Translations under genes and position numbers: made by a program
Notes under the pieces: model-generated
What the model was told of the DNA's origin: nothing
Database searches by the model: none
What the model saw: only the letters and a program-made list of their open reading frames with translations
Shown here: piece by piece, positions 1 through 64,000 of the stretch
How positions within the stretch are numbered: position 1 is the first letter of the stretch
Layout: every line of letters begins with the position of its first letter
Assembly: GCF_036370855.1 (NCBI RefSeq)
Contig: NC_088102.1
Coordinates: 72,425,601 to 72,489,600, forward strand
Source: Dromaius novaehollandiae
Taxonomy: Eukaryota > Chordata > Aves > Casuariiformes > Dromaiidae
Direction of reading: 5' to 3'
DNA length: 64,000 bases

Positions 1-139
1 GACCCTTGGCTGCGTGCAGTTGGGAGATGGCATGGCTATGCCCAGGGCCTCCCCACTGGGGCCTGCCCAGGCACAGATGGGGTACAAGAGTAGAGCTGGA
101 GTGCAGCACCCTCATGCCCTGAGGGCACCTCTAATACAG

Positions 140-3100
140 ATGCTGTGGAGCTCAGGCTGGTGAATGGAGGTGGTCCCTGTGCAGGCAGAGTGGAGGTGAA
201 GCTGCGGGGCCAGTGGGGAACGGTGGCAGATGACGTATGGGACATGGAGGATGCCGAGGTGGTGTGTCAGCAGCTGGGCTGTGGCTCAGCCAAAAACGCC
301 CATGACTCGACCCACTTTGGGAGAGCGTCTGGACCTATTCAACTGGCTCTTGTGGACTGTCGCGGGGATGAGTCTGCACTCTGGGAATGCACTGTCCCGG
401 GATGGGGGCCATACCCTGGCCGCCATGACTGGGATGTTGGTGTGGTCTGCCAAGGTAAGAGCCATGGGGTCCCTCCAGGCTGCCTCGCACTCAGGCCCCG
501 CTATGCCAGCACCAGGATTATGGGGGCAACCCACCTGCAAGCCCCCAGCGTGTTCCACAGACCCCCAAGAGACCCCAGACTCTCTCCTCCGGCAGGGTTT
601 GTGCGGCTGGTCGGCGGGGACAGCGCCTGCTCGGGCCGTGTGGAGGTCAGGCAGGGCCGAGGCTGGGCCACCCTCTGCAAGGCCCACGTGGACCTCAACA
701 CCGCCCACGTCATCTGCAAGGAGCTGGGTTGCGGAGCAGCTCTGGCCATCACTGGGGCGGCACGCTTTGGGGCAGGAGCTGGGCCCATCTGGGACGGGGG
801 CTTTGAGTGTGCAGGCAACGAATCCCTCCTGTCTGCCTGCGCCCGCAGGCTGCCCCATGGCCAGGGCTGCACCCACACCAGTGACGCTGCCATCATCTGC
901 TCCCGTAAGAGAGCAGGGCTCGAGGTAGAAGCTGCAGCGGGAGGCAGGGGAGACGGGCAGCAGGGACAGGAGTGCCCAGGGCAGGGACGGGGCAGGGAGG
1001 CTGCGGGCTGGCTTGTGGCAGCCCCCAGGGGTGCGGGAAGGCAGCGGGGTGTGGGAGGCAGAGGGCTGCCATGCCTGCATGCCCCCACCATTGCAGAGCA
1101 CGGGACATGAGGCCTTCATCTCCAGCGTCTTTTCTCCCTCCCAGCCTACACGGGCTTCAGGCTGGTGAACGGCAGCACAGAGTGCACAGGGCGGGTGGAG
1201 CTGGAGGCACGCGGCACCTGGGGCTCCCTCTGCGACGCCGGCTGGGACATGCCCGACGCCCAGGTGCTCTGCCACAACCTCGGCTGCGGCTTTGCTGCCT
1301 CTGTGCCCCGTGGAGGGTATTTTGGGACAGGGAGCAGCCCGCTGTGGCAGGACACTTTTCACTGCAGCGGGACTGAGTCCCACCTGGGAGAGTGCCCTGC
1401 CACGGTGCTGGGGACCCCCGCCTGCTCGCCGGACCACGCTGCCGCAGTCAATTGCTCAGGTGCGTGTGGGGCAGGTGGTGCCAGCCACAAGGGCTTCCTG
1501 GGGGGAGGGGACCCAGCACCCCAAAAAGGAAGGGTACCCCACTCCCCCTACTGCCACCAGGAGCTGTGGGGCACAGGGCCCATGTGGGGAAGCAGCGCCA
1601 TGTCAGGGCAGGAGGAGGGCTGAGCCCAGGCATAGGGCAGCAGGCACATGGGCAGGAGGAGGGCAGTGGGGCCATGCTGTCCCCCAGCATCCTGTGGGAC
1701 TCCTTGGCACCCCACGGTCCCCAAAGAGCCTCAGGACATCTGCCCTCTGTGCGGGGACAGGTGGCACGGAACCCCTGCGGCTAGTGGATGGGGAGAGCCG
1801 CTGTGACGGGCGCCTGGAGGTGGCCCTGGGTGGGGCCTGGGGCCGAGTCCTGGCACAGCAGTGGGATGCCAGCAGTGCCAGCGTGGTGTGCCGGCAGCTC
1901 CGGTGCGGCACGGTGCAGAAGGCCTATGCTGCCCCAGTGCTGGGGCCAGGCTCGAGCCCCCTGGGGCTGAGCGGGCTCCGGTGTGTGGGCACGGAGGCTC
2001 GCCTGGCCCAGTGCAACTCCACGCTGCCCAGCGCCGTGCCGCCGGACCATGCCGAGGAAGCGGCAGTTGTGTGCTCGGGTGAGTGTGCCGGGAAGGGCCC
2101 CGGGGCACTGTGGGGGCCCGAGCAGCTGCCCCATCCCAGGCTGTCTCTGGCTGCAGGGAGCCAGCGCGTCCGGCTGGTGAGTGGCCCTGGGCGCTGTGCT
2201 GGGAGAGTGGAGGTCTACGTGCAGGGGACCTGGAGCCGCGTCTGCGAGGACACCTGGGACCTGTGGGACGCCGCTGTCGTCTGCCACCAGTTGGGCTGCG
2301 GCGAGGTCCTGGCAGTGCCCGGCTCGGCCCGCTACGGCCGGGGCTCGGGGCCAGTGTGGCTGGGTGCTGGCGCCTGCTCCAGGGCCGAGGCGACACTCTG
2401 GGAATGCCCAGCCCCGGCACCAGCCCCAGCCCTGGCCCCGGGGCAGCGTGGCTGTAAGAAGGGTGCTGGTGCGGCAGCCATCTGCTCAGGTCAGCACCGC
2501 GCTCCACCAGGGCCAGGGCCAGCGGGGCTGTGGGACCGGTTGTGGCATCAGCCCTCCCGACCGGCCTCCCTGCCCACCTCCCCACACCCTGGGCAGTCCG
2601 GGGAGTGAGACGGCACCTTCGCCCCACTGCCCTGCCGTGTCCACTCCTTAGAATGCTTCTCATGGTGACCCGGGGAGGTGGGCGGAGTGGCCGGGACAGC
2701 AGGGGTGTTGCCCAGCCCCGCCTGAGCTGTGCCTACGCCCCCATGCTGCCCCCTTGCAGAGCTCACAGCCCTGCGGCTGGCAGGCGGCAGCAGCTGCACC
2801 GGGCGCCTGGAGGTCTTCTACAATGGGACGTGGGGCAGTGTGTGCGCCAACGGCACCAGCCCTGCCACAGCCGCTGTGGTGTGCCAGCAGCTGGGCTGTG
2901 GGGCTGGGGGCCGGCTGTCACCTACACCCACAACCACACAGGGCTCAGGCCCCGCGTGGCTGGCCTGGGTGCAGTGCGAGCTGGGGGCCGACTCCCTCTG
3001 GCACTGCCCCTCGGCACCCTGGCAGCTGCAGCCCTGTGACTCCCCTGGGGACACCCACATCTTGTGCGACAGGGAGCCTGGAGGTACCAGAGCAACTCCC

Positions 3101-4974
3101 ACATCAGCCACAGCAACCAGCTGTCCAGATGGCACAGCCTGCACAGGTAGCTCTGCCTGCACAGGGCAGCGCGGTGGCCCCAGGGATCCTCCAGCTCGGG
3201 GTGGTGCAGCCTCTCTGTCCCACCAGCCACTCCCCTGCATCCCGCTGTGCGTCCACAGTGATGCAGCATGGGATATGGCCAGACTCCCTCCAGCCGTGCA
3301 GCTCGTGTCGGTGTCGTCGCAGGTGCTCACAGGACCCACGCAGCAGGGGCTGGATCCATGCCAGTGCCCACCATGCTCTGCATCGTCCTGGGCACCCTGC
3401 TCTGCCTGGCCCTGGGGACCCTCGCTGTGCAGGCATGGCGTGCCATGGCTCAGCACAGAGGTGGGTTGTGCCGGTGGTCTCTGGGGCTGAAGCTACTAGG
3501 ACGAGGCGTCAGGGCAGAGCCAGTCAGGGCTGGGGGCTGCTGATGGCCCTGGGGACTGCCTGGCCATGGGGCAGCCTGGCTGCACAGGCTGGGGGCAGGC
3601 GTGGCAGTGGAAGCCAGGAGGCCAGTGCTGAGCGAAGGCAGGACCCGGCGCAGCACAGAGGCCAGGCAGGGGCACCAGAGCTGCTCGGAGGATGGGGCAG
3701 AGCAGTGGGGCTGTGCCACAGGGTTATCAAGGTCACAGCTGGTGACCCCCACCATCCCATGTGCTGCTCCCACAGCCTGGGGTTATGGCTGCCCTTGCTT
3801 TCCAGGCCCTGGCAGAGCCATGGACGCAATCTCTGAGGCTGTCTATGAGGAGCTCGACTACACTCTGATGCCGGAGTACCAGGAGGTGCCCAGTGGCTCA
3901 GGTGCATGCACCCTGACTCCCGTGCTCAGGCCAGCCCAGCCCGGTGCCTCTTCCTGGGGAGGGAGGTCTCTGCACTGAGACCCCCACGCACCCATTGCTG
4001 CAGCAGCCGGGCTGAGAGCCCGGCCACGTGCTGACCATGGGAAGCTGCAGAGCAGGGCTGTATCCTGACCCCTCACAGTCCCCGCTGTGTGGCGAGGCTG
4101 TCCTGCCCAGGGTGCTGGCCAGCCTTTGAGGCTGGGAAGCCTCCCCTAATGCCCCATCGCGCAGGCTCGCCTTCAGATGGCTCAGTGACAAAGCTCTCGT
4201 ATTACACCAGTGACAGTGTGGAGGCCAGCAGCCCCACGACAGCAGCAAGTACAGGGCTGGGGTGCAGAGCCGCAGCCCTCGCGCCGCAGCCGGTGCCAGC
4301 AGGGGACTCACATCGTGCCTGGGCAGCATGGCCACGTGGCGCTCAGTTATTTTCTGGGCCGGCACTCAAAGCTGGGGCCGCACCTCCTGGCTGCTGACTC
4401 CATCCGAGAGCTGGCATCCCAATGCAGCTGGCCCCCATGTCGGTACCCGCAGCTCCGTGGCCAGTGGGGGCTGGCACTACACGACCCCTGCCCTGGAACT
4501 TCATTTCACTGCCCTGTCTGTCGCAGACACCCCTGCACTGCCCAGACACGACCCCTTGGACGGGTACGACGATGCCACGGCCGTACTGCACCTGGGAGAG
4601 GTCGCTGCTCCGGGGCCGAGCGAAAGCGATGGAGATGTCTCAGAGGTGGCAGCACTGGGAGGTAAGAGGTGCCGCAGCCCACACAGCAGCACTGCCCTTC
4701 CCAGCGCTGTGCCATCCCGCTGGGAGAGGTGGCTCCCCCGTGCTCTACCACGGTGGTGGGCAGTGCCTGGGCACAGGGGGAGCCCTGGCCCTGGCCTGGC
4801 AGCCGGGGGATGAAACGGCCCCTAGAGGCACCAGCCATGCTGTCCCCAGTGCGGAGTCCATCCTCGCTGAGCCACTTGGATCTGCCGGGAGCTGCGACAG
4901 ATGCACCAGCCTCAGCACCCCGGGATGCGGGCTATGACGATGTTGGTGCCAGCGGCCCCGGGACATTGCTGTGA
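140..4974 (+). CDS. WC1-like SRCR receptor, gene A (5' end outside window)
   Basis: Type I membrane receptor of the CD163/WC1 group-B SRCR family; the promoter, signal peptide and SRCR1 lie before base 1. Exons seen: SRCR2 140-454, SRCR3 596-904, SRCR4 1145-1459, SRCR5 1761-2078, SRCR6 2157-2489, SRCR7 plus stalk 2760-3146, transmembrane 3323-3460, tail 3806-3901, 4165-4248, 4527-4661, 4850-4974 (TGA). All introns are GT-AG and phase 1, and every internal exon is a multiple of 3. The SRCR domains keep the RLV.G...C.GRVEV and VVC.QLGCG cores. The membrane span is MLCIVLGTLLCLALGTL. The tail carries YEELDYTL, DGYDDA and a final GYDDVG, as in mammalian WC1. No disabling change is seen, so it is probably functional. 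The third tail exon is 2 codons longer than in C and D. Family identity is firm; orthology to one named gene is not claimed. Confidence 0.88.
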
Positions 4975-5209
4975 GGACGGCAGGGCCACACTGCAGCAGT
5001 CCCTGAGGACACGCGTGGTGCCATGGAGCTCTGCCCCCACGCAGCCACAGGTCAGCCACGGCAGGCATCGTCTGTCTCATTAACTGCCCACTTGGGCCGG
5101 CCAGAGACTATGGGCACCATGGAGATATGCCTCCATCATCCCTCCCACGCAGCCCTCCAGGCGCTGCCTGAGTTTGTCTGTGCTTCCACTGTGCATTTCT
5201 CTCTTTTCT

Positions 5210-5219
5210 ATTAAATAAA
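5210..5219 (+). promoter_or_regulatory. Polyadenylation signal of gene A
   Basis: Overlapping ATTAAA (5210-5215) and AATAAA (5214-5219) lie about 235 nt after the stop codon of gene A, just after a pyrimidine tract that is conserved at the same place behind genes C, D and E. Confidence 0.75.
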
Positions 5220-5817
5220 AATACAAATAAAAGAATATTTGGAGCCTTGGCCCCAAGGTGAAGGCTTTGGGCACATTGCCGTATCACCAGGGGTGGCTGG
5301 GGCAGAAACGGAGCATGTCCTGCTCAGCGTGAGCCCTGTTGCACAGAGACAGGAACTCTCCTGCCGGCCTTGCACGGCTCCAGTTAATCACTGTTGCTGC
5401 TGTGGGTCTTTTGCCCACGCTATCCTACACGGGGATGTTGCCCTGCACAGGGCCCCAGCTACTGTGACCCACACCTGCCCCAGAGCAGCGCGGCACCAGC
5501 TTGACATTCACCACTGCTGGTGGTGCACACTGCCCATGTCAGGGACTGCCATAGAGCGAGTGCTGCTCTGTGGAAAGAGCCAAGCATGGGCAGCGCCGCC
5601 CGATGCAGCAGTGGTGGAGCAGCTGGCAGGCTTCCTCTCCTCACTGGAGGTTTCCCTTGCTGTAAGGCAGGCCTGCAGCCCAAACACAAGGGCAGGACAA
5701 CAGTGTGACAAGTGGAGATGTCTTGGAGGGAGGCTATGGTCTGCCTTCCTGCCTGCCAACAAGCAAAGCCCCCATCTGGGAGAGCAGGGCAGATGCTTTG
5801 TCTCCTTGATTGGGGGC
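5220..5817. other. 3' flanking module of gene A, no gene seen
   Basis: This stretch recurs after B, C, D and E (10571-11073, 23416-24007, 41437-42033, 55657-56169), so it belongs to the duplicated unit. A + strand frame around 5580-5700 stays open in four of the five copies but is out of frame after C, so coding is not supported. Confidence 0.5.
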
Positions 5818-6285
5818 ATCACTGGGCACCAGTGAAAAGAGTCTGGCCCCATCCTCTTCACACACTCCCTTCACATAGTTATACTAATCAATAAAAATCC
5901 CCCCACTCAGGCTTCTCTTCTCCACCATGAACAGGCCCAGCTCTCTCAGCCTTTCCTCGCATGACACATGCTCTCGTCCCTTCAGCATCTTTGGAGCCCT
6001 TTGCTGCACTCGCTCCAGGAGCTCCATGTCTCTCTCATCTTGAGGAGCCCAGAACTGCACATAGCACTCCAGACGTGGCCTCCCCAGGGCTCAGCAGAGG
6101 CACAGGATCACCTCCCTCCACCTGCTGACAACACTCTGCCTAATGCAGCCCAGCATACCCTTGGCCTTCTTGGCCACAAGGGCACAGTGCTGGCTCACAG
6201 TCAGCTTGCTGTCCACCAGGCCTCCCAGGTCCTTCTCTGCACGGCTGCTTTCCAGCAGGTCAGCCACCACCCTCTACTGCATGGA
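5818..6285 (-). mobile_element. CR1 LINE fragment
   Basis: Reads on the + strand as the reverse complement of the CR1 3' region, including the well-known stretches GGGCACC(A/C)CTGAAAAG, CTCTCAGCCTTTCCT and GGAGCTCCATGTCTCTC. Only the last part of the reverse transcriptase and the region after it remain. The right end stops abruptly where the displaced tail exon of pseudogene B begins. Confidence 0.85.
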
Positions 6286-6548
6286 CAGACACTCCTGCCC
6301 TGCCCAGGGACTACATCCTAGATGGGTACAATGATGCCGTGGCCACGCTGCACCCCGGAGCGGCCCCCGGTCAGGGGCCGAGCAAGGAAGGTCTCCGAGG
6401 CAGCAGGGCTGGGAGGTAAGAGGCACCACAGCCTGCGTGGCAGTGCTGCTGTTCCCAGCACCGTGCCTTCCCATCAGGAGAGGCAGCTCCCCCATACTGT
6501 GGGGCTAACCACCCTGATCATCTCCCCACACCCTGAGCAGTCCTGGGC

Positions 6549-6562
6549 GGGGGGGGGGGGGG
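6549..6562. repeat. G homopolymer, 14 nt
   Basis: An unbroken run of 14 G close to the junction where a tail intron meets the SRCR6-7 intron in pseudogene B. Other copies lack it at the matching site. Its length may be an assembly or polymerase artefact. Confidence 0.8.
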
Positions 6563-7974
6563 AGAGCACCTTTGCCCCACTGCCTCGAGGTGTCCGCTCC
6601 TTGGGGTGCTTCTCTTAGTGCCCCAGGGAGGTGGGCGGAGTGGCCAGGACAGTGGCGGTGTCTGCCCACGCCCGCCTGAGCCGTGCACCTGCACCATGCT
6701 GCCCCCTTGCAGAGCTCACAGTCCTGCAGCTGGCGGGCGGCAGCAGCTGCACCGAGCGCCTGGAGGTCTTCCACAACGGGACGTGGGGCAGCGTGTGCGC
6801 CAACGTCACCAGCCTCGCCACAGCTGCTGTGGTGTGCCGGCAGTGGGGCTGAAGGGCCACAGGCCGGCTGGCATCTGCCCCCGCAGGCACACAGGGCTTG
6901 GGCCCCGCATGGCTGGCCTGGGTGCAGTGTGGGCTGGGGACCGACTCCCTCTGGCACTGCCCCTCGGCACCCTGGCACCTGCAGCCCTGCGACTCCCTCG
7001 GGGATATTCACACCATGTGTGATGGGGAGCCTGGCGGCACCAGAGGGACTCCCACATCAGCCATGGCAACCAGCCGCCCAGATGGCACAGACGGCATAGG
7101 TACCTCTTCCCGCGCAGAGCAGCACGGTGGCCCCCGGGACCCTCCAGCTCCGGCCAGCGCAGCCCAGTGGAGGGGGAGCAGCTCTGGCAAGGAGATCCCA
7201 GCTGCCTGGGCACTGATACCCCTCGGCCTCATGCAGGGGTTGGCCCCCAGGCACAGGGGTGCCCTCCTTGGCCTCCCTGTCCCTCCTGCCACTCCTCTGC
7301 ACCCCCCGTGCATCCACAGTGATGCAGGATGGGACAGGGTCCTCAGCCTCCCTCCAGCTCTGCCGCGTGTTGGTGTCGTTGCAGGTGCCCACAGGAGCCC
7401 CACAGCGGGTGCTGGGGCCATGGCAGTGCCCGTCATCCTCTGCATCATCCTGGGGACCCTACTCCGCCTGGCCCTGGGGGCCCTCGCCGTGCAGGCAAGG
7501 CGCGCCATGGCTCGGCACAGAGGTAGGTCGTGCCGGGGGTCTCTGGGGCTGAAGCTACCAGGAGGAGGCGCCAGGGCAGAGCCAGTCAGGGCTGGGGGCT
7601 GCTGATGGTTCCTGGGACTGCCTGGCCATGGGGCGGCCCAGCTGCACAGGCTGGAGGTGGGTGTGGCAGTAGAGGCCCGGAGGCCAGTGCCGAGCAGGGG
7701 CAGGACCCAGCGCAGCACGAGGGTCAGGCAGGGGTGCCAGAGCCACTCGGTGGATGGGGCAGAGCAGTGGAGCTGGGCCACAGGGTTATCGCGGGCACAG
7801 CTGGTGACCCCCACCATCCCACATTCTGTGCCCACGGCCTGGGGTTACGGCTGCCCTTGCTTTCTAGGCCCTGGCAGAGCCACGGATGCAATCTCTGAGG
7901 CCATCTATGAGGAGCTCGACTACACCCTGACACCGGAGTACCAGGAGGTGCCCAGTGTCTCAGGTGCATGCACC

Positions 7975-8265
7975 CTGGGACAGGAGCTTCAAGTGTTCAG
8001 GCAACGAATCTCTCCTGTCTGCCTGCACCCACAGACTGCCCCATGGCCAGGGCCACACACTCAGCACCGATGCCAGTGTTGTCTGCTCTCATAAGAGCAC
8101 GGAGCACGGGGAAAAGGCTGCAGAGGGAGGCACTGGGAGACGGGCAGTGGGGACAGGGGTGCCCTGGGCAGGGACGGGGCATGGAGGCTGTGGGCTGGCT
8201 TGTGGCACCCCCCAGGGGTGTGGGGAGGCAGAGGGATGCGGGAGGCAGAGGGCTGCAATGGCCTG
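7975..8265 (+). pseudogene. SRCR3 3'-end remnant inside a tail intron of B
   Basis: From about 7985 the intron after the YEEL exon matches the 3' third of the SRCR3 exon (core GNESLLSAC, RLPHGQG), its donor region and about 160 nt of the intron beyond. It cannot form a whole domain. The same insertion sits at the same place in gene E. Confidence 0.75.
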
Positions 8266-10556
8266 GCAGGCCATGACTCCCAACAGCCCCTCCCTGGCCA
8301 GCCCGGCTCAGCCCAGTGCCTCTCCGTGGGGAGGGAGGTCCCTGTACTGAGGCCCCCACGCACCCGCTGCAGCAGCTGGGCTGGGAGCCCGGCCACGTGC
8401 AGGCCGTGGGGAGCTGCAGCGCAGAGGCATCTCCTGGCCCTCCACAGTCACCGCTGTGTGGCAAGGCTGTCCTGCCCAGGGTGCTGGCCAGGCCATGGGT
8501 CCAGGCAGCCTCCCCTAACGCCCCATCCTCCAGGCTCCCCGTCGGAGGGCTCAGTGATGAAGCTGCCATATTGCACCGTCCACAATGTGGAGGCCACCAG
8601 CCCCGGGACAGCAGCAGGTACGGGGCCGGGGCGCAGGACCGTGCTGCCGTGTGCCCAGAGTTGCAGCCCTCTGAGGCAGCTGGTGCCAGCAGGGGCCTCA
8701 CATGGTGCCTTGGCAGCATGGCCATGTGGCCCTCGGTTATTTTCTGGCCTGGCACTTGTGGCTGGGGACAAGTCTTGGGGCTACTGGCTCCATTCGAGAG
8801 CTGGCAGCCCCATGCAGCAGGCCCCAACGTTGGCACCCCCAGTTCCACAGCCAGTGGGGGCTGGCACAACGCGGCCCCTGCCCCCGCCTTTGTTTCACTG
8901 ACCATCTGTCGCAGACAACCCTGCCCAGGCACGACCTCCCAGATGGGTACAATGATGCCGCGGCCACGCTGCGCCCTGGAGTGGCCCCTGCTCAGGGGCC
9001 GAGCAAGGAAGGTGTCTCCGAGGCAGCAGGGCTGGGAGGTAAGAGGCACCACAGCCTGCGTGGCAGTGCTGCTGTTCCCAGCACCGTGCCATCCCACCAG
9101 GAGAGGCAGCTTCCCCGCGCTGTGCCGCAGTGGTGGGCAGCGTGTGGGCATGGGGGGGATCCCCAGGCGGGTCCTGGCAGCCAGGGGATGAAACAGCCAC
9201 TACAGAAACTGGCCTTGCTGACCCCAGTGGTGAGCCCACCCTCGCTGAGCCACCTGGAGCTGCCGGGAGCTGTGACAAATGCCCTAGCCTCAGCGCCTGG
9301 GGACATGGGCTACGGTGACGTTGGCGTCAGCAGCCCCGGGACATCGCTGTGAGCACGATGGGGCCACGCTGCAGCAGTCCCTGGGGATGCACGTGGTGCC
9401 ATGGGGCTCTGCCCCCACGCAGCCACAGCCCAGCCTCGGAGGGCGTTGGCTGCCTGATTGACCACCCACTCAGGCCTGCCAGGGCCTACGGGCACTGTGG
9501 AGATCTGCCTCCATCATCCCGCCAACACAGCCCTCTGGCCATGCCAGACTTTGTGTGTCCTTCCACTGTGCATTTCTCTCTTTTCTATTGTTCTCATGGC
9601 CGGGGCACAGGGCCATGCTGCCACGTGCCCGGAGGTGCAGCCCTCTGATGCAGCTGGTGGTCTCACGTGGTGCCTGGGCAGCATGGCCATGTGGCCCTCG
9701 GTTATTTTCTGGCCTGGCATTCATGGCTGAGGACTAGCCTCAGGGCTGCTGGCTCCATCCGAGAGCTGGCAGCCCCACACAGTGGGCCCCAACATCGGCA
9801 GCCCCAGGTCCATGGCCAGTGGGGGCTGGCACAACGCAATGCCTGCCCCAGCCTGGGTTTCACTGTCCTGTCTGTTGCAGACACCCCTGCACTGCTCTGG
9901 CACAACCCTCCCCAAACGGGTACGGTGATGCTGCGGCCGTGGTGTACTCAGGAGAGGCCACTGCTCCAGGACTGAGCAACGGAGATGTCTCCGAGCCGGC
10001 GGCACTGGGAGGTAAGAGGCGCCGCAGCCCACACAGCAGCGCTGCTGTTCCCAGCACCGTGCTGTCTGGCCGGGAGAGGTGGCTCCCCTGTGCACTTCCG
10101 CGGCAGTGTGCAGTGCCTGGGCACAAGTGGAGCCCCGGGCCTGGACCTGGCAGACGGGGGATAAAACGGCCCCTAGAGGTACCAGCCATGCTGTCTGCAG
10201 AGGGGAGCCGGCCCTCGCTGAGCCAGCCAGAGCTGCCGGGAGCCGCGACAGATGCACCAGCTTCAGCGCCCCAAGACATGGGCTACGACGATGTTGGTGT
10301 CAGCGGCCCCGGGACGTTGCTATGAGGATGGCAGGGCCACACTGCAGCAGTCCCTGAGGACACGCGTGGTGCCATGGGGATCTGCCCCCACGCAGCCACA
10401 GGCCAGCCACAGCGGGCATCGCCTGTCTCATTAACCGCCCACTTGGGCCGGCCAGGGACTATGGGCACCATGGAGATGGGCCTCCATCATCCCTCCTGCA
10501 CAGCCCTCCAGGCGCTGCCTGAGTTTGTGCTTCCACTGTGCATTTCTCTCTCTTCT

Positions 10557-10570
10557 ATTAAAAAAATAAA
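10557..10570 (+). promoter_or_regulatory. Polyadenylation signal behind pseudogene B
   Basis: ATTAAA (10557-10562) and AATAAA (10565-10570) after the second copy of the last tail exon. The first copy (stop at 9352) has no such hexamer in its 3' flank. Confidence 0.65.
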
Positions 10571-11073
10571 AAAATGTTTGCAGCCTCGGCCCCAAGGTGA
10601 GGCCTTTGGGCACATTGCCGTATCCCGGGGGTGGCTGGGGTGGACACGGAGCACGTTCTGCTCAGCGTGAGCTCTGTTGCACGGACCAGTTACTCTCCTG
10701 CCGGCCTCACACGGCTCCAGTTAATCGCTGTTGCTGCTGCGGGTGTTTTGTCCGCACTGTCCTAAGCTGAGATGCCTCCCTACATGGCACCCTGGCTGCT
10801 GTGGCCTGCACCCGCCCCAGAGCAGCGCTGCACCAGGATGACATTCTCCATCGCTGGTGGTGCACACTGCCCACGTCAGAGACTGCCACAGAGCAAGTGC
10901 TGCTCTGCGGAAAGAGCCAAGCATTGGCAGTGAGGCCCGATGCAGCACTGGTGGAGCAGCTGATAGGCTTCCTCTCCTCGCTGGAGGTTTCCCTTGCTGT
11001 AAGGCAGGCCTGCAGCCCAAACACAAGGGCAGGACAATAGTGTGACAAGTGGAGATGTCTTGGAGGGAGGTTA
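10571..11073. other. 3' flanking module of B, no gene seen
   Basis: Copy of the module behind gene A, closest to the one behind gene E: both end in the same join to CR1 (GACACATATTCCTGTCCC, near 11074 and 56170). Confidence 0.5.
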
Positions 11074-11961
11074 TGACACATATTCCTGTCCCTTCAGCAT
11101 CTTAGGAGCCCTTTACTGCACTCACTCCAGGAGCTCCATGTCTCTCTTGTCTTGAGGAGCCCAGAACTGCACACAGCACTCCAGACGTGGCCTCCCCAGG
11201 GCTCAGTAGAGGCACAGGATCACCTCCCTCCACCTGCTGACAACACTCTGCCTAATGCAGCCCAGCATACCCTTGGCCTTCTTGGCCACAAGGGCACGGT
11301 ACTGGCTCACGGTCAGCTTGTTGTCCACCAGGCCTCCCAGGTCCTTCTCTGCACGGCCACTTTCCAGCAGGTCAGCCACCACCCTCTACTGCTGCAGTGG
11401 GTATTCCTCCCCAGGGGCAGGCCTCTGCACTTCCCTTGATTCAGCTTCATGAGGTTCCCCTCTGCCCATCTCCCCAGACTGTCGAGCTCCCTCGGAAGGG
11501 CAGCACAGCCCCCTGGGCTATCAGCCACTCCTCCTGGTTTTTGATCATCAGCACACTTGCTGTGGGTGCACTCTGTCCCTTCGTCCACGTCACTGAGGAA
11601 GAAGATGAACAGTACTGCACCCAGCAGGGACCCCTGGCAGACACCGCTAGCTTGCTAGCTACAGGCCTCCAACGAGACTTTGTGCTGCTCATCACAACTC
11701 TCTGAGCTCTGCCAGACAGCCAGTTTTAAGCCACCTCACTGTCTGCTCCTCTAACCCACACTTCCTCAGCTTGCCTGTGAGGATGTGATGGGAGACAGTG
11801 TCAAAAGCCTTGCTCAAGTCAAGGGAGACAACTTGCCCTGCTCTCCCCTCATCTACCCAGCCAGGCATCCCATCCTAGAAGGCTGTCATGCTGCTTAATC
11901 CCTGCTTGCTGTCTTTCACATCCCTCAACACATTAAACTCCAAATGGGCCTTGACCTTTCG
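11074..11961 (-). mobile_element. CR1 LINE fragment, reverse transcriptase part
   Basis: Antisense CR1 covering the C-terminal half of the reverse transcriptase. The minus strand near 11313-11588 reads DEGTECTHSKCADD and EGNLMKLNQGKCR, where intact CR1 has FADD. It has an internal join near 11890-11905 and is fused at about 11962 to the NLRP3-like NACHT fragment. Confidence 0.85.
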
Positions 11962-12180
11962 ACAAGCACCACACACCACTGTGCTACTGGGAGCTATGGA
12001 GATGGGAAAGACAATGACAAGGAGGAAGATCACCGTGGAGTGGGCAGGAGCAGTCCTTTATACACAGTTTGACTATGTTTTCTACCTCAACTGGAAAGAA
12101 ATCAGCCCCACTACAGCAGGGAGTGCAGCACACTTGATTTCCAAGCTCTGTCATTGCCCCTACTTGGACTCTTCCATCTG
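11962..12180 (+). pseudogene. NLRP3-like NACHT fragment 1
   Basis: The + frame reads the start of a NACHT domain of the NLRP family: TTVLLGAMEMGKT, then WAGAVLYTQFDYVFYLNW. Human NLRP3 has GAAGIGKT and DWASGTLYQ..FDYLFY at the same places. The P-loop glycine and alanine are altered here (GAME), unlike the other three copies. Homology ends after about 70 residues near CHCPYLDSSI, and no Walker B is found. It is a relic fragment, not a gene. Confidence 0.75.
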
Positions 12181-14405
12181 GGCTGGACCAGAAGCACCTC
12201 TGCCTGGAGCCAGCACTTGCATTCACTCCCCTGGCCTTCACAGTCTGGGTGGGTTTTTCCAGGCACAGCCCACATGGACTCACGAGCCACCTGGGCCCCT
12301 GCATGGCCAATGCCTTTTGCTCAGACAGCAAGCAGGTCCTGCGGTGTCCTACGGGACGCAGGTATGGAGTTGTGCTCTCTAGACTTGTGCGCCCCCAAGC
12401 TAAAGAGAAACCTGAAACGAGAGCTCAAGGCCCCTGTGACCTCCTGCCCCAACAAGAGCCGGCACAGAGCCTGGCTTGGGTCAGAGTGGTTCAGGTGGGC
12501 CCTGTGGGACTCCTGCCATGTGCTAGCCATGGCTCCCATTCCCTGACTCGGAACTGGAAAGCACTGAACCACAGATGCAGTTCACCTGAGCAGACAGACA
12601 GGACAACCACAGTGTCCCTCTCTCGCCTGCACTGCCCTGGGTGCACCAGGGCTGCTTTGAGGCCAGTGTGGCAAATCCCAAAGTGAGCTGCGTGGCTCTG
12701 AGCCCCTTCTGATCTCTGTCACCTTTCCCCCGGCAGCCCCAGGACAGTAAAAGCCATGGGCAGGGAGTGGGCATGGCAGTAAGGCTGTGGCCGTGCAGGC
12801 TCCCTGAGGTCGGATGCTGTGGGCCTGGGTCAGTGTGTCACCATCGAGGTGGACCATGCCCTGCAGTCTTAGGTGGCAGTGAATACCTGGGGTCATTTTA
12901 GCAGTTCTTCTTTTCTTGCACTATTGAAAGATTGAACATATCGGGATTAAAGGAAGAAACACAGCAGGAGCTGGCTGCACTCAAAGGAAGAAAGGAATTT
13001 TGCTGCTGTCATACCGGTGGGGGAGGACGATGGCATTATGGATGGGGGTGCCTCAAAGGGAGGCTACGGCCTGCCTTCCTGCCTGCCACCAAGCGTTGGC
13101 CCCATCCGAGACAGCAAGGCACATGCTTTGTGTCTGTGATTGCAGGCATCACCCACAAGGTGCACAAAGTGGGCCTGGGAAGAAAACTGAATGCACATCT
13201 CTCAATGCTAAATATCCCTCTCCAGCTTCCCAACTGCTGCACTTCCATCTCCATAATCAGCTCACAGCTTTGATACCTCCCATGATTGTCCCACCAGTTA
13301 AACACAGAAGGTCTATGTGGTCAGTGCATATGCTGCATGAGCTTTCTATGCCACTCTTGTCTCTCTGCAAGGCCTGCCAGCATTTGTACGCAGCCCATAC
13401 TGGAATGCTGAGGTCTGACAAGCCCCTGCCACTAGTCCACTTCCCGACAGCTTCTGTTGCTGTGACCTGCTACTCTTTCAACTAGGGAAGCAAGTGGCTA
13501 TGCACTGAGGTTTGCAGCCAAGGTAGGATGTGTTCTGTGAGAGCCCTGACTCAGTTGCTGGTCTGCACCTCGTCCCTGGTGTCTGTACACAGTGGGAAAA
13601 TCCCCACACTGGGGCACTGGAGCTGTCTGTTGTGCTGCAGCTGCAAAAAATGTCCCCACGTGGCAGCTGAGCTTGCCTGGGCAGGGAGAGATTCCCACCA
13701 GCTGCGAAGCGACTGTGGGCAGGTGCTAGCCACCCTCGTCCCTGCCCTGACAGAGGGCTCCCGGATGTTGGATGGAGGGCGCATTCTGAGGTGGAGCGAG
13801 GTGCTGGGAACTGCCCTGCCCTTGGGTGGGTGCTGCTGCCACAACTTAGAGGAGGCCCGAGAGACCTGCAAGGCATTGCTGGGCTGAACTGCTTTGCTGG
13901 TACAGCCAGCCACGAGCACAGGTCCCCTTGACCCCCCAGTCCACCTAGCTACCTACTGCAGATGCTGAAGCAGCCACCCTTCCAGGCGTTGTGCGGGAGG
14001 GAAACAAGGGGGCAGGGCTGGGGCCATGCCTGATTCACTGGACCTGAAAAGGGCACAGACCGGAAGTGGCATCGTCCCATGTTCCCACTGCAGTCGGTGG
14101 GGAGAAACAGGCCGTAAAAGGGAGAATGCAGGTGCAGGCTGGGCTGAACCATCCCGGGCGCTGTCTCCCTCTGCCCTCCCAGTTCTGCACCAGCACCTGC
14201 ACTAGCAGGGAGTAGGGCCTGGCAGCTCGGCAGTGACATTACAACCTGAGGCCAATGCCGCACAGGGTAAAGAAGCCCTTTGTGTCAGGAAGGCCTTGAA
14301 GTGGCCAGAGCTTTCCAGATCCTTTTGCCTTGGGGTGACGTTTCAGTGCATCTGCACAGGGCCGACAGCGTGGCACGACTGAAGCTGCCCTGCGCTCTGC
14401 CTTGT
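12181..14405. other. Anonymous duplicated intergenic block
   Basis: Repeated, with indels, at 31345-33030, 43801-46049 and 57786-59984, and in part at 27241-28678. A + frame following the NACHT relic shows short protein-like pieces (RWKALKHRYGSPEQ in the later copies; GLKEETQQELAALKGR near 12945), but no frame is open in all copies. I recognise no gene. Confidence 0.5.
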
Positions 14406-14960
14406 GTTCACAGAAGCACAGACGCACACAACGGCAGAGATTGGAAGGGACTTCTGGAGATCATCGAGGCCAATGCCCCTGTCCATGAGGGTCATCTAAA
14501 GCCCATCGCCCAGGACCCTATCCAGATGCCTCTGCAATGCCTCCAAAGACGGAGACTCCACAGCCTCCCCGGGCAACCTGTTCCCGGGCTCCGTCACACT
14601 CACAGGAAAGAAGCTTTTCCTTCTGGGCAGACGGAACTTCCTGGGTTTCAGGTTGTGCCCGTTGCCTCTCATCCTATCGCTGGGCACCACTGAAAAGCTC
14701 TTGACACCCTCCCTTCAGATATTTATGCCCACTGATAAAGATCTCCCCACAGGCTTCCCTTCTCCACCATGAACAGGCCCAGTTCTCTCAGCCTTTCCGC
14801 GTGTGACAGATGCTCCCATCCCTGAAGCATCATACGAGCCAAATGGGCCTTGACATTCCGAGCCCCATCCTTGCCTGCTTGGACAACATCCCTCCATTCC
14901 TCCCACATTTCCTGAGGCTGGCTCCAAACCGGCCCTTCCTCAGCTTTTCACAGTTCTCCT
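14406..14960 (-). mobile_element. CR1 LINE 3' end, internally deleted
   Basis: Begins at the CR1 3' terminus (CAGAAGCACAGA, then GAGATTGGAAGGGACTTCTG). It runs antisense through the last 60 or so codons of the reverse transcriptase; the minus strand at 14496-14690 reads SDRMRGNGHNLKPRKF. Near 14825 it jumps to a more 5' CR1 segment that is also present next to the other CR1 copies. Confidence 0.85.
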
Positions 14961-15081
14961 TAACCATGGTGTCAAACAAGTGTCGCATAGGATTGGTGTG
15001 CTGTTGGAGTGGCCCTACTGATGAGGAGATCCTAAGAAATAAGGCTCCATTTCAAGCTGACTGTGCTTCCTCTTGCTTTAG

Positions 15082-15160
15082 AGTACAAACAGAAATGCAG
15101 AGCACACACGATAAGAGAGTTCTTGCAGGCAAGCTTGATTCTCATGCACTGCTGGACCCT
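15082..15160 (+). pseudogene. FISNA-like exon fragment 1 (NLRP3 family)
   Basis: After a pyrimidine tract and AG (15080-15081) the frame reads EYKQKCRAHTIREFLQA, resembling the start of the NLRP3 FISNA region (DYRKKYRKYVRSRFQ). It is lost after about 20 residues. The match is short, so the call is tentative, but it is backed by the NACHT fragments in the same modules. Confidence 0.5.
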
Positions 15161-15373
15161 CCTCTCCTGCCTGAGCCCTTTCCCTAAGCACAGTGGCCTG
15201 GGAGACCTCACTGGCAAAGCTCCTCCTCCCTTCCTCCTCTTGTATGTGCCCTTTTTCACTGGAGTTCGGGTCAGCTTATCCAGGCCACCCTCCTGAGGCA
15301 TTAGCTCATCTCCTGAGCCTCGCGACAGAGGCTTGTGCTTAGTGGAGGCTGTCCTTCATTCCCTGCATGGGAA

Positions 15374-15690
15374 TGCCCTATCCAGACGCTTCTGCAATTT
15401 CTCCAAGAACAGAGATTCCACAACCTCCCCGGGCAACCTGTTCCAGGGCTTCCTCACAGGAAAGAAGTCTTTCCTTCTGGGCAGACAGAACTTCCTGGCT
15501 CTTGATACCCTCCCTTCAAATATTTATACCCACTGATAAAGATCCAACCCCCCAGGCTTTTCTTCTCCACCATGAACAGGCCAAGCTCTCCCAACCTTTC
15601 CTCATGTGACTGATGTTCTCATCCCTTAAGCACCTTAGGAGCCAAATGGGCCTTGACCTTCCAAGCCCCATCCCTGCCTACTCGGATAAA
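15374..15690 (-). mobile_element. CR1 LINE fragment
   Basis: A second antisense CR1 3' segment in this gap, from CTATCCAGACGCTTCTGCAA through the CTCTCCCAACCTTTCCTCA stretch, followed at 15690 by a repeat of the DNA that lies after FISNA fragment 1. It looks like a local duplication with partial loss. Confidence 0.8.
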
Positions 15691-16880
15691 ATCCTGATCC
15701 TCTTGCACTACTGGACCCTCCTCTCCTGCCTGAGCCCTTTCCCTAAGCACAGCAACCAGGGAGACCTTGTTGGCAAAGCTCCTCCTCCCTTCCTCCTCCT
15801 CTATGTGCCCTTTTTCACTAGAGCTCAGGCCAGCTTATCCAGGCCACCCTCCTGAGGAATCAGCTCATCTCCTGAGCCTCGCAACAGAGGCTTGTGCTTG
15901 CTGGAGGCTCTCCTTCATTCCCTGCTGGCTGTCCTACACTCAGGTAGGTGCTGGGGAGGTTAAATGTGATGATCACAAAGGCAAAGCCCTGCCAGTGATG
16001 CCACCCACACAGAGCGATATTAAGCTGGGGGAGGTCTCCACTCCTGGCCAGACCGTCCCCTTGACCAGCAGGCTCAAGGGAACCAACACCAGTCTCCCAT
16101 ATCCCTCAGATTTGTCTGAAGAGGCCCTCAATCACTCTGGATTTGCTCCAGGTCTCTGTGGCACTGGCACTGCAAAGAGATACTGATACACAGAAGCCTA
16201 GCGTTATCGTACTCTGAAATGCAGCTGGCTGAGCAGAAACAGAAGCAGGTGGTGAGATGCTGGCTGTTCAGCAGGCCCAGCAGATGCCTGTGCTCTGACA
16301 CACAGCAGCACTCAGGCTGCTGCAGCTGCTTCCACGTGGGGGCTGGTGTGCAGTGGGGGAACCAACTCCTTCATGCCTCGGCACTGCATGCGGCAAGCGT
16401 GGCTGCCATGGGGACTGTGGGGCTGAGGGGCACAGGCCTGCAGGCAGCTGGGCAGCACCTCCATCCGCCTGCAAGCTGCTGTGAGGGGCCCAGGCCCTCC
16501 TGCCAATGTGCCATGGAGCCTGGGGCTGGGCTTGACTTGGTGCCACCCTGGAGCTTTCTAGCCCAGAGCCAGCCCCAGTGCCTGCCCCATGTGGAGGGCT
16601 GCAGTGCGGAGGGACCTGGTGCCAGAGGTCAGCCCCACAGCAGCAAGGAGCCTGCAGCAGATGCTGCCCGCAGCACAGGACAGTCCCTGTCAAGGAAGGG
16701 CTCTTGCCACACTCCCTGGCACAGTGTGACACACCCAGACCCATGCGGGATCAGGCATAGGAAGGGCCCACACACCCTGCACCCACTGCAGCACCCAGGT
16801 GGGGAGTCCTGCTCAGATCATCATCAGGCTCCCCACGGGGACAGCCAGGCAGGCACCCACCCACTGGTGGGGTGCGTGTG
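15691..16880. other. Upstream flank of gene C, no gene seen
   Basis: Shared with the regions before D, E and F (33780-34900, 46790-47900, 60725-61850) and, in part, 28760-29430. The open + frames (for example around 16219-16880) differ between copies and carry no known domain. It may hold distal regulatory DNA. Confidence 0.45.
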
Positions 16881-16964
16881 ATGGCAGAAGTGGAGCCGAG
16901 ACGCATATATGGGCATGCACGGGGATGGAGAAGGTTATTGGAGGCTGGGGCTCCGTCAGATGGG

Positions 16965-17052
16965 AGATAACCCTCCTGATAACGTCTCAAAAGGTGCCTG
17001 ATGCTGTTGATTGGCTGCCCTGGCAGCGAGGCCTGCACCTCTGCCTATATAT
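16965..17052 (+). promoter_or_regulatory. Promoter of gene C (two GATA sites, CCAAT, TATA)
   Basis: AGATAA (16965-16970) and TGATAA (16977-16982) both fit the GATA-factor consensus WGATAR. GATTGGC (17009-17015) is an inverted CCAAT box, and TATATAT (17046-17052) lies about 64 nt before the ATG. A further ATTGG is at 16937-16941. The same order and spacing occur before D, E and F. GATA factors act in T-lymphoid and myeloid cells, which suits a leukocyte receptor; use of the sites is inferred. Confidence 0.75.
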
Positions 17053-17115
17053 TGCCCTCCCCACCACAGCAGTCTCTGGTGGTCCAGGAGGCAAGCAGGA
17101 GCTGGGGGCTGCACC

Positions 17116-20100
17116 ATGGGGCAGGAGGTGTTTGGGATGGCCACCACCAGCCAGCTCCTTGCCAGCACACTGGGACTGCTGCTGTGCGTGCAGCTCTGCA
17201 GGGGTGAGTGCCTGCGGGCTCCCCGGGGCTGGAGCTGCCTGCCCTCATGCCGAGAGTGGGAGGCAGCCCTGGGGATGGGGAAGACACGATGGGGCTGGGG
17301 TGGCCCCCATGGGCCTGTGTGTGACCTGCTGGGCAGGCTTCCCAAGGACACCAGTGGAGACACCCCACCTGGGCAGCTCTCGGACACTCGCGGTGCCTGG
17401 GGTGTGCTGGGGACAGGGTTTTTGCAGTGGGGCCAAACACTGAGCACATGTGGCAGTATGCATGCCCCACAGTTTTCCCCTTGCGTCAGGTGCTGGACAT
17501 TCAGGGGCTGGATATGGCCCTGCCTTTCTTCACAGCTTGCATCCTGCAGTGCCCCCAGGGCTTTTCCACATACACGGCCATATGCCAGGGCCCAAGAGCC
17601 AGGCCCGCAGTGGGGAGTGGAGGCCATCAGGGCAGGGAACAGCTGTGGGACAGAGTCTCCTGGGCCAACCTGGCAGGGCAGGCTGCACCAGGCACCCGTG
17701 GCATCATGCGGGGGCTCCACATCCTCCTTTGTGGTCCCACATGGGCACCCACAGGCACCGGGGAGCTGCGACTGGTTGACGGAGGCAGCCGCTGCGCCGG
17801 TCGGGTGGAGGTGAAGCACGAGGGCCAGTGGGGCACCGTGTGCAGCTATGACTTCATCTGGGATGTCCGCGGGGCCTCCGTGGTCTGCAGGCAGCTGGGA
17901 TGTGGCACCGTGGCCAGGACTTCCCCATACACCCCATTTGGGGCAGGGGCTGGCCGGATTTGGCTGCAACCCTTCTGCCGTGGCACCGAGACAGCGCTCC
18001 ACTACTGCCCCCACTATGGCTGGGGCCAGCACTACTGCGGACATGACTGGGACGTGGGGGTGACATGCTCAGGCAAGGGATTAGGTGACTGTGCTGGGGG
18101 GCAGCCCTTTGGCTGCGCGCGGTTGGGAGCCATTATGGCCATGCCCAGTGCCTCCCCACCAGGGACTCCCCGGGTGTGGGAGTGGCGCTGGAGGGCAGCA
18201 CTCTCATGCCCTGAGGGCACCTCTAATGCAGATGCTGTGGAGCTGAGGCTGGTGAATGGAGGTGGTCCCTGTGCCGGCAGAGTGGAGGTGAAGCTGCGGG
18301 GCCAGTGGGGGACGGTGGCAGATAACGAATGGGACATGGAAGATGCCGAGGTGGTGTGTCAGCAGCTGGGCTGTGGCTCAGCCAAAAGCGCCCATGCCTG
18401 GACCCGCTTTGGGAAAGGGTCTGGACCAATTCATCTGGCTGTCGTTGACTGTCGCGGGGATGAGTCCGCCCTCTGGGAATGTACTATCAAGGGATGGGAG
18501 CTGTACAATGGAAGCCATGGCTGGGATGTTGGCGTGGTCTGCCAAGGTAAGAGCTGTGGCAGGCACGGCCCAGGCTGTCTCGCCCCCAGGGGCCACCTGT
18601 GCCAGCACCAAAGCTCTGGTGGCAGCCCCTCCACAACCCCCCAACATGTCCCAGGGACCTCCAGGCGACCCCACACTCTCTTCCCCGGCAGGGTTTGTGC
18701 AGCTGGTCGGTGGGGACAGTGCCTGCTCGGGTCGTGTGGAGGTCAGGCAGGGCCGAGGCTGGGCAACCCTCTGCAAGGCCCACGTGGACCTCAACGCTGC
18801 CCATGTCATCTGCAAGGAGCTGGGCTGTGGAGCAGCTCTGGCCGTCACCGGGGCAGCACACTTTGGGGCAGGAGCTGGGCCCATCTGGGACGGGGGCTTT
18901 GAGTGTGCAGGCAACGAATCCCTCCTGTCTGCCTGCGCCCGCAGGCTGCCCCATGGCCAGGGCTGCACGCACACCAGTGACGCTGCCATCATCTGCTCCC
19001 GTAAGAGCGTGGGGTGTGGGGCAGAGGCTGCAGCGGGGGGCATGGGGAGACGGGCAGCAGGGACAGGGGTGCCCTGGGCAGGGACGGGGCAGGGAGGCTG
19101 CGGGTTGGCTTGTGGCAGCCCCCAGGGCATGGGGAGGCAGAGGGCTGCCATGCCTGCGTGCTCCCGCCATTGTAGCTGCACAGGGCCTTTGTCTCCAGCA
19201 CCCTTTCTCTCTCCCAGCCTACACGGGCTTCAGACTGGTGAATGGCAGCACAGAGTGCACAGGGCGGGTGGAGCTGGAGGCACGCGGCACCTGGGGCTCC
19301 CTCTGCGACGCTGGCTGGGACATGCCCGACGCCCAGGTGCTCTGCCACCACCTCGGCTGCGGCTTTGCCGCCTCTGTGCCCCGAGGAGGGTATTTTGGGA
19401 CAGGGAGCGGCCCGCTGTGGCAGGACACTTTTCACTGCAGCGGGACCGAGTCCCACCTGGGAGAGTGCCCTGCCATGGCGCTGGGGACCCCCGCCTGCTC
19501 ACCACGCCACGCTGCCGCAGTCAATTGCTCAGGTGCGTGTGGGGCAGGTGGCGTCAGACAGGAGGGCCTGCTGTGGGGAGGGGACCCAGCACCCCAAATG
19601 GAGGGGTGCCCCTCCTTCTCACTGCCAGCAGGAGCTGTGGGGCACAGGGCCCGTCTGGGGAAGCAGGGCCATGTCAGGGCAGGAGGAGGGCTGAGCCCAG
19701 GCATAGGGCAGCAGGCACACGGGCAGGAGGAGGGCAGTGGGGCCATGCTGTCACCCGGGATCCCATGGTGCTCCTTGGCACCCTGCGGTCCCCGCAGCAC
19801 CTCAGGACATCTTCCCTCTCTGCGGGGACAGGTGGTGCTGAACCCCTGCGGCTGGTGGACGGGGAGAGCCGCTGCGATGGCCGCCTGGAGGTGGCCCTGG
19901 GTGGGGCCTGGGGCCGAGTCCTGGCTCAGCAGTGGGATGCCAGCAGTGCCAGCGTGGTGTGCCGGCAGCTCCGGTGCGGCACGGTGCAGAAGGCCTACAC
20001 CGCCCCAGTGCTGGGGCCAGGCTCAAGCCCCCTGGTGCTGGGCGGGCTCCGGTGTGCGGGCACGGAGGCTCACCTGGCCCAGTGCAACGCCACGCTGCAC

Positions 20101-23100
20101 AGCACCGTGCCACCGGGCCACGTCAAGGAGGCAGCGGTTGTGTGCTCGGGTGAGTGTGCCGGGAAGGGCCCCGGGGCGCCGCGGGGGCCCAAGCAGCTGC
20201 CCCGACCCGAGTGGTCTCTGGCTGCAGGGAGCCGGCGGGTGCGGCTGGCGAGCGGCCCTGGGCGCTGTGCTGGGAGAGTGGAGATCTACGTCCAGGGGAC
20301 CTGGAGTCACGTCTGCGAGGATGCCTGGGACCTCCGGGATGCCGCCGTCGTCTGCCGCCAGCTGGGCTGCGGAGAGGCCCTGGCAGCGCCCGGCTCGGCC
20401 CACTACGGCCGGGGCTTGGGGCCAGTGTGGCTGGGTGCCGGCGGCTGCTCCGGAGCTGAGGCAATGCTCTGGGACTGCCCAGCCCCAGCCCCGGCCCCAG
20501 CCCTGGGGCAGCGTGGTTGCAAGCAGGGCGCCAGTGTGGCAGCCATCTGCTCAGGTCAGTGCTGTGCTCCACCAGGGACGAGTGCAGCGTGGCTGTGGGA
20601 CCGGCAGTAGCGCCAGCCCTCCCCACCAGACTCCCTGACCACCTCCCCACACCCTGGGCAGTCCCAGGGAGCAAGATGCCGCCTTCACCCCACTGCCCCA
20701 GCGTGTCCATTTCTTGGCGTGCTTCTCTTGGAGCCCTAGGGAGGTGGGCGGGGTGACCGGGACAGCAGGGGTGTCTGCCCACGCCCGCCTGAGCTGTGGC
20801 CCCCCATTCTGCCCCCTTGCAGAGCTCACAGCCCTGCGGCTGGCGGGCGGCAGCAGCTGCACCGGGCGCCTGGAGGTCTTCTACAATGGGACGTGGGGCA
20901 GCGTGTGCGCCAATGGCACCAGCCCCGCCACAGCCGCCGTGGTGTGCCGGCAGCTGGGCTGCGGAGCCACGGGACGGCTGGCATCTGCACCGGCAACCAC
21001 ACAGGGCTCAGGCCCCGCGTGGCTGGCCTGGGTGCAGTGTGAGCTGGGGACCGACTCCCTCTGGCACTGCCCCTCAGCACCCTGGCAGCTGCAGCCCTGT
21101 GACTTCCCTGGAGACACCCACATCACATGTGACGGGGACCCTGGCAGCACCAGAGCAACTCCCACGCCAGCCATGGCAACTGGATGCCCAGACGGCGCAG
21201 CCTGCACAGGTAGCTCTGCCTGCGCAGAGCAGCACGGTGGCCCCAGGGATCCTCCAGCTCCGACCAGCACAGCCCAGTGGAGGGGGAGCAGCTCTGGCAA
21301 GGAGACCCCAGCTGCTGAGCACTGCCACCCCTCGGCCTCATGCAGGGGTTGGCTCCCGGGCACAGGGGTGCCCTCCTTGGCCTCCCTGTCCCGCCAGCCG
21401 CTCCCCTGCACCCCCCCATGCATCCACAGTGATGCAGGACGGGACAGGGTCCCCAGCCTCCCTCCAGCTCCGCCGCATGTTGGTGTCCTCACAGGTGCCC
21501 ATAGGAGCCCCACAGCGGGTGCTGGGGCCATGGCAGTGCCCACCATCCTCTGCATCATCCTGGGGACCCTGCTCTGCCTGGCCCTGGGGGCTCTCGCCAT
21601 GCAGGCATGGCGCACCATGGCTCAGCACAGAGGTGGGTCGTGCCGGGGGTCTCTGGGGCTGAATCTACCAGGACGAGGCGCCAGGGCAGAGCCAGTCAGG
21701 GCTGGGGGCCACTGATGGCTCCCGGGACTGCCCGGCCATGGGACGGCCCGGCTGCACAGCCTGGGGGCAGGCGCAGCAGCGGAGGCCAGGAGGCCAGTGC
21801 CGAGCAGGGGCAGGACCCGGCGCAGCACGAGGGCCAGGCAGGGGCACCAGAGCCACTCAGCGGATGGGGCACAGCAGTGGAGCTGGGCCACAGGGATATC
21901 GGGGGCACAGCTGGTGACCCCCACCATCCCACGTGCTGTGCCCATGGCCTGGGGTTATGGCTGCCCTTGCTTTCCAGGCCCTGGCAGAGCTGGGGACACA
22001 ATCTCTGAGGCCGTCTATGAGGAGCTCGACTATACTCTGACGCCGGATTACCAGGAGGTGCACAGTGGCTCAGGTGTGTGCACCCTGGGCCTGGCAGGCT
22101 GTGACTCCCAACGGCCCCTTGCTGGCCCAGCCTGGCCCGGCCTGGCACCTCTTTCTGGAGAGGGAGGTCTCTGCACTGAGGCCCCCACGCACCCATTGCT
22201 GCAGCAGCTGGGCTTGAAGCCTGGCCACCTGCTGACCACGGGGAGCTGCAGCAGGGGGGTATCTCCTTGCCCTCCACAGTCCCCACTGTATGGCGAGGCT
22301 GTCCTGCCCAGGGTGCTGGCCAGGCCATGGGGCTGGGCAGCCTCCACTAACACCACATCCTCCAGACTCACCGTCAGAGGGCTCAGCAACGAAGCTGCCG
22401 TATTACACCGACAACAGTGTGGAGGCCAGCAGCCCTGTGACAGCAGCAGGTACAGGGCCGGGGTGCAGGGTCATGCTACCATGTGCCCAGAGATGCAGCC
22501 CTTGCACCACAGCTGGTGCCAGCAGGGGCCACACGCAGTACCTGGAGCAGCATGGCCGTGTGGCCCTTGGTTATTTTCTGGGCCAGCACTCATGGCCAGG
22601 GTCGAGCCTCCAGGCTGCAGCCTCCATCCCAGAGTTGGCAGCCCCACGCAGCGGGCCCCCATGTCAGCACCCCCAGCTCCGCGGCTGGTGGCAGCTGGCA
22701 CAATGCAACCCCTGCCCCAGCCTTCGTTTCACTGCCCCGTCTGTCACAGACACCCCTGCCCTGTCCAAGCATGACCCCCCGGATGGGTACGATGATGCCG
22801 TGGCCATGCAGCACCCGAGAGAGGCCGCTGCTCTGGGGCTGAGAGACGGAGATTTCTCTGAGGCAGCGGCGCTGGCAGGTAAGAGGCACTGCAGCCCGCG
22901 CAGCAGCCCTACCATACCCAGCGTCGTGCTGTCCCGCCGGGTGAGGCTGCTCCCCTGCACTCTGCCGCAGTGGTGGGCCCCACGGTGGGGAGCCCCAGCC
23001 CAGGCCTGGCAGCCAGGGCATGAAACAGCCCCTACAGGCACCAGCCTTCCTGTCCCCAGTGGGGAGCCGGCCCTCACTGAGCCACCCGGAGCCGCCGGGA

Positions 23101-23184
23101 GCCACAACAGACGCCCCAGCCTCAGTGCCCAAGGACGTGGGCTACGATGATGTTGGTGTCAGCGGCCCCAGGACGTCACTGTGA
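17116..23184 (+). CDS. WC1-like SRCR receptor, gene C (complete)
   Basis: Predicted 982-aa type I receptor. Exons: signal peptide 17116-17203; SRCR1 17755-18072, SRCR2 18232-18546, SRCR3 18692-19000, SRCR4 19218-19532, SRCR5 19832-20149, SRCR6 20228-20554, SRCR7 plus Thr/Pro stalk 20823-21209; transmembrane 21495-21632; tail 21978-22073, 22366-22449, 22750-22878, 23060-23184. The sum is 2949 nt, all joins are phase 1, and no internal stop is seen. ATG 17116 has a strong context; a second ATG at 17137 is the one kept in D, E and F. SRCR1, 3, 4, 6 and 7 have 8 cysteines; SRCR2 and 5 have 6. SRCR1 lacks one codon found in D-F. The SRCR1 donor is GC (18073), not GT. Tail: YEELDYTLTPDYQEV, KLPYYTDNS, DGYDDA, GYDDVG. 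It is the best reference copy in the array. Confidence 0.92.
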
Positions 23185-23409
23185 GCATGGTGGGGGTCAC
23201 GCTGCAGCAGTCCCTGAGGACATGCGTGGTGCCGTGTGACTCTGCCCCCACAGAGCCACAGCCTGGCCACAGAGGAAATCATCTGCCTGATTGACCGCCT
23301 GCTTGGGCCTGCTGGGGACTACGGGCACTGTGGAGAACTGCCTCCATCATCCCTTCCATGAAGCCCTCCATGCAGCCTTCCATGTGTGTGCTTCCACTGT
23401 GCATTTTCT

Positions 23410-23415
23410 ATTAAA
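23410..23415 (+). promoter_or_regulatory. Polyadenylation signal of gene C
   Basis: ATTAAA 226 nt after the stop, at the position matching the signals of A, D and E. Confidence 0.7.
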
Positions 23416-24007
23416 AAAAACAAGAATTTTTGAGCCTTGGCCCCAGGGTCGGTGCTTTGGGCACGTTGCCATCTCCCAGGGGTGGCTGGGGCAGACACGA
23501 AGCACGTCCTGCTCAGCATGAGCCTTCTCGCGCAGAGCCAGTAACTCTCCAGCTGCCCTCACCCAGCTCTGGTTAATCACAGTCGCTGCTGCCGGTGTTT
23601 CGTCCACGATGCCCTACACCGGGATGCCTCCCCGCATGGTGCCCCAGCTGCTGTGGCCCACACCTGCCGTAGGGCAGTGCTGTACCAGGCTGACATTTGC
23701 CATCGCAGGTGGGGCACACTGTCCATGGCAGGGGCTGCCATGGAGTGAGCACGGCATTGTGGAAAGAGCCGACCATCAACAGCGCTGCCCGATGCGGCCA
23801 TGGTGGAGCAGCTGGCAGGCTTCCTCTCCTCACTGGAGGTTTCCCTTGCTGTAAGGCAGGCCTGCAGCCCAAACACAAAGGCAGGACAGTAGTGTTACAG
23901 GGGCAGACGTCCGAGAGGGAGGCTACAGTCTGCCCTCCTGCCTGCCAACAAGCACATGCCCCATATAGGAGAGGAAGGCACACACTTTGTCTCCTTCATT
24001 GCGGGCA
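23416..24007. other. 3' flanking module of gene C, no gene seen
   Basis: Copy of the module after gene A. Small indels here put the frame that is open in the other copies out of register, which argues against it being coding. Confidence 0.5.
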
Positions 24008-25640
24008 TCATTGGGTACCACTGAAAAGAGTCTGGCCCCATCCTCTTCACACACTCCCTTCACATAGTTATACTAATCAATAAAAATCCCCCCACTCAGG
24101 CTTCTCTCCTCCACCATGAACAGGCCCAGCTCTCTCAGCCTTTCCTCGCATGACACATGCTCCCGTCCCTTCAGCATCTTAGGAGCCCTTTGCTGCACTC
24201 GCTCCAGGAGCTCCATGTCTCTATTGTCTCGGGGAGCCCAGAACTGCACACAGCACTCCAGACGTGGCCTCCCCAGGGCTCAGTAGAGGCAAAGGATCAC
24301 CTCCCTCCACCTGCTGACAACACTCTGCCTAATGCAGCCCAGCATACCCTTGGCCTTCTTGGCCACAAGGGCACGGTGCTGGCTCACGGTCAGCTTGTTG
24401 TCCACCAGGCCTCCCAGGTCCTTCTCTGCACGGCTGCTTTCCAGCAGGTCAGCCACCACCCTCTACTGCTGCAGGGGCAGGCCTCTGCACTTCCCTTGAT
24501 TCAGCTTCATGAGGTTCCCCTCTGCCCATCTCTCCAGACTGTTGAGCTCCCTCGGAAGGGCAGCACAGCACTCTGGGGTATCAGCCACTCCTCTCAGGAT
24601 CATCCTTGGATCATCAGCACACTTGCTGTGGGTGCACTCTGTCCCTTCATCCACATCACTGAGGAAGAAGATGAACAATACTGCACCCAGCAGGGACCCC
24701 TGGCAGACATTGCTAGCTACAGGCCTCCAACGAGACTTTGTGCTGCTCATCACAACCCTCTGAGCTCTGCCAGACAGCCAGTTTTAAGCCACCTCACTGT
24801 CTGCCCATCTAACCCACACTTCCTCAGCTTGCCTGTGAGGACGTGATGGGAGACAGTGTCCAAAGCCTTGCTCAAGTCAAGGGAGACAACTTGCCCTGCT
24901 CTCCCCTCATCTACTCAGCCAGGTGTCCCATCCTAGAAGGCTCTCACGTTGGTTAAGTACGATTTCCCCCTTTGGGAATCCACGCTCACTACTCTGGATC
25001 ACTTTCTTAGCCACCACATGCTTGCCAATGGTGTCCAGGATGAGCTGCTCCATCACCTTGGCAGGGATCGAGGTGAGGCTGCCCGGCGTGTACTTCCCTG
25101 CACCCTCCTTCTTGCCCTCGTGGAAGACTGGAGTGGCACTGGCTCTCTTCCAGGCCTCAGGCACCGCTCCTGAACTCCAGCACCTTTCAAAGAGGACTGA
25201 GAGGGGCCTAGCAAGGACCTTGGCCAGCTCGTCAGCACCCCTGGGGGCATGCCATGAGGGTGCATGGACCTGTGGATGTCCAGTTTGCTTCAGTGATCCC
25301 TAAGTCCATCCTCCTCCACCGAGGAAAAGTCGTCCTCTCTTGAGGCTTTCTCCCTGCTCTCCAGGGCCTGGGATATGCGGAGGGCCAGTCTTCATGGGAA
25401 AGACTGCAGCAAAGCAGCATTCAGGATCTCTGCCTGTTCCGTATGCTTTGTCACCAGGGCCCCTGCCCCAGTCAGCAGTGAGCGCACACTTTCCCTTCTC
25501 TTCCTCTGGTTATCGATAGATTTAAAGAAGCCCAGCTTGCTGTCCTTCACATCCCTCAACACATTAAACTCCAAAGGGGCCATTAACTTCCAAGACCCAC
25601 CGCTGCCTACTCAGACAACATCCCTCTATTCCACCAGGTT
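24008..25640 (-). mobile_element. CR1 LINE, longest copy in the window
   Basis: Antisense CR1 of about 1.6 kb. Minus-strand frames give reverse transcriptase pieces: SLTSIPAKVMEQLILDTIGK within 24907-25164, then GSLLGAVLFIFFLSDVDEGT and KCADD within 24463-24753. The order along the minus strand is right for CR1 ORF2, but frames are interrupted and the 5' part is missing, so it is dead. The right end breaks off where a SRCR4-6 gene fragment begins. Confidence 0.88.
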
Positions 25641-26849
25641 TGCTGTGGGCTGGCTTGCGGCAGCACCCAGGGCGTGGGGAGGCAGAGGGCTGCCATGCCT
25701 GCATGCCCCCATCATTGCAGAGCAGGGGACATGAGGCCTTCGTCTCCAGCACCCTTTCTCCCTCCCAGCCTACACGGGCTTCAGGCTGGTGAACGGCAGC
25801 ACAGAGTGCACAGGGCAGGTGGAGCTGGAGGCGCACGGCACCTGGGGCTCCCTCTGCGATGCCGGCTGGGACATGCCTGACACGCAGGTGCTCTGCCACC
25901 ACCTTGGCTGCGGCTTTGCCACCTCCGTGTCCCACGGAGGGTGTTTCGGGACAAGGAGCGGCCCGCTGTGGCGGGACACTTTTCACTGCTGTGGGACCGA
26001 GTCCCACCTGGGAGAGTGCCCTGCCATGGCGCTGGGGACCCCTGCCTGCTCGCTCGGCCATGTTGCCGCAGTCAATTGCTCAGGTGCGTGTGGGGCAGGT
26101 GGCGTCAGACAGGAGGGCCTCCTGGGGAGGGGGCCCAGCACCCCAAAAAGGAGGAGTGCCCCTCCCTCCCACTGCCAGCAGGAGCTGTGGGGCACAGGGC
26201 CCATCTGGGGAAGCAGGACCATGTCAGGGCAGGAGGAGGGCTGAGCCCACACACAGGGCAGCAGGCACATGGGCAGGAGGAGGGCAGTGGGGCCATGCTG
26301 TCCCCCAGCATCCTGTGGGGCTCCTTGGCACCCTGCGGTCCCTGCAGCACCTCAGGACATCTCCCCTCTGTGTGGGGCCAGGTGGTGCTGAACCCCTGAG
26401 GCTGGTGGATGGGGAGAGCCGCTGTGACGGGCGCCTGGAGGTGGCCCTGGGTGGGGCCTGGGGCCAAGGCCTGGCCCAGTGCAATGCCACACTGCACAGC
26501 TCTGTGCCACCAGGCCGCACCAAGGAGACGGCGGTTGTGTGCTCAGGTGCGTGTGCCGGGAAGGGCCCCAGGGCACCACAGGGGCCCGAGCAGCTGCCCC
26601 AGCCTGGGCTGTCTCTGGCTGCAGGGAGACGACAGGTGCGGCTGGTGAGCGGCCCCAGGTTCTGCCCCAGCAGAGTGGAGGTCTATGTCCAGGGGGCCTG
26701 GAGCTGCATCTGCAAGGACACCTGGGACCTCTGGGACGCCGCCGTCGTCTGCCACCAGCTGGGCTGCGGTGAGGCCTTGGCAGCGCCCGGCTTGGCCCAC
26801 TATGGCCAGGGCTCTGGACCAGTGTGGCTGGGCACCGGCAGCTGCTCTA
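25641..26849 (+). pseudogene. WC1-like SRCR4-5-6 fragment inside CR1
   Basis: Holds a complete SRCR4 exon (25769-26083), a shortened SRCR5 exon (26382-26546; 165 nt instead of 318, an in-frame loss of 51 codons removing three cysteines) and a SRCR6 exon from 26625 that is cut at about 26849. Both ends abut CR1. The right junction shares CAGGGCCTGGG between the SRCR6 and CR1 sides. No promoter, signal or membrane exon is near, so it is a stranded duplicate rather than a gene. Confidence 0.88.
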
Positions 26850-27240
26850 CAGGGCCTGGGATGTGGGGAGGGCCAGTCTTCACAGGAAAGACTGCAGCAA
26901 AGCAGCATTCAGGATCTCTGCCTTTTCTACATGCTTTGTCACCAGGGCCTCTGCCCCAGTCGGCAGCGGGCCCACAATTTCCATTCTCCTCCTCAATTAC
27001 CAGTGGATTTAAGGAAGCCCTGCTTGCTGTCCTTCACATCCTTCAACATATTAAACTCCAAAGGGACCTCGGCCTGGACATTCCAAGCTTCATCCTTGCC
27101 TGCTTGGACAACATCCCTCTATTCCTCCCACGTTTCCTGAGGCTGGCTCCACACAAGCCCTGTCTCGGTTTTTGGCAGTTCTCCTTAAGCATGGTGTCAA
27201 ACAGATGTCCCCTGGCATTGGAGTGCTCTAAGAGTAGTTC
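26850..27240 (-). mobile_element. CR1 LINE fragment (repeats DNA left of the SRCR insert)
   Basis: Starts with the same GGGCCTGGGAT(A/G)TG..GGAGGGCCAG stretch seen at about 25363, so 25363-25640 and 26846 onward are direct copies flanking the SRCR4-6 fragment. It continues further 5' into CR1 ORF2. Confidence 0.8.
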
Positions 27241-28678
27241 AGGAAACCACAAGTGTAAGTCAGAGACTTGCAGCCATGGGCTGGAGGTTTCCCTTGCTGT
27301 AAGGGAGGCCTGCAGCCAAAAAACAAGATGGAGATGTCTCAGAGGAAGGCTATGGCCTGCCTTCCTGCCTGCCACCAAGCGTTGGCCCCATCCAAGACAG
27401 CAAGGCACGCGGTTTGTGTCCGTGATTGGAGGCATCACCCACAAGGGGTACAAAGCGGGCTTGGGAAGAAAGCTGAATGTACGTCTCTCTATGCTAAATA
27501 TCCCTCTCTGGCTTCCCAACTGCTGCGCTTCCATCTCCATAATCAGCTCACAGCTTTGGTACCTCCCATGATTGTCCCACCAGTTAAACACAGAAGTCTA
27601 CATGCTCAACGGTTATGCTGCATGAGCCTTGTATGCTGCTCTTATCTCTCTGCAAGGCCTGCTGGCATTTGTATGCAGTCCATACCGGAATGCTGAAGTC
27701 TGACAAGCCCCTGCCACTAGTCCACTTCCCGACCGCTTCTGTTGCTGTGACCTGCTACTCTTTCAACTAGGGAAGCAAGTGGCTATGCACTGAGGTTTGC
27801 AGCCAAGGTAGGATGTGTCCTGCGAGAGCCCTGACTCAGTTGCTGGTCTGCACCTCGTCCCTGGTGTCTGTACACAGTGGGAAAATCCCCACACTGGGGC
27901 ACTGGAGCTGTCTGTTGTGCTGCAGCTGGGAAAAATGTCCCCACATGGCAGCTGAGCTTGCCTGGGCAGGGAGGGATTCCCACCAGCTGTGAAGCGACTG
28001 TGGGCAGGTGCTGGCCACCCTCATCCCTGCCCTGGCAGAGGACTCCAGGATGTTGGATGGAGGGTGCATTCCGAGGTGGAGCGAGTTGCTGGGAACTGCC
28101 CTGCCCTTGGGTGGGTGCTGCTGCCACAGCTTAGAGGAGGTCCGAGAGACCTGCAAGGCATTGCTGGGCTGAACTGCTTTGCTGGTACAGCCAGCCACGA
28201 GCATAGGTCCCCTTGACAACCAAATCCACCTAGCTACCTACTGCAGATGCTGAAGCAGCCACCCTTCCAGGCGTTGTGTGGGAGGGAAACAAGGGGGCAG
28301 GGCTGGGGCCGTGCCTGATTCACCAGACCTGAAAAGGGCACAGACTGGAAGTGGCATCCTCCTATGTCCCCAGTGACTGCAGGGGGAGAAACAGGCCATA
28401 CAGGGGGAACGCAGGTGCAGGCTGGACTGAACCATGCCAGGCGCTGTCTCCCTCTGCCCTTCCAGACCTTCCAAGCCCCATCCTTGCCTGCTCAGACCAC
28501 ATCCCTCCATTCCTCCCACGTTTCCTGAGACTGCCTCCACACCAGCCCTTCCTCAGCTTTTCACAGTTCTCCTTAACCATGGTGTCAAACAGGTGTCACA
28601 TGGGATTGGTGAGCTGTTAGAGTAGCTCCTAAGAAATCTGTCTCCATTTCGAACTGACTTTGCTGCTTCTTCCTTTAG
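27241..28678. other. Anonymous duplicated block, no NACHT relic
   Basis: Matches the block at 12181-14405 but enters it late: the NACHT relic and about 1 kb after it are missing. A short CR1 5' segment lies at about 28465-28560, and the usual CR1 3' end is deleted. No gene is recognised. Confidence 0.5.
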
Positions 28679-28760
28679 AGTGCAACCAGAAATGCAGAGC
28701 ACACATGATGAGAGAGTTCCTGCAGGCAATCTTGATCCTCATGCACTACTAGACCCTCCT
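28679..28760 (+). pseudogene. FISNA-like exon fragment 2
   Basis: After AG at 28677-28678 the frame reads ECNQKCRAHMMREFLQAI and meets a stop after ILMHY. It is a degenerate member of the set of five. Confidence 0.45.
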
Positions 28761-29597
28761 CTCCTGCCTGAGCCCTTTCCCTAAGCATAGCAGCCTGGGA
28801 GACCTCGTTGGCAAAGCTCCTCCTTGCTTCCTCCTCCTCTCTGGGCCCTTTTTCATTGGAGCTTGGACGCACTTACCTAGGCCACTCTCTTGAGGCATCA
28901 GCCCATCTCCTGAGCCTCGGGACACACCACTCTTGTGCTCGCTGGCGGCTCTCCTTCATTCCCTGCTGGCTGCCCTGCACTCAGGCTGATGCTGGGGAGG
29001 TTAAATGTGATGACCACAAAGGCAAGGCCCTGCCAGAGACACCACCCATGCAGAGCAATGTTGACGTGGAGGAGGTCTCCACTCCTGGCCAGACTGCCCC
29101 CTTGACCAGCAGGCTCAAGGGAACCAACACCGGTCTCCCATATCCCTCAGATTTGTCCCCAGAGCACATTGGATGCTCTGGATTTGCTCCAGGTCTCTGT
29201 GGCAGTGGCACTGCAAACAGATACTGATACACAGAAGCCTAGCATTATCGTACTCTGAAATGCAGCTGGCTGAGAAACAGAAGCAGGTGGTGAGATGCTG
29301 GCTGTTCAGAAGGCCCAGCAGGTGCGTGTGCTCTGACACACAGCAGCACTCAAGCTGCCACAGCTGCTTCCACGTGGGGGCTGGTGTACAGTGGGGGAAC
29401 AACCTCCATCCTGCCTCGCCACTGCATGGGGCTGTGTATAAAGGCTGCGTATAAAGACCTTTATACACACCAGCTGGCAGGTTTCCTCTCCTCGCTGGAA
29501 GTTTCCCTTGGTGTAAGCCAGGCCTGCAACCCAAACACAAGGGCAGGACAATAGTGTGCAAGGGCAGGGCACACACTTTGTCTCCTTGATTGGGGGC
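28761..29597. other. Upstream-flank copy joined to a 3' flank; module junction
   Basis: To about 29430 this matches DNA that elsewhere lies 1-3 kb before a WC1-like promoter, but no promoter or gene follows. Instead it joins sequence found behind the genes (AGCTGGCAGG..TTCCTCTCC). At the join is a palindrome, GTATAAAGACCTTTATAC, at 29449-29466. Confidence 0.6.
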
Positions 29598-31020
29598 ATC
29601 ACTGGGCACCACTGAAAAGAGTCTGGCCCCATCCTCTTCACGCACTCCCTTCACATATTCATACTCATCAATAAAGATCCCCCCCTCAGGCTTCTCTTCT
29701 CCACCATGAACAGGCCTAGCTCTCTCAGCCTTTCCTCACATGACACGTGCTCCTGTCCGTTCAGCATCTTAGGAGCCCTTTGCTGCACTCGCTCCAGGAG
29801 CTCCATGTCTCTCTCGTCTTGTGGAGTCCAGAACTGCACACAGCACTCCAGACGAGGCCTCCCCAGGGCTCAGTAGAGGCACAGGATCACCTCCCTCCAC
29901 CTGCTGACAACACTCTGCCTAATGCAGCCCAGCATACCCTTGGCCTCCTTGGCCACAAGGGCACGGTACTCGCTCACGGTCAGCTTGTTGTCCACCAGGC
30001 CTCCCAGGTCCTTCTCTGCACGGCTGCTTTCCAGCCACCACCCTCTACTGCTGCAGCGGGTATTCCTCCCCAGGGGCAGGCCTCTGCACTTCCCTTGATT
30101 CAGCTTCATGAGGTTCCCCTCTGCCCATCTCCCCAGACTGTCGAGCTCCCTCGGAAGGGCAGTGCATCCCTCTGGGCTATCAGCCACTCCTCCTGGTTTT
30201 TGATCATCAGCACACTTGCTGTGGGTGTACTCTGTCCCTTCATCCACATCACTGAGGAAGAAGATGAACAGTACTGGACCCAGCAGGGACCCCTGGCAGA
30301 CACTGCTAGCTACAGGCCTCCAACGAGACTTTGTGCTGCTCATCACAATCCTCTGAGCTCTGCCAGACAGCCAGTTTTAAGCCACCTCACTGTCTGCCCA
30401 TCTAACCCACACTTCCTCAGCTTGCCTGTGAGGATGTGATGGGAGACAGTGTCCAAAGCCTTGCTCAAGTCAAGGGAGACAACTTGCCCTGCTCTCCCCT
30501 CATCTACCCAGCCAGGCGTCCCATCCTAGAAGGCTCTCACGTTGGTTAAGCATGATTTCCCCCTTTGGGAATCCACACTTGCTACTCTGGATCTGGAAGA
30601 GTCAGCCTCTCTTGAGGCTTTCTCCCTGCTCTCCAGGGCCTGGGATATGCGGAGGGCGGTCTTTGCAGGAAAGACTGCAGCAAAGCAGCATTTAGGATCT
30701 CTGCCTTTCCTACATGCTTTGTCACCAGGGCCCTTTCCCCAGTCAGCAGTGAGCCCACAACTTCCCTTCTCCTCCTTTGGTTATTGATGGATTTAAAGAA
30801 GCCCTGCTTGCTTCACATCCCTCAACACATTAAACTCCAAAGGGGCCGGGGTCTCGGCCTGGACCTTTTGAGCCCCATCCTTCCTACTCGGACAACATCC
30901 CTCTATTCCTCCATGTTTCCTGAGGCTGGCTCCACACAAGCCCTGCCTCAGCTTTTGGCAGTTCTCCTTAAGCATGGTGTCAAACAGATGTCCCCTGGCA
31001 TTGGAGTGCTCTAAGAGTAG
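29598..31020 (-). mobile_element. CR1 LINE fragment
   Basis: Antisense CR1 with the C-terminal half of the reverse transcriptase (minus strand 29870-30346: SLLGPVLFIFFLSDVDEGTE, LVDNKLTVSEYRALVAKEAK) and a separate 5' ORF2 segment at about 30590-30850. The join between them near 30590 is shared with the copies at 42034 and 56170. Confidence 0.87.
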
Positions 31021-31091
31021 TTCAGGAAACCACAAGTGTAAGCCACACACATGCAGCCACAGGCAACAAGCAAGCCAACGCTGCTGTTACT

Positions 31092-31344
31092 ATGGCACGG
31101 CTGTTTCAACCTCATGAAGAAGGACAAGCGCCACACACCACTGTGCTGCTGGGAGCTGCAGGGATGGGAAAGACAATGACAAGGAGGAAGATCACCATGG
31201 AGTGGGCAGGAGCAGTCCTTTATACACAGTTTGACTATGTTTTCTACCTCAACTGGAAAGAAATCAGCCCCACTACAGCAGGGGGTGCAGCACACTTGAT
31301 TTCCAAGCTCTGTCATTGCCCCTACTTGGACTCTTCCATCTGGG
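31092..31344 (+). pseudogene. NLRP3-like NACHT fragment 2
   Basis: ARLFQPHEEGQAPHTTVLLG, then a whole Walker A (GAAGMGKT) and YTQFDYVFYLNWKEIS. Human NLRP3 has LLFDP..., GAAGIGKT and FDYLFY in the same order. About 80 residues are NLRP-like, ending near CHCPYLDSSI. Walker B and the rest of the NACHT domain are absent, so it cannot be a working NLRP. Confidence 0.78.
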
Positions 31345-33030
31345 CTGGACCAGGAGTGCCTCTGCATGGAGCCAGCACTTGCACTTGCTTCCCTGGCCTT
31401 CATGGTCTGGGTGGTATTTTTTGACAGGCACAGTCCACATGGACTCACGAGCCACCTGGGCCCTGCATGGCCAATGCCTCTTGCTCAGACAGCAAGCAGG
31501 CCCTGTGGTGTCCTAGTGGGATGCAAGTACGGAGTTGAACTCTCTAGACTTGTGCACCCCCGAGCTAAAGAGAAACCTGAAACGAGAGCTCAAGGCCCCT
31601 GTGACCTTCTGCCCAAACAAGAGCCGGCACAGAGCCTGGCTTGGGTCAGAGTGGTTTGTGTGGGCCCTGTGGGACTCCTGCCACGTGCTAGCCCTGGCTC
31701 CCGTTCCCTGATTCAGCGCTGGAAAGCACTGAAACACAGATATGGTTCACCTGAGCAGACACTGAGACAGGACAACCAAAGTCTCCCCCTGTCACCTGCA
31801 CTGCCCTGGGTGCACCATGGCTGCTTGGAGGCCAGTGTGGCAAACCCCGTGAGCTGTGAGGCTTTGGATACCTTCTGCCTCTTTTCCCCAGAAGCACCAG
31901 GGCAGTGAAAGCCATGGGCAGGGAGTGGGCATGGCAGCAAGGCTGTGGCCGTGCAGGCCCCCTGAGGTCAGATGCTGTGGGGCCTGGGTCAGTGTGTCAC
32001 CATCGAGGTGGACCATGCCGTGTGGTCTCAGGCGGCAGTGAATACCTAGGGTCATTTTAGCAGTTCCTCTCCTTTTCCAGCTTGATTGAAAGATTGAACA
32101 CATTGGGATTAAAGGAAGAAACGCAGCAGCAGTTGGCTGCACTCAAGGGAAGAAGGGAATTTTGCTGCTGTCATACCGGTGGGGGAGGACGGTGTCGTTA
32201 TGGATGGGGGTGCTTTGAATCTCCATGCTCAGGCACACTAGATGCCTGTTGTGCTGCAGCTGGGAAAAATGTCCCCACGTGGCAGCGGGGCTGTCTGGGC
32301 AGGGAAGGATTCCCACCAGCTGTGAAGTGACAGTGAGCAGGTGCTGGCCACCTTCGTTCCTGCCCTGGCAGAGGGCTCCCGGATGTCGGATGGAGGGTGC
32401 ATTCCGAGGTGGAGCGAGGTGCTGGGAACTGCCCTGCCCTTGGGTGAGGGCTGCTGCCACAACTTAGAGGAGGCCCAAGAGACCTGCAAGGCATTGCTGG
32501 GCTGAACTGCTTTGCTGGTACAGCCAGCCACGAGCACAGGTCCCCTTGACCCCCCAATCCACATAGCTACCTACTGCAGATGCTGAAGCAGCCACCCTTC
32601 CAGGCGTTGTGTGGGAGGGAAACAAGGGGGCAGGGCTGGGGCCATGCCTGATTCACTGGACCTGAAAAGGACAGAGACCAGAAGTGCATCCTCCTATGTC
32701 CCCACTGACTGCAGGGGGAGAAACAAGTCATACGGGGCGGGGAACGCAGGTGCAGGCTGGACTGAACCATCCCAGGCACTGTCTCCCTCTGCCCTCCCAG
32801 TTCTGCACCAGCACCTGCACTAGCGGGGAGTAGGGCCTGGCAGCTTGGCAGTGGCAGTGCCACCTCAGGCCAATGCCGCACAGGGTAAAGAAGCTCTTTG
32901 TGTCAGGAAGGCCTTGAAGTGGCCAGAGCTTTCCAGATCCTTTTGCCTTGGGCTGAGGATTAAATGCATCTGCACAGGGCCGACAGCGTGGCATGACTGA
33001 CTCTGCTCTCCACTCTGCCTTGTGTTCACG
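31345..33030. other. Anonymous duplicated intergenic block
   Basis: Shorter version of 12181-14405; near 32215 about 1 kb present in other copies is missing. No conserved reading frame or known domain. Confidence 0.5.
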
Positions 33031-33560
33031 GAAGCACAGAAGCACACAACGGCAGAGGTTGGAAGGGACCTCTGGAGATCATCGAGGCCAATGCCCCTGT
33101 CCATGAGGGTCATCTAAAGCCCATCGCCCAGGACCCTATCCAGACGCCTCTGCAATGCCTCCAAAGATGGAGACTCCACAACCTCCCCGGGCAACCTGTT
33201 CCCGGGCTCCGTCACCCTCACAGGAAAGAAGTTTTTCCTGCTGGGCAGACGGAACTTCCTGGGTTTCAGGTTGTGCCCGTTGCCTCTCATCCTGTCACTG
33301 GGCACCACTGAAAAGCTCTTGACACCCTCCCTTCAGATATTTATGCCCACTGATAAAGATCTCCCCACAGGCTTCCCTTCTCCACCATGAACAGGCCCAG
33401 TTCTCTCAGCCTTTCCGCGTGTGACGTGCTTCCATCCCTTAAGCATCGTAGGAGCCAAATGGGCCTTGACATTCCGAGCCCCATCCTTGCCTGCTTGGAC
33501 AACATCCCTCCATTCCTCCCACATTTCCTGAGGCTGGCTCCACACCAGCCCTTCCTCAGC
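33031..33560 (-). mobile_element. CR1 LINE 3' end
   Basis: Contains the CR1 3' terminal stretch AGGTTGGAAGGGACCTCTGG. Minus strand 33114-33308 reads SDRMRGNGHNLKPRKFRL and ends in the usual CR1 C-terminus (SLEALQRRLDRVLGDGL). Confidence 0.87.
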
Positions 33561-33697
33561 TTTTGGCAGTTCTCCTTAACCATGGTGTCAAACAGGTGTC
33601 ACACAGCATTGGAGTGCTGTTAGAGTAGTCCTATTGATGAGGAGCTCCTAAGAAATCGAGCTCCATTTCAAGCTGACTGTGCTTCCTCTTGCTTCAG

Positions 33698-33780
33698 AGT
33701 ACAAACAGAAATACAGAGCACACATGATAAGAGAGTTCTTGCAGGCAGTCTTGATTCTCATGCACTGCTGGACCCTCCTC
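33698..33780 (+). pseudogene. FISNA-like exon fragment 3
   Basis: After CTTCAG (AG at 33696-33697) the frame reads EYKQKYRAHMIREFLQAV. The preceding T/C-rich tract makes a good acceptor, but nothing downstream continues the domain. Confidence 0.5.
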
Positions 33781-34900
33781 TCCTGCCTGAGCCCTTTCCC
33801 TAAGCACAGCAACCAGGGAGACCTCATTGGCAAAGCTCCTCCTCCCTTCCTCCTTCTCTATGTGCCCTTTTTCACTGGAGTTCGGGTCAGCTTATCCAGG
33901 CCACCCTCCTAAGACATCAGCTCATCTCCTGAGCCTCACGACAGACCACCCTTGTGCTCGCTGTAGGCTCTCCTTCATTCCCTGCTTGCTGCTCTGCCCT
34001 CGGGCAGATGCTGGGGAGGTTAAATGTGATGACCACAAAGGCAAAGCCCTGCCAGGGACACCACCCATGCAGAGCAATGTTAACCTGAGGGAAGTCTCCA
34101 CTCCTACCCAGAACGTCTCCTTGACCAGCAGGCTCAAGGGAACCAACACCGGTCTCCCATATCCCTCAGATTTGTCCCCAGAGCACCTCGGATGCTCTGG
34201 ATTTGCTCCAGGTCTCTGTGGCACTGGCACTGCAAAGAAATACTGATACACAGAAGCCTAGCGTTATCATACTCTGAAATGCAGCTGGCTGAGCAGAAAC
34301 AGAAGCAGGTGGTGAGATGCTGGCTGTTCAGCAGGCCCAGCAGATGCGTGTGCTCTGACACAGAGCAGCACTCAGGCTGCTGCTGCTGCTTCCCCTTGGG
34401 GGCTGGTGTGCAGTGGGGGAATCACCTCCTTCCTACCTCAGCGCTGTATGGGGCGAGCGTGGCTGTGTGGGGGCTCACAGGCTGAAGGGCACACACCTGC
34501 AGGCAACTGGGCAGCGCCTCCATCTGCCCACAGGCCACTGTGAGGGGCCCAGGCCCTCCTGCCAATGTGCCATGGAGCCTGGGGCTGGGCTTGACTTGGT
34601 GCCACGCTGGAGCTTTCTAGCCCAGAGCCAGCCCCAGTGCCTGCCCCATGTGGAGGGCTGCAGTGCGGAGGGACCTGGTGCCAGAGGTCAGCCCCACAGC
34701 AGCAAGGAGCCTGCAGCAGATGCTGCCCCCTGCACAGGACAGTCCCTGTCAAGGAAGGGCTCTTGTCACGCTCCCTGGCACAGTGTGACACACCCAGACC
34801 CATGCGGGATCAGGCATAGGAAGGGCCCGCACACCCTGCACCCACTGCAGCACCCAGGCAGGGAGTCCTGCTCAGATCATCATCAGGCTCCCCACGGGGA
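33781..34900. other. Upstream flank of gene D, no gene seen
   Basis: Counterpart of 15691-16880; no frame with a recognisable domain. Confidence 0.45.
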
Positions 34901-35023
34901 CAGCCAGGCAGGCACCCACCCACTGGTGGGGAGCGCATGATGCCAGAAGTGGAGCCGAGACGCATATATGGGCATGCACGGGGATGGAGAAGGTTATTGG
35001 AGGCTGGGGCTCCGTCAGATGGG

Positions 35024-35111
35024 AGATAACCCTCCTGATAACGTCTCAAAAGGTGCCTAATGCCGTTGATTGGCTCCCCTGGCAGCGGGGCCTGCGCTTC
35101 TGCCTATATAT
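35024..35111 (+). promoter_or_regulatory. Promoter of gene D
   Basis: AGATAA 35024-35029, TGATAA 35036-35041, inverted CCAAT GATTGGC 35068-35074, TATATAT 35105-35111; spacing is identical to gene C. Confidence 0.75.
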
Positions 35112-35195
35112 TGCCCCCCCCACCACAGCAGCCTCTGGTGGCCCAGGAGGAGAGCGGGTGCTGGGGGCTGCACTGTGGGGCAGGAGGTGTTTGGG

Positions 35196-38100
35196 ATGGC
35201 CACCACCAGCCAGCTCCTTGCCAGCGCACTGGGACTGCTGCTGTGCTCTGCAGGGGTGAGTGCCTGTGGGCTCCCCGGGGCTGGAGCTGCCTGCCCTTAT
35301 GCCGAGAGTGGGAGGCAGCCCTGGGGTTGGGGAGGCCACCGTGGGGCTGGGGTGGCCACCATGGGTCTGTGCGTGACCTGCTGGGAGGGCTTCCTAGGGA
35401 CACCAGTGGAGACACTCCACCCAGGCAGCCCTCGGGGACTCGCAGTGCCTGCGCTGCGCTGGGGACAGGGCTTATGCCAGTGGGGCCAAACACTGAGCAC
35501 ATGTGGCAGGACATGTCCTCTGCTGTGTTCACCTTGCATCGGGTGCCGGACATTCAGGAGAATGTCCTGCAGTGCGCCGAGGCTTTCCCCCCCAACAGCC
35601 ATACATCGGGACCCAAAAGCCAGGCCCGCAGTGGGGAGTGGAGGCCATCAGGGCAGGGAACAGCTGTGGGACAGAGTCCCCCAGCCAGCCTGGTAGGGCA
35701 GGCTGTGCCAGGTGCCCGTGGCACCATGCTGGGACTCCATGTCCTCCTTTGTGGTCCCACATGGGCACCCACAGGCACCGGGGAGCTGCGACTGGTTAAC
35801 GGAGGCAGCCGCTGCGCCGGTCGGGTGGAGATGAAGCACGAGGGCCAGTGGGGCACCGTGTGCAGCTATGACTTTGACTGGGATGTCCGTGGGGCCTCCG
35901 TGGTCTGCAGGCAGCTGGGATGCGGCACCGTGGCCAGGGCCTCCCCGTACACCCCATTTGGGGCTGGGACTGGCCGGATTTGGCTGCAGCCCTTCTTATG
36001 CCGTGGCACTGAGACAGCGCTCCACAACTGCCCCCACTTCGGCTGGGGCCAGCACTACTGTGGCCATGACACAGATGTTGGGGTGACGTGCTCAGGTGAG
36101 GGTTTGGGTGACCATACTGTGGTGCAGCCCCTTGGCTGCTCACGGTTGGGAGCTGGCATGGCCATTACCAGGGACTTCCCAATGGGGACTCCCTGGGCAC
36201 AGATGGGGTGCAGGAGTGGGCTGCAGTGCACCACACTCATGCCCTGAGGGCACCTCTAATGCAGATGCCGTGGAGCTGAGGCTGGTGAATGGAGGTGGTC
36301 CCTGTGCAGGCAGAGTGGAGGTGAAGCTGCGGGGCCAGTGGGGAACGGTGGCAGATGATGGATGGGACATGGAAGATGCCGAGGTGGTGTGTCAGCAGCT
36401 GGGCTGTGGCTCGGCCAAAAGCACACATGGCTGGACCTACTTTGGGAAAGCATCTGGACCAATTCATCTGGTTCGAGTTGACTGTCACGGGGATGAATCT
36501 GCCCTCTGGGAATGCACTGTCCAGGGGTGGGGGCCATACACTGGCCCCCATGACTGGGATGTTGGCGTGGTCTGCCAAGGTAAGAGCTGTGGTGGTCACG
36601 GCCCAGGCTTTCTCACAATTGGGGCCGTCTGTGCCAGCACCATGGCTCTGGTGGCAGCCCCTCCACAACCCCCCAGCGTGTCCCAGGGACCCCCAAGAGA
36701 TCCCAGACTCTCTCCTCCGGCAGGGTTTGTGCGGCTGGTTGGCGGAGACAGTGCCTGCTTGGGCCGTGTGGAGGTCAGGCAGGGCCGAGCCTGGGCCACC
36801 CTCTGTGAAGCCCACGTGGACCTCAACACCGCCCATGTCATCTGCAAGGAGCTGGGCTGTGGAGCAGCTCTGGCCATCACTGGGGCGGCACGCTTTGGGG
36901 CAGGAGCTGGGCCCATCTGGGACGGGGGCTTTGAGTGTGCAGGCAACGAATCCCTCCTGTCTGCTTGCACCCGCAGGCTGCCCCATGGCCAGGGCTGCAC
37001 CCACACCAGTGACGCTGCCATCATCTGCTCCCGTAAGAGAGCAAGGCATGGGACAGAGGCTGCAGCGGGAGGCGGGGGAGACAGACAGCAGGGACAGGGG
37101 TGCCCTGGGCAGGGACGGGGCAGGGAGGCTGCGGGCTGGCTTGTGGCAGTCCCTAGGGGCACGAAAAGGCAGCGGGGTGTGGGAGGCAGAGGGCTGCCAT
37201 GCCTGCATGCCCCCACCATTGCAGAGCAGGGGACATGAGCCTTCATCTCCAGCGTCTTTTCTCCCTCCCAGCCTACACAGGCTTCAGGCTGGTGAACGGC
37301 AGCACAGAGTGCACAGGGCGGGTGGAGCTGGAGGCGCACGGCACCTGGGGCTCCCTCTGCGACGCCGGCTGGGACATGCCCGACGCCCAGGTGCTCTGCC
37401 ACCACCTCGGCTGCGGCTTTGCAGCCTCTGTGCCTCGCAGAGGGTATTTTGGGACAGGGAGCGGCCCACTGTGGCAGGACACATTTCACTGCAGCGGGAC
37501 CGAGTCCCACCTGGGAGAGTGCCCTGCCACGGCGCTGGGGACCCCCGCCTGCTCGCTGGGCCACGCTGCCGCAGTCAATTGCTCAGGTGCGTGTGGGGCA
37601 GGTGGCGTCAGACAGGAGGGCCTGCTGTGGGGAGGGGACCCAGCACCCCAAATGGAGGGGTGCCCCTCCTTCTCACTGCCAGCAGGAGCTGTGGGGCACA
37701 GGGCCCATCTGGGGAAGCAGGGCCATGTCAGGGCAGGAGGAGGGCTGAGCCCAGGCACAGGGTAGCAGGCACATGGGCAGGAGGAGGGCAGTGGGGCTGT
37801 GCTGTCCCCCGGCAAGCCGTGGGGCTCCTTGGCACCCCACGGTCCCCACAGGACATCTCCCCTCTGTGTGGGGCCAGGTGGCACTGAACCCCTGCGGCTG
37901 GTGGACGGGGAGAGCCGCTGTGACGGGCGCCTGGAGGTGGCCCTGGGTGGGGCCTGGGGCCGAGTCCTGCCACAGCAGTGGGACGACAGCGGTGCCAGCG
38001 TGGTGTGCCGGCAGCTCCGGTGCGGCACGGTGCAGAAGGCCTACACCGCCCCAGTGCTGCAGCCAGGCTCGAGTCCCCTGGGGCTGAGCGGGCTCTGGTG

Positions 38101-41100
38101 TGCAGGCACGGAGACCCACCTGGCCCAGTGCAATGCCACGCTGCCCAGCGCCGTGCCATCGGGCCACACCGAGGAGGCGGTGGTTGTGTGCTCAGGTGAG
38201 TGTGCCAGGAAGGGCCCCAGGGTGCCGCAGGGGCCTGAGTGGCTGCCCCATCCCGGGCTGTCTCTGGCTGCAGGGAGCCGGCGGGTGCGGCTGGCGAGCG
38301 GCCCTGGGCGCTGTGCTGGGAGAGTGGAGGTCTACGTGCAGGGGGCCTGGATCCATGTCTGTGAGGATGCCTGGGACCTCTGGGATGCCACCGTCGTCTG
38401 CCGCCAGCTGGGCTGCGGCAAGGCCCTGGCAGTGCCCGGCTCAGCCCGCTACGGCCGGGGCTCGGGGCCAGTGTGGCTGGGCGCTGGCGGGTGCTCCGGG
38501 ACCGAGGCGACACTCTGGGACTGCCCGGCCCCGGCCCCGGCTCCAGGGCAGCGTGGTTGCAAGCAGGGTGCTGGCGCAGCAGCCGTTTGCTCAGGTCAGT
38601 GGCATCCTCCACCGGGGCCAGAGGTAGCAGGGCTGTGGGACTGGCCGTGGTGCCAGCCCTCCCCACCGGCCTCCCTGACCAGCTCCCCACACCCTGGGCA
38701 GTCCCGGGGAGCGAGATGGCGCCTTTGCCCCACTGCCCCAGCGTGTCCGCTGCTTGGGGTCCTTCTCTTAGTGCCTCGGGGAGGTGGGCGGCGTGGTCGT
38801 AAGAGTGGGGGTGTCTGCCCAGCCCTGGCTCAGCTGTGCCCCGCCCTGCTCATGCTATCCCCTTGCAGAGCTCACAGTCCTGCGGCTGGCGGGTGGCAGC
38901 AGCTGCACCGGGCGCCTGGAGGTCTTCTACAATGGGACGTGGGGCAGCGTGTGCGCCAATGGCACCAGCCCCGCCACAGCCGCCGTGGTGTGCCAGCAGC
39001 TGGGCTGCGGGGCCACGGGCCGACTGGCATCTGCCCCAGCAACCACACAGGGCTCAGGCCCCGCGTGGCTGGCCTGGGTGCAGTGCGAGCTGGGGACCGA
39101 CTCCCTCTGGCACTGCCCCTCGGCACCCTGGCACCTGCAGCCCTGTGACTTCCCTGGGGACACCCACATCACATGTGACAGGGACCCTGGCGGCACCAGA
39201 GTGACTCCCACGCCAGCCAGGGCAACTGGATGCCCAGACGGCACAGCTTGCACAGGTAGCTTTGCCAGCGCAGTGGCCCCAGGGACCCTCCAGCTCGGGC
39301 TGGCGCAGCCCAGTGGAGGGGGAGCAGCTCTGTCAAGGAGATCCCAGCTGCCCGGGCACTGTCACCCCTTGGCTTCATGCAGGGGTTGGCCCTTTGGCCC
39401 AGGGGTGCCCTCCTTGGCCTCCCTGTCCTGCCAGCCACTCCCCTGCATCCTCCCATGCATCCACAGTGATGCAGGATGGGACAGGGTCCCCAGCCTCCCT
39501 CCAGCTCTGCCGTGTTTTGGTGTCCTCACAGGTGCCCACAGGAGCCCCGCGGGGGGTGCTGGGGCCATGCCAGTGCCCACCATCCTCTGCATCATCCTGG
39601 GGACCCTGCTCTGCCTGGCCCTGGGGGCTCTCGCCATGCAGGCATGGCGCACCATGGCTCAGCACAGAGGTGGGTCATGCCGGGGTTCTCCGGGGCTGAA
39701 TCTACCAGGACGAGGCACCAGGGCAGAGCCAGTCAGGGCTGGGGGCCACTGATGGCTCCCGGGACTGCCTGGCCATGGGGCGGCCCGGCTGCACAGGCTG
39801 GGGACAGGCATGGCGGTGGAGGCCAGGAGGCCAGTGCTGAAAGAGGGCAGGACGCGGCGCAGCACAAGGGCCAGGCAGGGGCACCAGAGCCACTCGGCAG
39901 ATGGGGCACAGCAGTGGAGCTGGGCCACAGGGATATCGGGGGCACAGCTGGGGACCCCCACCATCCCATGTGCTGTGCCCATGGCCTGGGGTTATGGCTG
40001 CCCTTGCTTTCCAGGCCCTGGCAGAGCTGGGGACACAATCTCTGAGGCCGTCTATGAGGAGCTCGACTACACCCTGACGCCGGAGTACCAGGAGGTGCCC
40101 AGTGGCTCAGGTGCGTACACCCTGACTCCCGTGCTCGGGCCAGCCCAGCCCGGCATCTCTCCCTGGGGAAGGAGGTCTCTGCGCTGAGGCCCCCACGCAC
40201 CCGCTGCAGCAGCTGTGCTGTGAGCCTGGCCATGTGCTGGCCACGGGGAGCTGGAGTGCAGGGCCGTATCCTGGCCCCTCACAGTCCCCGCTGTGCGGTG
40301 AGGCTGTCCTGCCCAGGGTGCTGGCCAGGCCGTGGGACTGGGCAGCCTCTCCTAACGCCCCATCCTCCAGGCTCTCCATCAGAAGGCTCAGCAGCAAAGC
40401 TGCCGTATTACACCAGTGACAGTGTGGAGGTCAGCAGCCCCGCGACAGCAGCAGGTACGGGGCCGGAGTGCAGGGCCGTGCTGCAACGCGCCCAGAGGTG
40501 CAGCCGTCATGCCACAGCCAGTGCCAGCAGGGGCCTCACATGGTGCCTGTGCAGCATGGCCACGTGGCCCTTGGTTATTTTCTGGGCCGACACTCATGGC
40601 TACGAATGAGCCTCTGGGCTGCTGGCTCCATCCGAGAGCTGGCAGCCCCATGCAGCAGGCCTGGCCCCCATGTCGGCACCCGCAGCTCTGTGGTCAGTGG
40701 GGGCTGGCACAACGCGACCCCTGCCCTGGCCTTCATTTCACTGCCCTGTCTGTTGCAGACACCCCTGCCCTGCCCAGGCATGGCCCCCCGGATGGGTATG
40801 ATGATGCCGCGGCCGTGCTGCACCCGGGAGAGGCCGCTTCTCCAGGGTCGAGCGACGGAGATGTCTCCGAGGTCACGGTGCTGGAAGGTAAGAGGCACCA
40901 CAGCCCATACAGCAGCACTGCCATTCCCAGCGCTGTGCCATCCCGCCGGGAGAGGTGGCTCCCCGTGCTCTATTGCGGCGGTGGGTGGTGCCTGGGCATG
41001 GCGGGGACCACTGGCCTGGACCTGGCAGCCGGGGGATGAAATGCCCCCTAGAGGCACCGGCCATGCTGTCCGCAGCGGGGAGCCGGCCCTCGCTGAGCCA

Positions 41101-41200
41101 CCCGGAGCTGCCAGGAGCCACGACAGATGCACCAGCTTCAGCGCCCCGAGACATGGGCTACGACGATGTTGGTGTCAGTGGCCCCAGGACATCACTGTGA
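35196..41200 (+). CDS. WC1-like SRCR receptor, gene D (start exon altered)
   Basis: Exons: signal peptide from ATG 35196 (donor at 35255/35256); SRCR1 35775-36095, SRCR2 36265-36579, SRCR3 36724-37032, SRCR4 37272-37586, SRCR5 37878-38195, SRCR6 38274-38594, SRCR7 plus stalk 38869-39255; transmembrane 39532-39669; tail 40015-40110, 40371-40454, 40759-40887, 41076-41200. From SRCR1 on, all exons are phase 1 multiples of 3 without stops. The upstream ATG of gene C is CTG here, so the second ATG is used. Exon 1 is 7 nt shorter than in C, E and F, and the usual donor would put SRCR1 out of frame. A GT 4 nt later (35260) would restore it, giving 973 aa. The tail is intact: YEELDYTLTPEYQEV, KLPYYTSDS, DGYDDA, GYDDVG. 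It is either functional through the alternative donor or a very young pseudogene. Confidence 0.85.
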
Positions 41201-41430
41201 GCATGGCGGGGCCGCGCTGTGGCAGTCCCTGAGGACACACACGGTGCCATGGGGATCTGCCCCCATGAGCCACAGGCCAACCACAGCAGGCATCGTCTGT
41301 CTCACTAACGGCCCACTCGGGCTGGCCAGGGACTATGGGCACCATGGAGATGTGCCTCCATCATCCCTCCTGCGCAGCCCTCCAGGTGCTGCATGAGTTT
41401 GTGCTTCCACTGTGCATTTCTCTCTCTTCT

Positions 41431-41436
41431 ATTAAA
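41431..41436 (+). promoter_or_regulatory. Polyadenylation signal of gene D
   Basis: ATTAAA 231 nt after the stop, with a second ATTAAA at 41441. Confidence 0.7.
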
Positions 41437-42033
41437 AAAAATTAAAAAATGTTTGGAGCCTCGGCCCCAAGGTGAGGCCTTTGGGCACACTGCTGTATCC
41501 TCAGGGGTGGCTGGGGTGGACAAGGAGCATGTCCTGCTCAGAGTGAGCTCTGTTGCACATAGCCAGTAACTCTCCTGCCGGCCTCACACGGCTCCAGTTA
41601 ATCGCTGTTGCTGCTGCAGGTCTTTCGCCCGCACTGTCCTACACTGGGATGTTACCATGCACGGCACCCTGACTATTGTGGCCCTCACCCGCCCCAGAGC
41701 AGCGCTGCACCAGGTCGACATTTGCCATCGCTGGTGGTGCACACTGCCCATGGCAGGGACTGCAGTGGAGCAAGCGTTGCTCTATAGAAAGAGCCAAGCA
41801 TGGGCAGCGCCGCCTGATGCAGCAGTGGTGGAGCAGCTGGCAGGCTTCCTCTCCTCGCTGGAGGTTTCCCTTGCTGTAAGGCAGGCCTGCAGCCCAAACA
41901 CAAGGGCAGGACAACAGTGTGACAAGTGGAGATGTCTTGGAGGGAGGCTATGGTCTGCCTTCCTGCCTGCCACCTAGTAAAAGACCCCATCTGGGAGAGC
42001 AGGGCAGATGCTTTGTCTCCTTGATTGGAGGCA
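41437..42033. other. 3' flanking module of gene D, no gene seen
   Basis: Closest to the module after gene A; the + frame near 41790-41970 is open as it is there. No domain is recognised. Confidence 0.5.
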
Positions 42034-43480
42034 TCACTGGGCACCAGTGAAAAGAGGCTGGCCCCATCCTCTTCACAAATTCCCTTCACATAGTTATACC
42101 CATCAGTACAGAACCCCCGCCCTCAGGCTTCCCTCCTCCACCATGAACAGGCCCAGCTCTCTCAGCTTTTCCTTGTATGATACATATTCCCATTCCTTCA
42201 GCATCATAGGAGCCCTTTGCTGCACTCGCTCCAGGAGCTCCGTGTCTCTCTTGTCTTGGGGAGTCCAGAACTGCACACAGCACTCCAGACGTGGCCTCCC
42301 CAGGGCTCAGTAGAGGCAAAGGATCACCTCCCTCCACCTGCTGACAACACTCTGCCTAATGCAGCCCAGCATACCCTTGGCCTTCTTGGCCACAAGGGCA
42401 CGGTGCTGGCTCACGGTCAGCTTGTTGTCCACCAGGCCTCCCAGGTCCTTCTCTGCATGGCTGCTTTCCAGCAGGTCAGCCACCACCCTCTACTGCTGCA
42501 GCGGGTATTCCTCCCCAGGGGCAGGCCTCTGCACTTCACCTGATTCAGCTTCATGAGGTTCCCCTCTGCCCATCTCCCCAGACTGTCAAGCTACCTCGGA
42601 AGGGCAGCACAGCCCTCTGGGGTATCTGCCACTCCTCTCAGGATCACCCTTGGATCATCAGCACACTTGCTGCAGGTGCACTCTGTCCCCTCATCCACGT
42701 CACTGAGGAAGAAGATGAACAGTACTGCACCCAGCATGGACCCCTGGCAGACACCGCCAGCTACAGGCCTCCAACGAGACTTTGTGCTGCTCATCACAAT
42801 CCTCTGAGCTCTGCCAGACAGCCAGTTTTCAAGCCACCTCACTGTCTGCCCATCTAACCCACACTTCCTCAGCTTGCCTGTGAGGATGTGATGGGAGACA
42901 GTGTCCAAAGCCTTGCTCAAGTCAAGGGAGACAACTTGCCCTGCTCTCCCCTCATCTACCCAGCCAGGCGTCCCATCCTAGAAGGCTCTCACGTTGGTTA
43001 AGCATGATTTCCCCCTTTGGGAATCCACACTTGCTACTCTGGATCTGGAAAAGTCAGCCTCTCTTGAGGCTTTCTCCCTGCTCTCCAGGGCCTGGGATAT
43101 GCGGAGGGCCCGTCTTTGCAGGAAAGACTGCAGCAAAGCAGCATTTAGGATCTCTGCCTTTCCAACATGCTTTGTCACCAGGGCCCTTTCCCCGGTCAGC
43201 AGTGAGCCCACAACTTCCCTTCTCCTCCTTTGGTTATTGATGGATTTAAAGAAGCCCTGCTTGCTTCACATCCCTCAACACATTAAACTCCAAAGGGGCC
43301 GGGGTCTCGGCCTGGACCTTTTGAGCCACATCCTTCCTACTCGGACAACATCCCTCTATTCCTCCCATGTTTCCTGAGGCTGGCTCCACACAAGCCCTGC
43401 CTCAGCTTTTGGCAGTTCTCCTTAAGCATGGTGTCAAACAGATGTCCCCTGGCATTGTAGTACTCTAAGAGTAGTTCAGG
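42034..43480 (-). mobile_element. CR1 LINE fragment
   Basis: Antisense CR1. Minus strand 42591-42920 reads SKALDTVSHHILTGKLRKCG (motif A region of the reverse transcriptase), then SDVDEGTECTCSKCADD. It ends next to NACHT fragment 3. Confidence 0.88.
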
Positions 43481-43545
43481 AAACCACAAGTGTAAGCCAC
43501 ACACATGCAGCCACAGGCAACAAGCAAGCCAACGCTGCTGTTACT

Positions 43546-43800
43546 ATGGCACGGCTGTTTCAACCTCATGAAGAAGGACAAGCGCCACACACCACTGTGC
43601 TGCTGGGAGCTGCAGGGATGGGAAAGACAATGACAAGGAGGAAGATCACCATGGAGTGGGCAGGAGCAGTCCTTTATACACAGTTTGACTATGTTTTCTA
43701 CCTCAACTGGAAAGAAATCAGCCCCACTACAGCAGGGAGTGCAGCACACTTGATTTCCAAGCTCTGTCATTGCCCCTACTTGGACTCTTCCATCTTGGCT
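43546..43800 (+). pseudogene. NLRP3-like NACHT fragment 3
   Basis: Nearly the same as fragment 2 (Walker A GAAGMGKT, FDYVFYLNW). It also reads SAAHLISKLCHCP, aligning with the LGDLIMSCCPDP stretch of NLRP3. Sequence after 43800 no longer resembles NACHT. Confidence 0.78.
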
Positions 43801-46049
43801 GGACCGGAAGTGCCTGGAGCCTGCACTTGCACTCACTCCCCTGGCCTTCACAGTCTGGGTGGTTTTTTCCAGGCACAGCCCACATGGACTCACGAGCCAC
43901 CTGGGCCCTGCATGGCCAATGCCTTTTGCTCAGACAGCAAGCAGGCCCTGCAGCGTCCTAGTGGGATGCAAGTACGGAGTTGAACTCTCTGGACTTGTGC
44001 ACCCCCGAGCTAAAGAGAAACCTGAAACGAGAGCTCAAGGCCCCTGTGACCTTCTGCCCAACAAGAGCCGGCACAGAGCCTGGCTTGGGTCAGAATGGTT
44101 TGGGCTGGCCCTGTGGGACTCCTGCCACATGCTTAACCCTGGCTCCTGTTCCCTGATTCAGCGCTGGAAAGCACTGAAACACAGATATGGTTCACCTGAG
44201 CAGACACTGAGACAGGACAACCACAGTGTCCCTCTCTCGCCTGCACAGCCCTGGGTGCACCAGGGCTGCTTGGAGGCCAGTGTGGCAAACCCCATGAGCT
44301 GTGAGACTTTGGATACCTTCTGCCTCTTTTCCCCAGAAGCACCAGGGCAGTGAAAGCCATGGGCAGGGAGTGGGCATGGCAGCAGGGCTGTGGCCGTGCA
44401 GGCCCCCTGAGGTCGGATGCTGTGGGGCCGGGACAGTGTATCGCCATCGAGGTGGACCATGCCGTGTGGTCTCAGGCGGCAGTTCTTCTCTTTTTCTTGT
44501 TCGATTGAAAGACTGAACACATTGGGAGTAAAGGAAGAAACGTAGCAGGAGTTGGCTGCGCTCAAGGGAAGAAGGGAATTTTGCTGCTGTCATACCGGTG
44601 GGGGAGGACGGTGGCATTATGGGTAGGCGTGCCTCAAAGGGAGGCCACGGCCTGTCTTCCTGCATGCCACCAAGCGTTGGCCCCATCCGAGACAGCAAGG
44701 CACACACTTTATGTCCGTGATTGGAGGCATCACCCACAAGGGGTACAAAGGAGGGTTGGGAAGAAAGCTGAAGGCATGCCTCTCAATGCTAAATATCCCT
44801 CTCTGGCTTCCCAACTGCTGCACTTTCATCTCTATAATCAGCTCACAGCTTTGGTACCTCCCTTGAATGTTCCGCCAGTTAAACACAGAAGGTCTACATG
44901 CTCAATGGTTACGCTGCATTAGTTTTCTATGCTGCTCTTTCCTCTCTATGTGGTCAGTGCATATGCTGCATGAGCTTTGTATGCCACTCTTGTCTCTCTG
45001 CAAGGCCTGCCGGCATTTGTACGCAGCCCATACCGGAATGCTGAGGTCTGACAAGCCCCTGCCGCTAGTCCACTTCCCGACGGCTTCTGTTGCTGTGACC
45101 TGCTACTCTTTCAACTAGGGAAGCAAGTAGCTATGCACTGAGCTTTGCAGCCAAGGTAGGATGTGTCCTGCGAGAGCCCTGACTCAGCTGCTGATCTGCA
45201 CCTCCTCCCTGGTGTCTGTACACAGTGGGAAAATCCCCACGCTGGGGCACTGGAGCTGTCTGTTGCACTGCAGCTGCAAAAAATGTCCCCACGTGGCAGC
45301 TGAGCTTGCCTGGGCAGAGGAGGATTCCCACCAGCTGTGACGCAACTGTGGGCAGGTGCTGGCCACCCTCATCCCTGCCTTGGAAGGGGGTTCCGGGATG
45401 TTGGATGGAGGGTGCATTCCGAGGTGGAGCGAGGTGCTGGGAACTCCCCTGCCCTTGGGTGGGTGCTGCTGCCACAGCTTAGAGGAGGCCTGAGAGACCT
45501 GCAAGGCATTGCTGGGCTGAACTGCTTTGCTGGTACAGCCAGCCACGAGCACAGGTCCCCTTGACAACCAAATCCACCTAGCTACCTACTGCAGATGCTG
45601 AAGCAGCCACCCTTCCAGGCATTGTGTGGGAGGGAAACAACGGGACAGGGCTGGGGCCGTGCCTGATTCACTGGACCTGAAAAGGGCACAGACTGGAAGT
45701 GGCATCCTCCCATGTTCCCACTGCAGTCGGTGGGGAGAAACAGGCCATACAGGGGGGGAATGCAGGTGCAGGCTGGACTGAACCATCCCAGGCACTGTCT
45801 CCCTCTGCCCTCCCAGTTCTGCACCAGCACCTGCACTAGCAGGGAGCAGGGCCTGGCAGCTCGGCAGTGGCAGTGCAACCTCAGGCCAATGCCGCACAGG
45901 GTAAAGAAGCTCTTTGTGTCAGGAAGGCCTTGAAGTGGCCAGAGCTTTCCAGATCCTTTTGCCTTGGACTGAGGATGAAGTGCATCTGCACAGGGCTGAC
46001 AGCATGGCACGACTGAAGCTGCCCTCCACTCTGCCTTGTGTTCACGGAA
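43801..46049. other. Anonymous duplicated intergenic block
   Basis: Full-length version of the block, very close to 57786-59984, plus a short extra repeat near 44950 (GTGGTCAGTGCATATGCTGC) that is also in the 12181-14405 copy. No gene is recognised. Confidence 0.5.
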
Positions 46050-46560
46050 GCACAGAAGCACGCAACGGCAGAGGTTGGAAGGGACCTCTGGAGATCATTG
46101 TGGTCAATGCCCCTGCCCATGAGGGTCATCTAAAGCCCATCGCCCAGAACCCTATCCAGACGCCTCTGCAATGTCTCCTAGGACGGAGACCCCACAATCT
46201 CCCCAGGAAACCTGTTCCCGGGCTCTGTCACACTCACAGGAAAGTTTTTCCCTCTGGGCAGACGGAACTTCCTGGGTTTCAGGTTGTGCCCGTTGCCTCT
46301 CGTCCTATCGCTAGGCACCACTGAAAAGCTCTTGACACCCTCCCTTCAGATATTTATGCCCACTGATAAAGATCCCCCCACAGGCTTCCCTTCTCCACCA
46401 TGAACAGGCCCAGTTCTCTCAGCCTTTCCGCGTGTGACAGATGCTCCCATCTCTTAAGCATCGTAGGAGCCAAATGGGCCTTGACATTCCGAGCCCCATC
46501 CTTGCCTGCTTGGACAACATCCCTTCATTCCTCCCATATTTCCTGAGGCTGGCTCCACAC
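46050..46560 (-). mobile_element. CR1 LINE 3' end
   Basis: Antisense CR1 3' terminus with the same internal jump as the copy at 14406; indels interrupt the reverse transcriptase frame. Confidence 0.85.
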
Positions 46561-46712
46561 CAGCCCTTCCTCAACCTTTCGCACTTCTCCTTAACCATGG
46601 TGTCAAACAGGTGTCACACAGCATTGGTGTGCTGTTAGAGTAGCCCTACTGATGAGGAGCTCCTAAGAAATCGAGCTCCCTTTCAAGCTGACTGTGCTTC
46701 CTCTTCGTTTAG

Positions 46713-46790
46713 ATTACAAACAAAAATACAAAGCGCACATGACAAGACAGTTCCTGCAGGCAGTTATGATTCTAATGCACTGCTGGACCC
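46713..46790 (+). pseudogene. FISNA-like exon fragment 4
   Basis: Reads DYKQKYKAHMTRQFLQAV after AG (46711-46712). This is the copy closest to NLRP3 (DYRKKYRKYVRSRFQ), including the leading Asp-Tyr. Confidence 0.52.
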
Positions 46791-47900
46791 TCCTCTCCTG
46801 CCTGAGCCCTTTCCCTAAGCACAGCAGCCTGGGAGACCTTGTTGGCAAAGCTCCTCCTCCCTTCCTCCTCCTCTATGTGCCCTTTTTCACTGGAGTTCGG
46901 GCCAGCTTATCCAGGCCATCCTCCTGAGACATCAGCTCATCTCCTGAGCCTCACGACAGACCACTCTTGTGCTCGGCGGAGGCTCTCCTTCATTCCCTGC
47001 TGCCTGTGCTGCACTTAGGCAGATGCTGGGGAGGCAAAGCCCTACCAGTGACAACACCCATGCAGAGCGATATTCACCTGGGGGATGTCCCCACTCCTAC
47101 CCAAAATGTCCCAAATGACCAGCAGGCTCAAGGGAACCAACACCGGTCTCCCATATCCCTCAGATTTGTCCAAGAGCCTCTCAGTTGCTCTGGATTTGCT
47201 CCAGGTCTCTGTGGCACTGGCACTGCAAAGAGATACTGATACACAGAAGCCTAGCGTTATCATACTCTGAAATGCAGCTGGCTGAGCAGAAACAGAAGCA
47301 GGTGGTGAGATGCTGGCTGTTCAGCAGGCCCAGCAGATGCCTGTGCTCTGACACACAGCAGCACTCAGGCTGCTGCAGCTGCTTCCCCTTGGGGGCTGGT
47401 GTGCAGTGGGGGAACCACCTCCTTCCTGCCTCAGAACTGTGTGGGGTGAGTGTGGCAGTGTGGGAACTGTGGGGCTGAGGGGCACAGGCCTGCAGGCAAC
47501 TGGATAGCACCTCCATCTGCCCGCAAGCTGCTGTGAGGGGCCCAGGCCCTCCTGCCAATGTGCCATGGAGCCTGGGGCTGGGCTTGACTTGGTGCCACGC
47601 TGGAGCTTTCTAGCCCAGAGCCAGCCCCAGTGCCTGGCCCATGTGGAGGGCTGCAGTGCGGAGGGACCTGGTGCCAGAGGTCAGCCCCACAGCAGCAAGG
47701 AGGCTGCAGCAGATGCTGCCCCCTGCAGAGGACAGTCCCTGTCAAGGAAGGGCTCTTGCCACACTCCCTGGCACAGTGTGACACACCCAGACCCATGCGG
47801 GCTCAGGCATAGGGAGGGCCCGCACACCCTGCACCCACTGCAGCACCCAGGTGGGGAGTCCTGCTCAGATCATCATCAGGCTCCCCACGGGGACAGCCAG
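46791..47900. other. Upstream flank of gene E, no gene seen
   Basis: Counterpart of 15691-16880; it shares a short deletion near 47035 with the flank of F. Confidence 0.45.
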
Positions 47901-48016
47901 GCAGGCACCCACCCACTGGTGGGGAGCGCGTGATGGCAGAAGTGGAGCCGAGACGCATATATGGGCATGCACGGGGATGGAGAAGGTTGTTGGAGGCTGG
48001 GGCTCTGTCAGATGGG

Positions 48017-48104
48017 AGATAACCCTCCTGATAACATCTCAAAAGGTGCCTAATGCCGTTGATTGGCTGCCCCGGCAGCGGGGCCTGCGCTTCTGCCTAT
48101 ATAT
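48017..48104 (+). promoter_or_regulatory. Promoter of gene E
   Basis: AGATAA 48017-48022, TGATAA 48029-48034, GATTGGC 48061-48067, TATATAT 48098-48104. The more distal ATTGG seen in C, D and F is GTTGG here. Confidence 0.75.
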
Positions 48105-48188
48105 TGCCCCCCCCACCACAGCAGCCTCTGGTGGCCTGGGAGGCAAGCAGGAGCTGGGGACTGCAGCATTGGGCAGGAGGTGTTTGGG

Positions 48189-51100
48189 ATGGCCACCATC
48201 AGCCAGCTCCTTGCCAGCGCACTGGGGCTGCTGCTGTGCGTGCAGCTCTGCAGGGGTGAGTGCCTGTGGGCTCCCCGGGGCTGGAGCTGCCTGCCCTCAT
48301 GCCGAGAGTGGGAGGCAGCCCTGGGGTTGGGGAGGCCACCGTGGGGCTGGGGTGGCCTCCATGGGTCTGTGTGTGACCTTCTGGGTGGGCTTCTCAGAGG
48401 CACCAGTGGAGGCACACCACCTGGGCAGCCCCCAGGGGCCCACGGTGCCTGCACTGTGCTGGGGACAGGGTTTTTGCAGTGGGGCTGAACACTGAGCACA
48501 TGTGGCAGGACATGTCCTCTGCTGTGTTCACCTTGCATCGGGTGCTGGACATTCAGGGTCTGGATATGGCCCTACCTTTCTTCACACCTGGTGTCCTGCA
48601 GTGCACCCAAGGCTTTTCCACCCACACAGCCATATGCCAGGGTCCAAAAGCCAGGCCCGCAGTGGGGAGTGGAGGCCATCAGGGCAGGGAACAGCTGTGG
48701 GACAGAGCTCCCTGGCCAGCCTGGCAGGGCATGCTACACCAGACAACACTGACACCATGCTGGGACTCCATGTCCTCCTTTGTGGTCCCACATGGGCACC
48801 CACAGGCACCGGGGAGCTGCGACTGGTTGACGGAGGCAGCCGCTGTGCCGGCCGGGTGGAGGTGAAGCACGAGGGCCAGTGGGGCACCGTGTGCAGCTAT
48901 GACTTCCTCTGGGATGTCCGTGGGGCCTCCGTGGTCTGCAGGCAGCTGGGATGTGGCACCGTGGCAAGGACTTCCCCATACATGCCGTTCGGGGCAGGTG
49001 CTGGCCAGATTTGGCTGCAACCTTTTCTATGTCGTGGCAGTGAGACAGCACTCCACCACTGTCCCCACTACGGCTGGGGCCAGCACTACTGTGGCCATGA
49101 CACAGATGTTGGGGTGACGTGCTCAGGTGAGGGATCAGGATACTCTGCCAGGGAGCAGACCCTTGGCTGTGCGCAGTTTGGAGATGGCATGGCTATGCCC
49201 AGGGACTTCCCAATGGGGACTGCCTGGGCACAGATGGGGTGCAGGAGTGGGGCTGCAGTGCACCACACTCACGCCCTGAGGGCACCTCTAATACAGATGC
49301 TGTGGAGCTCAGGCTGGTGAATGGAGGTGGTCCCTGTGCCGGCAGAGTGGAGGTGAAGCTGCGGGGCCAGTGGGGAACGGTGGCAGATGACGTATGGGAC
49401 ATGGAGGATGCCGAGGTGGTGTGTCAGCAGCTGGGCTGTGGCTCGGCCAAAAGCGCCCATGACTCGACCCACTTTGGGAGAGGGTCTGGACCTACTCAAC
49501 TGGCTCTTGTGGACTGTCGCGGGGATGAGTCTGCACTCTGGGAATGCACTGTCCCGGGATGGGGGCCATACCCTGGCCCCCATGACTGGGATGTTGGTGT
49601 GGTCTGCCAAGGTAAGAGCCATGGGGTCCCTCTAGGCTGCCTCGCACTCAGGCCCCGCTATGCCAGCACCATGGTTATGGGGGCAGCCCCCCTGCAAGCC
49701 CCCAGCGTGTTCCAGGGACCCCCAAGAGACCCCAGACTCTCTCCTCCGGCAGGGTTTGTGCGGCTGGTTGGCGGGGACTGCACCTGCTTGGGCCGCGTGG
49801 AGGTCAGGCAGGGCCGAGCCTGGGCCACCCTCTGCAAGGCCCACGTGGACCTCAACACCGCCCATGTCATCTGCAAGGAGCTGGGTTGCGGAGCAGCTCT
49901 GGCCATCACTGGGGCAGCACGCTTTGGGGCAGGAGCTGGGCCCATCTGGGACGGGGGCTTTGAGTGTGCAGGCAATGAATCCCTCCTGTCTGCCTGCACC
50001 CGAAGGCTGCCCCATGGCCAGGGCTGCACCCACGCCAGCGATGCTGCCGTCATCTGCTCCTGTAAGAGAGCAGGGTACGGGGCAGAAGCTGCAGTGGGAG
50101 GTGCGGGGAGACGGGCAGCAGGGACAGGGGTGCCCAGGGCAGGGACAGGGTAGGGAGGCTGCGGGCTGGCTTGTGGCAGCCCCCAGGGGTGTGGGAAGGC
50201 AGCGGGGTGTGGGAGGCAGAGGGCTGCCATGCCTGCATGCCCCCACCATTGCAGAGCAGGGGACATGAGGCCTTCATCTCCAGCGCCCTTTTCTCCCTCC
50301 CAGCCTACACGGGCTTCAGGCTGGTGAACGGCAGCACAGAGTGCACAGGGCAGGTGGAGCTGGAGGCACGCGGCACCTGGGGCTCCCTCTGCGATGCCGG
50401 CTGGGACATGCCCGACGCCCAGGTGCTCTGCCACCACCTCGGCTGCGGCTTTGCCACCTCCGTGCCCCGTGGAGGGTGTTTTGGGACAGGGAGCGGCCCG
50501 CTGTGGCAGGACACATTTCACTGCAGTGGGACCAAGTCCCACCTGGGAGAGTGCCCTGCCACGGTGCTGGGGATCCCTGCCTGCTCACCGGACCACGCTG
50601 CCGCAGTCAATTGCTCAGGTGCGTGCGGGGCAGGTGGCGTCAGACAGGAGGGCCTGCTGTGGGGAGGGGACCCAGCACCCCAAAAAGGAAGGGTACCCCA
50701 CTCCCCCTACTGCCAGCAGGAGCTGTGGGGCACAGGGCCCATCTGGGGAAGCAGGGCCATGTCAGGGCAGGAGGAGGGCTGAGCCCAGACACGGCAGCAG
50801 GCACATGGGCAGGAGGAGGGCAGTGGGGCCGTGCTGTCCCCCAGCATCCTGTGGGACTCCTTGGCACCCCACGGTCCCCAAAGAGCCTCAGGACATCTGC
50901 CCTCTGTGCGGGGACAGGTGGCACTGAACCCCTGTGGCTGGTGGATGGGGAGAGCCGCTGCGACGGACACCTGGAGGTGGCCCTGGGTGGGGCCTGGGGC
51001 CGAGTCCTGCCACAGCAGTGGGATGCCAGCAGTGCAAGCGTGGTGTGCCGGCAGCTCCGGTGCAGCACGGTGCAGAAGGCCTATGCTGCCCCAGTGCTGG

Positions 51101-54048
51101 GGCCAGGCTCGAGCCCCCTGGGGCTGAGCGGGCTCCGGTGTGTGGGCACGGAGGCTCGCCTGGCCCAGTGCAACTCCACGCTGCCCAGCGCCGTGCCGCC
51201 GGACCACGCCGAAGAAGCGGCAGTTGTGTGCTCAGGTGAGTGTGCCGGGAAGGGCCCCGGAACACTGTGGGGGCCCGAGCGGCTGCCCCAACCCAAGCTG
51301 TCTCTGGCTGCAGGGAGCCAGCGCGTGCGGCTGGTGAGTGGCCCTGGGCGCTGTGCTGGGAGAGTGGAGGTCTACGTGCAGGGGACCTGGAGCCGCGTCT
51401 GCGAGGACACCTGGGACCTGTGGGACGCCGCTGTCGTCTGCCACCAGTTGGGCTGCGGCGAGGTCCTGGCAGTGCCCGGCTCGGCCCGCTACGGCCGGGG
51501 CTCAGGGCCGGTGTGGCTGGGTGCTGGCGCCTGCTCCGGGGCCGAGGCGACACTCTGGGAATGCCCAGCCCCGGCACCAGCCCCAGCCCTGGCCCCGGGG
51601 CAGCGTGGCTGTAAGGAGGGTGCTGGTGCGGCAGCCATCTGCTCAGGTCAGCACCGCGCTCCACCAGGGCCAGGGCCAGCGGGGCTGTGGGACCGGTTGT
51701 GGCATCAGCCCTCCCGACCGGCCTCCCTGCCCACCTCCCCACACCCTGGGCAGTCCGGGGAGTGAGACGGCACCTTCGCCCCACTGCCCTGCCGTGTCCA
51801 CTCCTTAGGATGCTTCTCATGGTGACCCGGGGAGGTGGGCGGAGTGGCCGGGACAGCAGGGGTGTCGCCCAGCCCCGCCTGAGCTGTGCCTACGCCCCCA
51901 TGCTACCCCCTTGCAGAGCTCACAGCCCTGCGGCTGGCAGGCGGCAGCAGCTGCACCGGGTGCCTGGAGGTCTTCTACAACGGGACGTGGGGCAGTGTGT
52001 GCGCCAACGGCACCAGCCCTGCCACAGCCGCTGTGGTGTGCCAGCAGCTGGGCTGTGGGGCTGGGGGCCGGCTGTCACCTACACCCACAACCACACAGGG
52101 CTCAGGCCCCGCGTGGCTGGCCTGGGTGCAGTGCAAGCTGGGGGCCGACTCCCTCTGGCACTGCCCCTCGGCACCCTGGCAGCTGCAGCCCTGTGACTCC
52201 CCTGGGGACACCCACATCTTGTGCGACGGGGAGCCTGGAGGTACCAGAGCAACTCCCACATCAGCCACGGCAACCAGCTGTCCAGATGGCACAGCCTGCA
52301 CAGGTAGCTCTGCCTGCACAGGGCAGCGCGGTGGCCCCAGGGATCCTCCAGCTCGGGGTGGTGCAGCCTCTCTGTCCCACCAGCCACTCCCCTGCATCCC
52401 GCTGTGCGTCCACAGTGATGCAGCATGGGATATGGCCAGACTCCCTCCAGCCGTGCAGCTCGTGTCGGTGTCGTCGCAGGTGCTCACAGGACCCACGCGG
52501 CAGGGGCTGGATCCATGCCGGTGCCCACCATGCTCTGCATCGTCCTGGGCACCTTGCTCTGCCTGGCCCTGGGGACCCTCACTGTGCAGGCATGGCGCGC
52601 CATGGCTCAGCACAGAGGTGGGTTGTGCCGGTGGTCTCTGGGGCTGAAGCTACTAGGACGAGGAGTCAGGGCAGAGCCAGTCAGGGCTGGGGGCTGCTGA
52701 TGGCTCCGGGGACTGCCTGGCCATGGGGCGGCCCAGCTGCACAGGCTGGAGTTGGGTGTGGCAGTAGAGGCCCGGAGGCCAGCGCTGAGCGAAGGCAGGA
52801 CCCAGCGCAGGACAGAGGCCAGGCAGGGGTGCCAGAGCCACTCAGAGGATGGGGCAGAGCAGTGGAGCTGGGCCACAGGGTTATCGCGGGCACAGCTGGT
52901 GACCCCCTCCATCCCACATTCTGTGCCCACGGCCTGGGGTTACGGCTGCCCTTGCTTTCTAGGCCCTGGCAGAGCCACGGATGCAATCTCTGAGGCCATC
53001 TATGAGGAGCTCGACTACACCCTGACACCGGAGTACCAGGAGGTGCCCAGTGTCTCAGGTGCATGCACCCTGGGACAGGAGCTTCAAGTGTTCAGGCAAC
53101 GAATCTCTCCTGTCTGCCTGCACCCACAGACTGCCCCATGGCCAGGGCCACACACTCGCACCGATGCCAGTGTTGTCTGCTCTCATAAGAGCACGGAGCA
53201 CGGGGAAAAGGCTGCAGAGGGAGGCACTGGGAGATGGGCAGTGGGGACAGGGGTGCCCTGGGCAGGGACGGGGCATGGAGGCTGTGGGCTGGCTTGTGGC
53301 ACCCCCCAGGGGTGTGGGGAGGCAGAGGGATGCGGGAGGCAGAGGGCTGCAATGGCCTGGCAGGCCATGACTCCCAACAGCCCCTCCCTGGCCAGCCCGG
53401 CTCAGCCCAGTGCCTCTCCGTGGGGAGGGAGGTCCCTGTACTGAGGCCCCCACGCACCCGCTGCAGCAGCTGGGCTGGGAGCCCGGCCACGTGCAGGCCG
53501 TGGGGAGCTGCAGCGCAGAGGCATCTCCTGGCCCTCCACAGTCACCGCTGTGTGGCAAGGCTGTCCTGCCCAGGGTGCTGGCCAGGCCATGGGTCCAGGC
53601 AGCCTCCCCTAACGCCCCATCCTCCAGGCTCCCCGTCGGAGGGCTCAGTGATGAAGCTGCCATATTGCACCTTCCACAATGTGGAGGCCACCAGCCCCGG
53701 GACAGCAGCAGGTACGGGGCCGGGGCGCAGGACCGTGCTGCCGTGTGCCCAGAGCTGCAGCCCTCTGAGGCAGCTGGTGCCAGCAGGGGCCTCACATGGT
53801 GCCTTGGCAGCATGGCCATGTGGCCCTCGGTTATTTTCTGGCCTGGCACTTGTGGCTGGGGACAAGTCTTGGGCTGCTGGCTCCATTCGAGAGCTGGCAG
53901 CCCCATGCAGCAGGCCCTAACATTGGCACCCCCAGTTCCACAGCCAGTGGGGGCTGGCACAACGCGGCCCCTGCCCCCGCCTTTGTTTCACTGACCATCT
54001 GTCGCAGACAACCCTGCCCAGGCACGACCTCCCAGATGGGTACAATGA
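48189..54048 (+). CDS. WC1-like SRCR receptor, gene E (tail truncated)
   Basis: Exons: signal peptide 48189-48255; SRCR1 48806-49126, SRCR2 49297-49611, SRCR3 49753-50061, SRCR4 50304-50618, SRCR5 50918-51235, SRCR6 51314-51646, SRCR7 plus stalk 51917-52303; transmembrane 52480-52617; tail 52963-53058, 53628-53711, then 54008-54131. The ectodomain is intact and closest to gene A. The third tail exon is 124 nt, not 129; the 5-nt loss shifts the frame to a TGA at 54046-54048, giving 907 aa and losing both YDD motifs. Because all tail exons are symmetric, skipping it would reach the last exon (54322-54446) in frame, giving 935 aa ending in GYGDVG. The second tail exon reads YCT where C and D have YYT. 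YEELDYTLTPEYQEV remains. It is probably expressed, with a reduced signalling tail. Confidence 0.85.
53070..53360 (+). pseudogene. SRCR3 3'-end remnant inside a tail intron of E
   Basis: Same displaced piece as in pseudogene B: CSGNESLLSACTHRLPHGQG followed by SRCR3-4 intron sequence, located 12-300 nt after the YEEL exon. There is no acceptor or full domain, so it is intronic debris. Confidence 0.75.
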
Positions 54049-54321
54049 TGCCGCGGCCACGCTGCGCCCTGGAGTGGCCCCTGCTCAGGGGCCGAGCAAG
54101 GAAGGTGTCTCTGAGGCAGCGGGGCTGGGAGGTAAGAGGCACCACAGCCTGCGTGGCAGTGCTGCTGTTCCCAGCACCGTGCCATCCCACCAGGAGAGGC
54201 AGCTTCCCCGCGCTGTGCCGCAGTGGTGGGCAGCGTGTGGGCATGGGGGGGGATCCCCAGGCGGGTCCTGGCAGCCAGGGGATGAAACAGCCGCTACAGA
54301 AACTGGCCTTGCTGACCCCAG

Positions 54322-55419
54322 TGGGGAGCCCACCCTCGCTGAGCCACCTGGAGCTGCCGGGAGCTGTGACAAACGCCCTAGCCTCAGCGCCTGGGGACAT
54401 GGGCTACGGCGACGTTGGCGTCAGCAGCCCCGGGACATCGCTGTGAGCACGATGGGGCCACGCTGCAGCAGTCCCTGGGTACGCACGTGGTGCCATGGGG
54501 CTCTGCCCCCACGCAGCCACGGCCCAGCCTCAGAGGGCGTTGGCTGCCTGATTGACCACCCACTCAGGCCTGCCAGGGCCTACGGGCACTGTGGAGATCT
54601 GCCTCCATCATCCCGCCAACACAGCCCTCTGGCCATGCCAGACTTTGTGTGTCCTTCCACTGTGCATTTCTCTCTTTTCTATTGTTCTCATGGCCGGGGC
54701 ACAGGGCCATGCTGCCACGTGCCCGGAGGTGCAGCCCTCTGATGCAGCTGGTGGTCTCACGTGGTGCCTGGGCAGCATGGCCATGTGGCCCTCGGTTATT
54801 TTCTGGCCTGGCATTCATGGCTGAGGACTAGCCTCAGGGCTGCTGGCTCCATCCGAGAGCTGGCAGCCCCACACAGTGGGCCCCAACATCGGCAGCCCCA
54901 GGTCCATGGCCAGTGGGGGCTGGCACAACGCAACGCCTGCCCCAGCCTGGGTTTCACTGTCCTGTCTGTTGCAGACACCCCTGCACTGCTCTGGCACAAC
55001 CCTCCCCAAACGGGTACGGTGATGCTGCGGCCGTGGTGTACTCAGGAGAGGCCACTGCTCCGGGACTGAGCAACGGAGATGTCTCCGAGCCGGCGGCACT
55101 GGGAGGTAAGAGGCGCCGCAGCCCACACAGCAGCGCTGCTGTTCCCAGCACCGTGCTGTCTGGCCGGGAGAGGTGGCTCCCCCGTGCACTTCCGCGGCAG
55201 TGTGCAGTGCCTGGGCACAAGTGGAGCCCCGGGCCTGGACCTGGCAGACGGGGGATGAAACGGCCCCTAGAGGTACCAGCCATGCTGTCTGCAGAGGGGA
55301 GCCGGCCCTCGCTGAGCCACCCAGAGCTGCCGGGAGCCGCGACAGATGCACCAGCTTCAGCGCCCCAAGACATGGGCTACGACGATGTTGGTGTCAGCGG
55401 CCCCGGGACGTTGCTATGA
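54322..55419 (+). pseudogene. Duplicated tail exons of gene E
   Basis: The last exon (54322-54446) is followed by a second third-tail exon (54975-55105, 131 nt, +2 shifted) and a second last exon (55295-55419, ending GYDDVGVSGPGTLL). Offsets of 967 and 973 nt show a tandem duplication of about 970 bp. The duplication join near 54682 replaced the first copy's polyadenylation hexamer. The arrangement and exon lengths are identical in pseudogene B. Confidence 0.82.
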
Positions 55420-55650
55420 GGATGGCAGGGCCACACTGCAGCAGTCCCTGAGGACACGCGTGGTGCCATGGGGATCTGCCCCCACGCAGCCACAGGCCAG
55501 CCACAGCGGGCATCGCCTGTCTCATTAACTGCCCACTTGGGCCGGCCAGGGACTATGGGCACCATGGAGATGTGCCTCCATCATCCCTCCTGCACAGCCC
55601 TCCAGGCGCTGCCTGAGTTTGTGCTTCCACTGTGCATTTCTCTCTCTTCT

Positions 55651-55656
55651 ATTAAA
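55651..55656 (+). promoter_or_regulatory. Polyadenylation signal of gene E
   Basis: ATTAAA after the second last-exon copy. It is the only such signal seen behind gene E, so transcripts should run through both tail copies. Confidence 0.68.
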
Positions 55657-56169
55657 AAAATAAAAAAATGTTTGCAGCCTCGGCCCCAAGGTGAGGCCTT
55701 TGGGCACATTGCCGTATCCTGGGGGTGGCTGGGGTGGACAAGGAGCATGTCCTGCTCAGAGTGAGCTCTGTTGCATGGAGCCAGTAACTCTCCTGCCAGC
55801 CTCACACGGCTCCAGTTAATTGCTGTTGCTGCTAGGGGGCTTCCGCCCGCACTGTCCTAAGCTGAGACGCCTCCCTACATGGCACCCTGGCTGCTGTGGC
55901 CCTCACCCGCCCCAGAGCAGCTCTGCACCAGGTTGACATTTGCCATTGCTGGTGGTGCACACTGCCCACGTCAGAGACTGCCAGGGAGCAAGCGCTGCTC
56001 TGCGGAAAGAGCCAAGCATTGGCAGTGCTGCCCAATGCAGCACTGGTGGAGCAGCTGATAGGGTTCCTCTCCTCACTGGAGGTTTCCCTTGCTGTAAGGC
56101 AGGCCTGCAGCCCAAACACAAGGGCAGGACAATAGTGTGACAAGTGGAGATGTCTTGGAGGGAGGTTAT
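55657..56169. other. 3' flanking module of gene E, no gene seen
   Basis: Matches 10571-11073 behind pseudogene B more closely than the modules behind A or D. Confidence 0.5.
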
Positions 56170-57470
56170 GACACATATTCCTGTCCCTTCAGCATCTTAG
56201 GAGCCCTTTGCTGCACTCACTCCAGGAGCTCCATGTCTCTCTCGTCTTGGGGAGTCCAGAACTGCACACAGCACTCCAGACGTGGCCTCCCCAGGGCTCA
56301 GTAGAGGCACAGGATCACCTCCCTCCACCTGCTGACAACACTCTGCCTAATGCAGCCCAGCATACCCTTGGCCTTCTTGGCCACAAGGGCACAGTACTGG
56401 CTCACGGTCAGCTTGTTGTCCACCAGGCCTCCCAGGTCCTTCTCTGCACAGCTGCTTTCCAGCAGGTCAGCCACCACCCTCTACTGCTGCAGCGGGTATT
56501 CCTCCCCAGGGGCAGGCCTCTGCACTTCCCTTGATTCAGCTTCATGAGGTTCCCCTCTGCCCATCTCCCCAGACTGTCGAGCTCCCTCGGAAGGGCAGCA
56601 CAGCACTCTGGGCTATCAGCCACTCCTCCTGGTTTTCGATCATCAGCACACTTGCTGTGGGTGCACTCTGTCCCCTCATCCACATCACTGAGGAAGAAGA
56701 TGAACAATACTGGACCCAGCAGGGACCCCTGGCAGACACCGCTAGCTACAGGCCTCCAACGAGACTTTGTGCTGCTCATCACAACCCTCTGAGCTCTGCC
56801 AGACAGCCAGTTTTCAAGCCACCTCACTGTCTGCCCATCTAACCCACACTTCCTCAGCTTGCCTGTGAGGATGTGATGGGAGACAGTGTCTAAAGCCTTG
56901 CTCAAGTCAAGGGAGACAACTTGCCCTGCTCTCCCCTCATCTACCCAGCCAGGCGTCCCATCCTAGAAGGCTCTCACGTTGGTTAAGCATGATTTCCCCC
57001 TTTCGGAATCCACACTTGCTACTCTGGATCTGGAAAAGTCAGCCTCTCTTGAGGCTTTCTCCCTGCTCTCCAGGGCCTGGGATATGCGGAGGGCCCGTCT
57101 TTGCAGGAAAGACTGCAGCAAAGCAGCATTTAGGATCTCTGCCTTTCCAACATGCTTTGTCACCAGGGCCCTTTCCCCGGTCAGCAGTGAGCCCACAACT
57201 TCCCTTCTCCTCCTTTGGTTATTGATGGATTTAAAGAAGCCCTGCTTGCTTCACATCCCTCAACACATTAAACTCCAAAGGGGCCGGGGTCTCGGCCTGG
57301 ACCTTTTGAGCCCCATCCTTCCTACTCGGACAACATCCCTCTATTCCTCCATGTTTCCTGAGGCTGGCTCCACACAAGCCCTGCCTCAGCTTTTGGCAGT
57401 TCTCCTTAAGCATGGTGTCAAACAGATGTCCCCTGGCATTGCAGTACTCTAAGAGTAGTTCAGGAAACCA
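56170..57470 (-). mobile_element. CR1 LINE fragment
   Basis: Antisense CR1. The minus-strand frame 56408-56905 spans motif A (ALDTVSHHIL), motif B (GVCQGSLLGPVLF) and a degenerate catalytic box (KCADD for FADD), followed by NLMKLNQGKCR. It is the longest continuous reverse transcriptase frame in the window, still 5'-truncated. Confidence 0.88.
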
Positions 57471-57529
57471 CAAGTGTAAGCCACACACATGCAGCCACAG
57501 GCAACAAGCAAGCCAACGCTGCTGTTACT

Positions 57530-57785
57530 ATGGCACGGCTGTTTCAACCTCATGAAGAAGGACAAGCGCCACACACCACTGTGCTGCTGGGAGCTGCAGG
57601 GATGGGAAAGACAATGACAAGGAGGAAGATCACCGTGGAGTGGGCAGGAGCAGTCCTTTATACACAGTTTGACTATGTTTTCTACCTCAACTGGAAAGAA
57701 ATCAGCCCCACTACAGCAGGGGGTGCAGCACACTTGACTTCCAGGCTCTGTCATTGCCCCTACTTGGACTCTTCCATCTGGGCTG
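57530..57785 (+). pseudogene. NLRP3-like NACHT fragment 4
   Basis: Walker A GAAGMGKT, then KITVEWAGAVLYTQFDYVFY. The frame stays open to 58342 (270 codons from the ATG), but only the first 85 or so residues resemble NLRP. The remainder matches no family I know and is frame-shifted in the other copies, so I treat it as a relic. Confidence 0.75.
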
Positions 57786-59984
57786 GACCAGGAGTGCCTC
57801 TGCCTGGAGCCAGCACTTGCACTCGCTTCCCTGGCCTTCACAGTCTGGGTGGTTTTTTCCAGGCACAGCCCACATGGACTCATGAGCCACCTGGGCCCTG
57901 CATGGCCAATGCCTTTTGCTCAGACAGCATGCAGGCCCTGCAGCGTCCTAGGGGATGCAAGTACGGAGTTGAACTCTCTGGACTTGTGCACCCCCGAGCT
58001 AAAGAGAAACCTGAAACGAGAGCTCAAGGCCCCTGTGACCTTCTGCCCAACAAGAGCCGGCACAGAGCCTGGCTTGGGTCAGAGTGGTTTGGGAGGGCCC
58101 TGTGGGACTCCTCCCATGTGCTTAACCCTGGCTCCCGTTCCCTGATTCAGCGCTGGAAAGCACTGAAACACAGATATGGTTCACCTGAGCAGACACTGAG
58201 ACAGGACAACCACAGTGTCCCTCTCTCGCCTGCACAGCCCTGGGTGCACCATGGCTGCTTGGAGGCCAGTGTGGCAAACCCCGTGAGCTGTGAGGCTTTG
58301 GATACCTTCTGCCTCTTTTCCCCAGAAGCACCAGGGCAGTGAAAGCCATGGGCAGGGAGTGGGCATGGCAGCAGGGCTGTGGCCGTGCAGGCCCCCTGAA
58401 GTCGGATGCTGTGGGGCCGGGACAGTGTATCGCCATCGAGGTGGACCATGCCGTGTGGTCTCCGGCGGCAGTTCTTCTCTTTTTCTTGTTCGATTGAAAG
58501 ACTGAACACATTGGGAGTAAAGGAAGAAACGTAGCAGGAGTTGGCTGCGCTCAAGGGAAGAAGGGAATTTTGCTGCTGTCATACTGGTGGGGGAGGACGG
58601 TGGCATTATGGGTAGGCGTGCCTCAAAGGGAGGCCACGGCCTGCCTTCCTGCATGCCACCAAGCGTTGGCCCCATCCGAGACAGCAAGGCACACACTTTA
58701 TGTCCGTGATTGGAGGCATCACCCACAAGGGGTACAAAGGAGGGTTGGGAAGAAAGCTGAAGGCATGTCTCTCAATGCTAAATATCCCTCTCCGGCTTCC
58801 CAGCTGCTGCACTTCCATCTCCATAATCAGCTCACAGCTTTGGTACCTCCCATGAATGTTCCGCCAGTTAAACACAGAAGGTCTACATGCTCAATGGTTA
58901 CGCTGCATTAGCTTTCTATGCTGCTCTTTCCTCTCTGCAAGGCCTGCCGGCATTTGTACGCAGCCCATACTGGAATGCTGAGGTCTGACAAGCCCCTGCT
59001 GCTAGTCCACTTCCCAACAGCTTCTGTTGCTGTGACCTGCTACTCTTTCAACTAGGGAAGCAAGTAGCTATGCACTGAGCTTTGCAGCCAAGGTAGGATG
59101 TGTCCTGCGAGAGCCCTGACTCAGTTGCTGATCTGCACCTCGTCCCTGGTGTCTGTACACAGTGGGAAAATCCCCACACTGGGGCACTGGAGCTGTCTGT
59201 TGCGCTGCAGCTGCAAAAAATGTCCCCACGTGGCAGCTGAGCTTGCCTGGGCAGAGGAGGATTCCCACCAGCTGTGACGCAACTGTGGGCAGGTGCTGGC
59301 CACCCTCGTCCCTGCCTTGGAAGGGGGTTCCGGGATGTTGGATGGAGGGTGCATTCCGAGGTGGAGCGAGGTGCTGGGAACTGCCCTGCCCTTGGGTGGG
59401 TGCTGCTGCCACAACTTAGAGGAGGCCTGAGAGACCTGCAAGGCATTGCTGGGCTGAACTGCTTTGCTGGCACAGCCAGCCACGAGCATAGGTCCCCTTG
59501 ACCCCCCCAGTCCACCTAGCTACCTACTGCAGATGCTGAAGCAGCCACCCTTCCAGGCGTTGTGTGGGAGGGAAACAAGGGGGCAGGGCTGGGGCCGTGC
59601 CTGATTCACTGGACCTGAAAAGGGCACAGACTGGAAGTGGCATCCTCCCATGTTCCCACTGCAGTCGGTGGGGAGAAACAGGCCATACAGGGGGGGAACG
59701 CAGGTGCAGGCTGGACTGAACCATCCCAGGCACTGTCTCCCTCTGCCCTCCCAGCTCTGCACCAGCACCTGCACTAGCAGGGAGCAGGGCCTGGCAGCTC
59801 GGCAGTGGCAGTGCAACCTCAGGCCAATGCCGCACAGGGTAAGGAAGCTCTTTGTGTCAGGAAGGCCTTGAAGTGGCCAGAGCTTTCCAGATCCTTTTGC
59901 CTTGGGGTGACAATTAAGCGCATCTGCACAGGGCCGACAGCGTGGCACGACTGACTCTGCTCTCCACTCTGCCTTGTGTTCACG
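57786..59984. other. Anonymous duplicated intergenic block
   Basis: Near-copy of 43801-46049. The open frame that continues from the NACHT relic to 58342 is noted there; otherwise nothing is recognised. Confidence 0.5.
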
Positions 59985-60500
59985 GAAGCACAGAAGCACA
60001 CAACGGCAGAGGTTGGAAGGGACCTCTGGAGATCATCGAGGCCAATGCCCCTGCCCATGAGGGTCATCTAAAGCCCATCGCCCAGAACCCTATCCAGATG
60101 CCTCTGCAATGCCTCCAAGGACGGAGACTCCACGACCTCCCCAGGAAACCTGTTCCCGGGCTCCGTCACCCTCACAGGAAAGAAGCTTTTCCTGCTGGGC
60201 AGACGGAACTTCCTGGGTCTCAGTTTGTGACCGTTGCCTCTTGTCCTATCGCTGGGCACCACTGAAAAGCTCTTGACACCCTCCCTTCAGATATTTATGC
60301 CCACTGATAAAGATCCCCCCACAGGCTTCCGTCCTCCACCAAGAACAGGCCCAGTTCTCTCAGCCTTTCCGCGTGTGACAGATGCCCCCATCCCTTAAGC
60401 ATCATACGAGCCAAATGGGCCTTGACCTTCTCAGCCCCATCCGTGCCTGCTTAGACAACATCCCTCCATTCCTCCCACATTTCCTGAGGCTGGCTCCACA
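59985..60500 (-). mobile_element. CR1 LINE 3' end
   Basis: Antisense CR1 3' terminus (GAGGTTGGAAGGGACCTCTG). Minus strand 60068-60262 reads SDRTRGNGHKLRPRKF, nearest to the usual CR1 wording of all copies here. Confidence 0.87.
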
Positions 60501-60647
60501 CCAGCCCTTCCTCAACCTTTCGCACTTCTCCTTAACCATGGTGTCAAACAAGTGTCACATAGCATTGGTGTGCTGTTAGAGTACTGACGAGGAGCTCCTA
60601 AGAAATCGAGCTCCCTTTCAAGCTGACTGTGCTTCCTCTTGCTTTAG

Positions 60648-60725
60648 TGTACAAACAGAAATGCAGAGCACACATGATAAGAGAGTTCCTGCAGGCAGTC
60701 CTGATTCTAATGCACTGCTGGACCC
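60648..60725 (+). pseudogene. FISNA-like exon fragment 5
   Basis: Reads VYKQKCRAHMIREFLQAV after AG (60646-60647); the same short piece as the other four. Confidence 0.48.
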
Positions 60726-61850
60726 TCCTCTCCTGCCTGAGCCCTTTCCCTAAGCACAGCAGCCTGGGAGACCTCGTTGGCAAAGCTCCTCCTCCCTTCC
60801 TCCTCCTCTATGTGCCCTTTTTCACTGGAGTTCGGGTCAGCTTATCCAGGCCACCCTCCTGAGACATCAGCTCATCTCCTGAGCCTCACAACAGACCACC
60901 CTTGTGCTCGCTGTAGGCTCTCCTTCATTCCCTGCTGGCTGTGCTGCACTTAGGCAGATGCTGGGGAGGCAAAGCCCTACAAGTGACAACACCCATGCAG
61001 AGCAATGTTAACCTGGGGGATGTCCCCACTCCTACCCAAAATGTCCCCTTGACTAGCAGGCTCAAGGGAACCAACACCGGTCTCCCATATCCCTCAGATT
61101 TGTCCAAGAGCCCCTCAGTTGCTCTGGATTTGCTCCAGGTCTCTGTGGCACTGGCACTGCAAACAGATACTGATACACAGAAGCCTAGCATTATCATACT
61201 CTGAAATGCAGCTGGCTGAGCAGAAACAGAAGCAGGTGGTGAGATGCTGGGTGTTCAGCAGGCCCAGCAGATGCATGTGCCCTGACACAGAGCAGCACTC
61301 AGGCTGCTGCAGCTGCTTCCCCTTGGGGGCTGGTGTGCAGTGGGGGAACCACCTCCTTCCTGCCTCGGCACTGCATGCGGCAAGCGTGGCTATCATGGGG
61401 GCTGTGGGGCTGAGGGGCACAGGCCTGCAGGCAACTGGGCAGCACCTCCATCCACCCACAGGCTGCTGTGAGGTGCCCAGGCCCTCCTGCCAATGTGCCA
61501 TGGAGCCTGGGGCTGGGCTTGACTTGGTGTCACCCTGGAGCTTTCTAGCCCAGAGCCAGCCCCAGTGCCTGCCCCATGTGGAGGGCTGCAGTGCGGAGGG
61601 ACCTGGTGCCAGAGGTCAGCCCCACAGCAGCAAGGAGGCTGCAGCAGATGCTGCCCCCTGCAGAGGACGGTCCCTGTCAAGGAAGGGCTCTTTCTGGGTT
61701 CCCTGGCACAGTGTGACACACCCAGACCCATGCGGGATCAGGCATAGGGAGGGCCAGCACACCCTGCACCTGCTGCAGCACCCAGGCAGGGAGTCCTGCT
61801 CAGATCATCATCAGGCTCCCCACGGGGACAGCCAGGCAGGCACCCACCCA
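60726..61850. other. Upstream flank of gene F, no gene seen
   Basis: Counterpart of 46791-47900, with the same deletion near 60970. Confidence 0.45.
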
Positions 61851-61951
61851 CTGGTGGGGTGCGTGTGATGGCAGAAGTGGAGCCGAGAAACATATATGGG
61901 CATGCACGGGGATGGAGAAGGTTATTGGAGGCTGGGGCTCCGTCAGATGGG

Positions 61952-62039
61952 AGATAACCCTCCTGATAACATCTCAAAAGGTGCCTAATGCCGTTGATTG
62001 GCTGCCCTGGCAGCGAGGCCTGCGATTCTGCCTATATAT
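61952..62039 (+). promoter_or_regulatory. Promoter of gene F
   Basis: AGATAA 61952-61957, TGATAA 61964-61969, GATTGGC 61996-62002, TATATAT 62033-62039; fourth copy with unchanged spacing. Confidence 0.75.
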
Positions 62040-62123
62040 TGCCCTCCCCATAGCGGGGGCCTCTGGTGGCCCAGGAGGCAAGCAGGAGCTGGGGACCGCA
62101 GCATTGGGCAGGAGGTGTTTGGG

Positions 62124-63996
62124 ATGGCCACCATCAGCCAGCTCCTTGCCAGCGCACTGGGACTGCTGCTGTGCGTGCAGCTCTGCAGGGGTGAGTGCCT
62201 GCGGGCTCCCCGGGGCTGGAGCTGCCTGCCCTCACGCTGAGAGTGGGAGGCAGTCCTGGGGTTGGGGAGGCCACCGTGGAGCTGGGGTGGCCATCATGGG
62301 TCTGTGCGTGACCTGCTGGGTGGGCTTCTCAGAGGCACCAGTGGAGGCACACCACCTGGGCAGCCCCCAGGGGCCCACGGTGCCTGCACTGTGCTGGGGA
62401 CAGGGTTTTTGCAGTGGGGCCGAACACTGAGCACATGTGGCAGGACATGTCCTCTGCTGTGTTCACCTTGCATTGGGTGCTGGACATTCAGGGTCTGGAT
62501 ATGGCCCTACCTTTCTTCACACCTGGTGTCCTGCAGTGCACCCAAGGCTTTTCCACCCACACAGCCATATGCCAGGGTCCAAAAGCCAGGCCCGCAGTGG
62601 GGAGTGGAGGCCATCAGGGCAGGGAACAGCTGTGGGACAGAGCTCCCTGGCCAGCCTGGCAGGGCATGCTACACCAGACAACACTGACACCATGCTGGGA
62701 CTCCATGTCCTCCTTTATGGTCCCACATGGGCACCCACAGGCACTGGGGAGCTGCGACTGGTTGACGGAGGCAGCCGCTGCGCTGGCCGGGTGGAGGTGA
62801 AGCACGAGGGCCAGTGGGGCACCGTGTGCAGCTATGACTTCCTCTGGGATGTCCGTGGGGCCTCCGTGGTCTGCAGGCAGCTGGGATGTGGCACCGTGGC
62901 AAGGACTTCCCCATACATGCCGTTCGGGGCAGGTGCTGGCCGGATTTGGCTGCAACCTTTTCTATGTCGTGGCACTGAGACAGCACTCCACCACTGTCCC
63001 CACTACGGCTGGGGCCAGCACTACTGTGGCCATGACACAGATGTTGGGGTGACGTGCTCAGGTGAGGGATCAGGATACTCTGCCGGGGAGCAGACCCTTG
63101 GCTGCGTGCAGTTGGGAGATGGCATGGCTATGCACAGGGCCTCCCCACTGGGGCCTGCCCAGGCACAGATGGGGTACAAGAGTAGAGCTGGAGTGCAGCA
63201 CCCTCATGCCCTGAGGGCACCTCTAATACAGATGCTGTGGAGCTCAGGCTGGTGAATGGAGGTGGTCCCTGTGCAGGCAGAGTGGAGGTGAAGCTGCGGG
63301 GCCAGTGGGGAACGGTGGCAGATGACGTATGGGACATGGAGGATGCCGAGGTGGTGTGTCAGCAGCTGGGCTGTGGCTCGGCCAAAAGCGCCCATGACTC
63401 GACCCGCTTTGGGAGAGGGTCTGGACCTATTCAACTGGCTCTTGTGGACTGTCGTGGGGATGAGTCTGCACTCTGGGAATGCACTGTCCCGGGATGGGGG
63501 CCATACCCTGGCCGCCATGACTGGGATGTTGGTGTGGTCTGCCAAGGTAAGAGCCATGGGGTCCCTCCAGGCTGCCTCGCACTCAGGCCCCGCTATGCCA
63601 GCACCAGGATTATGGGGGCAACCCACCTGCAAGCCCCCAGCGTGTTCCACAGACCCCCAAGAGACCCCAGACTCTCTCCTCCGGCAGGGTTTGTGCGGCT
63701 GGTCGGCGGGGACGGCGCCTGCTTGGGCCGCGTGGAGGTCAGGCAGGGCCGAGGCTGGGTCACCCTCTGCAAGGCCCACGTGGACCTCAACACCGCCCAC
63801 GTCATCTGCAAGGAGCTGGGTTGCGGAGCAGCTCTGGCCATCACTGGGGCAGCACGCTTTGGGGCAGGAGCCGGGCCCATCTGGGACGGGGGCTTTGAGT
63901 GTGCAGGCAACGAATCCCTCCTGTCTGCCTGCGCCCGCAGGCTGCCCCATGGCCAGGGTTGCACGCACAACAGCGGCGCTGGCGTCATCTGCTCCC
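62124..63996 (+). CDS. WC1-like SRCR receptor, gene F (3' end outside window)
   Basis: Exons seen: signal peptide 62124-62190, SRCR1 62741-63061, SRCR2 63232-63546, SRCR3 63688-63996; the donor of SRCR3 is the last thing in the window. All are phase 1 and open. The first ATG position of gene C is ATT here, so translation should begin at 62124. SRCR1 and the promoter are nearly the same as in gene E, while SRCR2-3 and their introns nearly equal the start of gene A. The number of remaining domains cannot be known from the window; seven would be expected from C, D and E. Confidence 0.85.
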
Positions 63997-64000
63997 GTAA

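Follow-up and report, generated by a model that had tools for sequence, protein, structure and literature searches.

The window analysed here, a 64,000-nucleotide stretch of the emu (Dromaius novaehollandiae) genome, belongs to a larger array in which SRCR receptor genes follow one another head to tail, all units on the + strand. Globin exons of the same assembly support a bird origin: once fused human constructs are set aside, their best PDB matches are bird haemoglobins, with alpha-A closest to 3wtg (emu) and one beta exon to 2zfb (a parakeet), while another beta exon ties among several chains. The preliminary description had listed five genes or partial genes and two fragments, head to tail, and all of them are present on the + strand where it had placed them. 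The first, identified by exon mapping, is a receptor gene truncated at the 5' edge of the window (140..4974, +) that retains SRCR2 to SRCR7, a transmembrane (TM) exon, four tail exons and a stop. Its own SRCR1 is found immediately 5' of this edge (C5:72425248-72425568, C5 being the contig of the window), and the frame is open from SRCR2 to the stop, provided that the TM acceptor at 3302 is used. It is followed by a fragment (6288..10322, +) with an SRCR7 containing a stop, TM and tail exons, an inserted part of SRCR3 and duplicated C3 and C4 tail exons. Exon mapping and splice sites define an intact gene of 1,001 aa (17116..23184, +), running in the order leader, seven SRCR exons, TM, C1 (YEELDYTL), C2 (YYT), C3 (GYDDA) and C4 (GYDDV and the stop), with a single GC donor, located after SRCR1. 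Further along are a fragment of SRCR4-, SRCR5- and partial SRCR6-like exons (25771..26878, +) and a full-length gene (35175..41200, +) whose leader exon is frameshifted by a 7-nt deletion, the remainder being open. Another full-length gene is of a short-tail type (48168..54446, +): it requires another TM acceptor and, under the common C3 acceptor, meets a stop in tail exon C3; a second C3/C4 copy lies 3' of it and reaches about 55416. The window end cuts the next gene after its leader and SRCR1 to SRCR3 (62103..63996, +). Among the window's three full-length genes, just the one at 17116..23184 is plainly intact. The spacers also hold NACHT (NLRP) exon fragments, at 11963..12151, 31014..31313, 43462..43767 and 57446..57751, all on the + strand.

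How far does this arrangement extend? A search of the contig found at least 37 first-SRCR (SRCR1) exons in C5:72,090,525-72,602,385, all on the + strand. These copies (n = 37) are 92-100% identical to one reference (E 9.3e-64 or better) and none of the 37 has an in-frame stop. SRCR1 matches the Pfam SRCR family with E = 6.6e-30, and this match, together with the E-values of the array copies, excludes chance likeness. The YEEL tail exon gives 43 matches across the ~0.5 Mb of the array, again on one strand; every one of the 37 SRCR1 exons is followed by a tail exon 4.14-4.50 kb downstream, and six tail copies are extra. Whole blocks have been duplicated, as positions 1-25,000 of the window are 98.0% identical to C5:72,169,783-72,194,791, but spacing varies between units and their proteins differ by up to ~13%.

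Unit structure and intactness were read from 16 full-length units out of the at least 37. All 16 share one exon plan: leader, seven one-exon SRCR domains, TM exon and four tail exons. Eleven are open through to a long tail, counting unit u72168796, which is open only via another TM acceptor, and unit u72212263, which has a non-GT donor after SRCR3. Three end early, at aa 922 or 927 within C3, and lose GYDDA and GYDDV, although two of these three could regain the frame through an alternative C3 acceptor; the last two are frameshifted. Could this be a degenerating array, or one inflated during assembly, with few working genes? The two frameshifted and three short-tailed units, the extra tail copies and the 98% identical 25 kb blocks would fit such a reading. 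However, the stop-free SRCR1 exons and an average purifying selection (see below) argue against decay, and a simple assembly repeat would not produce such protein and spacing differences, so that this explanation appears very unlikely.

The tails are informative about the family. In the reference gene the tail is encoded by four exons with AG acceptors and GT donors, the first carrying YEELDYTL. YEEL is present in 19 of 19 tail exons read (window plus 200 kb), and the remaining 24 array tails are known as matches only, at 86-100% identity. The preliminary description had noted the order YEELDYTL, DGYDDA, GYDDVG, and this order is indeed seen in three window genes, those at 0.1, 17 and 35 kb; DGYNDA takes the place of the second motif in the two tails whose YEEL lies at 7.9 and 53.0 kb. 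GYDDV presumably corresponds to the C-terminus of WC1. Are these tails of the CD163 type? The earlier view that they are not holds, with YREM absent from 17 of 17 tails inspected and YEEL in its place. According to PMC2906472, CD163A tails carry YREM and lack significant identity to WC1-like tails, while WC1 has YEEL and four tail exons (also in PMC2681482). The array tails show both WC1 hallmarks, YEEL and at least four tail exons, and YEEL also fits the tail motif of SCART1 (CD163c-alpha), Y-(Q/E)-(D/C/E)-(I/L). A tail predicted to be of the WC1/SCART type is supported by its motif, by its exon organisation and by published chicken work.

Human CD163 and PIT54 are the highest-scoring matches to the array SRCR domains among solved structures. 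SRCR3/4 are co-linear with human CD163 SRCR5/6 (226.0 bits over 208 residues), as are SRCR6/7 with SRCR7/8 of the human protein (225.5 bits); the top single alignment joins SRCR3-7 to CD163 SRCR1-4 (259.9 bits over 396 residues), but the co-linear pairs score higher per residue. The tree groups SRCR3 with CD163 SRCR5 (support 94/93), SRCR4 with CD163 SRCR6 (99/95) and SRCR7 with CD163 SRCR8 (100/99), with the caveat, raised by the program itself, that the joins of CD163 SRCR4, 5 and 8, all of them long rows, are possibly false. SRCR5 groups with an SRCR exon of a related gene, the C1 relative (not to be confused with tail exon C1), with support 100/98; the 3' end of that gene encodes an SRCR domain, a TM segment and a YEEIDYSL tail. 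SRCR6 is left unplaced, and the single C6-cluster domain that was included has no partner among the array domains. Array SRCR3-7 thus fit the order b-c-(n-like)-d-e, where the n-like label comes from position and from grouping with the domain of the C1 relative rather than from mammalian n sequences. The gap between SRCR7 and TM in the reference gene is only 228 nt and holds no d' domain; compared with the c-n-d-e-d' cassette of SCART1, the array has c, n-like, d and e in order and lacks d'.

Do these structure matches mean that the receptors are myeloid or plasma scavengers that act like CD163A or PIT54, for example by taking up haemoglobin, rather than lymphocyte signalling molecules? The best matches among solved structures would favour it, but the units encode a membrane helix and the YEEL tail, as opposed to the YREM of CD163A, and PIT54 is described as secreted in PMC8081666; a scavenger role is therefore rather improbable.

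Are the copies diversified, as in a recognition repertoire? Divergence and dN/dS were calculated on exons free of in-frame stops, which left 17 or 18 rows for SRCR1-7 and 13 for C3. Mean divergence is 7.1% (17 rows) in SRCR1, the second least variable of the seven SRCR exons, and reaches 10.8, 11.2 and 11.1% in SRCR2, 5 and 6; the SRCR3 maximum of 25.3% takes in a frameshifted row. Pooled dN/dS is 0.20-0.32 over the seven SRCR exons, indicating average purifying selection, and no exon of the units compared has an average dN/dS above 1; these values are pooled over related pairs and may hide a few selected sites, and the TM value of 0.69 is unreliable owing to one gene class being read in the wrong frame there. 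In many units the nearest relatives switch from exon to exon. The best explanation is that unequal exchange and conversion hold the array copies close to one another instead of letting them diversify. WC1-like diversification of SRCR1 had been expected but was not seen, given the 7.1% mean divergence and the 92-100% identity of the 37 copies. This bears on whether the array is a true WC1 parallel, namely a set of distinct pattern-recognition co-receptors carried by gamma-delta T cells. Multigene organisation, a YEEL tail, four tail exons and a bird host speak in its favour, as does the naming of chicken relatives as WC1 orthologues (PMC2906472); set against a homogeneous SRCR1 and a domain order that is not that of WC1, the parallel seems unlikely.

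The tail exons behave differently from the heads: mean protein divergence is 16-22% in C2-C4 versus 6-7% in SRCR1 and SRCR4. Together with the three units that stop inside C3, this could indicate a paired-receptor system, in which near-identical heads with long (YEEL, YYT, GYDDA, GYDDV) or short tails bind one ligand and send different signals. However, synonymous divergence is also raised in C2-C4 (0.27-0.30 versus 0.12-0.22 in the SRCR exons), so the gradient may mean only less conversion, and the other C3 acceptor could rescue two of the short tails; paired receptors are accordingly a doubtful proposition. Equally tentative is the idea of a head-conserved, tail-varied set, with one stalk carried by dozens of copies held by conversion and long and short tails coexisting. 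If true, the identity of the ligand would be fixed and the strength or type of signal would vary between cells, the reverse of cattle WC1.

The explanation we favour, with a probability of roughly 0.6, is a large, repeatedly duplicated array of bird membrane receptors that have group B SRCR domains and belong to the SCART1 (CD163c-alpha)/WC1 branch, with copies kept alike and co-receptor signalling through YEEL. This confidence is based on features observed directly, namely gene structure, copy number, mostly open frames, average purifying selection and domain homology; counting against it, a short tail or a frameshift affects five of the 16 full-length units. In each intact protein a signal peptide would be followed by seven SRCR domains, a single membrane helix and a signalling tail. 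By analogy with WC1, whose potentiation of T-cell activation needs YEEL phosphorylation (PMC2906472), a Src-family kinase may phosphorylate the YEEL tyrosine, and the phosphorylated tail might boost antigen-receptor signalling once the SRCR stalk is engaged alongside. The host cell could be a gamma-delta T cell, since WC1 and mouse SCART are expressed by cells of that type. The array might raise dose, or cells might choose among near-equivalent receptors with different tails; as exchange and conversion keep the copies alike, dose or tail choice is likelier than varied recognition heads. The gamma-delta co-receptor idea for bird WC1-like genes is not new and is already found in PMC2906472, which also reports many gamma-delta T cells in chickens. 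No follow-up of it was found in the literature searched, and the main text of the chicken single-cell studies consulted does not mention WC1/SRCR/CD163-type receptors. The family relationship had already been proposed for chicken; in the present array the copies have stayed alike instead of diversifying. The array is a real, large and homogenised member of a known family, and nothing points to a recognition repertoire of the WC1 kind. It gives the analogy with WC1 a sharper form: does the array supply many distinct heads, or the same head many times over? Being contiguous, and containing intact genes and unit classes that can be read, it shows precisely which genes to examine for expression and ligands.

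How does the array compare with known systems? Human CD163 has nine SRCR domains. Bird SRCR3, 4, 6 and 7 align with its SRCR5, 6, 7 and 8, but a linker occupies the place held by bird SRCR5, and with seven SRCR domains and no YREM the array falls outside CD163A. DMBT1 has CUB and ZP domains (PMC12032555); the array units end in TM and the YEEL tail. No account of such an array was found among the matches listed, where subscription journals are thinly covered, and the VGP Phase I main text does not mention WC1, scavenger or CD163; a king vulture paper reports a CD163 family expansion, and the monotreme paper (PMC8081666) ten CD163-family genes in platypus, naming a SCART1 cluster. Chicken is closer: according to PMC2906472, chicken WC1 orthologues were proposed in 2010 (Herzig 2010) and linked to gamma-delta-high species, six proteins were described as WC1/CD163c-alpha hybrids and the CD163 family has at least 18 genes in all. 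Another count gives six 'antigen WC1.1-like' SCAR class I genes plus seven more in leghorn (PMC12032555), and chicken chromosome 16 carries nine SRCR genes most similar to WC1/CD163 (PMC4988538). Both birds share multigene group B SRCR receptors and a WC1/SCART-type tail motif, but the emu array, compared by gene descriptions rather than by locus, has at least 37 genes together and no d' before the membrane. WC1 and SCART1 were compared through published descriptions rather than mammalian sequences. With SCART1/SCART2 (CD163c-alpha) the array shares the c-(n-like)-d-e run and the tail motif; the published cassette differs in ending in d', and non-artiodactyl eutherian mammals have at most two such genes (PMC2906472). 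Tail and exon plan fit the WC1/SCART1 (CD163c-alpha) family. The preliminary description of a WC1-like array stands as regards multigene bird SRCR receptors with a WC1/SCART tail, but not as regards WC1 proper. Cattle have 13 WC1 genes, expressed on gamma-delta T cells, with the SRCR order a-[b-c-d-e-d]-[b-c-d-e-d'] (PMC3511184, PMC2681482) and one exon per SRCR domain (PMC2681482). The emu array shares with them single-exon group B SRCR domains, at least four tail exons, YEEL and multigene organisation, but it lacks the WC1 order and d', has an n-like domain and carries a homogenised SRCR1, whereas SRCR1 is the most variable domain of cattle WC1, down to 50% identity between genes (PMC3511184).

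In the window (C5:72,425,601-72,489,600), the same five receptor genes (complete or cut) and two fragments as in the preliminary description are found on the forward strand by motif scan and exon search. Apart from fused human constructs, the best PDB matches to globin exons of this assembly are chains of bird haemoglobins. How far does the array extend? A search of the whole assembly (1.47 Gb, 271 contigs) with the tail exon carrying the YEEL motif yields 53 matches with E up to 1, of which 43 lie on contig NC_088102.1 (C5) between 72,095,012 and 72,606,390, one lies on contig C1 and nine are elsewhere. The exon of the first SRCR domain (SRCR1) is present in at least 37 copies over C5:72,090,525-72,602,385, at 92-100% identity and with no stops, a lower bound as the best 150 of 510 candidates were scored. 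From the positions in both searches, all 37 SRCR1 exons, spaced 11.8-20.0 kb apart, have a tail exon 4.14-4.50 kb downstream, and the six remaining tail exons are extra copies. No account of a 37-gene array is among the literature matches listed.

What does one unit encode? The reference receptor gene (window 17,116-23,184, + strand) encodes 1,001 residues: the leader is followed by seven SRCR domains, a single hydrophobic helix and a tail carrying YEELDYTL, DYQEV, PYYTD, GYDDA and GYDDV. Its exons are bounded by AG acceptors and GT donors, the sole exception being a GC donor after SRCR1, and the acceptor of the TM exon was picked from several frame-keeping candidates. The window and C5:72,060,001-72,260,000 together hold 16 full-length units; other units are known from exon matches alone. 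The long-tail stop is reached in 11 of the 16. Ten of these follow the common splice pattern, although SRCR3 of one is followed by a non-GT donor, and the eleventh uses a TM acceptor lying further downstream. In three other units the frame ends at residue 922 or 927, within the third tail exon, and the last two carry a frameshift, located in the leader of one and in SRCR3 of the other. In two units the YEEL exon is directly followed by an SRCR3 piece (window 7976-8091 and 53071-53154).

Eleven array proteins, including one frameshifted in the leader, are 87.2-98.7% identical in pairs. Mean protein divergence is 7.1, 10.8, 8.2, 6.0, 11.2, 11.1 and 7.9% for SRCR1 to SRCR7 (17-18 rows per exon), with pooled dN/dS of 0.20-0.32; tail exons C2-C4 reach 16-22%, with higher synonymous change too and dN/dS of 0.31-0.39. 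Long blocks recur in the array: window 1-25,000 matches C5:72,169,783-72,194,791 at 98.0% identity and window 30,595-56,986 matches C5:72,111,098-72,137,506 at 98.2%. In many units, too, the closest relative differs exon by exon. We read this pattern as unequal exchange and conversion among the copies. The first unit is preceded, at a distance of about 10 kb, by an NLRP gene with PYD, NACHT, winged helix and HD2 (C5:72,076,055-72,079,666). Related NACHT fragments occur at 14 further places, ten in the 200 kb stretch and four in array spacers of the window (11963, 31014, 43462, 57446), so the duplicated unit probably once included part of this gene.

To which family do these genes belong? In a 48-row domain tree, SRCR3, SRCR4 and SRCR7 join human CD163 SRCR5 (support 94/93), SRCR6 (99/95) and SRCR8 (100/99); the program flagged CD163 SRCR4, 5 and 8 as long rows that may be wrongly joined. 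SRCR5 joins an SRCR exon of a relative on contig C1 (100/98), SRCR1 and SRCR2 form a pair (86/81) that lies close to CD163 SRCR1-4 with weak support, and SRCR6 has no placement. Alignment pairs SRCR3-4 with CD163 SRCR5-6 (226.0 bits) and SRCR6-7 with CD163 SRCR7-8 (225.5 bits); the top-scoring single stretch, SRCR3-6 against CD163 SRCR1-4 (259.9 bits over 396 residues), has fewer bits per residue than these co-linear pairs. With b, c, d and e assigned to CD163 SRCR5-8, our own reading of the published scheme, these pairings suggest the order two N-terminal domains, b-c-(n-like)-d-e, membrane. A d'-like domain is absent from the array genes and precedes the membrane helix in the contig C1 relative. 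The linker that separates SRCR6 from SRCR7 in human CD163 (PDB chain 9nb5_A) has its best match, among 18 domains tried, in the second half of array SRCR5, with a score equalled in 5 of 1000 shuffles; evidence that this linker is a remnant of an SRCR domain since lost is modest, as a contig C1 domain reaches 4 of 1000, though at a lower score.

Bird WC1 orthologues have been proposed since 2010, in a paper that describes six chicken proteins combining WC1 and CD163c-alpha (SCART1) domains, chicken tails clustering nearer WC1, and a YEEL-type motif in all CD163c-alpha-like molecules except one (PMC2906472). Six WC1.1-like genes are reported in chicken and seven more in leghorn, with no synteny with cattle (PMC12032555), and PMC4988538 places nine SRCR genes, closest to WC1/CD163, on chicken chromosome 16. 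The array fits the description of the chicken WC1/CD163c-alpha mixed genes better than WC1 proper.

Relatives lie elsewhere in the genome. The contig C1 relative (C1:87041515-87058803), whose exons appear to be parts of one gene, has a d'-like SRCR, TM and one tail exon (YEEIDYSL), and is perhaps a stay-at-home member of the family. Another SCART/WC1-like gene has nine copies (C5:77544769, C6:300664, C8:257544, C9:35864157, C10:30155220, C10:30260660, C48:508029, C86:187884 and C182:256233), all with the tail stretch FSEAVYQEIDYSLTWEKQ; six are separated from a contig end by 129-378 kb, on contigs of at least 30 Mb, and three lie on contigs below 1 Mb, which we read as a putative signalling receptor dispersed over chromosome ends. 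Two further SRCR clusters, among the best 150 of 527 candidates scored, lie at C32:1151698-1445354 and C6:44514976-44632404; the latter has many copies of equal score and, judged by position, is presumably DMBT1-like.

How might the array receptors act? Most likely, the SRCR stalk would be engaged beside an antigen receptor, a Src-family kinase would then phosphorylate YEEL, and signalling would be strengthened. These steps are known for WC1 from PMC8356672 and PMC2906472, and we infer their carry-over to the emu array by analogy. The main text of three chicken single-cell studies mentions none of WC1, SRCR, scavenger, CD163 or M130, which shows only that the authors named no such genes.

The preliminary description took the array as WC1-like; YEEL and the tail exons are indeed kept, whereas WC1 domain order and WC1-style first-domain diversification are not. 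Cattle WC1, according to PMC3511184, comprises 13 genes with the pattern a-[b-c-d-e-d]-[b-c-d-e-d'], in contrast with two N-terminal domains followed by b-c-(n-like)-d-e in the array. In the same source, identity between cattle genes falls to 50% in the first domain and is near 90% in the remaining ones, against 92-100% to one reference over the 37 array SRCR1 exons. Both differences speak against a set of distinct recognition heads. They are compatible with a WC1-like working of the array genes, which is possible because YEEL and the tail exons are retained.
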